A program made the translations under genes and the position numbers. Under the pieces are notes generated by a model, which was not told the origin of the DNA, ran no database searches, and was given only the letters and a program-made list of their open reading frames with translations. From Bryoerythrophyllum caledonicum (taxonomy: Eukaryota; Streptophyta; Bryopsida; Pottiales; Pottiaceae): 64,000 nt of DNA. Each line of letters opens with the position of its first letter. Position 1 is the first letter of the stretch. Location: positions 10,184,028 through 10,248,027 of the forward strand of contig OZ020519.1 in NCBI GenBank assembly GCA_963971425.1, given 5' to 3'. Below, piece after piece: positions 1 through 64,000 of this stretch.

Positions 1-1431
1 TGATGATGTGCAATGGGCATGCGTCAGGACTGTGACGCCTTCCGGAATGACAACACCTTTCTTGCGCAACTCCTTGATAATATCCACAATATTTTTTTCC
101 ACCACATTGCTCCAGAATGAGACAGTAGCCTTCTCTCCCACGAAGTTCAGGAGTTCAGTGGAACGAGGCCTTACTTTGATGTCTCTCGGTTGTCCCTGTT
201 TAAATTCCCCCCTGTCCACAAGAACTCCATTTAAGTAAAACACGACATGATAAACCCGATTTGATGTTACCTGATCCTCGGTTGGAGGCTCTCGGACGAT
301 CGTAGTAAGCTTCGTCGGACCTAAACCCAAAATACAAGTACGTAGACTGAGATGAGGAAGTTGTTCAGCACAGAGAAATTACAATTATACATATAGAAGT
401 GTTCCACATTCACAATCCAGAAATGCTCGATGGAAGAATGAGCACTATATAGATGATGGCACGTAAGTATGAATGTACATATTAGGCACCTGGGACAATA
501 GGTGGAGTATCCCTAGAAGTCTGAGCTACACCAACGACTTGAGCAGTCTGTGTGGGGTTTCTGTCATCGACATCGTTCGACTGTGTTGATCCTGCCGACC
601 CCTGAATACCAGTAATGAAGTGGTAAAAATACGGTCTGCATCAAGTGAACTATCCTTAGAACAATGAAGAAGGTTTGATGGACAAGAAACTATTCACCTT
701 ATATTTTTGGGCCCTTGTCCGAATTGTAGGTGGAGGACGAGCTTTCACCGCAAGATTCTTCGCGATTGCTTTCTTCTTCTCTTTTTGAACCAGCTGCCCG
801 TGGCTCCGCGGAGGGCTGCGCAGAGGGCTCATAGCATGTAATTCACGCAATGTGTGTTGCGCCGATGCCTCATCCATCGTTTGATCGGTGTCACGCAACG
901 TCAAGTCCTCGGCACTCTTGGACACAACCTCCACTAATGGACGCGTCCTCGAAGGGTCGTCCAGCGGGAGATCTCCGGGAGCTCTTTGGGTGTCGTCGAA
1001 GTCCAGGCGATCGGACATTGCCGTGTCATCGTCCCGATCTGGCGGAGGAGAACGTGGCATGCCGGAATGCCAACTGGTTTCCTTTTCAGAGATACCGAGT
1101 CTAGCGTCCGGAGTAGAGTTGCTTGTCGAACTAGGTGAGGCTTGCCTGATAGGAAGAGGTGGTTCATCAACGTTTACCTGTATGGGGTCGATTTGGGTGC
1201 CTGCACCGATGATCCGCGCGGCTGTGGCCAAGGACTGGAGTCCAATGTTGGGTGCTGCTGATGAACTCGGTTCATACCGCACATCAACTTCAATCATCGT
1301 GGCATCAGGCGTTTGCGTCACATTGACGAAGTCAGTGTGAAAAACATTAGGATGCAATACAAAAGAAAACGGTATGATATACCCGGAGATCTCCGGTTCA
1401 AAGTTATCCTTGTCTACCAAGCGAACTATAT
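1..1431 (-). CDS. FCP1/NIF-like HAD phosphatase gene of left copy (3' part outside window)
   Basis: Three exons are readable on the minus strand: 1,431-698, 601-490 and 320 to beyond base 1. Splice sites are GT-AG and the last two joins keep frame. The first exon encodes a Ser/Pro/Thr-rich, probably disordered stretch. The third encodes an FCP1 homology region: VVFYLNGVLV (motif I), RPRSTELLNF, then FWSNVVEKNIVDIIKELR. FCP1-type HAD enzymes dephosphorylate phosphoserine, often in the RNA polymerase II tail. The expected motif I nucleophile Asp is Tyr here but Asp in the right copy (FDLNGVL), so this copy is probably catalytically dead. The first exon carries two palindromes (1,383 in frame as EPEISG; 965, one mismatch). 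It may instead be the 3' half of the adjacent ParB-like unit; the join is unresolved. Confidence 0.6.
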
Positions 1432-1529
1432 CTGAGCATGGCCATGAGAAAGAAGAGCCCTAAAATATGGAGGGCATCCTAAACGTATGAACAGCCGGAG
1501 ATCTCTGGGTCATGTAGTTTTCTTAGGCG

Positions 1530-4500
1530 TTATACCTCGCTGGTGTAGTTCATCCTCGACATTGCCCGTGTTAGAACACCAGCCCCTGGGGTTGACCCAG
1601 TGATGGCAGTCTCCTCTGCCTCCTCGGAAACGGCGTCGGGTACGTTGGCTAAGATATTCAAGTGGTACTTGAATATTTCTTCTACGTAGGATTCTGCCTT
1701 GAGTTTGGCATCTTCGCTGCTCACAATCTCGAGGACCCGCGCGTCGTGAGTCTGCAAGATAAAACCTGCGTAAGGCATCATCCAAAACATATAGTTGAAT
1801 ACGGACCAGAAATCTTTGACGTTGAAGTGCTTGGGAAGGATGTCCTGCTTACCAATCCGAGGTATGTTAAATGTGGTCCACCATGGACATTGACGACCGC
1901 CATATCCTCTCTAATGAACCCCGTGAACAGCAAATCGAGGACCGAGATCCTCAGCTGTGGGACACCGGTTTGCTTCCAGCGCTGGATGGTTTCTGGATGT
2001 TGAGCACGTAAAAAGAAGGCCGGCATTTTGTCCGGATGGACTTTGTAGAGCCTCTTGAATGATTGAGCAGGCATCTCGCTCGAGTTGTATTCATACATGA
2101 ATACACAATACACTGCCTCCTCGACCCCGATTACTGGATTCGGAAGCCAATCACCTGGGTGGGGGAAGTAGTAGACCACATGCGTCGCCGACAATTTCAC
2201 CTTGTCCCTGGACTCTCTCTGCCGAAGACTCATGTAAATCTTCAATGCAACGAATCCCGCGACATCGATGATAAGAACGGACGGTGATCTAACCCTCGTC
2301 CTCCCGTCCTTCGTGTCCACTTCCAGATGGTCAAAAATGGTTCTGAGGTCCAACGCATCCAGGACCTGTGCACGGCATATGTCGTCTTTCACGCGACAAA
2401 GGAAAAAGAAGTAAAAGTGAGGGTCATTGACGTTACGCCACTCCTGAATGTCCGGCAGGATAAGTACTTCGGCGATCTCGCCCCCTCTCTCTGGCATAAC
2501 CCTGCAGGTGTATTTGGAGTCGAATAGGGACTTGTCATCCGTGGGTGTGGCCTCGGCAGCATCCTCAACGATGTGTTGACTCCAGATGGACACAAGGACG
2601 TCTAGGGTGGGGTCGGTCTCCTTGATGATCGCCTTCAGTCGACCCTCAAGCCAAGCTTTACCCTTAGCAGAGTGATTAGCGGCGTCCACCCAGGACTCGA
2701 GCTGAACCCGTCCAATATCCGACTCTTCCGCAAAGGCGTCCCACTGCTCCTTCGTGTAAGGAACGAAGTCAGCAGCCTTCAAGGGAAGGGGGTGCGACAT
2801 ATAATTTAACATCAGTTCATTCTTCATTGCCCGGATTCTCTTCTCCCTGTTCGCCGCGTTTTCGAGAGTCTCGGCCTGCCCTTTCATAGTACCTTGGTTT
2901 GCCGCTTTGGAGGACTTCACACAGACCTTCTTTGCGAGCACTAACTCTGGGAGGTAGTCCAGGTCTTCAGGGCGCATTTTGTAGAGTGGCTTAAAGTCGT
3001 TCTGTACTAAAGGCTTCCGCTTCAGGTTAGTTGGATCGCCAGTCTTCCCATTCGAGTCTGGTAGGAGTCCAGTGACGAACATCCTATCGATTCGGATCCA
3101 CTTCTGGACCACCGCGTCATCCATCTCGAATAGAAGAGGGACCTTCGCGTCTTTTGGATCAGTTTTGCCGAGGTGAGTGAAAACCGTCGGCACCACTTGC
3201 CGTTGGAACGTCTGCAATAATATATTACTCAGTGTGTGAGCACCCGGAGATCTCCGGTAGATTGGATTGGTTGCTTGAAGAATGAGCGCATTGATAATAT
3301 TGAAATATATTCAGGTGGAGAATTTTAGCTCACCGAGAATTCGTCAGATTTTGGACGACCATAGAGTTGGGGGGCGGGTTTTCCGAACTCAAACCACTTC
3401 ACTCTGCACGTTTGCAGCTGCTCTGTAAAACTCTGCTCCTTCCGCAAATCCGTCAGATCTTGGTTCAGAGCGCGCAAGAGTTGTAGCAGGGTCATGTCTT
3501 TGGGGTCCGGTTTGGTGCAAACCGAGATGATAGAGAAGTGCGAGATTTCTTCGAGCGTCGACGTTGTTGGCAGTTCGTTTGACAAGATCTTGTGCGTCTC
3601 CACAATATGCTGACCACCAATAATGTAAAAGTGTGTCGAATCCCTTAGGCAGTCCTCCTTTCTCGGCTTGGTCGCAAAGAACTCCACCTTAGTTCCTTCA
3701 GGTTTTTTCTTTAGTGGCAAGACTCGAATGTGAATCTCAGGTGCCGTGGCCTTCGAGGACGCGCGAACTACGTTGATGATTCCTTCGAGCCGTTCTTTCT
3801 GGATGCGCCTGTACACTAATCCTCTAGGGGGGGCCCTGTGTAGGTTATTGAAATGAACGAGCTTCACGACATCCTTCTTCGTGACAGGGTCTTCTACTGT
3901 CAAAGCCTTATTCTTGAGTATGTAAATGTTTTTGAACGCGTCGTCGAGAACCTTGCCAATTGCTTCAACTTTAGTCCGCTTCATTTTGGCGAGGTCAACC
4001 TGTGTGAAGTTCAGGCACTGTTTGATCGCGAGGCCAGGCTCATCGGCCTTCACTTTCTTTCCCTTCTCCGCCCGCGACGAGGAACCTGGGGTCGAAGTTT
4101 TCAACGTGGTCTTGCGTTTTCTTCCCGGGATTGATTCTGGTGTCAGAGATAGAATGGGTGTCGGGTCTGGAATGGGCTTTCGGGACTTCTCTTGTGCTTC
4201 TGCCATCCACTTCCACTGCTCATTAATGTACGCCGGGCTCCATGTATCACTCGTGGGAGGGTTGAATAAGAAGTTCTCATTCTGACATGTCTCCGCCATC
4301 GCATCCGAAATCTTAGATGTCTCCAAGATCAAGCCATATATAAGAGGCTCGGTGGATGAGTCCACGTTCTCCTGGATGACAAGGAGGCAGACCTCGTCAT
4401 CAAGACCCTGCATCTCTAGAACCTCGAGTCCAATGTCAAGGTGTTCCCGTTTTCCAATCCGAAGTTGGGGGACGTATTTCCAGGCTTCTTCAGGGGTTTT

Positions 4501-5996
4501 CAGGAGCTTTATTCCCCACTGGCCAATGCTCTCTCGGCATGTGTAGACGTAGCCAACATTGTGAATCCCTCTATAGACAAACTCAGGGAGCCAGAACTCT
4601 ACAAACGCCCCAAGCTTCCCGGGACGACATTCAGTCGGAAGTGTGGTTGTCCACGAATCCCTGCAAGATGAGTTCGAAAAAACACAAACGGAGTTAGAAA
4701 TCACTGCAATTAACCGGTAAACCGTAATCTATGGGGAGTCCGTCACTCTAAACCGGATGTATTTCTAGGGATGGAAGCCATAAAACGAGCTTCTAAATCA
4801 ATTTAACAGTGCCCCAGCTAGGGGAGGTCTTCGCATAATTATCAGATCTACAAACACTCGAATGATCTCAAATTGCTTGAAATATCTTGCATGCGCTCAG
4901 CCGGAGATCTCCAGTTTGGCAGGCAAGATCTGTAGTCGGCGTGAGGGGGTATCGAAACTCACTTGAAACGTCCCGAGATCTACAGCTCTATTTCGGATTT
5001 TGAGCAGCAATGGCCTTCATTTTTGTTCAATCCCACTGCGAAAGTATCCGGAGATCTCCGACCGATTTGTGGAAGTTGTGTGCATCCGTCCAGGAACGAT
5101 TCGGTGCGGATCAGACGGATCGATTTTTGTCCTGAACCGGGGATCTCTGGATGATGAACACAATGAAGAGTTTCACGATATTCACATCTTCCTCCGCGCG
5201 TATACGCACTGCTTTGTAACGTCCGGAGATCTCCGGCTATTTTCGAGATTTACTAAATCGTGGATATATATTTTAAGACTCATCAGACCTCAACATTATC
5301 CGAAGATCTCTGGCTGATAATTGGAACTCCGTATTCCATTCGGGATGCAACCGGAGATCTTCGGCTGCAGCAAGTACGGAATAACATTGCACTAATCGCT
5401 ACTGACCATCACGGGTATATTCACAATCATTCACAGAGAAATTTGACATACTACTCTGGAAGTTTTACATACTCAAATTACATGTTTCAAAATAGAAAAC
5501 ACAATGAGACCTATCAAATGCTCACACAATGCTTTCAATAACCGACCTTACACACAGGAAATTGAATCTGCAAATGTTTCCATGGAACGCCAAATGTGAT
5601 GTTTGTACATGGATTACTCTTCTCACATTGAATCGGACCAGACTCGAAAGACTCAGTATCGACAAGCACATTCTAACGTTCGTACAATACCATAATCACA
5701 CGCATATACATGAATTGAAACACACTTCTGTGTAGGGGACAACAAAAAATCAATCGACTATAGCCTAACAGACATCTGAATTCTAGTACTCAACTTCTGA
5801 GGTTTCTCTTCATTATTCAAGTGTTCCTCATTGTCATACACCCGCTCGGAATCAAAAGAACAAATCAAATTCGAATCACACTCAAATAAAGAATCCACAC
5901 ACGGTCGCTCGGACACAGCGGAAACAGTTCAATGTTGTGGACTTACCGGTCTCCTTTCCATGAAGTCTCACTCGACGTTCCAGCTCCAGTCGCCAT
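1530..5996 (-). CDS. ParB/sulfiredoxin-like multi-exon gene, left copy (apparently intact)
   Basis: Exons read by eye on the minus strand: 5,996-5,947 (ATG in good context, MATGAGTSSETSWKGD), 4,660-3,334, 3,211-1,853 and 1,751-1,530 (TAA). All introns are GT-AG and phases fit, giving about 985 aa. The start exon is supported because the right copy differs there only at silent positions. Residues of about 300-430 look ParB/Srx-like: a helix (QKERLEGIINVVRAS), a strand (EIHIRVLP), then FYIIGGQHIVETHKIL, resembling the ParB/sulfiredoxin G-x-H-R box, then another strand. ParB domains bind CTP or DNA, and relatives are nucleases or ATPases; activity here is unknown. A basic KR-rich linker lies before it, and residues after 460 match nothing I know. 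The first intron holds six CCGGAGATCTCCGG-like palindromes and the second holds one (3,244). No broken reading frame was seen. Confidence 0.6.
4901..5364. promoter_or_regulatory. Cluster of six 14 bp palindromes in first intron of ParB-like gene, left copy
   Basis: CCGGAGATCTCCGG (5,223) and five variants lie at 4,901, 5,048, 5,137, 5,300 and 5,351, spaced 147, 89, 86, 77 and 51 bp. The same order of spacings recurs in the right copy at 31,327-31,688, although individual sites have mutated. A binding site for an element-encoded protein is the simplest reading, but this is inference. Confidence 0.55.
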
Positions 5997-6498
5997 TTCC
6001 CAATCTCCTCGAAGAACTGCTCGGGATCAAAGTGAATTCACAGCTCTGAATAACATCAACATTCAACAACTCAGCTTCACAAACTCTACAATTTCTCAGA
6101 TGCCCTAGAATTTAAGGTCCAGATCTTATTGACAAGATTTCTGCAAAATCAATTTCAACATTGCATAACATGCTCATTTACAGACCTTCTATACTGAATG
6201 CACTAAACCCCAGAACCCTATACCCTAAGCCCTACAATTTCGCTTCAACGTCTAACAACATCAGAATTACTCGAGTCTCTTGAACCCTAATGGCGCTTAC
6301 CGAACCCTACACTTGCTCCAGTGCCGATTCTAAGCAGTCTTGGGCAACTACGATATTTGATGACATTGAATTTTAATCTGTGAGACAATACATACCTCTT
6401 CACTGACCGATTCGGCGCACCCGTTCGTCGTGGTCGTTCGTGAAGACGCCACCCTCAACCGCAACGTTGTTTCCGCTTCGCTGGTGAACCGAGGCGCT
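5997..6498 (-). promoter_or_regulatory. Leader and probable promoter region of left ParB-like gene
   Basis: The stretch is shared with the right copy (30,180-30,701). A likely untranslated leader exon ends GAAGAG before GTATGT at about 6,390, and an acceptor (ATTCAG) lies at about 6,046, before the ATG at 5,996. The 2.4 kb insertion at 6,499 lies just upstream in transcription, so it may have displaced the promoter. No long open frame is seen. Confidence 0.35.
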
Positions 6499-8932
6499 GT
6501 CGTGATGTAAATAACTACAGTATGTAAAAAAATAACGTAGATGCAAAAAGTGTGGTCGTAGAGTGACCTACAGTTTAATTCAATGTGGGAACAATTGGAG
6601 CTTGTTAGCCTAGCTTGGATGTACTACATCTGTCACTTTAGCTTAGGGGTAGGTAGGTGGCCAGTTGGCTGTTTATTTTCCTGCTCTCACTAGCAAGTGC
6701 CAAGCCGCAGCCGCCCGAACAGTTCAACGAGCTCAATGAGACTCGAACTCGGAATCAGTCGGCGGATAACAAACGGGCTCTAACAGCCAACCAAGTCTGC
6801 AACTTGGCGATTATCATCGAGCCCACAATAGTTTTATACTGCTACAGATAAGTCGTTTGTTTCTTAATCTGGCTTTACTGTGGACCTTCTTTTAGATGGA
6901 AAGGCATCTATGGCTACTTAAATTTGCTTAACCGTGTACTATTAAAGAAATGTCATTGAGTTAATGTTAGGGAAGGCAAGCTTCTTGATGAAGTTATCGA
7001 AAAACATATAAAGGGTAGATGGTTGCCGTGCCTTATGCATTACTTCAGGTCATTATTAGTTTGGATTGTTTCTTCTTTGTTTCTATAGGTTGATAGTATG
7101 GCTTCTCAAGACCCTGATGATTGGGAGTTTCTTTTAGCTCACTCACTAGATGATCTAATTCAACTTTCTCAACCATCGACATCAAGGCGGCATGAGCGAG
7201 AGGAAACAGGGCCTTTTGAGCGTCGTGTTCAACCACGTACCGCTTTTGATCCTCAACAAGTTCCTTTGACAAGTTTAAGAAGTTTACAACCGGAGGCAAG
7301 AACTTTAGTAATCGTCTTGGAGGTTGGAGATGTGTTTATCGAAGGCCATCAAGTGGTGTTTGAAGGGTGTTTTCAAAACATTAACAAAGGTCAAATGGTA
7401 ACCCGCTTGTCCAATGACCTTGGTCACCGTCTTTGGCTTCAAGGCCCACTCAGACACTTGGGTAGTGAAAGGCGAGCAAGTTACATTGGTGTTATTTTTC
7501 GTGAGATTCTTGACTTTTTACATGTGTAATCCATCTAGGGGCTGAAGTTGAGATAATTTATTGTTATTTCTTTTTATTTATTTGTGGTTAGTTGTTGTTG
7601 AAGAAACCCGGTCTTTAGATTGATGACCAGGTAGTTAGTGTTTAAAAATACAAAGAATAGAAGGGATAGAGGGATGATAAGAGTTGATAAGGGGGAGAAT
7701 TTGAGCAACCAATGGGGTTTAAGATGCCCATGTGGCCTTTGAATGGGCTGAGGTTAGTTGTGATTGGCTCCTTTTCCCGTTTTGGGGATTGAGTTCTTCC
7801 TTACCAAGGAGGGGCTGGACTGCGGGGGCTCTCTCTGGTTGTTTTTGTTGTAGTTTGTTTTGGATTTTGAGTATGTTGTAACCCTTGTTGTTATCTCTCT
7901 ATGAAGGTATCACTCAGTCTTAGAGCTAAAAATATGAGTGAACGGCACCTTGTCGAACACAAGGGGTCTGCTGCCCCATGTTTTCATGAGCAGTAGGTTT
8001 GAAGCCTTGAAGCGAGTTGTACAAAGTATATCTAAATGACATCTTTGGTGAGTGTTTGTACACTGTAAATATCTTTCCAAAGAGCTATCTTATGCTCTAT
8101 TTTGAGCTTTTGTGAAGTCATAGCACTAGTTTGAAAGAAAAGGGGTCAGCTGACTTGAGTTTTTGTAAGAAGTAACTTTGATTGCACATAGCGGCTGGAC
8201 ATATGAGTTTCTGAAAGTGAAATTTGGTGTGTATGTGGTGTATTTTAGTGGCTTTTCAAGTAACTATAGCACGTCTCATTCCGAGTTTGTATGAAACCGT
8301 AGTGGTATTTTGAATTAAAAGGTTAATCAAGAGTTTAAAAGAGAGTTTGAGTTCGGTTTATACTTAATGAGAGGTTAGATAAATGATTTCAAAGGAAGTA
8401 AGGGTATATTGGAGAAGCGTATGAAGTGGTTAGGGTATGTAAGGGTAAGGGTATGTGGGATTGAGGTTAATTAGGGAATTAATTATCTTAATCAAGGTTA
8501 ATTGTGTTAAGTAAGATTAACTAGTCTAATTGTAATCAATTAGCTTAACTAAAATTAAGTGGATTAATCAAGGTTAATCATTTTAGTTAAATATAATTAT
8601 CTTAACTATTAATTAATTATTATTAAGTGGAATTAGTTAATTTAATCAGAGTTTGATTAAGGCTTGATTTAGGTTAAGGATAATTAATGTTTTTAGTTAA
8701 GTTTTTGAGAGACAAGTTCTACAAGACATCTGCATCATATCTTATTATATGTACATCGAGTTTTATTATACAAGTTGAAGATCGGAGACCTTTCTGATAT
8801 GGTAAATGAGGACTTATAAGTTTATATGGACTTAGACACAAATCATATATTCTATATTCTCCCTTTCCCTCTCTAAACTAAGTGCAGCCAAGAACCCTGG
8901 GTTTTCCTGAAGCAAAGACTCTCTACACGATA
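6499..8932. mobile_element. 2.4 kb insertion private to the left copy, with GCGCT duplication
   Basis: The right copy reads without a break across the equivalent site (about 30,160-30,180). In the left copy GCGCT occurs on both sides (6,494-6,498 and 8,933-8,937), as expected for a 5 bp target duplication. The ends are GTCGTGATG and CTACACGATA and form only a weak inverted match (TCGTG/CACGA). No long terminal repeats were seen. It carries one possible gene (7,098-7,529) and otherwise AT-rich sequence with many TTAATTAA-like words (8,470-8,700). Class unknown. Confidence 0.7.
7098..7529 (+). CDS. Hypothetical 143-residue protein within the left-copy insertion
   Basis: The open frame starts at ATG (MASQDPDDWEFLLAHSLDD) just after a plausible 3' splice site (TTTCTATAG at about 7,089), so an upstream exon is possible. 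It begins acidic, has a polar middle (SQPSTSRRHEREETG) and ends in a more ordered half with VIVLEVGDVFIEGHQVVFEG. I do not recognise the family. It is present only in the left copy because the whole insertion is. It could be a transposon protein or a captured host gene fragment. The complementary frame 7,299-7,045 is a shadow. Confidence 0.4.
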   Translation: MASQDPDDWEFLLAHSLDDLIQLSQPSTSRRHEREETGPFERRVQPRTAFDPQQVPLTSLRSLQPEARTLVIVLEVGDVFIEGHQVVFEGCFQNINKGQMVTRLSNDLGHRLWLQGPLRHLGSERRASYIGVIFREILDFLHV

Positions 8933-9489
8933 GCGCTCGCTAAATTTAAACGCCTATTTCAATCTCTCTATTCCAGTCCTACTCTCCGACCTTCAGTCTA
9001 TATCCAAAAACAACCTCTGGACGATATGCTCAATGTCCCTCACTTTTATCAACACTCACCTCGCACACTGACAGCCTCTCACAGTGCACACCGCCCTAAC
9101 CTAGTGCGTTGACGCCTATTGCGCAAACCACGAAAAAAACCCCTCCCGCCACTTCCGCTCACTACCTACGACATAAAAAAGACAGAACCCATAAAAAACA
9201 AGAAAGGTTTGATGCTTGGAGTTTTCCTAACCCAATAAGGACAAGCTGGATGGCTCAAGGGTGTGACGGCTCATGATGACAGTGGGTGAACTAAAAAATC
9301 AGCTCTAATCACGTACATATACAACGTGTACATTTCACAATTATGACATAGTCAATGTCGTGAGCATACGTGAGAAGACGTATTGATACCCGGATTCTTG
9401 GGTATTACATATGACTACAGTAGATACTCGGTTTCACCGGGTATTAGAGTAATCATTATACTTCAATTTAAAACGTCATAAGTGAAAAA

Positions 9490-10215
9490 GCTTAATCTCC
9501 CTCTCTGTTAGTCTCCCTCCCTTCTTTCCCTCACTTGTTTTTCTTATTTATATTTTGCTCTCCCCTCCTTCTCCATCTCCCTCTAATTTTTAATCTTCAT
9601 TCTAATAATTTTTAGACTCCCCGTGATTTCAATAATTACACATTCTTAAATTATCCTACTACTCTAAAAATAAATCCCGCACTCTCCCTCCCTTACTCTC
9701 CCTCCACATCTCTTTTTTACATTTGGTTTTCTTTTTAGATTCCCTTTATTACATACTCTAAAAATATAAACTACTTTAAAATAAATCCCTCCCTTACTCT
9801 CCCTCTCTTCCTTATTCTCCCTCCCTTACTGTCCCTCCTACTTGTTCTTAATTTATTATACTCTTACTCTCCTCTCCTTCTCCATCTCCATCTCTATTTT
9901 CCTTTTGAATTTTAATTTTTGGGATTTCCCTTTTTTCAATAGATTCACATTCTAAAATTAAATAACTACTCTCAAAAACAATCCCGCACTCTTCCTCGCT
10001 TACTCTCCCTCCCTATCCCTTGTTCTCCCTCACTTCCTTACTCTCCCTCTCCATCTCTTTTCTAATTTTGATTTTTTTTTATTCCCTAAATTCCCCTAGT
10101 GGCATATTCTAAAAATATAAACTACTTTAAAATAAATCCCTCCCTTACTCTCCCTCTCTTATTCTCCTTCTCAATTATTGTCCTTCCCTTACTCTCCCTC
10201 TCCCTTGATTTTAAT
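9490..10215. repeat. Pyrimidine-rich CTCCCTC arrays, left copy
   Basis: Irregular runs built on TTACTCTCCCTCCC are interleaved with AT-rich stretches and recurring phrases such as CTACTTTAAAATAAATCCC. The complementary purine-rich version lies at 28,790-29,600. Such strand-asymmetric tracts can form triplex DNA. No coding is evident despite local open frames. Confidence 0.6.
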
Positions 10216-10959
10216 TTATTTTACTTTTACTTTCCCCTCCTACTCTATATCCATCCTTGGTTAATAATATTGTATTATTGTAATAGTGTAATTATTTTTT
10301 CTATTCTATTCTATTACATTATTAAATCATGCATAGGTTTCAAAGAGATATATACATTGTTGTTACCTTTCTTCTTAAATATTTTGTGATATTAAAACTA
10401 CATTAATGGTTGAACTAATGCGTTGCAAAGCAAGCGCCAACTCCTAGCCATACTACTAAAATCATAATTTGTGCCATAAACCACGAAGTGGATTATCGCG
10501 TAGTCAACCATGCTGTGAACTACAAAAACGCTACTTGAACCGCGGTGTCAACTGTACAGTGAATCATTCCACCTTTCATTTTTTAGTATTTTTAAATATA
10601 AAAAATACATAAAAATGGTTGGGCTAATGCATTGCAAAGCAAGCGCCAACAGCTAGTCTACTCTAAAATTAAATCCATTATCCTCCCTCTCTTCTTTATT
10701 ATCCCTCTAACTAAATTATAATGTATCAAAGTCTTAAATAGTTATAGTTCAATTATCGCTAAATTTCCTTACATGCTGTTGTATCCAGTTTTTTTTAAAG
10801 TTAAAGTTATCGATAAATTTAAGGTTATAGTTCATAGTATCAAAATAATTTTAATTTATAGATTTAAAGGTGATATAAGCCCTCGACCTTCATGAACCCA
10901 GAACCTTCCACGGTGAACCGTGAACCCGGAACCCTTAACCTTCAACCCCAAACCGTGAA

Positions 10960-11052
10960 GTAGAAACCCTGAACCCTAAACCCTAAACATTGAACCCTGA
11001 ACTTTTAACCCTAAACCCTAAACCTAGACCCTAAACCCTAAAACCCTAAACC
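10960..11052. repeat. Interstitial telomere-like repeats, left copy
   Basis: Degenerate units of plant telomere type (CCCTAAA, with variants such as CCTAGAC and CCCTGAA) are embedded inside the element. The right copy has the complementary block, partly converted to a homogeneous TCTAGGG array. Confidence 0.75.
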
Positions 11053-11450
11053 GCGATGCACAATCCAGCCTTACCACGGAAGCTGTACCCATATTCATAG
11101 GACTAGGTTGCTGTACTTCTAAAAGCATCTGCTCAGTTATTTATTTCTGCACGTATCTTCAAAAGCAGACAAATAGCTTCTGTCGAACTAGGAAATTTTG
11201 GAGATAATTCAAATTGGAAACAAATGTCGACGTTCTACTTGTGTCCTATAGTGTCAGTTGAACAATACTAGTCGGCAACAGTGGGCCGATTGTTTTCCAG
11301 GGGTAGGGTAAAATTTCATTTACAATAGTCAGTACGAGAAGTTTAATACGATTTCATTATACTGTGACTTAGTCCATGACGTGATACCGCCCTAGTAAAC
11401 ACAAAGATATACCATGGAGCATACATCACCTTCCGTTTTATAATTTGCAG

Positions 11451-11593
11451 CACTCGGGGAACTAGATGGATTCCTTACAATACGGTCATCCCATGAGTAC
11501 GAGCCTTTCATTCATCATGAGTGGAATGTGGCCTCGGTCGTGGGCACGTCGAAGAATGCGCATTATCATGATGGTGTACAACAGTTACTATGA
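11451..11593 (+). CDS. Short conserved 3' exon of an unknown gene, left copy
   Basis: An acceptor (TAATTTGCAG) at 11,441-11,450 leads into a frame reading DGFLTIRSSHEYEPF, then HEWNVASVVGTSKNAHYHDG and QQLL before tandem stops (TGA TAG). Compared with the right copy (26,235-26,093) I count about five silent changes and one amino acid change after the first few codons, the signature of a selected coding sequence. No family is recognised and the upstream exons are not identified. A different frame here is open for 63 codons and starts with ATG, but its changes are not silent, so I prefer this frame. Confidence 0.5.
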
Positions 11594-12528
11594 TAGAGTA
11601 TGTATGCCCAAGATTCGTTTCAAATTTGAGCGCCTGAATTTTCCCACGAGGAGGTGATGAGGAGGTTGATAAGAGTATCCTTCAACTCAACTCTCATCAT
11701 TTTTTGCTCTGGAGGTTTGGGATACTGTGGGAGCTGAGCCAGTCAGTGAGAGTGTTTGCGTGCACGACATCATGCTAGAATTATGCAGGGAAACAATTTA
11801 CAGTATTCCAGGAGTATTAGGTTTGTTTCCTCGTAAAATTCCGTATCCGCATTCAATTTGAGAGGATTGGTGTAGATTGTACTTCGTTGTGCCCTTAAAG
11901 TCGATCGGGAGCTATCGTGTAGTGATTCAGTAACTAAATTGTCTCCGAATGTACAATCAAATCCCAAGCGCCTAATATATTTCGACTCGAGAAGTAAGAT
12001 GACGTGACTGATCGGGGTGTGAATCCGAACAGTTCTGAGGGATTGGCGACTGAATCTTTCTGCCACACCCTCAAATATTCCGTACGGCAGATGTTTCGAT
12101 GACGACATAAAAGCAAACCGGAGATCTCCGGTTGTTCTAGCCGTGACAGTCTGGATTCTCCCATGCTCGCTTGCAGGCCACGGCAACTATCCCAAAAACA
12201 TCTGGTTGTCCCATTTTACGAGCCCAAGGTTCCCGGAGATCTCCGGCTATTCAAGTGCGAAATGACCATTGAAAAATATCATGGCAGTCTGGTACGGATG
12301 AACCGGAGATCTCCGGTTAGATACAAATAAAACTTCTAGCTTCACCCTTCTCATCCTTACTTACACAAGAAGTGGTCGTTGTTGATAATTATCCAGTCAT
12401 TCGGAGATCTCTGGCTAGTCACACCCTACGATTTTGACCTTGGTTATTCACTTCGAATCCACGTCCACTTATTCACTTACTAAGGCCATCGGCCACCAGC
12501 CGAACATCCACCGACGGAGGCCGGGAGA
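11594..12528. promoter_or_regulatory. Region upstream of the transposase unit, left copy
   Basis: This is intergenic sequence conserved in the right copy (25,154-26,092). A minus-strand frame at 12,186-11,770 is open but lacks an ATG, and the right copy interrupts it. Its status is therefore doubtful. The palindrome cluster at 12,118-12,414 lies just before the first ORF and is the most likely promoter-proximal control region. Confidence 0.4.
12118..12414. promoter_or_regulatory. Cluster of four 14 bp palindromes upstream of the transposase unit, left copy
   Basis: Sites lie at 12,118, 12,233 and 12,303 (exact CCGGAGATCTCCGG) and 12,401 (TCGGAGATCTCTGG), 115, 70 and 98 bp apart. The last is about 115 bp before the ATG at 12,529. 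The right copy has four exact sites in the mirrored position. It could be an operator or enhancer array read by the element's own protein; that is inference. Confidence 0.55.
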
Positions 12529-13050
12529 ATGTCTAACTCTGATTGGTGGGAGAGTGACTCGGACGATCTTGCCATGGTCGCAGCTGAGTGTCTCGATTTC
12601 GGACGAGCGGATTACACGGAAAAAGATGATCCATCCGAAGAATCTACTGGAAGGTCGGAGGTTTTGTGGTCAGGATTGTCCGTGAACCTTTTGAGGCCAG
12701 GTTCAGGCAAAATTGGAGGAGCGTCAATTGTCGAGGTTCACCCAGTTGGTCAATGGCTTGGAGTTGACATACCAGTCGGTTCCAGTGAGTTCGTATTACT
12801 TAGACCAACGGCCATAACGTCCCTGGCGGAAGAATTTCCACTCATACCCTTGCAACGCGGATATGGTTCACTTGTTCACACACTTCGGCGGACGGCCGTG
12901 TGGAGAAGGGCGGATGTGAAGATTCCAACCGGAGATCTCCGGTCCGACGACTCCCCTTTCGTTCCACGTGAGCGATGGGTTGGACTCGAAGTGCAGCGAT
13001 TGGACGGGAATCTTTTAGTACTATGCTCTGGTAGAATCAAGGCGTCGTGA
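12529..13050 (+). CDS. Hypothetical 173-residue protein preceding the transposase, left copy
   Basis: ATG opens MSNSDWWESDSDDLAMVAA, an acidic start, followed by a hydrophobic-polar segment (VEVHPVGQWLGVDIPVG) and a basic stretch (RRTAVWRRADVKI). The palindrome at 12,929 is read in frame as TGDLRS. The frame is open in both copies with mostly conservative changes, so it is probably real. It may be a separate small gene or the first exon of the transposase gene that resumes about 200 bp later. The connecting splice sites are not clear. Family not recognised. Confidence 0.55.
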   Translation: MSNSDWWESDSDDLAMVAAECLDFGRADYTEKDDPSEESTGRSEVLWSGLSVNLLRPGSGKIGGASIVEVHPVGQWLGVDIPVGSSEFVLLRPTAITSLAEEFPLIPLQRGYGSLVHTLRRTAVWRRADVKIPTGDLRSDDSPFVPRERWVGLEVQRLDGNLLVLCSGRIKAS

Positions 13051-13254
13051 GCTGGGGATCACTTTCGAAGTGGATGCTTGGGAGAAGATAACATTGGTGT
13101 AACTGTCCTCGACGTTTTTGTGGGGGACACGAAGAGAATTATGAGTCATGAATCGTGGCCCATTCTTGAATGTTGTTTTCCTTCCGGGAGGTCTTTGAAT
13201 AGCACAATAGATCATTTCGCATCCCTGCCTTTACAACCTGATTCTGGTGCTTAT

Positions 13255-15987
13255 TTGGGGGGTCGTGCAAAGGAGCCTTACCGCTTCATTTTCCGACAGC
13301 AAGACCTCAACAAGAAGGAATCCTTGTACACCTAGAGGACTATGGATGACGAAATTCACAAGGTCAGCTCGGAAAGGTGCTGTCCCAGACGATGCTGCCA
13401 ATATTTTCAACAATCCCAAACTCTTTCTGTTAGACAGAAATTCTATGACAAATCCTTTGAAGACAGAAAGGAGTATGCGATCTCGGTAGGCGAGCAGTTT
13501 CACTCAATTGACGGGGACCGGAAGAGAAAGTACGTCACTGTATTGGGAACGGAGGTCTGCTTCGTTGCATGGTACATGATCCATGGAATTCGAAAGTCCA
13601 CGTTTCACTCGTACATCGCACATTTCAGTAGAGGAATCATCAATGCTACTCACGGTCACAAGGGCATCAAGCGCCCACGGCTGGCCACTATTCAAGCGAT
13701 GGGGTCAATGACGTCGATTATTAATGACAACGCGGATCAAATGCCTCACCAAATGCGGAGTGTCGGGAATGGTCGGATTGACACTCTCAAGTATCTTCCT
13801 ACGGGAAACAACTGGAAGCAAATTCGAGCGAGTGTCAATGCTGTACGTTATCAGTCCCTGCATGATGCTATGGATCAGAACTCTCTTTCTTCAGTCGACC
13901 GAAGTCCTAGTTTCTGAACCGGAGATCTCCGGATGAGTCATCGTTGACATGAAATGACCTTCATTTGCTTTACTCTGTACTTCGCATTGTCTGTTGGATT
14001 GTTCTACTGAAATTCTCTTCTCACTTGGTAATTGTTTCATCTTGCAGACAAACGACTCCTACGGTCTGCCTCGTGTAAGTCAGTCCACAGTTAGTAGGGT
14101 TAGAAAGGAATTTTTCGGGAATGTTGCTATTAAGCCATCTGGAAGCACCTTCGCAAAATGCAGTACTTGCAATGAATTCAATCAGTTCTTACTGACGACT
14201 CCAAAGGGAACGCCCGCTTACGAGCTATTCTATAGCAATAGGCAGGCTCACTTGAATCACCAGCAATCTTGCTGGAAGCTTTACGCAACATGGAGAGAGG
14301 AGTCGAAGGCGAAGCCGCTGACCTTTCTTTGTGTCATTTACGACAAGATGGACACTGCGAAGACGGCCCTTCCTCGCATGTGGAGGACTACTAAGGCGAC
14401 ATTTGGTCTTGAACAGCTTCCCATGAATGTCACTGGAATGGTGGCTCACGGTCATGTCGACGGAGCGTATGCTCACTATGCTCCTGCCTTATGGCCTGGA
14501 GATTCGAACGCCACCATCTCCTCTCTGTCAAAACTTTTTCGGTGGATTGAGGGAGCACCTTTGCATGAGACGCGCGCGCTCTTCGAGCACCCTCCTCCAA
14601 ACTCGATGTTCGTGGCGCTCATGAGGGGAAAGAGCAGGTGCGTCGACACTTTAGAGCCCGTGGAGCCGAGTGTTTTTAAGGGGCCGAAACCTTTGCCACC
14701 GAAATGATTTCTACAGCTTGACAACTCAGCGAAGGACAACAAGAACCAATACTTGATGGCATTCTTATCACTGCTAACTGCTCGAGGTGTTTTCAAGGAG
14801 ATACAGGTTGGCTTCTTGGTGGCCGGACATACGCATGAAGATATTGATCCATACTTTAGTCATCTATCGAAAGAACTGAAGAAAAGCAGTACATATATTC
14901 TAGCGGATTTGATGAAGGCATTCATAAAGTCATAGAAACTAGCCTTCATGTTGGAAGTTATCCAAGAGGTCGCCAACATCAAATCGTACGTCGATGGCTA
15001 TCTATGCAGCGGGGCGGCACGTCTGGTGGGACTTAGTGATATGCATCTTTTCAAGTTCTTTGTTGACAATGACGGTGTTTCGGTCATGAAGTTCAAGAAA
15101 TTTGCCGTTGACGCAGAGTGGTTACCCATGAACAGAGAGCCGATAAAACTTTGGAAGGTAGATGACTTCGGACGTCCCATGTTTCCAACAAGATCTCCCA
15201 ATCCCGTTCCTTTCAAGCCTATATCATGGGGTAATGAGGAGCAGAGCCCTGTTGGAAACCAAGATGTTGCCAGAGACAAGGCCAGGAAAGCGACGGAGAA
15301 CAAAAACTTTATAAAGACGGGGCTTCGGAAGTACGTTGACTATTGGGCGTCCGGAATGACCAAGTGCGCAGGGTACGCGGACTCCATCCGCCCATACTTG
15401 CAATACTGGAAGGATGTCATCAACGAGCTAGACAAGCCACTTCCCCAGACGCCTTCTGAACTCGAAGAGGGATTCTCGCCTGTCTATGATTGGAGAGGCC
15501 CTCATGTGGGAGGTGAAAATCCGCTAGGATTGCTTCTACAACCAGAGGATGTCACTCCCGAGGATGAGGTTCTTGAGCCTTACTGCGGACCCGCTAATGA
15601 AGCTCTGAAATCCACATTTAATCCTTGGCGTGATATTCGTCATGGCTCCTGGGTTTTAGTAAGACCTAGTGATCCTGAAATCTATTCTACTGGCAGGGAA
15701 GAGCAGTTTCGGAGGTCATCAGGGAAGATGGTAATGTCAACTACGGGAAATTTCTCGTTAAGTATTGGGAGCCTGATAACAAGCAGAAGAATCTGAAGAG
15801 GAAGTACCAGGATTGTTGGGAAGCCACTTGGGTTGCGGACCAAGAGAAGCCTGTTTGGTGTCATGTGAGTTCCGTGTTGTTTGCGACCTAGTCAAGCAAA
15901 GTTAACCAACTTACGAGATCCATTCCACGGAAAATGAAAGAAGCAGCGCTTGTGAACTTAGAGAAAGCGAATGCCGCTGATTCCTGA
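13255..15987 (+). pseudogene. DUF7869-like transposase, left copy (broken)
   Basis: It is the same two-exon gene as 24,427-21,694. Exon a runs to 13,842 and exon b from 14,048. Compared with the right copy there are in-frame stops at 13,333 (TAG), 14,705 (TGA in place of a Leu codon) and 14,933 (CAG to TAG), and a small deletion near 15,687 that shifts frame before the C-terminal part. The splice donor also changed from GTAAGT to GTACGT. The conserved boxes DKMDTAKTALPR, LQLDN and GHTHEDID remain readable in pieces. The intron holds one exact palindrome (13,919). Not expected to make full-length protein. Confidence 0.85.
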
Positions 15988-16079
15988 TATATTGATCAGT
16001 CCCTCTATATATAATTCAGTTCTGTGAAATTCTCTTTGTGAAAAATCTCGTAGAATTGCTACGTTCACACGGAAGAGCA

Positions 16080-16488
16080 CCGGAGATCTCCGGCTATGGA
16101 GGCGATTATTATCTGGGCCCGAGTTCGACATCCTCCTTTCTGCTCTCGCCAATCATCGTGAAGAGGACCGAAAGTGTGCTCTTCCATTCACTGTAATTTG
16201 GGTACATTGAGGAGTAACAGAATTACTGTTGACTGGATTATGCCAGCGGTATATTTTTGGACCCTCACTTCTCTCCGAAAGCTTACCGGAGATCTCCGGC
16301 TATGGAAGTTATATTTTGTGGACATAAGGATGTTCATATATTGCCATGTTTCAGTCGGTGAGATCTAGCCGGAGATCTCCGGATAGGAGATTCACATCCT
16401 CCATTCTCAACAATGGGCTCTACATTTCCCAATTTTGAGCTTACCTAGGTGTTCTGAATAGTATTGAATCATATCCGGAGATCTTCTC
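16080..16488. promoter_or_regulatory. Cluster of palindromes between transposase and acidic gene, left copy
   Basis: Exact CCGGAGATCTCCGG sites lie at 16,080, 16,286 and 16,369, with a decayed site at 16,475. They separate the transposase 3' end from the acidic gene that starts at 16,964. The right copy has corresponding sites at 21,184-21,601. Confidence 0.5.
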
Positions 16489-16963
16489 TGACTACGATAC
16501 TGCATTTTATTTTACGATGGAACTTTCAACAATGTATCAGAGACCTTTTGGTTATTCCCATGGCTGGTTCCTTCTTAGATATATGACATGCCACAACTAA
16601 GTTGAAAATACGTGGTCAATTACACACTTCATATCAGTTGTACGAGGACCTTCTTATCATTGAAGTGATGCTAATGGTTGGCGGCGGAGATTGTACTTTC
16701 CACATCACGTTACGACAGCACGCTTGACGCGTGGCCTACCATGTTGGTCATTCGTGTCTATGGAATCTGCCTTTATTTCTATCAGTCTCGGTGTTATGGC
16801 GACTTAAATCAATGACTCTTCCTTTACCTACGCTCAAGAACTGTAATTAATGGGTTGGTAGGGAGGTTAGTATAAGAAAGGGTTCATATCTGCACCAATT
16901 CATATGTTTTGTCTTTCAACTTGTCAGTTTTGTTAGTCCATAGTCAGGGTTGAGAGAGAGGAG

Positions 16964-17401
16964 ATGGCTTTTGCAAGTAGGAAGAGGGAGAGAGAAGAGT
17001 CTAATTCGGTAGACCGAAGAGTTTCACGAAGGATGGTGAGCGACGCTCAGGGTTCGGAGAAGGGACGAGTGCTTCGCTTTCAAGTCAGGTACACAAGGGC
17101 GATAGGTTCCAATTGGCGTGTTCGGGACGAATTGGAGGAGGACGCTGAGAGCAAGTATGTTCCAAAGGAGGAGGACGGCAGCGACTATGAAGCGGAGGAC
17201 GAAAACGAGGTCGACTGTGATGAAGATGAGACTGTCTTCGGAGGTGCTTCGGTTGAAGAAGAGGAGGAGGACGACCCATGGTATGAAGACGAGGAGGAAT
17301 CTTCTTCGGAGGGCAGCTGCAGCCCATTTCAAACTGGTTGTGACACAGGGTCTGATGTTGATTCGGACATGTACGCGCCGGCGCACTGGAAAGATCTTTA
17401 G
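16964..17401 (+). CDS. Small acidic protein of the giant element, left copy (intact)
   Basis: ATG in good context (GAGATGGC) opens a 145-residue protein. It has a basic N terminus (MAFASRKREREESN, then RRVSRRM), a middle segment (RVLRFQVRYTRAIGSNWRVR) and an extremely Asp/Glu/Ser-rich C-terminal half with EEEEEDDPWYEDEEESSS, ending DMYAPAHWKDL. The charge pattern resembles histone-chaperone-like or acidic activation regions, but no family is recognised. It is the last gene before the inner end, with palindromes upstream and the GATATC variants downstream. The right copy has a nonsense codon, which makes this the better version. Reverse-strand open frames here are shadows. Confidence 0.6.
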   Translation: MAFASRKREREESNSVDRRVSRRMVSDAQGSEKGRVLRFQVRYTRAIGSNWRVRDELEEDAESKYVPKEEDGSDYEAEDENEVDCDEDETVFGGASVEEEEEDDPWYEDEEESSSEGSCSPFQTGCDTGSDVDSDMYAPAHWKDL

Positions 17402-17584
17402 AAGTCTTCAGAGGTAGTGCCAGGATAGGTATTGGTCTTTCATCCAGGAGTTTCACTAAGACTAGTCATTGCTGTCTCGTAGAGTTGATCAAGTATGTGA
17501 TGGTGTTGTTAAAGGACTCCCTTCCGAAAAAGAAATTTTGTTTTTGAAAAATAACCAAATGTTTTTTGATTTCCCTGCTTTCGA

Positions 17585-17794
17585 CCGGATATCTCCGGCT
17601 GTTTTAACGGCATCCATGACATGTCAATGCCTTCTGCTCTAAAATCACTTTCTCAAGGCAACCCCTTAGTACTCCCTGGGAAGAAAATCGAGTCAGTAGG
17701 ATTTCTGTCGATAATACTGTACCTCGCCTTGAGCAAGGTTCTATCACTGTAATTGATTCGTATCATCTGACTGAAATCATCCGGAGATATCCGG
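17585..17794. repeat. Subterminal GATATC-type palindrome pair, left copy
   Basis: CCGGATATCTCCGG at 17,585 and CCGGAGATATCCGG at 17,781 lie within 340 bp of the element end. This form differs from the internal sites by one central base, and I saw it only near element ends. Position suggests transposase binding; not shown. Confidence 0.65.
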
Positions 17795-17879
17795 CTGAAT
17801 GATTAAGATTAATTTTATGTGTATCCCTTTCAATCTCTTTGGTGCCACAATTCTACTACACTAAAATCCTTCTTCCTTA

Positions 17880-17905
17880 TTTCTGGACTTTGTAAAGTCC
17901 AGAAA
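17880..17905. repeat. Terminal 26 bp palindrome, left copy
   Basis: A near-perfect palindrome, TTTCTGGACTTTG joined to TAAAGTCCAGAAA, overlaps the terminal repeat. One central mismatch distinguishes it from the right copy. It could fold as a hairpin or bind a dimeric protein at the element end. Confidence 0.8.
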
Positions 17906-17921
17906 TAGTTAAATGCAGCAT
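17896..17921. repeat. Terminal inverted repeat, inner end of left copy
   Basis: Read from outside inward on the minus strand this is ATGCTGCATTTAAC followed by TATTTCTGGACT. It differs from the right-copy ends at a few positions in the ATGCCATAT stretch. The homology between the two copies stops exactly here: the next bases (from 17,922) have no match beside the right copy. That fixes the element end. Confidence 0.75.
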
Positions 17922-19748
17922 TGAACCACAGGGCCTGGACCTTCAGGAGTTAAACAGTCCAATGTATATCTGAGATATTTGTAATATGTTTTCATTACAG
18001 TAGCATTCATCAAGATCATATGATTATAAGTGGCAGAATATCATTTTTTGTGAATGCCTTGTATTAATACTGAAAATACAGTTTTGAAGTGTGTTTTGAG
18101 AAAAATAGTCATGTTATCTTATGGCGAGGAATGGAGAATGGCTTGTATTGGACTCTCAAACCCTCTTGTTCCTTCTTAAAACTACAGCAATATTTTCATG
18201 GATGTGACTATCCACTAACGTCACGATTTGGTCCATTCACTCTGCAATCCATTAACAATAATGCTATTGTAAAACATATTTTGATCATTGGATAAACCAT
18301 GACATTCTGTCACCAATTCCAAAATTGCTTATCCATGTTCTACCAAATAGGTCATGTTTCATCTGTTATTCTTATCAAGCCAACCTATGTATTATTTCTT
18401 GATGGTAATTCCAAGTATACATGTGCACAACTTAAAGCTCTATTACAATTTGGAAACCCCTGTATTGTCTAAGGGTCCTACCATAAACAATATAATGTGG
18501 ACTCCATCCAAAATCAAGTTTTTTTGTGCTCAACTTTAGCTAAAGACGATGTACACTAGAAATCAAATCTAAAAAAAACTTAACCCCTAAGAACCCAAGT
18601 GTACGTGGGGCGTACGTTTTGGATTTTGGGCATGTACCTTTGAGTGGAAAAAACACTCTGATTCTTATGAAAATTTTACACTGCATTGTCCTTGATGAAA
18701 TCTATATGGGGAATTTTTCAAATATGATTTTAAACTTTTGGTTCAAAAGTTATTAGCCTTTGAAGGTCAAAATGGGGAGTTTGGACTATAGGGGCAGCCA
18801 TGTCAACAAATGCAATTTGAGGAGAAAAATGGGGCAAAATTTTGGGACAAAAAAGGCGAGGAAAGGAGTCCAAACTTCTATGCACAAAGTCCAAGTGGAA
18901 AAAGCTTTGAAAATTATTAAAAAAATTATTAAATTTTTTTTAAAAAAATAGCAAACAACCAGCCGTTAGCTGGCCTGCCAACATCCTGCGCCAGAGGCGG
19001 GCCCCCACAAGAATTTTTAAAAAAAAATTATTTCTTTGTCTAGCTGCGAGGGTTGTCAATAGCGGAGCGAATTGGCCATCCAATTTCAAGCACTGCCCTT
19101 TCCCATAATAGAGTTATTTGTAAAGGGAATTGGTCTTTTGTCCTGCTTTTTTCATGGAAATGAAAATCTAACCTGTATTTAAGTGTAGCCGCAAAGTAAT
19201 CCTATGAAATAAATTCAGGTTTATAGAGGTGTGAGTTACCACAAATGGCACAAATCTCTCAAAAACAAACAAGAAAAGTGTTGAACAGTGTTGGCCGATT
19301 GGACCAGTGTGGTATGCATATTCAACAAAGTTGCTGACATGGCTGATTGAACAAGTTTGGCGCATACAAATGCAAAATGTTGTTGACAAGGCTGACTTGA
19401 ACAGTGTGTACCATGTGACAACACTCGGCGCTCAATATAAGCCAGGCTCAAACTGGAGTTTGGGAATTCTGGGGCTCAAAAACTAATTCGTCCAGTGTTC
19501 TATTCAAGGTCTACGGTAAAATCCTACCAGTGGACTCGGCAACCCTAGCTTTTCCATTTTACAAGTCGGAAACTGAGGATTTGGGGTACTTCGAGGATAA
19601 CTCTAATGCTTTATTTATTCCATATATTTATGAAAAATATGGATTTTACTAATTTTAGACATTTATTTTTCTAAAATTAGTGAAAAAATAAATTGAAAGT
19701 TTCCACCATTGGGATTCTCAAATGCAACAACTTGTATGAAACAAACAA
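17922..19748. other. Spacer between the two inverted copies, no gene recognised
   Basis: The 1.83 kb spacer has no counterpart in either copy. It contains short unsupported frames, an A/T-rich stretch with a GC-rich island near 18,955-19,010, and imperfect repeats around TTGAACA...TTG (19,277-19,415). It also has a 12 bp-arm hairpin ACTAATTTTAGA/TCTAAAATTAGT (19,648-19,681). The putative TTAA-flanked element end lies at 18,580. I see no credible gene. Confidence 0.5.
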
Positions 19749-19774
19749 ATGCCATATTTAACTATTTCTGGACT
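19749..19774. repeat. Terminal inverted repeat, inner end of right copy
   Basis: The repeat starts ATGCCATATTTAAC and continues TATTTCTGGACT. It is identical over 26 bp to the reverse complement of 37,608-37,633. ACAA precedes it directly. Confidence 0.85.
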
Positions 19775-19790
19775 TTGCAAAGTCCAGAAA
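19765..19790. repeat. Terminal 26 bp perfect palindrome, right copy
   Basis: TTTCTGGACTTTG is followed directly by its reverse complement CAAAGTCCAGAAA. It overlaps the inner terminal repeat. The outer end (37,580-37,620) instead has two spaced CTGGACT motifs, so the two ends of the element differ in architecture. Confidence 0.9.
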
Positions 19791-19875
19791 TAAAGAAGAA
19801 GGATTTCAGTGTAGTAGAATTGTGGCACCCAATAGATTGAGAGGGATACAAATAAAAATAAACTAAGTCATTCAG

Positions 19876-20087
19876 CCGGATATCTCCGGATGATTTCAGT
19901 CAGACGATACGAATCGATTACAGTGATAGAACCTTGCTCAAGGCAAGGTACAGTATTATCGACAGGATTTGTACTGACTCGATTTTCTTCCCAGGGAGTA
20001 CTTAGAGGAAGAATTTAGAGAAAATGAACTTAGAGCAGAAGGCATTGACATTTCATGGATGCCGTTAAAAGAGCCGGAGATATCCGG
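19876..20087. repeat. Subterminal GATATC-type palindrome pair, right copy inner end
   Basis: CCGGATATCTCCGG at 19,876 and CCGGAGATATCCGG at 20,074 mirror the pair at 17,585-17,794. Confidence 0.65.
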
Positions 20088-20270
20088 TCGAAAGCAGGGA
20101 AAGCAGAAAACAGTTGGTCAGCTTTAAAAAACAAAATTGTTTTTTTGGAAGGGAGTCCGTGTACAAGACCATCACATACTTGATCAACTCTACGAGACAG
20201 CAATGACTAGTCTCAGTGAAACTCCTGCATGAAAGAGCAAAACCTATCCTGGAACTACCTCTGAAGACTT

Positions 20271-20708
20271 CTAAAGATCTTTCCAGTGCGCCGGCGCGTA
20301 CATGTCCGAATCAACATCAGACCCTGTATCACAATCAGTTTGAAATGGGCTGCAGCCGCCCTCCGAAGAAGATTCCTCCTCGTCAACATACCAGAGGTCG
20401 TCCTCCTCTTCTTCTTCAACCAAACGACCTCCGAAGACCGACTCATCTTCATCACAGTCGACCTCGTTCTCGTCCTTCGCTTCATAGTCGCTGCCGTCCT
20501 CCTCCTCTGGAACATACTTGCTCTGAGCGTCCTCCTCCAATTCGTCACGAGCACGCCGAATAGAACCCATCGCCCCTGTGTACCCGACTTGAAAGCGTAG
20601 CAGTCATCCCTTCTCCGAACCCTGAGCGTCGCTCACGATCCTTCGAGAAACTCTACGGTCCACCGAATCAGACTCTTCCCTCTCCCTCTTCCTACTTGCA
20701 AAAGCCAT
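20271..20708 (-). pseudogene. Small acidic protein gene, right copy (nonsense)
   Basis: This is the mirror of 16,964-17,401. The ATG at 20,708 is retained, but the Arg codon CGA of the left copy has become TGA at 20,606-20,604, about one quarter into the protein. The acidic tail downstream is still open (VEEEEEDDLWYVDEEESSS) and could only be made from an internal ATG at about 20,570. Confidence 0.75.
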
Positions 20709-21183
20709 CCCCTCTCTCTCAACCCTGGCTATCGACTAACAAAACTAACAAGTTGAAAGACAAAACATACGAATTGGTGTAGACCCGAACCCTTTCTTAT
20801 ACTATCCTCCCTACCAACCCATTTATTACAGGTCTCGAGCGTAGGTAAAGGATGAGTCATTGATAGAAGTCGCCATAACACCGAGACTGATAGAAATAAA
20901 GGCAGCTTCCACACACACGAATGACCAACATGGGAGGCGACGCGTCAAGCGTGCTGTCGTAACGTGATGTGGGAAGTACAATCTCCACCGCCAACCATTA
21001 GCATCACATCAATGATAAGAAGGTCCTCGTACAACTGATATGAAGTGTGTAATTGACCGCGTATTATAATTTTACTTATGGCATGTCAAAAATCTAAGAA
21101 GGAAACAGCCACGGGAATAACCGAAAGGTCTCTGATACATTGTTGAAACATCCATCGTAAATTGAAATGCATTATCGAAGCCA

Positions 21184-21601
21184 CAGAAGATCTCCGGATA
21201 TGATTCAATACTATTCAGAACACCTAGGTAAGCTCAAAATTGGGAAGCTCAAAATTGGAACCCCAATGTCGAGAATGGGGGATGTGAATCTCCTATCCGG
21301 AGATCTCCGGCTAGATCTCACCGACTGAAAGATGGCAATATACGAACATCCTTAGGTCCACAAAATATTACTTCCACAGCCAGAGATCTCCGGTAAGCTT
21401 TCAGAAACACGTGAGGGTCCAAAAATATACCGCTGGCAGAATTGAGTCAACAGTAATTCTGTCACTCCTCAATGTACCCAAATTTCATTGAATGGAAGAA
21501 CACAATTTCAGTCCTCTTCACGATGACTGGCAAAAGCTAAAAGAAAGGATGCCGAACTCGGGCCGAGATAAATAAAAGCGCCCACAGCCGGAGATCTCCG
21601 G
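21184..21601. promoter_or_regulatory. Cluster of palindromes between transposase and acidic gene, right copy
   Basis: Exact sites lie at 21,297 and 21,588, and variants at 21,184 (CAGAAGATCTCCGG) and 21,380 (CCAGAGATCTCCGG). The positions mirror the left-copy cluster at 16,080-16,488. Confidence 0.5.
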
Positions 21602-21693
21602 TGCTCTTCGGTGTGAACGTAGCAACTCTTCGAGATTTTAAACAAAGAGAATTTCACAGAACTGAATTATAGGTAGAGGGATTGATCAACGTA

Positions 21694-24427
21694 TCAAGGA
21701 TCAGCGGCATTCGCTTTCTCTAAGTTCACAAGCACTGCTTCTTTCATTTTCCGTGGAATGGACCTCGTAAGTTGGTTAACTTTGCTTGACCAGGTCACAA
21801 ACAACACGGAACTCACATGACACCAAACAGGCCTCTTTTGGTCCGCAACCCAAGTGGCTTTCCAACAATCCTGGTACTTCCTCTTCAGATTCTTCTGCTT
21901 GTTATCAGGCTCCCAATATTTAACGAGGAATTTCCCGTAGTTGACATTACCATCTTCCCTGACGACCTCCGAAATTGCTCTTCCCTGCCAGATAGGATAG
22001 ATGTCAGGATCACTAGGTCTTACTAAAACCCAGGAGCCATGACGAATGTCACGCCAAGGATTAAATGTGGACTTGGGGGCTTCATTAGCGGGTCCGCAGT
22101 AAGGCTCAAGAACCTCATCCTCGGGAGTGACATCCTCTGGTTGTGGAAGCAGTCCTAGAAGATTTTCACCTCCCTCATGACGGCCTCTCCAATCATGGGC
22201 AGGCCAGAATCCCTCTTGCAGTTCGGAAGGCGTCTGTGGAAGTGGCTTGTCAAGCTCGTCGATGACATCCTTCCAGTACTGCAAGTATGGGCGAATGGAG
22301 TCTACGTACCCTGCGCACTTAGTCATTCCGGACGCCCAATAGTCAACGAACTTCCGAAGCCCCGTCTTTATAAAGTTTTTGTTCTCCGTCGCTTTCCTGG
22401 CCTTGTCTCTGGCAACATCTTGGTTTCCAACAGGGCTCTGCTCCTCATTACCCCATGATATAGGCTTGAAAGGAACGGGATTGGGAGATCTTGTTGGAAG
22501 CATGGGACGTCCGAAGTCATCTACCTTCCAAAGTTTTATCGGCTCTCTATTCATGGGTAACCACTCTGCGTCAACGGCAGATTTCTTGAACTTCATGACC
22601 GGAACACCGTCATTGTCAACGAAGAACTTGAAAAGATGCATATCACTAAGTCCTACCAGACGTCCAGCCCCGCTGCATAGATAGCTATCGAGATACGATT
22701 TGAAGTCGGCGACCTCTTGGATAACTTCCGGCATGAAGACTAGTTTCTGTGACTTCATGAATGCCTTCATCAAATCCGCTAGAATATATGTACTGCTTTT
22801 CTTCAGTTCTTTCGATAGATGACTAAAGTATGGATCAATATCTTCATGCGTATGTCCGACTACCAAGAAGCCAACCTGTATCTCCTTGAAAACACCTCGA
22901 GCAGTTAGCAGTGATAAGAATGCCATCAAATATTGGTTCTTGTTATCCTTCGTTGAGTTGTCAAGCTGTAGGAACAATTTCGGTGGCAAAGGTTTCGGTC
23001 CTTTAAAAGCACTCGGCTCCACGGGCTCTAAAGCGTCGACGCACCTGCTCTTTCCCCTCATGAGCGCCGCGAACATCGAGTTTGGAGGTGGGTGCTCGAA
23101 GAACGCGCGCGTCTCATGTAAAGGTGCTCCCTCAAGCCGCCGAAAAAGTTTTGTCAGGAAGGAGATGGTGGCGTTCGAATCTCCAGGCCATAAAGGAGGA
23201 GCATAGTGAGCATACGCTCCGTCGACATGACCGTGAGCCACCATTCCAGTGACATTCATGGGAAGCTGTCCGAGACCAGATGTCGCCTTCGTAGTCCTCC
23301 ACATGCGAGGAAGGGCAGTCTTCGCAGTGTCCATCTTGTCGTGAATGACACAAAGAAAGGTCAGCGGCTTCGCCTTCGACTCCTCTCTCCATGTCGCGTA
23401 AAGCTTCCGGCAAGATTGCTGGTGATTCAAGTGAGCCTGCCTATTGCTATAGAATAGCTTGTAAGCGGGCGTTCCCTTTGGAGTCGTCAGTAAGAACTGA
23501 TTGAATTCATTGCAAGTACTGCATTTTGCGAAGGTGCTTCCAGATGGCTTAATAGCAACATTCCCGAAAAATTCCTTTCCAACCCTACTAACTGTGGACT
23601 GACTTACAGGATAAAGACCGTAGGAGTCGTTTGTCTGCAAGATGAAATAATTACCAAGTGAGGAGAGTATATCAGAAGGACAATCCAGCAGACAATGCGA
23701 AGAACAAAGTATTGCAAAGAAAGGAAATTTCATTTCAACATTGACACAGCCGGAGATCTCCGGTTCACTAACTAGGACTTCGGTCGACTGAAGCAAGAGA
23801 GTTCTAATCCATATCATTGTGCAGGGACAAGTAACTTACAGCATTGACGCTTGCTCGAATTTGCTTCCAGTTGTTTCCCGCAGGAAGATACTTGAGAGTG
23901 TCAATCCGACCATTCCCGACACTACGCATTTGATGAGGCATCTGATCCGCGTTGTCATTAATAATCGACGTCATTGACCCCATTGCTTGAATAGTGGCCA
24001 ACCGTGGGCGCTTGATGCCCTTGTTACCGTGAGTTGCATTGATGATTCCTCTACTGAAATGTGCGATGTACGAGTGAAACGTGGACTTCCGAATTCCATG
24101 GATCGTGTACCATGCAACGGAGCAGACCTCCGTTCCCAATAGAGTGACGTACTTTCTCTTCCGGTCCCCGTCAATTGAGTGAAACTGCCCGCCTACCGAG
24201 ATCGCATACTCCTTTCGGTCTTCAAAGGATTTGTCATAGAATTTATGTCTATCAGAAAGAGTCTGGGACTGTTGAAAATATTGGCAGCATTGTCTGGGAC
24301 AGCACCTTTCCGAGCTGACCTTGCGAATTTTGTCATCCATAGTCCTCTTGGTGTACAAGGATTCCTTCTTCTTAAGGTCTTGCTGTCGGAAAATAAAGCG
24401 GTAAGGCTCCTTTACACGACCCCCCAA
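21694..24427 (-). CDS. DUF7869-like presumed DDE transposase, right copy (open)
   Basis: Two exons: 24,427-23,840 and 23,634-21,694. They are joined in phase 0 across a GTAAGT...TTGCAG intron that carries one exact palindrome (23,750). The product is at least 842 aa. The N-terminal part has a Cys box (RCCPRQCCQYF) and the segment GTEVCSVAWYTIHGI, typical of the front of DUF7869 proteins. The second exon has a CSTC box, HDKMDTAKTALPR, MNVTGMVAHGH, LFLQLDN and VGHTHEDIDPYF. I read these as the acidic residues of an RNase H-like DDE/D core (inference from family memory). The C-terminal region (SWVLVRPSDPDIYPIWQGRA, then KFLVKYWEP) looks like an SH3/BAH-like fold. No stop or frameshift was seen, unlike the left copy. 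The true start may lie upstream, possibly in the 173-residue ORF. Confidence 0.75.
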
Positions 24428-24631
24428 ATAAGCACCAGAATCAGATTGTAAAGGCAGGGATGCGAAATGATCTATTGTGCTTTTTAAAGACCTCCCGGAA
24501 GGAAAACAACATTAAAAAATGGGCCACGATTCATGACTCATAATTTTCTCCGTCTCCCCCACAAAAACATCGAGGACAGTTACACCAATGTTATCTTCTC
24601 CCAAGCATCCACTTCGAAAGTGATCCCCAGC

Positions 24632-25153
24632 TCACGACGCCATGATTCTACCAGAGCATAGTACTAAAAGATTCCCGTCCAATCGTTGCACTTCGAGTCC
24701 AACCCATCGCTCACGTGGAACGAAAGGGGAGTCGTCGGACCGGAGATCTCCGGTTGGAATCTTCACATCCGCCTTTCTCCACAGGACCGTCCGCCGAAGT
24801 GTGTGAACAAGTGAACAATATCCGCGTTGCAAGGGAATGAGTGGAAATTCTTCCACCAAAGACGTTATGGCCGTTGGTCTGAGTAATACGAACTCACTCG
24901 AACCGACTGGTATGTCAACTCCAAGCCATTGACCGACTGGGTGAACCTCGACAATTGATGCTTCTCCAATTTCGCCTAAGCCTGGCCTCAAGAGGTTCAC
25001 GGACAATCCTGACCACAAAACCTCCGACCTTCTAGTAGACTCCTCGGATGGATCATCTTCTTCCATAGAATCCGCTCGACAGAATTCAGGGCACTGAGCT
25101 GCGACCATGGCAAGATCGTCCGAGTCACTCTCCCACCAATCAGAGTCAGACAT
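24632..25153 (-). CDS. Hypothetical 173-residue protein preceding the transposase, right copy
   Basis: It matches 12,529-13,050 closely: MSDSDWWESDSDDLAMVAA, then GEASIVEVHPVGQWLGVDIP and the in-frame palindrome (24,740) read as TGDLRS. It is open from ATG to TGA. It is separated from the transposase frame by about 200 bp with no convincing splice pair, so it could be an independent gene or a 5' exon. Family not recognised. Confidence 0.55.
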   Translation of the reverse strand: MSDSDWWESDSDDLAMVAAQCPEFCRADSMEEDDPSEESTRRSEVLWSGLSVNLLRPGLGEIGEASIVEVHPVGQWLGVDIPVGSSEFVLLRPTAITSLVEEFPLIPLQRGYCSLVHTLRRTVLWRKADVKIPTGDLRSDDSPFVPRERWVGLEVQRLDGNLLVLCSGRIMAS

Positions 25154-25267
25154 TCTTCCTGCCTCCGTCGGTCGATGTTCGGCTGGTGGCCGATGGCCTT
25201 AGTACATGAATATGTGGACGTGGATTAGAACTGAAAAACCATGGTCAAAATCGTAGGGTGTGACTAG

Positions 25268-25563
25268 CCGGAGATCTCCGGATGACTCGATATTGATCAG
25301 CAACGTCCATTCCTCGTGTAAGTGAGGATGTGAAGGATGAATCTACAAGTTCTATTCGAATCTTACCGGAGATCTCCGGTTCATCCCAACCACGCTGCCG
25401 TGATATCGTTCAATGATCATCTCGCCCTTGAATAGCCGGAGATCTCCGGGAACCCTGGGCTCATAAATGGAACAGCCAGATGTTTTTTGGATAGTTACCG
25501 TGGCCTGCAAGTGAGCATGGCGAAATCCAGAATGTCACGGCTAGAACAGCCGGAGATCTCCGG
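25268..25563. promoter_or_regulatory. Four exact palindromes upstream of the transposase unit, right copy
   Basis: CCGGAGATCTCCGG occurs at 25,268, 25,376, 25,436 and 25,550 (spacing 108, 60 and 114 bp). The first is 115 bp upstream of the ATG at 25,153. This is the best preserved cluster in the window and lies beside the gene whose frame is still open. Confidence 0.6.
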
Positions 25564-26092
25564 TTCGCATCAACGTCGTTATCGAAACATCGGCCGTACG
25601 GAATATTCGAGGGTGTGGCAGAAAGATTCAGTTGCCAATCCCTGAGAACTGTTCGGATTCACACCCCGATCAGTCACGTCATCCTACTTCTCGAGTCGAA
25701 ATATATTAGGCGCTCCGGATCTATCTCTTAATTAGGAGACGATTTAGTTACTGAATCACTACACGACAGCTTCCAGTCGACTTTGAGGGCGAAGAGAAAC
25801 ACAATCTACACCAATCCTATCAAATTGAATGCCGATTTGAAATTATACGAGGATACAATCCTAACACTCCTGGAATACCTATTGTCTAATTGTTTCCCTG
25901 CAGAATTCTAGCACGATGTCGCGCACTCAAACACTCTCACTATCTGGCTCAGCTCCCACAGTATCCCAAACCTCTAGAGCAGAAAATGATGAGAGCTGAG
26001 TTGAAAGATACTCTTATCAACCTCCTCATCACCTCCTGGTGGGAAAATTCAGGCGCTCAAATTTGAAACGAATCTTGGACATGCATACTCTA

Positions 26093-26235
26093 TCATAGTA
26101 GCTGCTGTACACCATCATGATAGTGCGCATTCTTCGACGTGCCCACTACCGAGGCCACATTCCACTCATGATTAATGAAAGGCTCGTACTCGTGGGATGA
26201 CCGTATTGTAAGGAAACCATCTAGTTTACAGAGTG
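26093..26235 (-). CDS. Short conserved 3' exon of an unknown gene, right copy
   Basis: It mirrors 11,451-11,593: an AATTTGCAG acceptor, then DGFLTIRSSHEYEPF, HEWNVASVVGTSKNAHYHDG and QQLL before TGA TAG. Most differences from the left copy are silent third-position changes. Upstream exons are unknown, and the 1.24 kb insertion at 26,408 lies just upstream in transcription and may have interrupted the gene. Confidence 0.5.
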
Positions 26236-26407
26236 CTGCAAATTAGAAAACGGAAGATGAAGTATGCCCCATGGTGTGTCTTTTGTGATTACAAGGGCCG
26301 TATCACGTCATGGACTAAGTATAATTTAATAGTATTATTCTTCTTGTACTCACCATTGTGAATGAAATTATACCCTACGCATAGATAACAGTCGGCCCAC
26401 TGCTGCC

Positions 26408-27649
26408 CACTACACTAAAAGTTTCATTTAGTGTAATGGCACGAATAGTGTACTTACCTTTGTACTTTAATTGCAAACAACTTGACAAATAGTGTACTAA
26501 TTGCAAACAAGTGTACATTCTAATTAGTTAATTCGATCAAAAATTACTTCATCAATAATAACTTTATCGGAGTACACTCCATGGAAACTTTTTTTTTTAA
26601 AGCTTACTTTTACAAGATATTACTTATTCACGTTTTACTTCTTAAAAAGTTAACTTTTACAAAATTTACTTTTCCAAACATCAACTTTTTAAAAACTTTA
26701 CTTTACCATACATTTACTTTTACCAAACATTTACTTTTTCAAAACTTTACTTTACCATACAATTACTTTTACCAAACATTTACTTTTTCAAAACTTTACT
26801 TTACCATACATTTACTTTTTCCAAACATTTACTTTTTCAAAAATTTACTTTACCATACAATAACGTTTTCAAAACTTTACTTCTTCGAAACCTTACTTTT
26901 TCAAAACTTAACTTTTTCAAAAATTTACTTTCTTCCAAGTTTACTTTGAAATAGTGAACTTTTGAAATAGTTCACGTTTTCAAAAGTTCACTTTTTCAAA
27001 AGAAAATTATTTCAGAAGTTCACTTTTTCAAAAGAAAATTATTTCAAAAGTTCACTTTTTCAAAAGAAAATTATTTCAAAAGTTCACTTTTTCAAAAGTA
27101 AATTATTTCAAAAGTTCACTTTTTCAGACGTCTACTTTATCAAATCTTTACTTTTTCAAATGTTCACATTTGGGAAAGCTTATTTTTACAAAAGTTTACC
27201 TTTTCAAATGGTAAGTTGTCTTTTTTCCCCGAATTGATGTTTTTTCATAGTTCTTGTTTTTCTCAAAAATGTTGTTTCTTCCTAAATGTTTTTTCCTAAT
27301 TGTTGTTTTCGCAAAAATGTTGGTTTTACCTATTTGTTGTTTTCCCAAATTGTTGTTTTTTCCTAATTATTATTTTTTCGCAATTGTTGTTTTTCCAATT
27401 TTTTGTTTAAGAGTTTTATTTTTTCTCTTCTTCACCTTTGAGAACACATAATTCTCTTCTACTTTCAATACACTAAACGTGCACAAGTAAAATAGTTGAT
27501 ATTCCAATCAAGTTTACAAAAGTTCACAAATAGTGTAGTAGTTCACATTTAGTGTACTATTTTGTCACTACACTAATTGCGTAGTTGACAATTAGTGTAT
27601 GGGTTCGTATTTAGTGTGCACTACACTAAATGAAACTTTTAGTGTAGTG
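26408..27649. mobile_element. CACTA-type non-autonomous element inserted in the right copy
   Basis: It begins CACTACACTAAAAG and ends CTTTTAGTGTAGTG, with the first 32 bp of each end also forming their own small hairpin (CACTACACTAAA...TTTAGTGTA). The left copy lacks it: at the matching site (11,263-11,270 region) it has eight other bases instead. It contains no gene, only AT-rich tandem arrays. A clean 3 bp target duplication is not visible (GCC before, TTG after). It shares end structure and the phrase AATAGTGTACTTACC with 45,781-48,665, so both belong to one family. Confidence 0.8.
26590..27220. repeat. AT-rich tandem arrays inside the CACTA-type element
   Basis: The first half repeats phrases such as TTTACTTTACCATACATTT and TTTTTCAAAACTTTAC. 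The second half (about 26,985-27,120) has roughly four copies of a 32-34 bp unit containing TTCACTTTTTCAAAAG and AAAATTATTTC. The open frame across it (26,581-26,949) is a by-product of the repeats. Confidence 0.8.
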
Positions 27650-27859
27650 TTGTTCAACTCACACTACAGGACACAAGTAGAACGTCGACATTCGTTTCCA
27701 ATGTGAAATATCTCCAAAATTTCCTAGTTCGACAGAAGCTGTTTGTCTACTTTTGAAGATACGTGCAGAAATATATAACCGAGCAGATGCTTTTAAAAGT
27801 ATAGCAACCTGGTCCTATGAAAACGAGTACAACTTCCGTGGTAAGGCAGGATTGTTCAT

Positions 27860-28075
27860 CACGGTTTTAGGGTTTACGGGTTTAGGGTCTAGGGTCTAGG
27901 GTCTAGGGTCTAGTGTCTAGGGTCTAGGATCTAGGGTCTAGGGTCTAGGGTCTAGGGTCTAGGGTCTAGGGTCTAGGGTCTAGGTTTAGGGTTTACGGTT
28001 TAAAGTTTCGGGTTCACTATTTACAGTTTAGGGTTTAGGGTTTAGGGATTCTACTTCACGGTTTGGGGTTGAAGG
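27860..28075. repeat. Telomere-like block with homogeneous TCTAGGG array, right copy
   Basis: TTTAGGG-type units flank a run of about 14 copies of the heptamer TCTAGGG (27,885-27,985). The left copy has only scattered variants, so the array expanded after the copies separated. Confidence 0.85.
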
Positions 28076-30175
28076 TTAAGGGTTCACGGTTTACGGTTCA
28101 CCGTGGAAGGTTCTGGGTTCATGAAGGTCGAAGGCTTATATCACCTTTAAATCTATAAATTAAAAATTTATTGATACTATGAACTATAACCTTAAATTTA
28201 TCAATAACTATAACTTTAAAAAAAACTGGATTCAATAGCGTGTAAGAAAATTTAGCGATAATTGAACTTTAACTATTTAAGACTTTGATACATTATAATT
28301 TAGTTAGAGGGAGAATAAAGAAGAGAGGGAGGATAATGGATATAACTTTAGAGTAGACTAGCTGTTGGCGCTTGCTTTGCAATGCATTAGCCCAACCATT
28401 TTTATGTATTTTTTATATTTAAAAATACTAAAAAATGAAAGGTGGAATGATTCACTGTACAGTTGACACCGCGGTTCAAGTAGCATTTTTGTAGTTCACA
28501 GCATGGTTGACTACGCGATAGTTCACTTCGTGGTTTATGGCGCAAATTATGATTTTAGTACTATGGCTAGGAGTTGGGGCTTGCTTTGCAACGCATTAGT
28601 TCAACCATTAATGTAGTTTTAATATCACAAAATATTTAAGAAGAAAGGTAACAACAAAGTATATATCTCTTTGAAACCTATGCATGATTTAATAATGCAA
28701 TAGAATAGAATAGAAAAAATAATTTTACTATTTCAATAGTACAATATTAATAACCAAGAATGGATATTGAGTAGGAGGGGTAATTAAAAGTAAAATAAAT
28801 TAAAATCAAGGGAGAGGGAGAGTAAGGGAAGGACAGTAATGGAGAAGGAGAGTAAGAGAGTGAGAGGAAGGGAGGGATTTATTTTAAAGTAGTTTATATT
28901 TTTAGAATATGCCACTAGGGAAATTTAGGGAATAAAAAAAAAAGTCAAAATTAGAAAAGAGATGGAGAGGGAGAGTAAGGAAGTGAGGGAGAATAAGGGG
29001 TAGGGAGGGAGAATAAGGGATAGGGAGGGAGAGTAAGCGAGGAAGAGTGCGGGATTGTTTTTGAGAGTAGTTATTTAATTTTAGAATGTGAGTTTATTGA
29101 AAGAAGGAAAATCCAAAAAAATAAACTTCAAAAGGAAAATAGAGATGGAGATGGAGAAGGAGAGGAGAGTAGGAGTATAATAAATTAAGAACAAGTAGGA
29201 GGGAGAGTAAGCGAGGGAGAATAAGGCAGAGAGGGAGAGTAAGAGAGGGAGAGTAAGGGAGGGATTTATTTTAAAGTAGTTTATATTTTTAGAATATGCC
29301 ACTAGGGGAATTTAGGGAATTAAAAAAAAAAGTCAAAATTAGAAAAGAGATGGAGAGGGAGAGTAAGGAAGTGAGGGAGAATAAGGGATAGGGAGGGAGA
29401 GTAAGCAAGGAAGAGTGCAGGATTTATTTTTAGAGTAGTAGGTTAATTTAAGAATGTATAATTATTGAAATCAGGGGGAGCCTAAAAACTACTAGAATCA
29501 AGATTAAAAATGAGATGGAGATGGAGAAGGAGGGGAGAGCAAAACATAAATAAGAAAAACAAGTGAGGGAAAGAAGGGAGGGAGTGTAACGGAGAGGGAG
29601 ATAAAGCTTTTTCACTTGTGACGTTTTAAATTCAAGTATGATGATTACTCTAATACCCGGTGAACCCGAGTATCTACTGTAGCCATATGTAATACCCAGG
29701 AATCCGGGTATCAATACCTCTTGTCACGCATGCTCACGACATTGACAATTCATGATTGTGAAATGTACACGTTGTATATATACGTGATTAGAGCTGATTT
29801 TTAAGTTCACCCACTGTCATCATGAGCCGTCACAGCCCTTGAGCCATCCAGCTTGTCCCTATCGGGTTAGGGGAACTCCAAGCATCAAACCTTTTTTGTT
29901 TTGTATGGGTGTTGTCTTTGTAATGTCGTAGGTAGTGAGCGGAAGTGGCGGGAGGGGTTTTTTTCGTGGTTTGCGCAGTAGGCGTCAACGCATTAGGTTA
30001 GGGCGGTGTGCGCTGTGAGAGGCTGTCGGTGTGCGAGGTGAGTGTTGATAAAAGTGAGGGACATTGAGCATATCGTCCAAAGGTTGTTTCTGGATATGGA
30101 CTGAAGGTCAGAGAGCAGGACTGGAACAGAGATACTGAAATAGATTTTTAAATTTAGCGAGCGCCTCGGTTCACG
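28076..30175. other. AT-rich core of right copy, no gene recognised
   Basis: It mirrors the left core. Between 28,880 and 29,440 a phrase starting TATGCCACTAGGG recurs after about 360 bp, a local tandem duplication with purine-rich runs. No credible coding and no palindromes of the CCGGAGATCTCCGG type. Confidence 0.55.
28790..29600. repeat. Purine-rich GGGAGAGTAAG arrays, right copy
   Basis: These are the complement of the left-copy pyrimidine arrays: irregular repeats of GGGAGAGTAAGGGAGGG alternating with AT-rich phrases. The right copy has an extra duplicated segment relative to the left. Confidence 0.6.
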
Positions 30176-30701
30176 AGCGAAGCTGAAACGACGTTGCGGT
30201 TGAGGGTGGCGTCTTCACGAACGACCACGAGGAACGGGTGCGCCGTATCGGTCAGTGAAGAGGTATGTACTGTCTCACAGATTGAAATTCAGTGTCTTCA
30301 AATATCGAAGTTTCCCAGGACTGCTTAGAATCGGCACTGGGGCAGGTGTAGGGTTCGGTAAGCGTCATTAGGGTTCAAGAGAGTCGAGTAATTCTGATGT
30401 TGTTTGACGTTGAAGCGGAATTGTAAGGCTTAGGGTATAGGCTTCTGGTATTCAGTGCATTCAGTATAGAAGGTTCGGAAATGAGCATGTTATGCATGTT
30501 ATGCGTGTAAATGAGCATGTTATCCGCAAATGAGCAGTGTTGAAATTTATTTCGCGGAAATCTTGTCAATCAGATGTGGACCTGAAATTCTAGGGCATCT
30601 GAAAAATTGTAGAGTTTGTGAGGCTGAGTTGTTGAACGTTGATGTCATCCAGAGCTGTGAATTCGCTTCGATCCCGAGGAGTTCCTCGAGGAGGTTGGGA
30701 A

Positions 30702-33700
30702 ATGGCGACTGGAGCTGGAACATCGAGTGAGACATCATGGAAAGGAGACTGCTAAGTCCACAACATTGAATTGTTTTCACTGTGTCCGAGCGACTGTGTG
30801 TGGATTCTATATTTAATTGTGATTCAAGTTTGTTCATTTGATTCCTAGCGGGTGTATGACAACAAAGTACACTTAAATAATGAAGAGAAACTTCAGACAA
30901 TGAGTACTAGAATTCAGATATCTGTTAGGTTATAGTCGATTTTATTTTTGATGTCCCATGAACAGAAGTGTGTTTCGAATCATGAATTTGCGAGTGATGA
31001 TGGTATTGTACGAACGTCAGAATGTGCTTGTCCATACTGAGTCCTTCGAGTCCGGTCCGATTTAATGACAAGAGTAATCCATGTGCAAACCTCACATTTG
31101 GCGTTCCATCGGAACATTTGCAGATTCAATTTCCTGTGTGTAAGGTCAGTTATTGAAAGCATTGTGTGAGCATTTGATTCATCTCGGTGTGTTTTGTAAC
31201 TTGAAACATGAATTTTGAGTATGTAAAACTTCTAGTGTAGTATGTCAAACTTCTCTGTGAATGAATGTGAATATACGCGTGATGGTAAGTTGCGATTAGT
31301 GCAATGTTAATCCGTACTTGCATCAGCCGGAGATCTCCGGTTGCATCCCGAACGGAATACGGAGTTCCAATAATCAGCCGGAGATCTCCGGATAATGTCG
31401 AGGTATGATGAATCTTGATATATTTTCTCACGATTTAGTAAATCTCAGAAATATCCGGAGATCTCCGGACGTTACGAAGTAGTGCATATACGTTCCTGGT
31501 CAGATGCACACGACACCCGCAAATCAGTCGGAGATCTCCGGATACGTTCGCAATGGAATTTATCGAAAACGAACGCCATTGCTGCTCACAATCCGACATA
31601 GAGCTGTAGATCTCGGGACGTTTCAAGCATGCTTCGATACCCCCTCACGCCGACTACAGATCATTCCTGACGAACCGGAGATCTCCGGCTGAGCTCATGC
31701 AAGATACTTCAAGCGATTTAAGATCAGTCAAGTGTCTGTAGATCTGATAATTGTGCGAAGACCTCCCCTAGCTTGGGAAGTAATAAAATATTTTAGAAGC
31801 TCGATTTCTATCATCCACCCCTAGGAATGCAACGGATTTTGAGTGACGGACTCTCCATAGGATACCAGTCAATTGCAGTGATTCCTAACTGCGATTGTGC
31901 TCTTTCAAACTCATCTTGCAGGGATTTGTGGACAACCACACTTCCGACAGAAAGTCGTCCCGGGAAGCTTGGGGCGTTTGTAGAGTTCTGGCTCCCTGAG
32001 TTTGTCTACAGAGGAATTCACAATGCTGGCTACGTCTACAAATGCCGAGAGAGCATTACCCAGTGGGGAATGAAGCTCTTGAAAACCCCTGAAGAAGCCT
32101 GGAAATACGTCCCCCAACTTCGGATTGGGAAACGGGGACACCCCGACATTGGACTCGAGGTTCTAGAGATGCAGGATCTTGACGACGATGTCTGCCTCCT
32201 TGTCATCCAGGAGAACGTGGACTCATCCACCGAGCCTCTCATATACGGCTTGATTCTGGAGACATCTAAGATTTCGGATGAGATGGCGGAGACATGTCAA
32301 AATGAGAACTTCTTATTCAACCCTCCCACGAGTGATACATGGAGCCCGGCGTACGTTAATGAGCAGTGGAAGTGGATGGCAGAAGCACAAGAGAAGTCCC
32401 GAAAGCCCATTCCAGACCCGACACTCATTCTGTCCCTGACACCAGAATCAACCCCGGGAAGAAAACGCAAAACAACCTTGAAAGCTTCGACCCCAGGTTC
32501 CTCGTCGCGGGCAGAGAAGGGAAAGAAAGCGAAGGCCAATGAGCCTGGCCTGGCGATCGAAAAGTGCCTAAACTTCACACAGGCTAACCTTGCCAAAATG
32601 AAGAGGACTGAAGTTGAAGCAATTGGCAAGGTTCTCGACGACGCGTTCAAGAACATATACATACTCAAGAATAAGCCTTTGACAGTAGAAGACCATGTCA
32701 CGAAGAAGGATGTCGTGAAGCTCGTTCATTTCAATAATCTACATAGGGCCCCCCCTGGAGGATTAGTGTACAGGGACATCCAGAAAGAACGGCTCGAAGG
32801 AATCATCAATGCAGTTCGTGCGTCCTCGAAGGCCACAGCCCCAGAGATTCACATTCGAGTCTTGCCACTAAACAATAAACCTGACGGAACTAAGGTGGAG
32901 TTCTTCGCGACCAAACCGACGAAGGAGCACTGCCTTAGGGACACGACACACTTTTACATTATTAGTGGTCAGCATACTGTGGAGGCGCACAAGATCTTGT
33001 CACACGAACTGCCATCAACGTGGACGCTCGAAGAAATATCGCACTTCTCTATCATCCCGGTTTGGATCAAACCAAACCCCAAAGACATGACCCTGCTACA
33101 ACTCTCGCGCGCTCTGAACCAAGATCTGACGGGTCTGCGGAAGGAGCAGAGTTTTACCGAGCAGCTGCAGACGTGCAGAGTGAAGTGATTTGAGTTCGGG
33201 AAACCCGCCCCCCAACTCTATGGTCGTCCACAATCTGACGAATTCTCGGTGAGCTTACATCCTCCAGCTGAATATATTTCAATTTCATCAATGAGCTCAT
33301 TCTTCAAGCAACAAATCCAATCTACCGGAGATCTCCGGGTGCTCACACACTGAGTTATATATTATTGCAGACGTTCCAACGGCAAGTGGTGCCGACGGTT
33401 TTCACTCACCTCGGCAAAACTGATCCAAAAGACGCGAAGGTCCCTCTTCTATTCGAGATGGATGACGCGGTGGTCCAGAAGTGGATCCAAATCGATAGGA
33501 TGTTCGTCGCTGGACTCCTACCAGACTCGAACGGGAAGACTAGCGACCCAGCTAAGCTATAGCGAAAACCTTTGGTGCAGAACGACTTCAAGCCACTCTA
33601 TAAAATGTGCGTTGAAGACCTTGACTACCTCCCGGAGTTAGTGCTCGCAAAAAAGGTCTGTGTGAAGTCCTCCAAAGCGAGCCGCGGCAAACCAAGGTAC

Positions 33701-35067
33701 TATGAAAGGGCAGGCTGAGACACTCGAAAACGCGGCGATTAGGGAGAAGAGAATCCGGGCTATGAAGAATGAACTCATGTTAAATTACAAGTCGCACCCC
33801 CTTCCCTCGTAGGCTGCTGACTTCGTCCCTTACACGAAGGAGCAGTGGGACGCCTTTGCGGCAGAGTGGGATATTGGACGGGTTCAGCTCGAGTCCTGGG
33901 TGGACGCCACAAATCACTCTGCCAAGGGTAAAGCTTGGCTTGAGGGTCGACTGAAGGCGATCATCAAGGAGACCGACCCCACCCCGGACGTCCTTGTGTC
34001 CATCTGGAGTCAACACATCGTTGAGGATGCTGCCGAGGCCACACCCACGGATGACAAGTCCCTATTCGACTCCAAATACACCTGCAGGGTTATGCCAGAG
34101 AGAGGGGGCGAGATTGCCGAAGTACTTATCATGCCGGACATTCAGGAGTGGCGTAACGTCAATGACCCTCACTTTTACTTCTTTTTCCTCTATCGCGTGA
34201 AAGACGACATATGCCGTGCATAGGTCCTGGATGCGTTGGAGTTTAGAACCATTTTCGATCATCTGGAAGTGGACACGAAGGACGGGAGGACGAGGGTCAG
34301 ATCACCGTCCGTCCTTATCACCGATGTCGCGGGATTCGTTGGATTGAAGAGGTACATCAGTCTTCGGCAGAGAGAGTCTAGGGGCAAGGTGAAATTGTAG
34401 GCGACGCATGTGGTCTATTACTTCCCCCACCCAGGTGATTGGTTTCCGACCCCAGTAATCGGGGTCGAGGAGGCAGTGTATTGTGTATTCCTATATGAAT
34501 ACGACTCGAGCGAGACGCCTGCTCAGTCATTCAAGAGGCTCTACAAAGTCCACGCAGACAAAATGCAGGCCTTCTATTCAGCTGCTCAACATCCAGAAAC
34601 CATCCAACGTTGGAAGCAACCGGTGTCCCACAGCTGAGGATCTCGGTTCTTGATTTGCTGTTCACGGGGTTCATTAGAGAGGATATGGTGGTCGTCAATG
34701 TCCATGGTGGACCACATTTAACATACCTCGGATTGGTAAGCAGAACATCCTTTCCAAGCACTTCAACGTCATAGATTTCTGGTCCGTCTTCAGTTATATG
34801 TTTTGGATGTTGCCTTACGCAGGCTTTATCTTGCAGACTTACGACGCCCGGGTCCTCGAGATTGTGAGCAGCGAAGATGCCAAACTCAAGGCAGAATCCT
34901 GCGCAGAAGAAATATTCAAGTACCACTTGAATCTCTTAGCCGACGTACCCGACGTACCCGACGCCGCTGCAGAGGAGGCAGAGGAGACTGCCATCACTGG
35001 GTCAACCCCATGCGCTGGTGTTCTAACACGGGCAATGTCGAGGATGAACTACAGCGGCGAGGTATAA
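30702..35067 (+). pseudogene. ParB/sulfiredoxin-like gene, right copy (broken)
   Basis: It mirrors 5,996-1,530. The start exon (MATGAGTSSETSWKGD) is kept but its donor changed from GGTAAGT to GCTAAGT. The large exon (from 31,922) retains the ParB-like box FYIISGQHTVEAHKIL but ends at a TGA (33,186-33,188) where the left copy has TGG. The next exon (from 33,371) has TAG at 33,560 in place of AAG, further stops (for example 33,810 and 34,222) and small indels. The first intron still carries five palindromes. It is probably non-functional, but useful as an outgroup for testing selection on the left copy. Confidence 0.8.
31327..31688. promoter_or_regulatory. Cluster of five palindromes in first intron of ParB-like gene, right copy
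   Basis: Exact sites lie at 31,327, 31,378, 31,455 and 31,675, and a variant at 31,528 (TCGGAGATCTCCGG). Spacings of 51, 77, 73 and 147 bp mirror the left copy. Another exact site lies in the second intron (33,326). Confidence 0.55.
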
Positions 35068-35165
35068 CGCCTAAGAAAACTACATGACCCGGAGATCTCC
35101 GGTTGTTCATACGTTTAGGATGCCTTGCATATATTAGGGCTCATATTTCTCATCGCCTTGCTCAG

Positions 35166-36302
35166 ATATAGTTCACCCGGTTGACATGGACCACTTTGAA
35201 CCGGAGATCTCCAGGTGTGTTATATCGTTCTCATTTCAATTGCATCCCAATGTTCTTCACACTGACTTCGTCAATGTGACCCAGACGCCTGATGCCACGA
35301 TGATTGAAGTTGATGTGCGGTATCAGCCGACTTCATCAGCGGCACCCAACATTGAACTCCAGTCCTTGGCCATTGCCGCGCGGATCGTCGGTGCGGGCAC
35401 CCCATCCCACCCCATACAAGTAGACGTTGATGAACCACCGCTTCCTATCAGGCAAGCCTCGCCTAGTTCGAGAAGCAACTCTACTCCGGCCGCTAGAGTC
35501 GGTACTCCTGAAAAGGAAACCAGTTGGCATTCCGGCATGCCATGTTCTCCATCGCCTGGTCGGGACGATGACACGGCAATGTCCGATCGCCTGGACTTTG
35601 ACGATTCCCAAAGAGCACCCGGAGATCTCCCGTTGGCCGACCTCTCGAGGACGCGTCCATTAGTACTGTTCTAGGGATACTCCATCAAATCGGGTTTATC
35701 ATGTCGTGTTTGACTTAAATGGAGTTCTTGTACACAGGGGGGAATTCAAAGAGGGACAACTGAGAGACATCAAAGTAAGGCCTGGTTCCACTGAACTCCT
35801 GAACTTCGTGGGAGAGAAGGCTACTCTCTCATTCTAGAGCAGTGTGTTGGAAAAAAATATTGTGGATATTATCAAGGAGTTGCGCAAGAATGGTGCTGCC
35901 ATTCCGGAAGGCGTCACAATCCTGACGCAGGCCCATTGCACAAAAACATCATATACGCTCCCATCCCATCCATCGAAGCCAATTTTCCTTAAGGAACTGA
36001 CAATTTATAACGCCAAGGCGTGGCCCAGGTCTCCCAAGGATGTCTTGCTTGTGGACGATACTCCACTAAAGAACGTCCTTAACGATACATTCAGCGCAGT
36101 TCATCCGCCATCATGGACTGGGAATTCGAAAGATACCTGGGTGTCCACCATTTTTCTCCCATGGCTCTCCGGACTGCTAGCGTCAAATGAGGATGTTCCC
36201 GACTTTGTTAGACGTCATCCATTGATGTTTGCCAGTGATCCAGTAGACAAAAATTCCAAAGAGGCCCGGTCCGTGGTGAAGGGCATAATTTTGGCTCCTT
36301 AG
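35166..36302 (+). pseudogene. FCP1/NIF-like HAD phosphatase gene, right copy (deleted and nonsense)
   Basis: The Ser/Pro-rich exon (from 35,166) matches the left copy to about 35,660, then two deletions remove the intermediate exons and fuse it near TCTAGGGATACTCCA. The phosphatase domain follows: VVFDLNGVLVHR (motif I with Asp), RPGSTELLNF, SSVLEKNIVDIIKELR, then KDVLLVDDTPLKN (motif III/IV) and FSAVHPPSWTG, ending VVKGIILAP. A TAG at 35,837 stands where the left copy has TGG (Trp of the WSS box). Motif I reads D-x-N rather than D-x-D, as I recall from a plant FCP1-like subfamily. Palindromes occur at 35,089, 35,201 (variant) and 35,619 (variant). Confidence 0.75.
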
Positions 36303-36657
36303 AACAATGAATTATACTGGTTATTTTAAACTCTATGCTTTGTAAATGTTACGTCAAGGATGTTTGTGGGATTTCGACCATTCAATTTTGAAGATAAATG
36401 TTGTTGTCAGTAACATTATTTGTTGAGGTCCTTCTTTTTATTTGTTATTGTTAGTGTCTCGCCCCCAAGCTTCACCTTCCAATATCTGTGATCACTTCTG
36501 AGTATTCTCCTGACCATTTCGACTGCCGAACGTTGGTCTGGGAGGGTCACCCGGAGATCTCCGGTCGAATTCGTGTCACTTGAACTCCTCCTACCATATT
36601 TTCTCCTCATTCCAATGCTCTATTTCTAATTCGATGGTCTTGCCTTCTTATTTGCAG
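36303..36657 (+). other. Intron or intergenic stretch with one exact palindrome
   Basis: No coding is evident between the two FCP1-like modules. An exact CCGGAGATCTCCGG lies at 36,551 and a good acceptor (TTATTTGCAG) ends the stretch. Whether the upstream TAG at 36,300 is the real stop or the two modules are spliced together is unclear. Confidence 0.4.
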
Positions 36658-37110
36658 GTCATAATAATATCACTCCGCGGTCCTCTCTGCTCGGACGAGG
36701 TCCTTGACTCGGCCAAATCCCGCTCCATGCAGTTGCCTTCCTTTGATGACACGGCAGATGTTATTCGAATACTACTGCGGTATTTCAATGTCGGGATCTG
36801 GTCTCCTATGCGTCCAGATAAGCTCATGGAGGCGGCCCAAGTGTTATTGCCCCCAGACATCTTATCAGATATTCTTTTTTGCTATGCCAGCAAACAGACT
36901 CGAAGGCCCACCTATGTTAGGTTTCTCCACATCTTCAAGTAGGCCTCATTTAATCCTCGAACAAGGCATTATTTGTGGCCCAAATGTGTTGTTGTTGCAG
37001 ATCTAGATCCATTCAAGAATCCTAGAAAGGCTATAGTTCATTATCTAACTTATGGGAGACACCATACTGGACGGGTAGAGGGCATCTGTAAAGCACTTAA
37101 ATTAGAATAG
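36658..37110 (+). pseudogene. Second, degenerate FCP1-like domain exon, right copy
   Basis: After the acceptor the frame reads VIIISLRGPLCSDEVLDSA, RYFNVGIWSPMRPDKLMEAA and LLPPDILSDILFCYAS. This follows the FCP1/NIF pattern of motif I, the WSS-type box and the following strand. Motif I has SLRGPL where an active enzyme has DLNGVL, so both expected catalytic acidic residues are missing. A TAG at 36,940 interrupts the frame, which then continues with PKCVVVADLDPFKNPRKAIV, resembling the motif IV region, to TAG at 37,108. It is either a pseudophosphatase module or a decayed duplicate. The left-copy equivalent lies outside the window. Confidence 0.55.
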
Positions 37111-37226
37111 TTGAATCGATTTTCCATAGATTACACGCGCCTCTTAGCAACGGCTACCCCTCATTTATTGTATGACACTTTTTTATAATGAAATAGTTTA
37201 GTATTGGACTCTTACTCTCATTTCAT

Positions 37227-37412
37227 CCGGAGATATCCGGTTGCATGTTCTATCAATTGCGAGTATCTTCTGTCCGTAGCTCTGTCCCAGTTTTCCCTAC
37301 CACATTTTTCCTAACCACACATTTGTGATGTACAGTATGTCCATCAATTTCTGTTCTCAGGACTCGGTTCTTCTTCTGAATTCCACCTTGATATTTTCCC
37401 GGAGATATCCGG
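37227..37412. repeat. Subterminal GATATC-type palindrome pair, right copy outer end
   Basis: CCGGAGATATCCGG occurs at 37,227 and 37,399, about 200-400 bp from the outer terminal repeat. Both element ends therefore carry pairs of the same central variant. Confidence 0.7.
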
Positions 37413-37607
37413 CTGCATGCTGCGGACTCACGTATTGTCTAAATTCAAATTTGGTCGCTCTAGCCATTTCTTCCTTCATAAGTGTCATTGGTGATGCATT
37501 TAATGCTTGAATAGTACTCTAAACTCCTCGACTTTTATGCTTCACTATCTTTTATGAGGCACATCTCCGGATCTATCTTTTAGTCCTTAGTCCAGAATTC
37601 ACCTCAT

Positions 37608-37633
37608 AGTCCAGAAATAGTTAAATATGGCAT
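37608..37633. repeat. Terminal inverted repeat, outer end of right copy
   Basis: The sequence AGTCCAGAAATAG followed by TTAAATATGGCAT is the reverse complement of 19,749-19,774. ACAA follows directly. No CCGGAGATCTCCGG-type palindrome was seen beyond this point, in line with an element boundary. Confidence 0.85.
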
Positions 37634-39545
37634 ACAATTTCATATCACTTATGTAGTAATTGTCATCATTTTGTACCCCCTTTCACTAAAGTATATATTT
37701 CTACATCTATTACCCCTTGAATTGATCTCAAATTTTTCACACAAATAGCTAACAACATATAAGTCATATTGGTAAAAGATTTGATCACATTTCAATGTAA
37801 AAACTAGAAGATATGCCTAGTCAAAGTAGGCTGACCTTGTTGGGCAAGGGGGAAAAAATACTTTTCTTTGCACTTCAAACGCTATATTCTTCACATCCGT
37901 GCGGTGTATTGCAACCAAATTTATATTGTAAGTTCATATACATGTCTATATTAAGATTGTATGGCTAAAAGTCTAAAATTAGACTTTAATGTTAGACTTT
38001 GTTGCCACTTGTTGATGATGGCAGTTTTGGAGTGTTTCATGTGGGAAAATGCCTTGGGCTTTTAGGGGTTAATTGAACCCAAGACACCACCCGTCATCAA
38101 GCAATTGGCTTTGTGAACTGGTTTTGCTAGCTCTTGGAACAAAAACCATCCTTGTGTTGGCCGAGCATGACGCCACATCCGCACACAGCCAAGTGTAAAG
38201 TGGCTTTATTTTGAAATTTCCAAAGCGCAAGCCAATATCCACCTTCCACCTCATGGTCACACAAGTCAATGGGAAAAAAAATTGGATTTTCCAAAATATC
38301 CCGGTCGAGCGTTGTAGGAAGCCTCAGGCTTGGAAGGATGGGGGAGGGTAGGGACAAAACTAGCCCCTATTTTTATGTTGGAGGGGGGCCTCTGAGGGGA
38401 AATTGAGGCTAGAAGCCCCGAATTTGGCCAAAAAAAATCCAAAAAAAGCCTCTAGAGCCCCTGAAGTTAAAAGGCCAGAAAAATGGACCATCCAAGGCTA
38501 AGGCTTGGTGCTACGCTCGACCAGGTTAAATAGGGAGATCTGAAAAATTCTCATTATCTACTCTAGAGCAGGCTAGAGCTAGATGAACTTCTCAATTCGG
38601 TTGTATTGGGAGGTTATTCTGCAGGGCCCAAGATGTTTTGTTGTTGGCCATGTCCCTCAAGCGGAGCAGAAAGGAGGTCTCCTACACTGTTTGACCCAGG
38701 CACCTGTTGGTCGAGCCAAATGGTGCGGATGCTCCTCGATAGGATGACCAAAATCCACTCCATGATCCCCAACTACTCCTTTCTATACCCTTCCTAGATT
38801 TCAAGAAGAAACACAACCTATCTTTCCATGACTTATGCATTACCAATTAATTCATAAGTGATTGAACAATCAAAGTTCCATATCTTTCCTACAACATAGG
38901 AAGCATATTAAAAGAAGCGGTTTGGAATCATCCTACTTCTAAAAATGTTACAATAAAGCAAAATAGCATTGAGGTATGCAATCCCATCATAAAATAAAGT
39001 TGAGAAAGATAATGACAGATGACGCACCAAGCAAGTGAGTTTACAAGCATCTCCCACATTTCAGCAACACAGCCCCAACCATCAGTACACCAATTATCGT
39101 ATATAGTGTGGATTCATCATTGATATGAATCACCTATATTAATTTACATCAAGCTTATGCATGTCAAATTCTAATTGGGTATTCGTTTTCAAGCAAGTGT
39201 CTGCCAGTCGGGGATTGCATATAAATTTCCAACTAATGTAGAAACTTGAACTATTATGGTCCACACCACATTCAGTGAATGCCAGTCGGGGATTGCATAT
39301 AAATTTCCAACTAATGTAGAAACTTGAACTATTATGGTCCACACCACATTCAGTGAATGGTGTATCTCAGGACAGCCTGTCAAGAAAAATTGGTAGAAAC
39401 CTTCATTAATTACCAATATGGAAGCTCAATTAATTTACAAAGCATTGCATGATTCCAACGAGCCAGTGCCTGTACAACTTCTGGTCCCGCTGCCTTCAAA
39501 GCCAGTCATACCGACACAGAAACCAGTAAAATCGCTACCGACCTA
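37634..39545. other. Gene-poor stretch between the giant element and the exostosin gene
   Basis: No convincing gene. It contains the right end of the putative TTAA element (38,072), A-rich stretches, and a 78 bp tandem duplication (39,202-39,357). Short frames at 38,069-38,357 and 38,606-38,797 have no recognisable domain and are not supported. Confidence 0.5.
39202..39357. repeat. Perfect 78 bp tandem duplication
   Basis: Two adjacent copies begin TGCCAGTCGGGGATTGC and end CATTCAGTGAA (39,202-39,279 and 39,280-39,357). No base differences were seen, so the event is recent or the unit is held identical. Confidence 0.9.
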
Positions 39546-41481
39546 CTACAAATGATGAAGAATCTTTTTAGAATGTGACACCTCTAAATTAGATGCCGAA
39601 GATGATCTGAGAATGTGTCTCCTCTTCCAGAGCTCGTACATGACGGTATGGAACGCATCGTACTCTTGCGGCGGCGCATGCCACTGGAAGTGGCGGCGCG
39701 CCAGCATGACCTGCCTGTGGTACTCCAGGTACTGCTCCTCCGTGACGGCCTCCAGGATCTGGCGCAGCAGCAGGATGTCGTCGTGCGCCACCACGATGGA
39801 GAACTTCTTCCAGTCCAGGATGTCCTGATAGGGCAGGTCGTAGTAGTCCGCGATCACCACGGGCACGCACCCGTAGAACATCGAGTCGCCCAGGCGCGCC
39901 GTGTTCACCTCGAACCCCTTCGCCTGCAGGCAGAACCGGCTCGTCATCAGCGCCTGCGAGTACGGGTACGGCACGCGCCCCTTGTGCACCATTATCTTGT
40001 CGTCGTTCGCCCAGTGCTTGATCAGCTCTTGCCGCACCGGCGAGTTCGCCGCGCCCGCGAAGAACGCCAGAACTTTCCTGCAACCAAAGAATGTCGGTAC
40101 GGTTAGTGCTAGCGCCCGCGAATCCGGTGAGTACCGTAGCCAAACAGTCGGTAGAGGTGAACACTTAAACGTCAGAAGGTGCCACTGGTGGCCACAGTAG
40201 TCTACATGGTGTTGTATTTCTACAAAGTTTGGAGGTTATTTCAATGAACCTGAGCATTATAAACTGGATAATACTGAATCATATTCTAGATAAACCTACT
40301 GGAAGAATTTTCTGATGAACCTGCTGGTAGGATTCTAGATGGAATGGAGAAGACGTGATTTGTGCTCTGCGGTAAGAAGAGAGTACCTTTGTTCGGTGGC
40401 TCCAGGGGTGAGATTGCCGGACAGTCTGGGATCGACGGGGGGCCGGGGCCAGACTTGCGGGACGGAGGCGTCCTTGTGGGTGATGTAGTGGGGGAGGAAG
40501 TAGCTGGAGGGGCAGAGGAGCTGGATGGCGTTCTCGCGGACGTAGGGGACGTTGTCCATGGCGCCACGGGCGATGGAGTGGCAGGAGAGGTAGAAGTGGT
40601 CGGCGCCGCTGGAGCGGTTCCAGTGGCTCCACTGCTTGCGCAGATTCTCCACGTAGTGCCCGCAGAAATCCTTGAGGCGGTCCCCTCCTATGCGCTTGTC
40701 GATGCGGGCTTTCGTAATGGAGATCGGCATGAAGAAGAAGTTGGCCTCGGCCGCGTGCTTGGTAATGAAGCCGCTGCGCTGGAGCGCCTGCTGGAAGAAC
40801 TCCTCGCTCGCGTAATTGCCCGACGGCTGCTTTGTTATCGGCTTGAAGATGTTCACGAACGGGTCATTGCTGTCGTAAGGGTACACGAACACCTTGAATC
40901 TGCGCTTCATCTCCGCGTAGTCCGACTCGAAGATGCGCCGGTTGTGGTACGGCCCGTTGTCAGCTTCTCGCTCACCTGGTGCGAAAAACAACAACCGAAT
41001 TAGGTTTGCGACATAAAGGGAAGTTCTCTCGACGAAACTAAACCGGTGACCGACCTGTGTTCGTGAGGTTCACAGAAAGCTGCTGCAAGTAAGCGACGGC
41101 GTCCGACACAGGGGCCCTCTGGATTCTCTCCTCCGGCTTTGATTCTGTTTCCTCCTCACCAACCACCGCCGCCGCCGCGTCGTCATCGTCGTCCAGCATC
41201 TTCTCCCCTTCGGTCCGAGGCATCTCAATCACCTCGTCGGTGTCGTTCTGCGCCACGCGCTGGACCGGATCCTCCTGTAACCGGTTGCGCGAGCCGCTGC
41301 GCACGAGATGAACGTCGAGCAGCTTCGACGTGTCGCAGGAGAACACCGACTTGAAGCTGTACAGCAGCTGGGAGCAGCACAGCAGAATGCAGACCGCCGT
41401 CAGGACCCCCAGAAGCAACCTTCCCCCAGGCTTATTCCCCGACAGGCTGCGCCTCCGATTGCGCCCGAAGTCGCCCAGCAC
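39546..41481 (-). CDS. Exostosin-family (GT47) glycosyltransferase
   Basis: Three exons on minus: 41,481-41,055, 40,975-40,387 and 40,077-39,546. All splice sites are GT-AG and phases match, giving about 515 aa. Residues of about 20-43 form one hydrophobic segment (LLLGVLTAVCILLCCSQLL), a signal anchor typical of type II Golgi proteins. A variable acidic stem follows. From about residue 150 the exostosin domain reads FKVFVYPYDSNDPFVNIFKP, ANFFFMPISITKARI, HWNRSSGADHFYLSCHSIAR, KVLAFFAGAANSPVRQELI, SRFCLQAKGFEVNTARLGDS and FYGCVPVVIADYYDLPYQDI. Plant members build cell-wall polysaccharides such as xylan, arabinan and xyloglucan in the Golgi; the exact sugar cannot be told. Exons are GC-rich compared with the surroundings. 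Many opposite-strand open frames here are shadows. The gene looks intact and is the clearest host gene in the window. Confidence 0.9.
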
Positions 41482-42837
41482 CTTGGTATCCTCCGCATCT
41501 GTTTCCTATACAACCCGCACGTCATCACCACCACCACCATTCAGTACAAAAACAACACAGATCTACCGGATATCCCTGCCTACCATTTTCCTACCAGAAT
41601 GCCTGAAGCACGAGTTCCAAATTTGCTCCTACAGCTAGCCGCCCCATCCGGCCACCAAATTTTTCCTACACTCAGATTCAACGACATACCTTCATCGTAG
41701 CCGCTATGTTCTGGTGCAAGTCGAAGGAGCGTCCTGTCACACCATCCCAAGACATCCACAATGCCCATCTCAGTCGAAGAGAAAACAATGAGGCCGACAC
41801 AACTAACCAATCGTAGGTAACGTCGATGATCCCCCAGTGTCAAGGTGAGTTCGATCCCTCAACTTGCAGTAACCGGATCCCCGAAATCAACAAGGGCCAA
41901 GGGGAGAGGAGGTGAATCTGACCTGTGATGGAGCCGTCCCGAGCTCCAAACGCAACTGGGAGTGTGCAATAGCAACTACTGAAAGTTCGCGCAGGTCACC
42001 CTGGTTGGACGTGGTTAGCAAGAGAGGAGGGTCAGGGAAGCCGCATTCTGTGAGTGAGCCCACCAACAGGAAAAGGAATGCATGTTCGGCGTTTGCCGCC
42101 CCGGAACTTGCCTACTAACAACTTCCGGAACGGCGTTTCAACTTGCCTACAAAGGCTCCGCGGCAGGGACCCCGGAATCACGCGCGGCAGCCTCCTTCCT
42201 TGTGGAAGAGCATGCTCATTATAATACTGTTCCATGCTTTCGTTTCTGGCTTCCCGCTTCTATTGTGAAAGAGCATGCTCTATTTATATACACCACGGGT
42301 GGAGGAACAAGCTCAACACTGGCCAGGTCGAGCGACCGTCCGTCAGAAAATTCGGGCGAGAGGCCAAACTTTATTCTTCTTTTTTTTTTCTTTCTTTTTT
42401 CGCTAGAAAAATATACTAAAATATTCATATTGTAGCCTTTGGCTGGTTGTGGTGTGAAGCCCCAGATGCCAAGTCGAAAGGCCGAACCCCATAACATTTG
42501 CAAAGATTCCAATAATATCTTACTACCGTACATGAATGGATCAATATTCTGAAATTTTCCTCTCTCTCATTCTTTTACTATGGATTCTAGAAGGTAACCT
42601 ATTCTTGTTCTACTTTTGGTTTTCATGATGGTAATGAAGTATGTTATTGTGGGCATTTTGGCATTGCAAGAACTTGCAATATTCCAACAAAATGTCCAAA
42701 TGATGATGATGGCTGTATTTATTGCTCAAGGAGAGAGGGTGGATTTTGGGAGGTCTTGTTGGCAATTTGAAAGGTATGGAGGATTTTTGGAGCATAGTCT
42801 TATGGGGTCTTGTTTGGAGAGAGAATTTTAAAAGTGA
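41482..42837. other. Upstream region of the exostosin gene and following non-coding DNA
   Basis: It presumably holds the promoter and leader of the exostosin gene. GC-rich to about 42,350, it includes two copies of the palindrome GAGCATGCTC (near 42,208 and 42,273). After a T-rich run (42,375-42,400) it becomes AT-rich. Frame 42,616-42,831 may belong to the decayed Harbinger sequence that follows. No independent gene recognised. Confidence 0.4.
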
Positions 42838-43048
42838 ATGAGGGTGAGTCCATCTACTTTTAAGTATTTGTATAATCTTTTGGGGCCTACTTTGAAAAAA
42901 AAGGATACATTTCTTAGAAAAAGTATTACCGTTGAATGTAGGCTTGTTGTAGCGCTCTCTCGATTACCAACTAGAAGTACTTTAGCCATGATTAGTGATT
43001 TTTTTGGGGCAAGTTTGAATACTACTTTGGTGATTGTGAGGGATGGTT
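42838..43048 (+). pseudogene. PIF/Harbinger transposase fragment
   Basis: The frame reads MRVSPSTFKYLYNLLGPTL, KKKDTFLRKSITVECRLVVA, LSRLPTRSTLAMISDFFGAS and LNTTLVIV. This matches the helix-turn-helix front part of Harbinger transposases (strand-helix RMSRSTFxYL, IPVExRVAIALxRLATG, FGVxxSTV). The catalytic DDE part is missing, and stop codons lie directly before and after, so this is a relic. Confidence 0.65.
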
Positions 43049-43306
43049 AGCCAATTTGTCCTCTTTGAAAGAAGCAAAAGCTTGAGTGAATTTCTTGCGG
43101 CAAGTTGTGGCCGTGCAGTTGAACTATGGAAGCATTACAATTGTCCTTGCATGTAACCTCACCCATGAGTTGATTCATACACTCAAGCGAACCTAAAATT
43201 GAGCCGAAATGCTCAAAAAAGGGAGCAAAAGAACATTTCCAGCACATATTGGAAGCTAAAACAAAGATTGTAATTGCCATAAAAGAAGGAGAATCGTGTG
43301 CATGTA

Positions 43307-44580
43307 CAGTAGGGTGACATTCAAATTGGCGATTCCAGGGATAGTGTTCTACATTGCTGCCAACTTTGACGGTCCGTCTTGAGAACTGGAAAATTGTTAT
43401 TTTACCATGAAATTTTGGGGATAACATCACCTTTATGTCAACATCGTGCGTACCACATTTCAAGTCCAAGAGATCTATACAATAAAAGTTATGCAAGATT
43501 TACCAACATGGGGTAGCTGTGAGATAAGTTTTACAGCTACCAACTTTGACACCTTCCCAAGGATTGAGGAAATTTTTTTTTCCATGAAGTTTTTGGAGTG
43601 AAAACACCTTTATGTTGTTTACATGTGTGGAAAATTTCAAGTCCAAAAGATCCACACAAGAAATAATATTACAAATCTACCAACATATGTAGTTTTGAGA
43701 AACAAAGGGGAAAACCATTTTACTACTTCCAACTTTGACACCCTCTTTAGGGCTCAGGTTTTTTTAATTCAACATTATTTTTTTGGCACACGGTCATCTT
43801 TATGTTGATAACATATGTAAGAAGTTTCAAGGCTAGGAAATGTATTCAAAAGATGATATTCAAAATCTACTAACATGGGGGTTAACTATGACAAAGGTTT
43901 CAGAGTTGCCCACTCTGACACCCTCCCAAGGATTCAAAAAATATCATTTGCCCATGAAATTTTGGACATGAAATCATTTCCACGTTGATTATAATTTTGG
44001 AAAATTCCAAATCCAAAAAATACACACAAACAACATATCCCAAATCTACCAATATGAATTGTTGTGAGAAACAAAGGGAAAAGCTCATCACTACTTCCAA
44101 CTTCAACACCCTCCTAGGAATTGAGTTTTTGTTAATACTCAATAAAAACTTTGGCACAAGAAATGAAAATGAAAATGGTATTCCCCTTTGTTCCTCAAAA
44201 CTATACATGTCGGTAGATTTGTAATATTATTTCTTGTGTGGATCTAATGGACTTGAAATTTTCCGCACATGTAAACAACATAAAGGTGTTTTCACTCCAA
44301 AAATTTCATGGGAAAAACAATTTCCTCAATCCTTGGGAGGGTGTCAAAGTTGGCAGTTGAAAACTTTTCTCACAGCTACCCCATCTTGCGTATCATTTTT
44401 TGTATAGATCTCTCGGACTTGAAATTTGATACGCATGCTGTCGACATAAAGATGATGTTGTCCCAAAATTTCATGATAAAATAACAATTTTTCAATCCTC
44501 AAGAGGGTGTCAAAGTTGGCAGCAGTGTAGTGCACTATCCCTGAAATCGCCAAAACGCCAATTTGAATGTCACCCTACTG
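43307..44580. mobile_element. hAT-like non-autonomous element with internal repeats
   Basis: The ends are inverted repeats beginning CAGTAGGGTGACATTCAAAT and extending about 60 bp with small indels into CTGCCAACTTTGACACC. The flanking 8-mers TGCATGTA and CGCATCCA agree at five positions, a weak hint of an 8 bp target duplication as in hAT elements. The interior has about five degenerate units of roughly 160 bp around CCAACTTTGACACCCTCCCAAGGATT and AATCTACCAACAT, some inverted near the right end. No transposase is present. Confidence 0.7.
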
Positions 44581-45352
44581 CGCATCCAAGGAAGGAGGAA
44601 GAAAAACTCTTCATTGATTATTTTATTAAAGAAATTGACGGACTCACGAAGAAGTTTGGGTTGACTAAAACGGGTGACCGAAGTTTTGCTCGTCAAGCCG
44701 GCGCCTAGGCGCCAAAACTCCCCAAAAGTGTTGCCATATAGGCACAACGGAGGATTACGGCCTTTCGACTTTGGGCACAAGTCTGAAGGCCCAAAGGCCA
44801 AACTTTGACCACCTTAACAATGGCATTGGTGGAAACCGACGGCCTCTCGACTCCGGCAACGGGTGTGATTTATGCCCTAATTTGCGTAAACCTGGTCATT
44901 TCTGATGGTGGAAAATCTTGAAATGCATTATCCTTCGTTGAGGTTGAGCACCAAAATGGGGTAATTCAATGGAGTTTAACCTTTATTCTATAAAAACCAC
45001 AGCGTTTACCTTGTTGCCTTACAGTTATGAACAACTTCTGGGGCTTTCTTGACTACAGTACCAGGAATTGTATTTTAAGTCTAGGTATAAGTCTTCACCT
45101 CAGATGGAAGTGTTAATTTAAGGAATGAACAACTTGCGGGGACTGTGTTGAGCAACTTGACTAGCAGGGAATTAGATTGTAAGTCTTGAGGAAAGTGCTT
45201 TGCAGTGGAAGTGGGGGAAAGTGGTGATATGGCAGTCAGTGCTTTTTGAAGGAACACCACAGCAATGCTGCAAATGAAGTTACTTCAAACTATCTTCAAC
45301 GGTGTGGATGAGAACATTCACATCGAAAAAAGATACCAATACGACAGAGGAG
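44581..45352. other. Non-coding stretch, no gene recognised
   Basis: Contains two related phrases starting ATGAACAACTT (45,027 and 45,125), about 100 bp apart, suggesting an old local duplication. Short open frames are unsupported. Confidence 0.4.
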
Positions 45353-45565
45353 TACACCAAAGTTGGTATTTAGTGTTAAGCAAAGTAAATGGCTTGTAAA
45401 TGCTGTAAGTTTTTACTCTCGATGATTATTTTGTACCAACTATGATTCTCCTCTTCAAATAGTACAAATATCTATGCTCTCAGTAATAATCCACATCATA
45501 GGTGAAAAGTAATAGCATTTACAAACCATTTACTGTGTTTTCCACTAAATACCAACTTTAGTGTA
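45353..45565. mobile_element. Small hairpin MITE
   Basis: TACACCAAAGTTGGTATTTA on the left is matched by the reverse complement of ACTAAATACCAACTTTAGTG on the right. Pairing continues inward through GTAAATGG...CCATTTAC and GTAAATGC...GCATTTAC. The 213 bp unit can fold into a near-complete hairpin with no coding. Its ends resemble the CACTACACTAAA ends of the neighbouring element. Confidence 0.7.
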
Positions 45566-45950
45566 GTTTAGTTTGGTCATAGCTCAACCACCATCCACTT
45601 ATTTCTACTATTCATGGCATACAACAAAGTCATGGGGTGTACCTTTCATCAACACCTCCACCTCTCTACTACTATTATAGAAAACACACTATTTCTGAGA
45701 GTGAGGGATTTGGATGAACAAGTTAGTCTGCAGGATGACATCAATATGACTGTTGAAGTCGTAAAAACAATGAGAATGGCCACTACACTAAAATTTATGT
45801 TTAGTGTAGTGGTACAAATAGTGTACTTACCCTAGTACACTATTTGTAAAGAAGTTGACAATTGGTGTCAGCTGCCAATGTCATTAATGTAACCCTCGCT
45901 CAAATCCCAATAAAACCCCAATCATTCCAGCCCATGCTTTTTCTCATTTG

Positions 45951-46100
45951 CAACTTTCAAATGGCCATAAGTAATTCAAATTTTGTCGGAATTGGGCATA
46001 TGAGTTGTTTTTTGGCATCTAAATTTTCTGTAGATGCCAAAAACACCTCATATGCTCAATTAGGATAAAAATTGAGTGAGTTATGGCGATTTGAAAGTTG
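45951..46100. repeat. Subterminal long hairpin, left
   Basis: CAACTTTCAAATGGCCATAA pairs with the reverse complement of TTATGGCGATTTGAAAGTTG. The apex is TGGCATCTAAATTTTCTGTAG then ATGCCA. It is followed by AGCCCTCGACTTCTGGACC, which also follows the right hairpin. Confidence 0.8.
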
Positions 46101-47097
46101 CTGATGAGATACTATAACAGCCCTCGACTTCTGGACCTTTTTCTTCACTTGTACTATTGATACACTAAATGTGCACAAGTGAAGAAATAATTTTAATATT
46201 TTTACCAAAATTGACAAACAAATTTGCAACCATGGAAATATGCCGGAGATTTGCAAAGGCCCACCTCTGGACTTTTTGCATTGAAAGATGATATTCTAAA
46301 TTTACTTTCTTTTTATATATAAGTTAGTACAATTTCCCAATATTCTTCTACCATAATTTTTTTTCCTTAAGATGCAATTTCTTTTTCCTCCCATTTGTAA
46401 GTTTTTTAAACATATTCATGAAAAGTGCACATTGAGAAAAAATTTGGGCTAATAAAATGGATTCATAATATAGGAATTTTGTTGTATAAAAGTCAAAGTT
46501 TGACAATTCCACCTCAAATTTTCTACCTCATAATATTAAATTTAGAAGTAGGCAATTTGTTGAAGCCCAACATCTCTTTCAAATTTTCTCTTTTTGGTAC
46601 AAAATATTTAAAATTTTAAAAATCATTTGAAAATTTGAAATATAGAGTTAATAGGAGTTAGACTTAAGCCTGACCCCCTCCCCTCTTTCAAAATTGCACT
46701 CTTTTAGGAATCATAACAAAATGTTACAATTCAATAATAATTCATGTAATTATTATTTTGAAATTTAATGGTGGAGGTTAGGCTTGAGCCCGATTGGCCC
46801 CCTACGTTCCAACATTGCACTCTTTTATTATGATTTACAAGTTGTTCTACAAGGATTATGTACCATGTTAGAATGTATCACTTAAAACACATTATTTAAG
46901 AAAATGTCACATAGCATATGAAAATGACACAAATGACGATCAACATAGTATTTGTGGAATGTCACAAATGAATACAATTGATACCAACCAAAAATAGACA
47001 TACAAAAAAAGTTTAATGACAAATTTGTATAAAACGAAATATACATATTAACATCTCATGATTTGCACATGAAGTCAATTATAGTTGGCTTGTACAA

Positions 47098-47127
47098 AAA
47101 AATGTCACATGCGCATGTGACATTTTT
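47098..47127. repeat. 30 bp perfect palindrome
   Basis: AAAAATGTCACATGC is followed directly by GCATGTGACATTTTT. It sits near the middle of the CACTA-type element. Confidence 0.9.
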
Positions 47128-48249
47128 ACAAATATTTATATATTTTTATTTTCAACTTCAATGTCAATTTCTATGTAACGAAAGCCTAATGAACATAAAT
47201 TGTCAAAATTCTAAACATGTGGACTTTATTGTAGAATCAATTATAGTAAAATTTTGAAGCTTTACATAGATAGTGCAACTTTATGGGAGGAGGGTCGGGC
47301 TTGAGCCTAACCCCTCACACCTTGATATTTGGTATTTTGAATTTGTTATAAAAATTTAAATTTGGAAATAAAGTGTTAAAAAATGAAAATTTGAAATGGA
47401 AGGGGAAGGTTTGGGCATAAACTAACCCCTCAACTTTCATATTTAAACTTTGAGTTGTAGAATTTGTTATGAAATTATAGAAATGGTGTCAAAGAGTTAG
47501 ATAGTGCAATTTTAACCTTTAAACTTTGATTTGAAGTATTTGTTATGAACTTGTAATCTTCCGCATTTCATATTAGGATGTCATAAGTGCATTATGAACT
47601 TATGATATAATATCAAGATTCAAAATTAGATAAACATTAGATTTACAAATTTGAATTGTGCCTAAGCGCACATATAATTTCTATTAGAATACATTTAGCA
47701 GCTTATATGGTGACGTTTACTGATTATTCGTGCATGTAGATTGATGTAAAACAAAAGTGCACATGTCTATGTGCACTTTTTTTGAATATGGTATTAATTT
47801 ATTATGTTCTCCAATATTTTTCTTCCATTTTTTTCTTTTTTCTTAGGAGTACACTCTTCCTTTCTTTCCATGTCTATATTCTCATTGTCACAAATGTTTC
47901 TCTTTTCTGAAGTTGTAATTTTTTTTATAAAAATTTCTAAGTTCTTCTTTACCCAATATTTTTCTTTCGAATATTTCTCTTTTTTCAAGTTGGAATTTCA
48001 CTTTTCCTCCATATGCACGATTTTTTTTCAATATATTTGTTCCAAATTGTTGAATTCCAAAAGTACTCAAAAGCTACATTACTTTCAATGCACTAAATGT
48101 CCACAAGTAAATAAATATGATAATGCAATCGTTAATAGAAATGTCACAATATAAGCTTCACCATATATTTGTGCAAGCACAATACAATCTTTATTACAAA
48201 TGTGCTTAAACTTTGATTTTCAGCCAAGATATCCATGATTCTCCTCAGT

Positions 48250-48403
48250 CACAACTTTCAAATGGCCATAACTCATTCAACTTTTGGCCGAATTAGGCAT
48301 ATGAGGTGTTTTTCGGCATCTACATTTTCTGTAGATGCCCAAAAACACCTCACATGCCGAATTCGGATAAAAAATGAATGAGTTATGGCCATTTGAAAGT
48401 AGC
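48250..48403. repeat. Subterminal long hairpin, right
   Basis: ACAACTTTCAAATGGCCATA pairs with the reverse complement of TTATGGCCATTTGAAAGT. The apex contains GGCATCTACATTTTCTGTAG then ATGCC. It is a direct-orientation homologue of 45,951-46,100. Confidence 0.8.
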
Positions 48404-48665
48404 TGAGAAGATTCTCTGGCAGCCCTCGACTTCTGGACCCTTTTCAGCCCTGGAGTGCTGGACCTTTCTTTGTACTTCTACTGTTGATACACTAATTGTG
48501 CACAAGTGAAAAAAAATATGCTGAAATCTTTATTAGAAGTGACAAATAGTGTATAAATTGACATTTAGTGTATGGTTTTGTCACTATACTAAATGCCTTC
48601 ACAACAATTGGTGTATGAGTTCGCATTTAGTGTATACTACACTAAACATAAATTTTAGTGTAGTG

Positions 48666-49689
48666 GGAGGGCCTGTCAATTTGACGAAATCTGTGACCAG
48701 GAATATGACCTCTTGAGAGTCTCATGACCGTTTTCCCTCCCTGGTCATCTCTTTTCTCGGCTTGGTCAAGTTGGCCATGCTCGAGATGGACTTTCTGACA
48801 CGTACTGCGACGATCCCGAATAGATCTACACGGTCCCACTGCCACCAGCTGTCACATACAATGGACGGAGGGTATGGTGTGGTGAAAAAACGCTCGTAAA
48901 TTTTCACCAGTCCCATGGACTTCTTTGCGGTTGATACCTTCAGTGTATGCACTTACCCGGACTCAGGGTATATGCAGGGACTTGAGCGTCAGTGGTTGAC
49001 ACCCTGCCATGACCGGGAGAACATTCTCAGATGGGTTCATGAACCTCTATACCCCGTTCGTGGAGACCTCAATTGGTAACCGTGTGTATGTTGCTATCCG
49101 GACATGTAGGTTGATAACTATCATTGCATCCTGACCGGAGGATAACCGGTGATACAAGGGTTGCTTTCAATACCCTTACTGATGCCAAATTTTAAGAATA
49201 TCCCCTGTTGAGGACTGGTACAACAATGCATACCTCGGATTATGCCCGGTTCGAGATATCCGTGGGTTTATACCCGATGTTTTTAGATGTCCACGCTCTG
49301 GTCGGATTCAGCGACGTTTTGTCCCAATCCTGGATTTAAACCGGCATGGTACCGGTTGGGCGTCCCCTTGTTAACACTGAGAAATTTAATGGATGACTGA
49401 TGTGCATGCAATTTTGCCTAGAGCGGCAGCCTCTGCGGAGCTTCGTTTACATAAATACTCTCGCATGGAGTTATATTTCGACAATTGAAAGTGAATACAG
49501 ATTAGGAATAACGCACATTTGTTTGCAGACATGTGTGATCGACTTCACTTGTGCACTTCAACCGTAAAGGCTGAAACGGCATCCACCTAATGGACATCTT
49601 CATGTGAAGTGGACGTCCAAGGAAATATAGGAAACAATTTAAACTACTTCTCATATACTCTACGTCATAGTCGTTGTGCCGTGTGTCTC
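48666..49689. other. Non-coding stretch left of the TNPA-like gene
   Basis: GC-balanced sequence rich in CCGG-containing words (for example GACCGGAGGATAACCGG near 49,133 and TACCCGGACTCAGGGTA near 48,954). These may be subterminal repeats of the autonomous CACTA element, whose left terminus I could not locate. No gene recognised. Confidence 0.4.
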
Positions 49690-52063
49690 TCACGCAGTTT
49701 TCTTGTGCAGAAACCTTGTGTCCCATTTCACAAATACGTTGGAGCCTGTAGGTTTCACCACTGCCTCGTCTACAGTTTGAAAAGGTTGGCAAGCTTCAAC
49801 ATGAAGGAGTTGTAGATTCGGAATTATGACCCTATGTATCTGAACCATCTGTTCACCCTGGTCGCAGAGGTGGCCGAATTTTTGTGCTTTGGCCTTCCAG
49901 CTACCCCCAGTTTTACCATCTGCCACAACTCGATCGCCACTGTCTGGATGTGACAGGTAGCATAGTTTATTCACTGTAATTGCATCGCTACTAGAACGAG
50001 GTGGAAACTTCAACGCTGGATTGTCGACGGTATCATCGTCTTGTGATTCAAGCTCAATAGGAAGACCCTTGCCTCTGGTCGTTTTCGTGGGAATATCAAC
50101 GAAAACTTGATGCGGATCTTGCAACATCGGTGGAGGTGGCCTCTGTGCAGACATATGAACTTTACCCACAGTTGTATGCGAGAGGTTGGAATTCGACATT
50201 GGCTCCTGTGCAACAGATTCGGATGCACCAGCACTCTCAATCATGGAGCCGTTAGCGACGGATTGATCAGAAATGTCGGTAGATACGGCTTGCATGTCCT
50301 CGACACGTCTATTTCTTGGACCGAGATTGTTTCGCGTGTTCGGAGTGAGGAGCACCGTCTCCTCACTCATCCATAATGGTTGAGGATCCACAAGTCCACC
50401 ACCTGTCGCGATCGGAGTATCCAGCCGAACCGTCGTTGTTGGAGGCGGGTCATGAATAATTGTCTTTGTATGCTGTCGAGGTGCGTCATCGACATTTGCT
50501 GGAGTTGGGGCTGAGTTGGAATTCGCGTTCAAGAGACGCAGAAGAATGTCCTTGAAGTCCCGTTGGGTGTGCAATACTTCTGTGACCATTGCAATGTTCT
50601 GCGTGACTTGGGAGGCTAGGTCGACGACGCGCGTCTCGAGCTGGATTATGCGCGTTGATTTGCCTCCCTGAAATGTGATCGAGTCACCCTCGATTCGCAC
50701 TCGAGAGGACGGCCTTCGGCAATACTCAGGGGTGATATGTCCCTGTTAACACATAACATGTTTGTATCCCCCCCCTCGTTAGTCAAAGTACATCCGAAAT
50801 ATTATGTTCAACATCAGGGGGCTAGGCTTTATTTGAACTAACCCATATATAGGCTGGATTGTCATTATGGTCGTCAAGGGAGTCCGGAGCAGAGCCGTGC
50901 GTCGAGGCAGCTCTGGCGCTACTGGATGCATGCGCCGTCGACCCGCCCAAAGCCGACCCTCCCGAGGGGATTGAAGAAGCACCTATGAAAGACAACCTCT
51001 GAACACACAATGCTATTACCCGTTAAATACGAGTAAGTGATCATGTCAATGTTTACTTTTTGCACTTTGAAATTGCATGCATGGACATTAAGTGATTTGC
51101 GAATCAAAAGCATTGCTCCTAAACTGAAGTACAAATCTGTCTGACCTAGCTGTGTGGTGTGGATGTCGACGTGGGACCTTGGCTTCCATGGCTGCTTGAC
51201 TTCTGTGGTCCAAGCGCTCGTAGTGCAACCATTTGTTCACTTTCCGCTTTACCTGCCACACTCAGCCAGTATTTCCGCAATGTGCCAAATGTCTCATCCG
51301 GACATTTGTCATGTTGCGCACTTTGAGTGGAAAAAAAATATTCTTTCCACTCTAATCTATCATTCTTGACAACCCCTTTCAAGTATTGGGATAGGTATCG
51401 TGAACACAATGGGTAATCGTACGTGAAGACTTCTTCTAATGGAGCATAAATTTTTTCAACAGCCTTCCACCATGTCCCCTTCTTCCCTCTGTAGCTCCTA
51501 ATGCTTTGGTCCATGCATTGCCTAGCTATCAAACGAACCTGTATATGCCATGCACTCTTTAATCCAATCGGCTTACCTGTGGTGGTGGTGGGGACGTGGA
51601 CGACTGGTGACCTTCTCTCTGCATGTGCGTTGGCCATCTCACTGAGGTATGGCTTCACATACTGTCGGTTGACTCTCCTCCTCTTATTGTGGTCGTCTTC
51701 GGACATGCGCCAGGCAACTTCTGAGGGAGTACCGCTACCTTCACCGGGGGCCACTGCCACGGGTGAATGGTTAGCAGGTGGACAAAGTCTTCGATTAGGA
51801 AGTGGACTGACCGTAGCTTCATACGCGGGCATATGGAATCGTGCTGCTGCATGTTCATGTTGACCAGATCGTGGTGTCTGCACCGCATACGAGCCATCCT
51901 TGTCCCACGCACTTGGCCCTGAAGCAGTTGGAGCGGTAAAAGGGTGAGCCTCTGTCCTTCCATGCCCATGTACGAGGCCGTGGTCGAAGCCACCTCCATG
52001 ATGATCGTCCTCAAACTCAGCTTCGAAAGAGGCACAGTCGTAGGGGGGATAATCCGCCTGCAC
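49690..52063 (-). CDS. TNPA-like (plant En/Spm, Transposase_24-like) protein gene
   Basis: Three main coding blocks on minus: 52,063-51,146, about 50,988-50,830 and about 50,735-49,690. The first begins MQADYPPYDCASFEAEFEDD and contains the conserved block LKSAWHIQVRLIARQCMDQS, YPLCSRYLSQYLKGVVKN and CPDETFGTLRKYWLSV. This resembles the Ptta/En/Spm family that binds subterminal CACTA repeats. The second has the STHGSAPDS-type linker, and the third a heptad-like segment (RIIQLETRVVDLASQVTQNI) and a Ser/Thr/Pro-rich tail. It is divergent from the TNP2-like gene with about 2.6 kb between, a normal CACTA layout. Splice sites were only partly resolved. No internal stops were seen inside blocks. 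Confidence 0.65.
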
Positions 52064-54675
52064 ATCGTCAATACATTAGGTGAAAGATACAGACCTATGA
52101 GATTATGTGACGTTACATCGCTAGCATCGACCAAGTACTCACACTGTCGTGGGACTCAAATCTGAAATTGAAAGTACTAATTCATTATTCCAATGGATAG
52201 AATCGGATAAGTGCTCGTATAAAGTAAATGAGATTCTGTGCCTACTGTGATTGAATGAACTGCCGGGGCAAATATGTTGCGAACCAGTTGGAAAGAAGGA
52301 GAAGGACCTGATTCCGTCGTGTCGAAGGACGTATGCCTGGCCCTATGTCTCCAGCCCAAAGAGCACGCGCAGGGAAGACTCCGGAGCTCTGTCCGATTGG
52401 CGACGTCATCTTCCCTCCTCCCGTCGCCCGAGCGTGTTCTTGGCTATGCAGATGTGGAACTAGAAGCCGGGGCCATGAATCTCCGGAGTCATACTGGGAT
52501 GACGATACCTCTGAGGTGCTAAATATCGAACATGATCCGGATCCTGACACTGATTGTGACTCCTCCATTAGGTTTGCACTATGATTTGTACTAATACATG
52601 GGGAACTAACACCTAGGTTTACAAGTGCCGCAGTTCTAAGGAGGTGTGAAGGCTCCTGGAGCATGCGGGTTTAGGTTTCCCACCCTCAAAGGCGAGGACC
52701 TAGGATATTACATTACTGAATCCGTCCATGACAGAGGCTTGAAATAGATTAAAATCGTATACAAGATATTTGTCAGCAGCCCAGAATGGCCTGTACAATT
52801 TAGTGCGCCGTCGCGGACGACATCTGTTGTTCCGTGGGATGGAGCCATAGAATAATGCATGCCAGGAGACTCCCACTGTATTCCACTAACGACACGGTTA
52901 GGCCATTAGCCAATCACATGGCGCTGCACTGAACATGAAGTCATGTAGTCGAACGCAGTGGTCGATACACAAGGGAGTCATAAATGCAACGACAAAACGT
53001 GTAATATTAGTTAGATGAGGTGGACATCCATCGCGGATTTGTATTTGCCAAAGGCGGGGACTCTAGAAGGCGGAGGAGTATATAAGACAGAATAGGTACA
53101 TGTAGACAGTGCAGATTTTTGGAAATGTCTTGAGCAGTACTTCGGCCCGCCCTGCTTCGGATTTTGATTTGCTGATACGATCGATTCATATATGTTCAGT
53201 ATGCTTAATGGATTTTCCAAGGTCAACCTCAAGTGTTTCACGCTCTATCTCTTCTTTCGAGAACTTACAGACGTTTTCAGAATGCGAGTTCATTGAATGA
53301 AAAAATGAGGATTTCTAAGGTTTATTATGCACTTGCTTTATCACAACAGAACTCTGTCGGCTAGTTTTATCGGTAGTGGAAGATTACTTCCTTCCAGAAT
53401 TAATATATTTCATTGCTGACAGTTACTGCCATGCAGTTCACGTGTACGACAAGAGTAGGATCTTCTGTCCCAGGTGCCATAAAGGAGAAAGAAGCTACCT
53501 CTAACCTCAACAAGGGGAGTTTGTCTCCAGAATCCAGAAAGCATGATATCTCCCGTATTAGGCATTCAGCATTAAAATCAAAGGCGGCGACTTGGTGTAA
53601 TATTAGAGGGCATCTGGCCAGATGGACTATTCTCCTTGCAGCAATAGTCCAAGGACACTCTAACGCCGGGGGACTTTTGTGTTCTACTGGACTATTTGTG
53701 GATTCATGCGCAATGCATGAGTGCAATGTTGAATCACTCTTCCGTACATCGCATGTGTTGATGCATGTTACTGAACTAGTCAACGGCTACCGAGTGAGAT
53801 CGTCCAACTAGAATACTGGATCCAATTTGTGGTACTCCCGCATACGCGATAATGGACAGAGAGCTATGCACGGGAGATATGGAGACAGACTCGGGAGAGC
53901 AGGTGGATCTGGAGGAAGAAAGCGATGGTGACGAATGCTGGAACCTGCACGACCTCGAAGAGCACTTCTAGTTCGGTCCTCAGTTCTTCGGCATGGAGAA
54001 GCCATATCACATTATTGTGGCCGAGGTGAACACTAGTGTACTGACGACGCTCCTCCTGCTCCGCGTAGGCTCTGAGTATGGACAGGAGTAGCTGGCGCAC
54101 GACACAGAGATTTGGGACCGTGTCTTTGCAATGAATTTGAAATTTTATATGAGTTAGCGGCTGTATAGGCGTAGGACGATATTCCGACTCATTTAGACGG
54201 ATATTCTGGACGTCCCCTCTTGATCAGCTCGTAGAGCATTCAAGTCTCGGGTCCACTAGGTACTATCACTGCATGTAAATGTACGTTACCTATGTCGTAT
54301 CCATTTCCTGACTTGAATAAACGACAACCGTTCCATGATTTCGGTAGTTCATGGAGTACTCATGACTGAGGAATGAGATTGTACACTGCGATCATTCGCA
54401 ATCTTTTTAAAAAATTTCGAGTACACACTTCGATAGTGGGGGCTTCTTGGTCCATTGGCCGTCGGAAGAGGTGCTGCCTTAAACTTGAAAGAAGTTAGAG
54501 CGCTTACTCTGCCGTCGTTCAATTTAGCACTCACCCTTCTTTTCAACTCCGCCTTTTGCACATGAGTCACTATACACTCTTAAAACAAGTGATAGGAGCG
54601 ATTCCGATGCGCATGCTTCTCTACGGAGGTTTAGGATATTTCTAAAGTTACACAGAAAGTGGAGCCTCTGTCTAT
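52064..54675. promoter_or_regulatory. Intergenic region between the divergent CACTA genes
   Basis: No convincing gene, although open frames exist near 52,242-52,664 (minus) and 53,413-53,811 (plus). Position between two divergent transposon genes suggests it holds both promoters. A further CACTA-internal exon could be hidden here. Confidence 0.35.
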
Positions 54676-57600
54676 TTGTGGGGAGCACAACTTACTGTCG
54701 ACTACTTCTTCGAGATGGAGTCACGCGACGCTATCCATAGCCCAGCCAGAGTAGACGCAAGGGACAGGAAACTGGAGGCGAGAGAGGAGGCTACTGCGAG
54801 AAGAGGCGGAAATACCCACAGAACCTGTCCATGCAACATATGCTTGGGTCAGATCCGTTCCAAACGGACTTCTACAACGGTGCGGTTACACCTGGCCAAG
54901 TATGGGAGGCACCCTTACCACCGAGGGTCAACAAAGGTATGTTTTCCTAAACAACTACAGTTTTACGCATTTCCCATGTATATTAGGGTTCTCGATCGCC
55001 ATGTCCAGGTTGATCACGGGGCATCCTGACGCACTTAAGTGTAAGTTGCGTGGGCAGGGATGGCCTGAAGACGACTCGGATAACGAGTGGGATTCTTACA
55101 TCCGTGAGAGCTTCGGAACGGGAGCATCTGGGTTTTTAGGTCAATTTCAAGCAACACTAGACGAGGACATGGATATGCCAGTCCTTGTGGAGCATGCGTT
55201 CCACATGTATGATGGAATCGCTGGCACAATTGGTGTCATGCCAGACCCGGAAGGTGTAAATGAAGTCCGGGGTGAGGGAGACGAGGAATATCCGAATGCA
55301 CAGCCGTCACTATTGCAAGAGACAGAAGGTGAACAACCTCCTCAGCGGACCAACAGAGATGGCCGCACAGATGATGTACAACAGCCCACCGCAGGGGTAG
55401 TGGAGGGTTCTGGATTGGATAACTTCAGTGACGATGAAGGATAGGACGATGTTCCGGCTATGGAGGCGGCCCTCACCATCGAGCAAGAGCTTCTCGAAGA
55501 AAGCGCAAGAACCCCGTTGTTCGCACGAGCTAAGTTGATACAATTGAGTTCGACCTTGTTGCTATTAAACTGCTTAAGGACGCATGGTGCATCTAACCTA
55601 TTGGTAAACGAGATTTTCCAACTTTTGTCGAAGAGCATCCTCCCAGAAATCAACTCTCTTCCACAGTCTGAGTACTCTGCCTCTAAAATTCTGAAGCAGC
55701 TCGGTCTGGCCTATGACACGATTCACGTGTGTCCCAGCCCTCAGGCCTACTTGCTTTTTCGAGGCCCAGAGGATTCTTTGTTGGACAGGTGTTCCAAGTG
55801 CGGTTCAGAGAGATACAGGAAGGTAGGTAGGTCTCGCATACCATACAAAGTGCTTAGGCACTTCCCTTTGATACCGAGACTGCAACGGATGTTTAGTACC
55901 CCAGTACAGGCATCTTTCATGACAGCTCACGCAAGACTTGCTAGCACGGACGACACAATGCGTGGTGCGTTTGACTCACACCAGTGGAAGTACATCAATT
56001 GGCGATGGTAGAACGAATTTGCAAAAGAGGACCGGAATCTGCGGTTGGGACTAGCAACAGACGGGGTAAACCCGTTCTCCATAAAACGATCCACTCACAG
56101 CACTTGGCCAGAGCTCATCATGAACTATAATCTCCCTCCATGGTTAGCAACCAAAAAGCATTTCATTATGCTGAGTTTGATCATTCCTGGAAAACGTTCA
56201 GTGACAGGTGATAGCTTCGACACATACCTTCAACCTCTAGTGGACGAGTTGCAGTTGCTTTGGAGTGAGGGAGTGCGTACCAACGATGCTGCAGTTTAGA
56301 AGGGCTCCCCAAGCTTTCAAATGAAGGGCATGCTGTTGTGGACATCTCATGATTTTCCCGCATACGGTGTAGTTGCGGGATGCGTCACAAAAGGGTACAA
56401 AGGGTGCCATGTTTGTGGTAAGAATACTATATTGCGTCGTTCCGTTGCTTTGAGAAAAAATGTATACGACTCTCAATACAGAAGTTGGTTGCCACCAGGA
56501 CACCCGTGGCGCACAAACAGATTGGCTTTTAATGGCGAGGAGGAACTCCGCGACCCACCTGAGCCCATACATGTGGATGACATTCTCAGGTGGGGGCGCT
56601 TGCGGGAGGCGTTCATGCTAAGGGGTGGCACGCCTAGGGCCGAAGATCCAGCCCGTCAGTTTGGAATCAAACGGGTGTCGTCATTGTTTTCTTTACCTTA
56701 CTGGGCGGTGAGTTTATCCATACTCCTAGCGTAGGTCCTTCATAGAGTATCGCCCTTACTCAGAGTATTTCATCTCATTTGTTTCCCAACTGTTGAAAGC
56801 AGTCCTTGTTTGCAGTTATGTGTACTCCGTTCAACCATGGTCGTCCTCACAGGTTTCTCTTCGACTGTGAGACCACATGCTGACTCATGTCTCATTAGCA
56901 GCGTCATGTTTGATTTCATTTTAAATTAGGTGGTTGGCCTATACCATTGACCAAGAAGATGTACTTTTCTTTATAAAATACTGAAATTGTACTCCTGCAA
57001 GAGCTTCCAATTCGGAATACGCTTGATGTTATGCACATCGAGCGTAACATATCCGACAACGTGCTCAGACACCTGTTCGGGGAAAAGGACATCGCAGCCC
57101 TTAGACGGGACATGGAGGAGGCACGCGTGTCAAAAAATCTGCACCTGATACCAACGGACAGTGGAGATTTCATTAAGCCGAAGGCTCCTTTTGTTTTTTC
57201 GTCCTCAGAACGAGAACGTTTCCTAGCCCTGGTGTCAACCACCAAGGTCCCCTCCGGTTACAGTTCAACACTCTTGAAGCATGTTGGTGAAATGAGACTG
57301 TCGAGGCTTAAAAGCCACGACCATCAAATTTTGCTTCAACAGGTTCTTCCTGCAGCCATCCGCCATTCCCTCTCTAGGGGCGTTAGAGAAACTATAATCC
57401 GGCTTTCAAAATTATTCCAGAAAATTTGCTCCAAGGTAATTCGAAAATCTGAACTCACATCTCTTTACACAAATAGTGCGGAGATGCTATGCATGCTAGA
57501 GATGTATTTCCCCCCAGGGTTCTTTGATATTATGCCCCATTTAATTATCCATCTTGTGAGAGAGTTGGAAATATGCGGGCCAGTTCATTCCAGATGCTGT

Positions 57601-58932
57601 TACTTTGTTGAGAGGTACCTTGGCCAGTTGACGAAGTACGTGAGGGATAAATCAAAGCCTGAGGCCGGCATGGCTACGGGGTATATGGTGGACGAGAGTC
57701 TAGGATTCTGCACAGAATACTTCTCCTTATACAAGCACACGCGTAGACGCATCTGGGACCCTGAGGAAGAGATGCGTGATGCGGGTGAATTATTAGTGGG
57801 AAATCCCCGGCATAGACGCCTCTCGACATTGGAGCTGGAGCAGGTCCATGACTATGTCATATGGCAGAGTGTGTACACGACTGAGCTCATGAGGTAGGCC
57901 AGGGCAGTCTGTATTCATCTTAATCCACATCGCTGAATTTCTCTGTTATATGTTAAGCGCATGCAATGATAAGTTTCCTCTATTTAATCCTAACATGGAA
58001 ATTGACCACCACATGAGCAGTGCGTGGAAGGACAAAGAGCTAGAGTGGCAGGCAGAACGCGATGACCGTTCACGTCGTTGCCGTGAACGAAAACAACGAC
58101 AAAGAGCTAGAGTGGCAGGCACTTCCGTTCACGGCAACAACGAGGACGCAATGGTCCTGTCACATATACATACCCTGAACATTTGGCTGGGAATTTCCCC
58201 ACCTTTGGATCTTGGCTGAACCGTCACGTTCGGATGCTCCAATCCGAAGGATTCCCTGTCTGTCCAGAGTTGGCGGAGCTGCATTGCACTCCAAGTCATA
58301 TTGCGTTTTCTTTTAAGTTGATGTGGGCATACGGGTGCCACTATAGGTGCAACCCCGAGTCATGCGACAGTCATGTGACATTCGACTCAGAAATAGCGTC
58401 GGTGGCTGCAGACAACTCTACTGTCGACGTGGGAATACTCAAAGATACATTGATGATTTTGTATGGTAAACTCAATTGCGTGGTGATGCAAGGGGAGTGG
58501 ATTAAGTCAAACGATCAAGGCAGGGCCTCTACACGGAAAGATCGTCTAGGCTTTTGGACCGTGCTATTCAATGCTCGAGAGCGGGGACCGCATGTGAACC
58601 CCTTCATTTTTCCCTCGAATATATCCCAAGTTTACTTCATAGACGACGGAATCCATGAAGGGTGGAAGGTTGTTCTCCGTCACGAGCCAAGAAGCCGCCG
58701 GGTGACAGAGGACAAGGATTCACCCGAGTTTGACAGAGCTGGCGAGTCCTTTCCCCTACCAAACGGCTACCGAGCCGAAGACGACGATGACGTATGTAAC
58801 GAAGCATCTGCTGAAGTCGAAGACATAATCGTTGACGCAGACTATGTACGAGTAGTGGACGCCGAAGCTCGAGCCGTAGAGGAGGAGGCTTTCTGGGACG
58901 ATGGTGATTACGAAGATGAAGAGGCTCTCTAA
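54676..58932 (+). pseudogene. TNP2-like CACTA transposase (decayed)
   Basis: Order of recognisable parts: a Cys/His box (CPCNICLGQIRSKRTSTTVR, HLAKYG) at 54,830-54,910; an acidic linker; the tnp2 core from 55,790 (CSKCGSERYRKVGRSRIPYK, VLRHFPLIPRLQRMFSTP, LRLGLATDGVNPFSI, YNLPPWLATKKHFIMLSLII, LLWTSHDFPAYGVVAGC); and the segment LDVMHIERNISDNVLRHLFG with the DUF4218-like region at 57,004-57,893. A C-terminal DUF4216-like region follows (QVYFIDDGIHEGWKVVLRHE). In-frame TAG codons at 55,442, 56,009 and 56,297 break it; two stand where a Gln codon would fit. A donor at 56,709 (GTGAGT) and acceptor near 57,003 define one intron. The exon 1 to exon 2 join is out of phase, suggesting another lesion. 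Confidence 0.85.
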
Positions 58933-59885
58933 TACGTCCACTGACTACAATGCTGAAGCGTTTGTCGGATTATTTTCATAGAGGCCCGCTCCCGGTAAGT
59001 ATGACACTTCACACAGCTTATAGACTTCACTTAGATTATCTACATGATTTTGTTTCATGTATCATTTCAGTCCAGTAGCCTAATTATACCTGATTGGATT
59101 GGATTTCTGTTGAAACCATTCCACGGTGAAGAGTCGTGATTTGTGATTAAAGTGTCTTGTTTTTTTACTTATGTGTGCAGTTTGCTTTGACGATTATGAT
59201 GACACTGGCCTCCTCTGTCAGTACTTGAATGATGCAGTCAGCAGTCATCATTTGCTTAAAAATGCGAGAACAATTCTTATGTAATCCGAAGTCCATTTGA
59301 TCAAGTAGTTGTTTCTCTTTAAGTAAGCCACATTTTTTGGGTCTGTTTAATCCTGTGTTTATGTTGTTTTAATTTTTTATCAGTGAGTTCTTTTGATTAT
59401 TAGATTCCAATTCACAAAAGCAGACAAGTAGTTCATCGATCATAAGAAGATGTCGGTCCAGTGTAGAGATTTGGAAGTGAATATAGGATTTTATGCCCAA
59501 TGCTCCTCTGTCAATTCAAACTTCTCTAACTGATTTCTCTGAGTACAGTTCAAGTTATGCGACAAGATTATTTTGAAACCGATTGTTTATAAGACACAAT
59601 CAATTTTCAACGATTACATGTTGATTCGGAATATTTTGCGATGGAACAGTAGAAGTTCCATCGATATTAATATGTTTACTAACTCTTTCATATTGTTTAA
59701 ATCTGTGATTCATTTCGATACTAGATAGAAGAAGGTACTGATGATAAGCCTATGACTTTGAGAATTTGGTTCGAATTTTAAGTAATTCGTCGAGTTCATA
59801 TTTTGTAAGTATGGTAGGCGCCATTTCTAAAATGTTATCTCACGCTGGGATATGTAAATCGTTAACGTAATGTCGCGTTGTTGCA
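58933..59885. other. Non-coding stretch downstream of the TNP2-like gene
   Basis: AT-rich with no supported frame longer than a few tens of codons; probably 3' untranslated and intronic sequence. Confidence 0.4.
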
Positions 59886-62796
59886 GATCGAGGACCTTGA
59901 CTGTGTATGGACCTCGTCACGGGATGGTTCGTACAGCACAACAATTTCCATTTCACGTAAGAGTTTTCTTTTGAATGCACTTCAACTGTTGACTGTCCTT
60001 CGTTGTAGACGAATTACTTATGTTCATTCAGAACACTTAATATTGTCTCTTCAGGAGCAGTATCAAGTCAACGATATTTCTACTATCGTGGCTTTCTGTA
60101 CTTTTACAGTTATCTTATATTTCACATAACAAGTACTAGGTTCTACTTATAATGAATTTAGAACTGGAAAAGGGTCCTTATCGTACTGAAAATGTATGCC
60201 TTGTCACATAGGAGGTTTTCATGAGTTGTTTTAAGTGTTCGTGTCACTCTAATCGGGCAGTCTTCAAGATAATTGTCACCCTGGAAAATTGTATGACTGA
60301 ATTGGTGCAGAGTCTCGTGTTCACCTAATGCCACCATGTCCACAAGTCTGATGTCAAACATCCGTTTTTTTGGTGCCGTTAACTATGTACATGTCGGAGT
60401 GTACAGAATCTCCGTTGGTGATCTTCGGAGAACGGATGCAAACCTGGACTTCTAAGGTCTTGCTGGAAGTTCCGTGTATACATTTCTTTCACCTTCGGTA
60501 CATAACTTTATCAATACTGTCATGTGTCAGTTATCTCATGGCTTCATGATATCCTCTGCTTTTAGCCGTGTTGTGAAGCTTCTGCGACCCAGGTAATTTC
60601 CATAACACTGAGAACAACTGTGAATAACCTGATTTTTGTCCATGTGATCAATTCACCGCGTTCTTTCAAGGTGTACGTCCTAAAAACGCAGAATTGTAAG
60701 TGTTTTCATTTCAAAAATTTTGCCGGGGGGTATGATGGACCTGGGGACGGAAAAATTGCCAAGCCTCGAAGAACCGGAGTACAATTTGTGCCAGGTAACG
60801 CGACGACCTTTTATCATTCTAGGGGCATACTGGTGTTGATTCACTCTACCGTCGTTGATCACATCTAGTTGAAGTTGAAACTTGTTTTGTGATTGAAACC
60901 TCACTTTATTGATTTACCTTGTAACCCTGCACGTTACAATACATAATCACTGAAGTTTCTACTTGTCACCGTAATTGTCGAGAACTGGTGTAATAATACG
61001 TTAAAAAACCGTCAGGGTCCTCTTGTTATTTATCTTCTCAATGATCATATGCCGTTCCTTTTGCACTGTCATGATCTTCTGAGATATGATTGCTTAAATC
61101 AATCTGTATAAGCTTTGATTGATTATTTTCTTTGCACAATTCTCTATTCTCAGGGGAATCGCACCAGTCCGTAGCGTCAAGTAGTTACTAAACAGTCTCC
61201 TCTTCTTTTAAAGATATGGCATTATTATCTTCTGTGTGATATTTCGTTCTGCTCTGGGAACTTTTGTTTGAGGTTATTTCTCTAACTCATCCGAAAAATC
61301 CCTTTTTTCATGGTGTAGTGGCTCCACTGTTCACCAACCCGACGCACATTGGAAATGAGGTGCAATATTCGGGATCAGCTATGGCGACGTCGAGCACAAA
61401 GGTGTCTGCCATGGCCTGGGACCAACGCCTCTATGGCTGTGCTCCCGGGACCTCACCCCCGGCAGGCCCCGTACCTTAAGGTTTCCACAGGACAGTGACT
61501 TCAACAAGACCTCAATGGAGCCAGATTTTTTCTCAGATGGAGGTATGTATATCATTCTACGCTTCAATTTTTGACATAATCCCACTGCAATATTAGGTGG
61601 ATTAGGGCTGAAGTCGTAATTGCTGTGTCTACATTGATTCGGGGATTAATGCTGAAGATTTCCATGGGATATTGCTTATAATTGAAAATCTTTTCTGAGG
61701 GCGCAGTACTGCCGCACTAGTTAGTCGCCTGTTTTTTACGCAAATGATGTGCCCTTGTGAAACATATGGCCTCACGCACCCTAATTCACATCAATGACCT
61801 TCCCCCTCGCTTTTAGTTCCCGCTATATCGAGGTCTATGATCACGGATACATACGTGCATTTCTCAGGTGTCAAGTAATTCGAAGCTCTGGTGTCGTAGC
61901 CCTTACTTAGTTCGACTTGTATCTGCTCACTTCTCTGGAAGTTCGGTACCTGATAATGGTGCGCCCCATACCGTTCTCTCACCCGCCGTTGAAGCCTTCT
62001 CCGCAAAACACCGCCGCTGAAAAACCTGTATGTTTACTGCCCCAACCATTTCTTTGATGACGTTCACTTGTAATAGAGGTTACAGCAAGAGTTCATAATT
62101 TTATGTCCATTTCTATTCGGTGTAATTCCGGAAGAATTATCATGTATGTTGCACGTTGTGAAATGGCAAGTACACCTGACTTGGATTTGCCAATTCCAGG
62201 ACCTTGCAACTGAGGATGTGGTTGTCCCTAGGCGGAAACGATCAGGCAGAAATGGCAAACCGGCAACTGAGCAGAACTTCACTGCTGCAGGCGGCACCAC
62301 CACAAATATTCGCTCCTGGTTCACACACTCCGGAACGACCCCGGTAGACGACCCCTCGGACCATATCATCGCAACGCTTGGGAAACTGTCCGGAACTATA
62401 GCAGAGGTAGCACAAACTCGGAGGGATGCACTCTGTGACGAGGGAAACCTCTGGAAACACAATCACCGCGTGGCATCAACGAAGTTGGAGAAATCCACAC
62501 CAACGAAGATACAATCTGAGACGAAAGATGTGGGAACTCTCTCTAACAAAGCTAAATTCTGGGAGGATGTCGTGGAATTGTTCGCTGTGAACTCCGACTT
62601 TGTCAACGAACGAGTGAAGAAGCTGAAAGAATCGGTAGCGTCTCAAGTGAAGGTTTACACGGATTTGCAGGCAAAATTTAAAGACACGAGGATGAAGGCC
62701 AAGGAGACCACGCGCTGGGTGAAGACCGACATTAGCGAGCTCGACGCTTTGCTGAATTTCCTTCGCAATCGTGAAGAACCAGCTGTGCGATCCTGA
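59886..62796 (+). CDS. Possible third multi-exon gene of the CACTA element
   Basis: Candidate exons: 59,886-59,957 (IEDLDCVWTSSRDGSYSTTI), about 60,727-60,797 (GYDGPGDGKIAKPRRTGVQF), about 61,370-61,542 (SRDLTPGRPRTLRFPQDSDF) and 62,200-62,796. The last, after a CCAATTCCAG acceptor, gives about 198 residues. It has a basic patch (PRRKRSGRNGKPATEQ), a polar middle and a coiled-coil-like C-terminal half (VNERVKKLKESVASQVKVYT, then LQAKFKDTRMKAKE). I do not recognise the family. The exons are linked only by orientation and splice-like borders. It may belong to the transposon or to the host. Confidence 0.35.
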
Positions 62797-64000
62797 ACAA
62801 CGTACCTAACATGGACAACGTAAGATCTGTAGTTGCGTTTGGGCACCTTAGTATGCAAAGTCGAACTGAGTGGTATGGGAGACAGAAAATCGTACACAAT
62901 TCACTACAAATTCGATCTAGAAATGTAGGCGTTGCGAATGTTTTTTTCCAGGACAAGTACTTTGTATACCGCAGTGTCTGGAGATTCCAATGCATTGTCG
63001 CACTGTACATCGAGTAGTTAAATCTTACCAAGGCTTTCATTCGCTTGCTAGAAACGTTCTGAACTCTGGACCAGTTTATGTTAAAGCTCTTCCGATTGGG
63101 AAACAAACAGTATGTGTATTCCTAATTTCTTTGTAACAGAGGTGCAATATTACGTGAAGCAGGATTATGGGTTGTTTACTTATGTTCCCGCTTTCCTTCT
63201 TTGTTTGATCGTCGTTCACAGAATGAGGTCTATACACTAAACAAATTACCATAAACATAGATGCACTCGCAGTATCGGGCCCCGCCATCTACAGTGCACG
63301 AGAATAGCCAATCAACAGAGACTGACATAGACTTTGATGACCACAATTTATCTTGGTCATATGCTTTGGTCACAAGAACCAGGTCTCCTACTAGTGGGCT
63401 AGCATCAATTTACGTCCAAGTTGTGGATAAGGAGACCTCATGTGCAATCTTTTCCTTCTGAGTGTAGGTCTGTAATCTATGCCCATCAACGTTGGTCAAG
63501 GCATGACATTGTGGATGATCAACAATGTCATGGTCATCTCGCCAAAACTTGAAGGTTTTTCTTTAACCCTTCAACGTCAGTTGGGAACCGTCTATACAGG
63601 CACGTGCACGTACTAGTATTTTTATCTGTAGAATAGAAAAAAAATATGTTATCTCTTAACCCCCAAAGGACCGTGACAATTTCACACCTAAAACACTTCA
63701 AAATTGTTGATTCTAGTACAATGACTAAGGAGAGAAGCAAAACCTGATATTTATAATTTTGATCATAGGATCTCAATCAAGACTTATTAATTAACTTGCT
63801 CACAAAATTTCATAAACTATGAACAAAAGAATTGAAAGATTATAGTATTTGAAGTCAAAACAATGGTTCATTTTCTTCTTTGCCTCGAGTGGATCAACAG
63901 ACTTTGACTTCCCTTAGCAGCCATTTTTCTACTGGCTAAAAATAGCCCAAACGAAAAATTAAATGGAAGGGTGCGATAGGTCTTAAGGAAATTGAAGTGT
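62797..64000. other. Window tail, no gene recognised; possible TTAA-type element ends
   Basis: TTAACCCTTCAACG at 63,563 and TTAACCCCCAAAGGACC at 63,656 resemble the TTAA-flanked end at 18,580. Their partners are not in the window. A hairpin with GACATTGT/ACAATGTC arms lies near 63,506-63,530. No coding supported. Confidence 0.35.

Follow-up and report, generated by a model that had tools for sequence, protein, structure and literature searches.

Family-specific palindromes in a large DUF7869 transposon of the moss Bryoerythrophyllum caledonicum are candidate binding sites of an element-encoded protein

How large transposons evade silencing, and how they stop their own proteins from moving competing families, is an unsolved problem. 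At one moss locus, a long stretch of mobile DNA is strewn with copies of one short palindrome. The window, 64,000 nucleotides of contig OZ020519.1, holds 26 exact copies of a 14-bp palindrome between 1,383 and 36,564, the very number given in the preliminary description of this DNA. That description had also put all copies within 965-37,412, where every exact and near copy indeed falls; the near copies it mentioned are real, though they number 19 (15 with one mismatch and 4 with two) rather than about 15. At two mismatches or fewer, dinucleotide shuffles yield 0.14 matches on average and 2 at most. No site of this quality occurs in the 1.8-kb spacer or in 37,634-64,000, as had been claimed, and none was seen in a further 20 kb of flank (L133, L134).

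The excess is a property of the element and not of the genome around it. With up to two mismatches allowed, 127 sites occur in 100 kb of element DNA and 0 in 114 kb of other DNA, and the 437-Mb genome contains 2,718 exact copies, compared with 3 of a reversed control sequence; a similar density in unrelated regions was thus not found. The 50 genome positions among the matches listed are all on C1, in four clusters of 16, 16, 7 and 11, which are additional copies of the element, one of them truncated.

The locus had been read as one element, but consists of two inverted copies, each about 18 kb long, of a multigene DNA transposon, 92.1% identical over 14,709 aligned bases. We considered a single giant palindromic element and rejected it, as the two insertions have different TSDs. 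The copies and their ends are as follows.

19749..37633: right copy, 17.9 kb, with 26-bp TIRs (inverted-repeat and end analysis)
19749..19774, + strand: inner TIR of the right copy, TSD ACAA directly before it (19745-19748)
37608..37633, − strand: outer TIR of the right copy, TSD ACAA directly after it (37634-37637)
1..17921, inverted: left copy, its outer ~1.7 kb lying outside the window at L132:8317-10000 (alignment to the right copy, outer TIR in L132)
17896..17921, − strand: inner TIR of the left copy, TSD TGAA (17922-17925), with the matching TGAA in front of the outer TIR of L132

The termini begin ATGCCATAT, and the TIR was recovered in other genomic copies too. In the four copies with both ends read, the TSDs are 4 bp long (ACAA, TGAA, TAGG and ACAA); the element thus has both the 26-bp TIRs and the fixed-length TSD of a DNA transposon. 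Because the two copies are inverted, most sites in the window are mirror pairs, the independent sites had been over-counted, and each copy carries about 24; the L132 part of the left copy adds two sites of a terminal class, described below, and one internal site with one mismatch.

The main genes of the element are these.

21697..25153, − strand: DUF7869 (PF25273) transposase gene, exons about 25153-24635, 24511-23834 and 23640-21697 (Pfam, tblastn)
31827..33185, + strand: ParB-like accessory gene of the right copy, open to 33185; 4701-3328 (−) in the left copy (tblastn)
1781..3214, − strand: 479-aa accessory gene of the left copy, open; 33368-34738 (+) in the right copy, spread over two frames
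20274..20603, − strand: acidic ORF, dN/dS 0.52; 16937-17398 (+) in the left copy

The transposase matches PF25273 with E 2.1e-45 and 155 bits, against a Pfam cut-off of 26. Between the window copies, dN/dS ranges from 0.18 to 0.63 across the ORFs tested, so these copies diverged mostly as selected elements. The name ParB-like, carried over from the preliminary description, is not supported as a domain assignment: the protein has 15 homologues, and scans against Pfam, PHROGs, NCBIfam and PDB sequences yielded only unrelated matches below cut-off, none of them to ParB. The label goes back to a short IIGGQHTVE-like motif spotted by eye in the alignment, and we keep it as a name. The 479-aa protein has three homologues, with which it was searched for DNA methyltransferase HMMs and gave no match; its only PDB-sequence match (E 0.75) is to a PHD finger protein. 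Neither accessory protein matches any known DNA-binding family by HMM.

The sites lie mainly upstream of genes, with one in an intron and others near both ends. Positions in the right copy, with their mates in the left, are given below.

19876..20087: terminal-class sites of the inner end, CCGGATATCTCCGG at 19876 and CCGGAGATATCCGG at 20074 (mates 17781 and 17585)
21184: degenerate site close to the next group
21297..21601: three sites (21297, 21380, 21588) in the gap that separates the acidic ORF from the 3' end of the transposase gene (mates 16369, 16286, 16080)
23750..23763: site in the transposase intron, in the tblastn exon gap 23834/23640 (mate 13919)
24740..24753: sole site within homology-supported coding sequence, in a variable linker (mate 12929)
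25268..25563: four sites that precede the assumed start of the transposase (25153) by 115-397 bp (mates 12118-12414)
31327..31688: five sites that precede the assumed start of the ParB-like gene (31827) by 139-487 bp
31604: degenerate site among those upstream of the ParB-like gene in the right copy
4901 to 5364: left-copy counterpart upstream of the ParB-like gene, seven sites, two of them degenerate
33325..33338: site directly preceding that part of the 479-aa gene which is conserved (mate 3244)
35089..35632: three sites (35089, 35201, 35619) around the ORF next after the 479-aa gene (mates 1495, 1383, 965)
36551..36564: internal site, close to the outer end
37227..37412: terminal-class sites of the outer end, CCGGAGATATCCGG at 37227 and 37399

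Homology-supported coding sequence makes up 33% of the copy and holds only 1 of 23 sites (P = 1.1e-3); site 35619, and perhaps 35201 as well, falls within the open frame of the ORF after the 479-aa gene. The terminal class is distinct: all four terminal sites carry AGATATC and none of the 19 internal sites does. It is also stable, 19876 and 20074 being unchanged in five other copies, bar one base in one copy, and 37227 and 37399 the same in all four copies that extend that far.

Conservation between copies is confined to the motif itself. Five other copies differ from the right copy at 11/336, 2/280, 8/308, 10/335 and 2/154 motif positions, or 0.7-3.3%, whereas their 40-bp flanks diverge by 12.1, 23.8, 24.9, 19.8 and 28.7%, respectively. 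The footprint is sharp: single positions of the half-site diverge by 0-4.7%, position -2 by 8.9% and the remaining ones by 16-30%. The flanks of different family A sites (the family of the window copies) are mutually unrelated except at positions -3 and -2, and the extended palindrome reads CA-n-CCGGAGATCTCCGG-n-TG, about 20 bp. We give practically no credence to chance or to the spreading of one tandem repeat unit: a 61-bp tandem array does exist at L158, a distant DUF7869 family, and a 28-bp palindrome spacing in part of L168 (family C), but the expectation is 0.14, spacing in family A is irregular with no tandem arrangement, and its unrelated flanks refute a tandem origin there.

The same genome also contains the sister DUF7869 families B1, B2 and C, which have other palindromes, none of them matching the motif of family A. 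These occupy comparable places, among them the intron that precedes the last exon of the transposase. The B1 and B2 motifs differ slightly and cross-match largely (11 and 9 sites), B1 being mixed at the base that separates the two. In a longer C copy, the ParB-like and 479-aa genes stand in the family A order with C sites upstream of each; the sites of two close C copies are not extra conserved (5/216 against 2.5% overall), and some genome positions among the matches listed for the C motif stand alone, not placed in C copies. A fifth palindrome lies on both sides of the transposase ORF of L129, a 4.3-kb contig from elsewhere with no other long ORF. Five distant DUF7869 loci, in contrast, showed no comparable scattered palindrome, so such sites do not characterise the transposase family as a whole.

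We consider it likely, on the sequence patterns above, that the palindrome is the binding site of an element-encoded, co-evolving dimeric protein that serves self-recognition and regulation. The preliminary description had proposed a site for an element-encoded regulator, and this reading is strengthened by conservation of the motif alone, by the gene-upstream and subterminal placement and by the palindromes of the sister families; which protein binds is at the level of candidates. A sequence-specific homodimer encoded by the transposon would recognise the ~20-bp palindrome and occupy the sites upstream of element genes, in the transposase intron and, as an altered subterminal class, near both ends. 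Such binding would allow copies of the element to be recognised as its own and its genes to be controlled jointly, as a regulon; it would probably also shield the non-coding DNA from silencing. Each family would have one protein–site pair, and the whole site set would shift when specificity changes. Since one genome harbours several related families whose palindromes differ but are similarly placed, the joint evolution of a putative DNA-binding protein and its dozens of sites can be followed directly there.

Two other readings seem very unlikely to us. A host transcription factor might drive the element genes through the palindrome, a form of promoter parasitism that the clusters upstream of genes would suit; but the 114 kb of other DNA hold no site at two mismatches or fewer, the 50 positions among the matches listed are all in element clusters, and sister families in the same genome have palindromes of their own, and we dropped the host promoter site on these grounds. 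A silencing decoy, a copy-number sensor or an RNA-level hairpin, which we rate slightly lower again, would agree with the high copy number and with the capacity of palindromes to form hairpins, but the sites lie near ends, upstream of genes and in an intron, and protein recognition accounts better for a core that is conserved while its flanks vary and for the differing sets of the sister families.

As to which element protein would bind, we place first, tentatively, the ParB-like protein, which might act together with the adjacent 479-aa protein; the DUF7869 transposase comes second as a less favoured candidate, and the 479-aa protein alone is an improbable third. Were the transposase the binder, a possibility we regard as the lesser one, the subterminal sites would serve end recognition and the upstream sites autoregulation, and accessory proteins would be unneeded for recognition. 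The conserved, distinct class near both ends speaks for this, as does the L129 palindrome flanking a lone transposase ORF, though L129 is cut at both ends and accessory genes may therefore lie beyond. Against it, most sites are far from the ends, the region most densely decorated is, in A as well as in C, the one preceding the ParB-like gene, and distant DUF7869 loci have no such sites. A C element encoding only a transposase had seemed to exist, from 5.8 kb common to L165 and L166, and was rejected: L166 extends further with L168, so L165 is simply cut short on its left, and that argument for the transposase as binder is removed. ParB-like genes lie within 20 kb of the transposase at 16/19 loci in family A, 0/41 in B and 0/8 in C, scored from 91 of 1,406 ParB-like candidates; the zeros for B and C are uninformative given that sampling and the diverged ParB-like gene of the longer C copy. 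At the edge of the B1 locus, such a gene is no more than hinted at (hhalign P 0.005, probability 7%). That palindromes accompany accessory genes is established for families A and C.

A further, rather doubtful alternative is that the ParB-like and 479-aa proteins form a self-marking module, which would bind the palindromes and modify or protect the element's own DNA. The two genes are adjacent in families A and C, the ParB-like alignment has the motif seen by eye, and PMC12477816 suggests, for a Sola1 element of Ectocarpus and for elements of green and red algae, that ParB-methyltransferase accessory proteins of giant algal transposons may bind the very transposon that encodes them and modify it; neither HMMs nor PDB sequences, however, support a ParB or a methyltransferase here. 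Like the system outlined in PMC12477816, ours combines a giant DNA transposon and a ParB-like accessory gene; unlike it, there are two separate genes, neither with an HMM-supported domain, but candidate cis sites are present. The palindromes offer such candidate sites for the binding of ParB-like proteins to the transposons that encode them, which has been suggested in print. It is conceivable, though we hold it with some reserve, that an entire clade of plant transposons uses a code of private addresses: each family would have a ~20-bp palindrome at the same functional positions, read by a ParB-like protein that loads there and labels the entire element as self or protects it. If so, many families could coexist in one genome without cross-talk.

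Parallels with other systems are partial. CACTA (En/Spm) elements, defined by CACTA termini and a Tnp2-type transposase, have subterminal TnpA repeats near both ends that are bound by an element-encoded protein. The moss element shares the repeated short sites near both ends, but its sites are palindromic and also internal, upstream of genes, and with ATGCCATAT termini and a DUF7869 transposase it does not classify as CACTA. Bacterial ParB likewise acts at palindromic parS sites, which serve DNA partition; here, too, palindromic sites occur with a protein bearing a ParB-like motif, but they lie upstream of genes and close to the ends of a plant transposon, and profiles recognise no ParB domain. 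By analogy, the closest counterpart is the VANDAL/VANC system, VANDALs being MULE-type elements. PMC5735166 and PMC10398659 describe short, family-specific motifs in non-coding regions of Arabidopsis VANDAL transposons, which differ between related families, lie in tandem repeats (9 bp for VANC21) and are bound by element-encoded VANC proteins in ChIP-seq and EMSA. The moss element similarly has a family-specific motif concentrated in non-coding DNA and differing between related families (A, B1/B2, C and L129), but this is a palindrome of 14 to 21 bp, non-tandem in family A; its terminal sites form a class of their own, and the elements that carry it belong to the DUF7869 kind and encode other proteins. 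A VANC-type protein or a MULE-type transposase would be expected to give a Pfam match, and none of the element ORFs scanned gave one.

Searches beyond the genome added little. DUF7869 together with transposon vocabulary was not found in the literature. The 14-mer, its terminal variant or the inner 10-mer occurs in 58 papers; among the matches listed, only the inner 10-mer appeared, neither the full 14-mer nor the terminal variant. Rfam and tRNA scans of the DNA gave no match, and three protein scans of viral contigs found no relative. At least 120 stretches of viral contigs match the palindrome, at a single place in each among the matches listed, and 8 match the TIR core; we read both as chance.

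The 14-bp palindrome (motif A) had been described from the sequence as present in 26 exact copies between 965 and 37,412 of the window, with about 15 one- or two-base variants. The exact count was reproduced and the variants all fall within the same interval, although they number 15 with one mismatch and four with two; shuffled sequence is expected to hold 0.14 matches. The interval itself, however, is not the single element it was taken for, but covers two inverted copies of transposon family A, each with its own TSD, that are separated by a spacer of 1.8 kb and are 92.1% identical over 14,709 aligned bases. The copies and the flanking genes are:

1–17,921: left copy, running from the window into the adjoining DNA (L132), where its outer end lies; TSD TGAA on both flanks
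19,749–37,633: right copy, with a 26-bp TIR at either end; TSD ACAA
39549–41069: exostosin GT47 gene, flanking the element
56977–57894: DUF4218 gene, flanking the element

As the TSDs differ, the copies represent two separate insertions; two additional copies on contig C1 have the TSDs TAGG and ACAA. The dN/dS between the window copies, 0.18–0.63 for the ORFs tested, indicates that they diverged mainly as selected elements. Compared with the right copy, the left one carries a 2.4 kb insert (6498–8933; open frame 7089–7526), perhaps a nested element, and degenerate telomere-like TTTAGGG/CCCTAAA repeats lie within both (27866–28098 and 10914–11052). A perfect palindrome of ~30 bp with the core CTGGACTTTGCAAAGTCCAG (19763–19792) overlaps the inner part of the TIR and is conserved in other copies. 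Outside the element, DUF4218 is a domain that goes with CACTA elements, and a 192-bp inverted repeat with arms 450 bp apart occupies 43530–44363.

The palindrome is specific to the family, each copy carrying ~24 sites. The moss's own genome (437 Mb) contains 2,718 exact 14-mers, against 3 for the reversed pattern; the 50 matches listed, all on C1, form four clusters (16, 16, 7 and 11) that are further element copies. In 100,096 bp of element DNA we counted 77 exact sites and 127 with two mismatches or fewer, against none of the latter in 113,909 bp of non-element DNA of the same genome, including 40 kb surrounding distant DUF7869 genes. No density similar to that of the element was thus found in this unrelated DNA, in keeping with the earlier claim that the 14-mer is absent outside the element.

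The largest ORF of the element matches PF25273 (DUF7869; E 2e-45), its best-scoring named homologues coming from the mosses Ceratodon and Physcomitrium and then the liverwort Riccia; a single sea urchin protein gave a weaker match. We infer that this ORF encodes the transposase, as it is the principal gene of an element with TIRs. A first look at the own genome gave 3,613 DUF7869 candidates, all 150 of those scored exceeding the cut-off and many lying in open frames of 1066–1087 aa. Other genes of the element code for a ParB-like protein (15 homologues) and a 479-aa protein (3 homologues), neither with profile support for ParB or for methyltransferase; there are also an acidic ORF and further ORFs. 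A gene near the outer ends (1–378 and 35838–36299) has weak NIF (NLI-interacting-factor) phosphatase matches, below the cut-off.

Gene starts were placed at the first ATG in the open frame or at the first conserved codon. Measured from these, the transposase has four sites 115–397 bp upstream and the ParB-like gene five at 139–487 bp; a single site immediately precedes the conserved part of the 479-aa gene, and another stands 84 bp ahead of the ORF that follows. The transposase intron holds one, and three separate the transposase 3' end from the acidic ORF. Although 33% of the copy is homology-supported coding sequence, only 1 of 23 sites falls there (P = 1.1e-3); the site at 35619, and perhaps that at 35201, falls inside an open frame that lacks homology support. 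At either end, the outermost two sites belong to a terminal class, CCGGAGATATCCGG (4/4 terminal versus 0/19 internal sites), which is constant across the compared copies except for one base in one copy. The simplest account, drawn from sequence, is that a dimeric element-encoded protein would recognise its own family's palindromes, perhaps for regulon control, anti-silencing or self-recognition at the ends. The terminal class speaks for the transposase as this reader.

The sites are also conserved. Taking the right copy with its 24 sites as reference and excluding positions not alignable in a copy, motif positions differed at 11/336, 2/280, 8/308, 10/335 and 2/154 in five other copies, of which one is truncated. 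The corresponding divergence of the flanks (40 bp per side) was 12.1, 23.8, 24.9, 19.8 and 28.7%, and only one of 605 comparisons at the six central bases showed a difference. The footprint is sharp, with a divergence of 0–4.7% per position inside, 8.9% at -2 and 16–30% elsewhere. The window copies differ from each other at 10 of 294 motif positions (21 paired sites), where context-specific rates predict 34. At the 20 internal sites C is favoured at -3 (21/40) and A at -2 (31/40), extending the site to CA-n-CCGGAGATCTCCGG-n-TG. Other short stretches of the element's non-coding DNA are equally conserved, so the palindromes are not its sole conserved parts.

Searching the own genome with P0005, a homologue that closely resembles a Ceratodon protein, revealed two further families beside A among 68 scored of 4,375 candidates. 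One B1, one B2 and two C loci were analysed:

B1: palindrome GTCGGCGGSCCGCCGAC, 12 sites
B2: palindrome GTCGGCTGSCAGCCGAC, 13 sites
C: palindrome ATCGTAGGATCCTACGAT, 12 sites in each of two loci

De novo palindrome searches (15 shuffles per setting) gave 12–14 sites in the real sequences versus maxima of 1–4 in the shuffles, and the fixed motifs at most 1 in 50 shuffles. Motif A is missing from the B1, B2 and C loci, as are their motifs from A; the B1 and B2 motifs resemble each other and find matches in each other's loci (11 and 9 sites), B1 sites being mixed at the base that separates the two. Genome-wide, matches to the C pattern number 303 on the plus and 313 on the minus strand, whereas the reversed control has 0; of the matches listed, many are clustered and some isolated. 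All of A, B1, B2 and C have one site in the intron preceding the last transposase exon, placed in B1 and B2 by the gap between aligned exons. Two C loci, L165 and L166, have a site cluster upstream of the transposase and a right end that is a TIR of the A kind, and in the upstream part of a longer copy, L168, a ParB-like and a 479-aa gene, both diverged, keep the order seen in A, with 11 sites upstream of the former and two between them. Upstream of its ParB-like gene, the sites at 4881–5066 of L168 show a regular 28-bp spacing. Between two close C copies, the sites are not conserved beyond the overall level (5/216 vs 2.5% overall).

That the site sequence varies by family while the kinds of position stay constant fits one reader co-evolving with its sites. 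Judged from site placement, the ParB-like protein is slightly favoured for that role over the transposase, since in both A and C the sites are densest upstream of its gene, a pattern that a self-regulating reader would be expected to show. The system may work like that of VANDAL elements, whose VANC proteins are described in PMC5735166 as binding short family-specific motifs in the elements' non-coding DNA and removing methylation; the moss element differs in its proteins, its palindromic sites and its terminal class. For a giant Sola1 element of Ectocarpus, PMC12477816 suggests that a ParB-methyltransferase accessory protein binds and modifies its own transposon, an idea that the palindromes described here would make testable.

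A relative from outside this genome was found in L129, a 4.3 kb contig whose record bears the label of a cyanobacterial MAG, in which it is probably eukaryotic contamination. Its DUF7869 transposase is 33% identical, and a fifth palindrome, TTTAGCTCGASTCGAGCTAAA, occurs seven times when up to five mismatches are allowed, on both sides of the ORF and never inside it; a palindrome surrounding the transposase ORF again speaks for the transposase as reader. No comparable scattered palindrome was present in five distant loci with DUF7869 genes (23–28% identical; 8 kb per locus). In one of these, L159, TA-rich runs alone exceed the shuffles, and the remaining distant loci gave nothing clear; in L158, a 61-bp tandem array (1928–2380) lies upstream of the distant DUF7869 gene.
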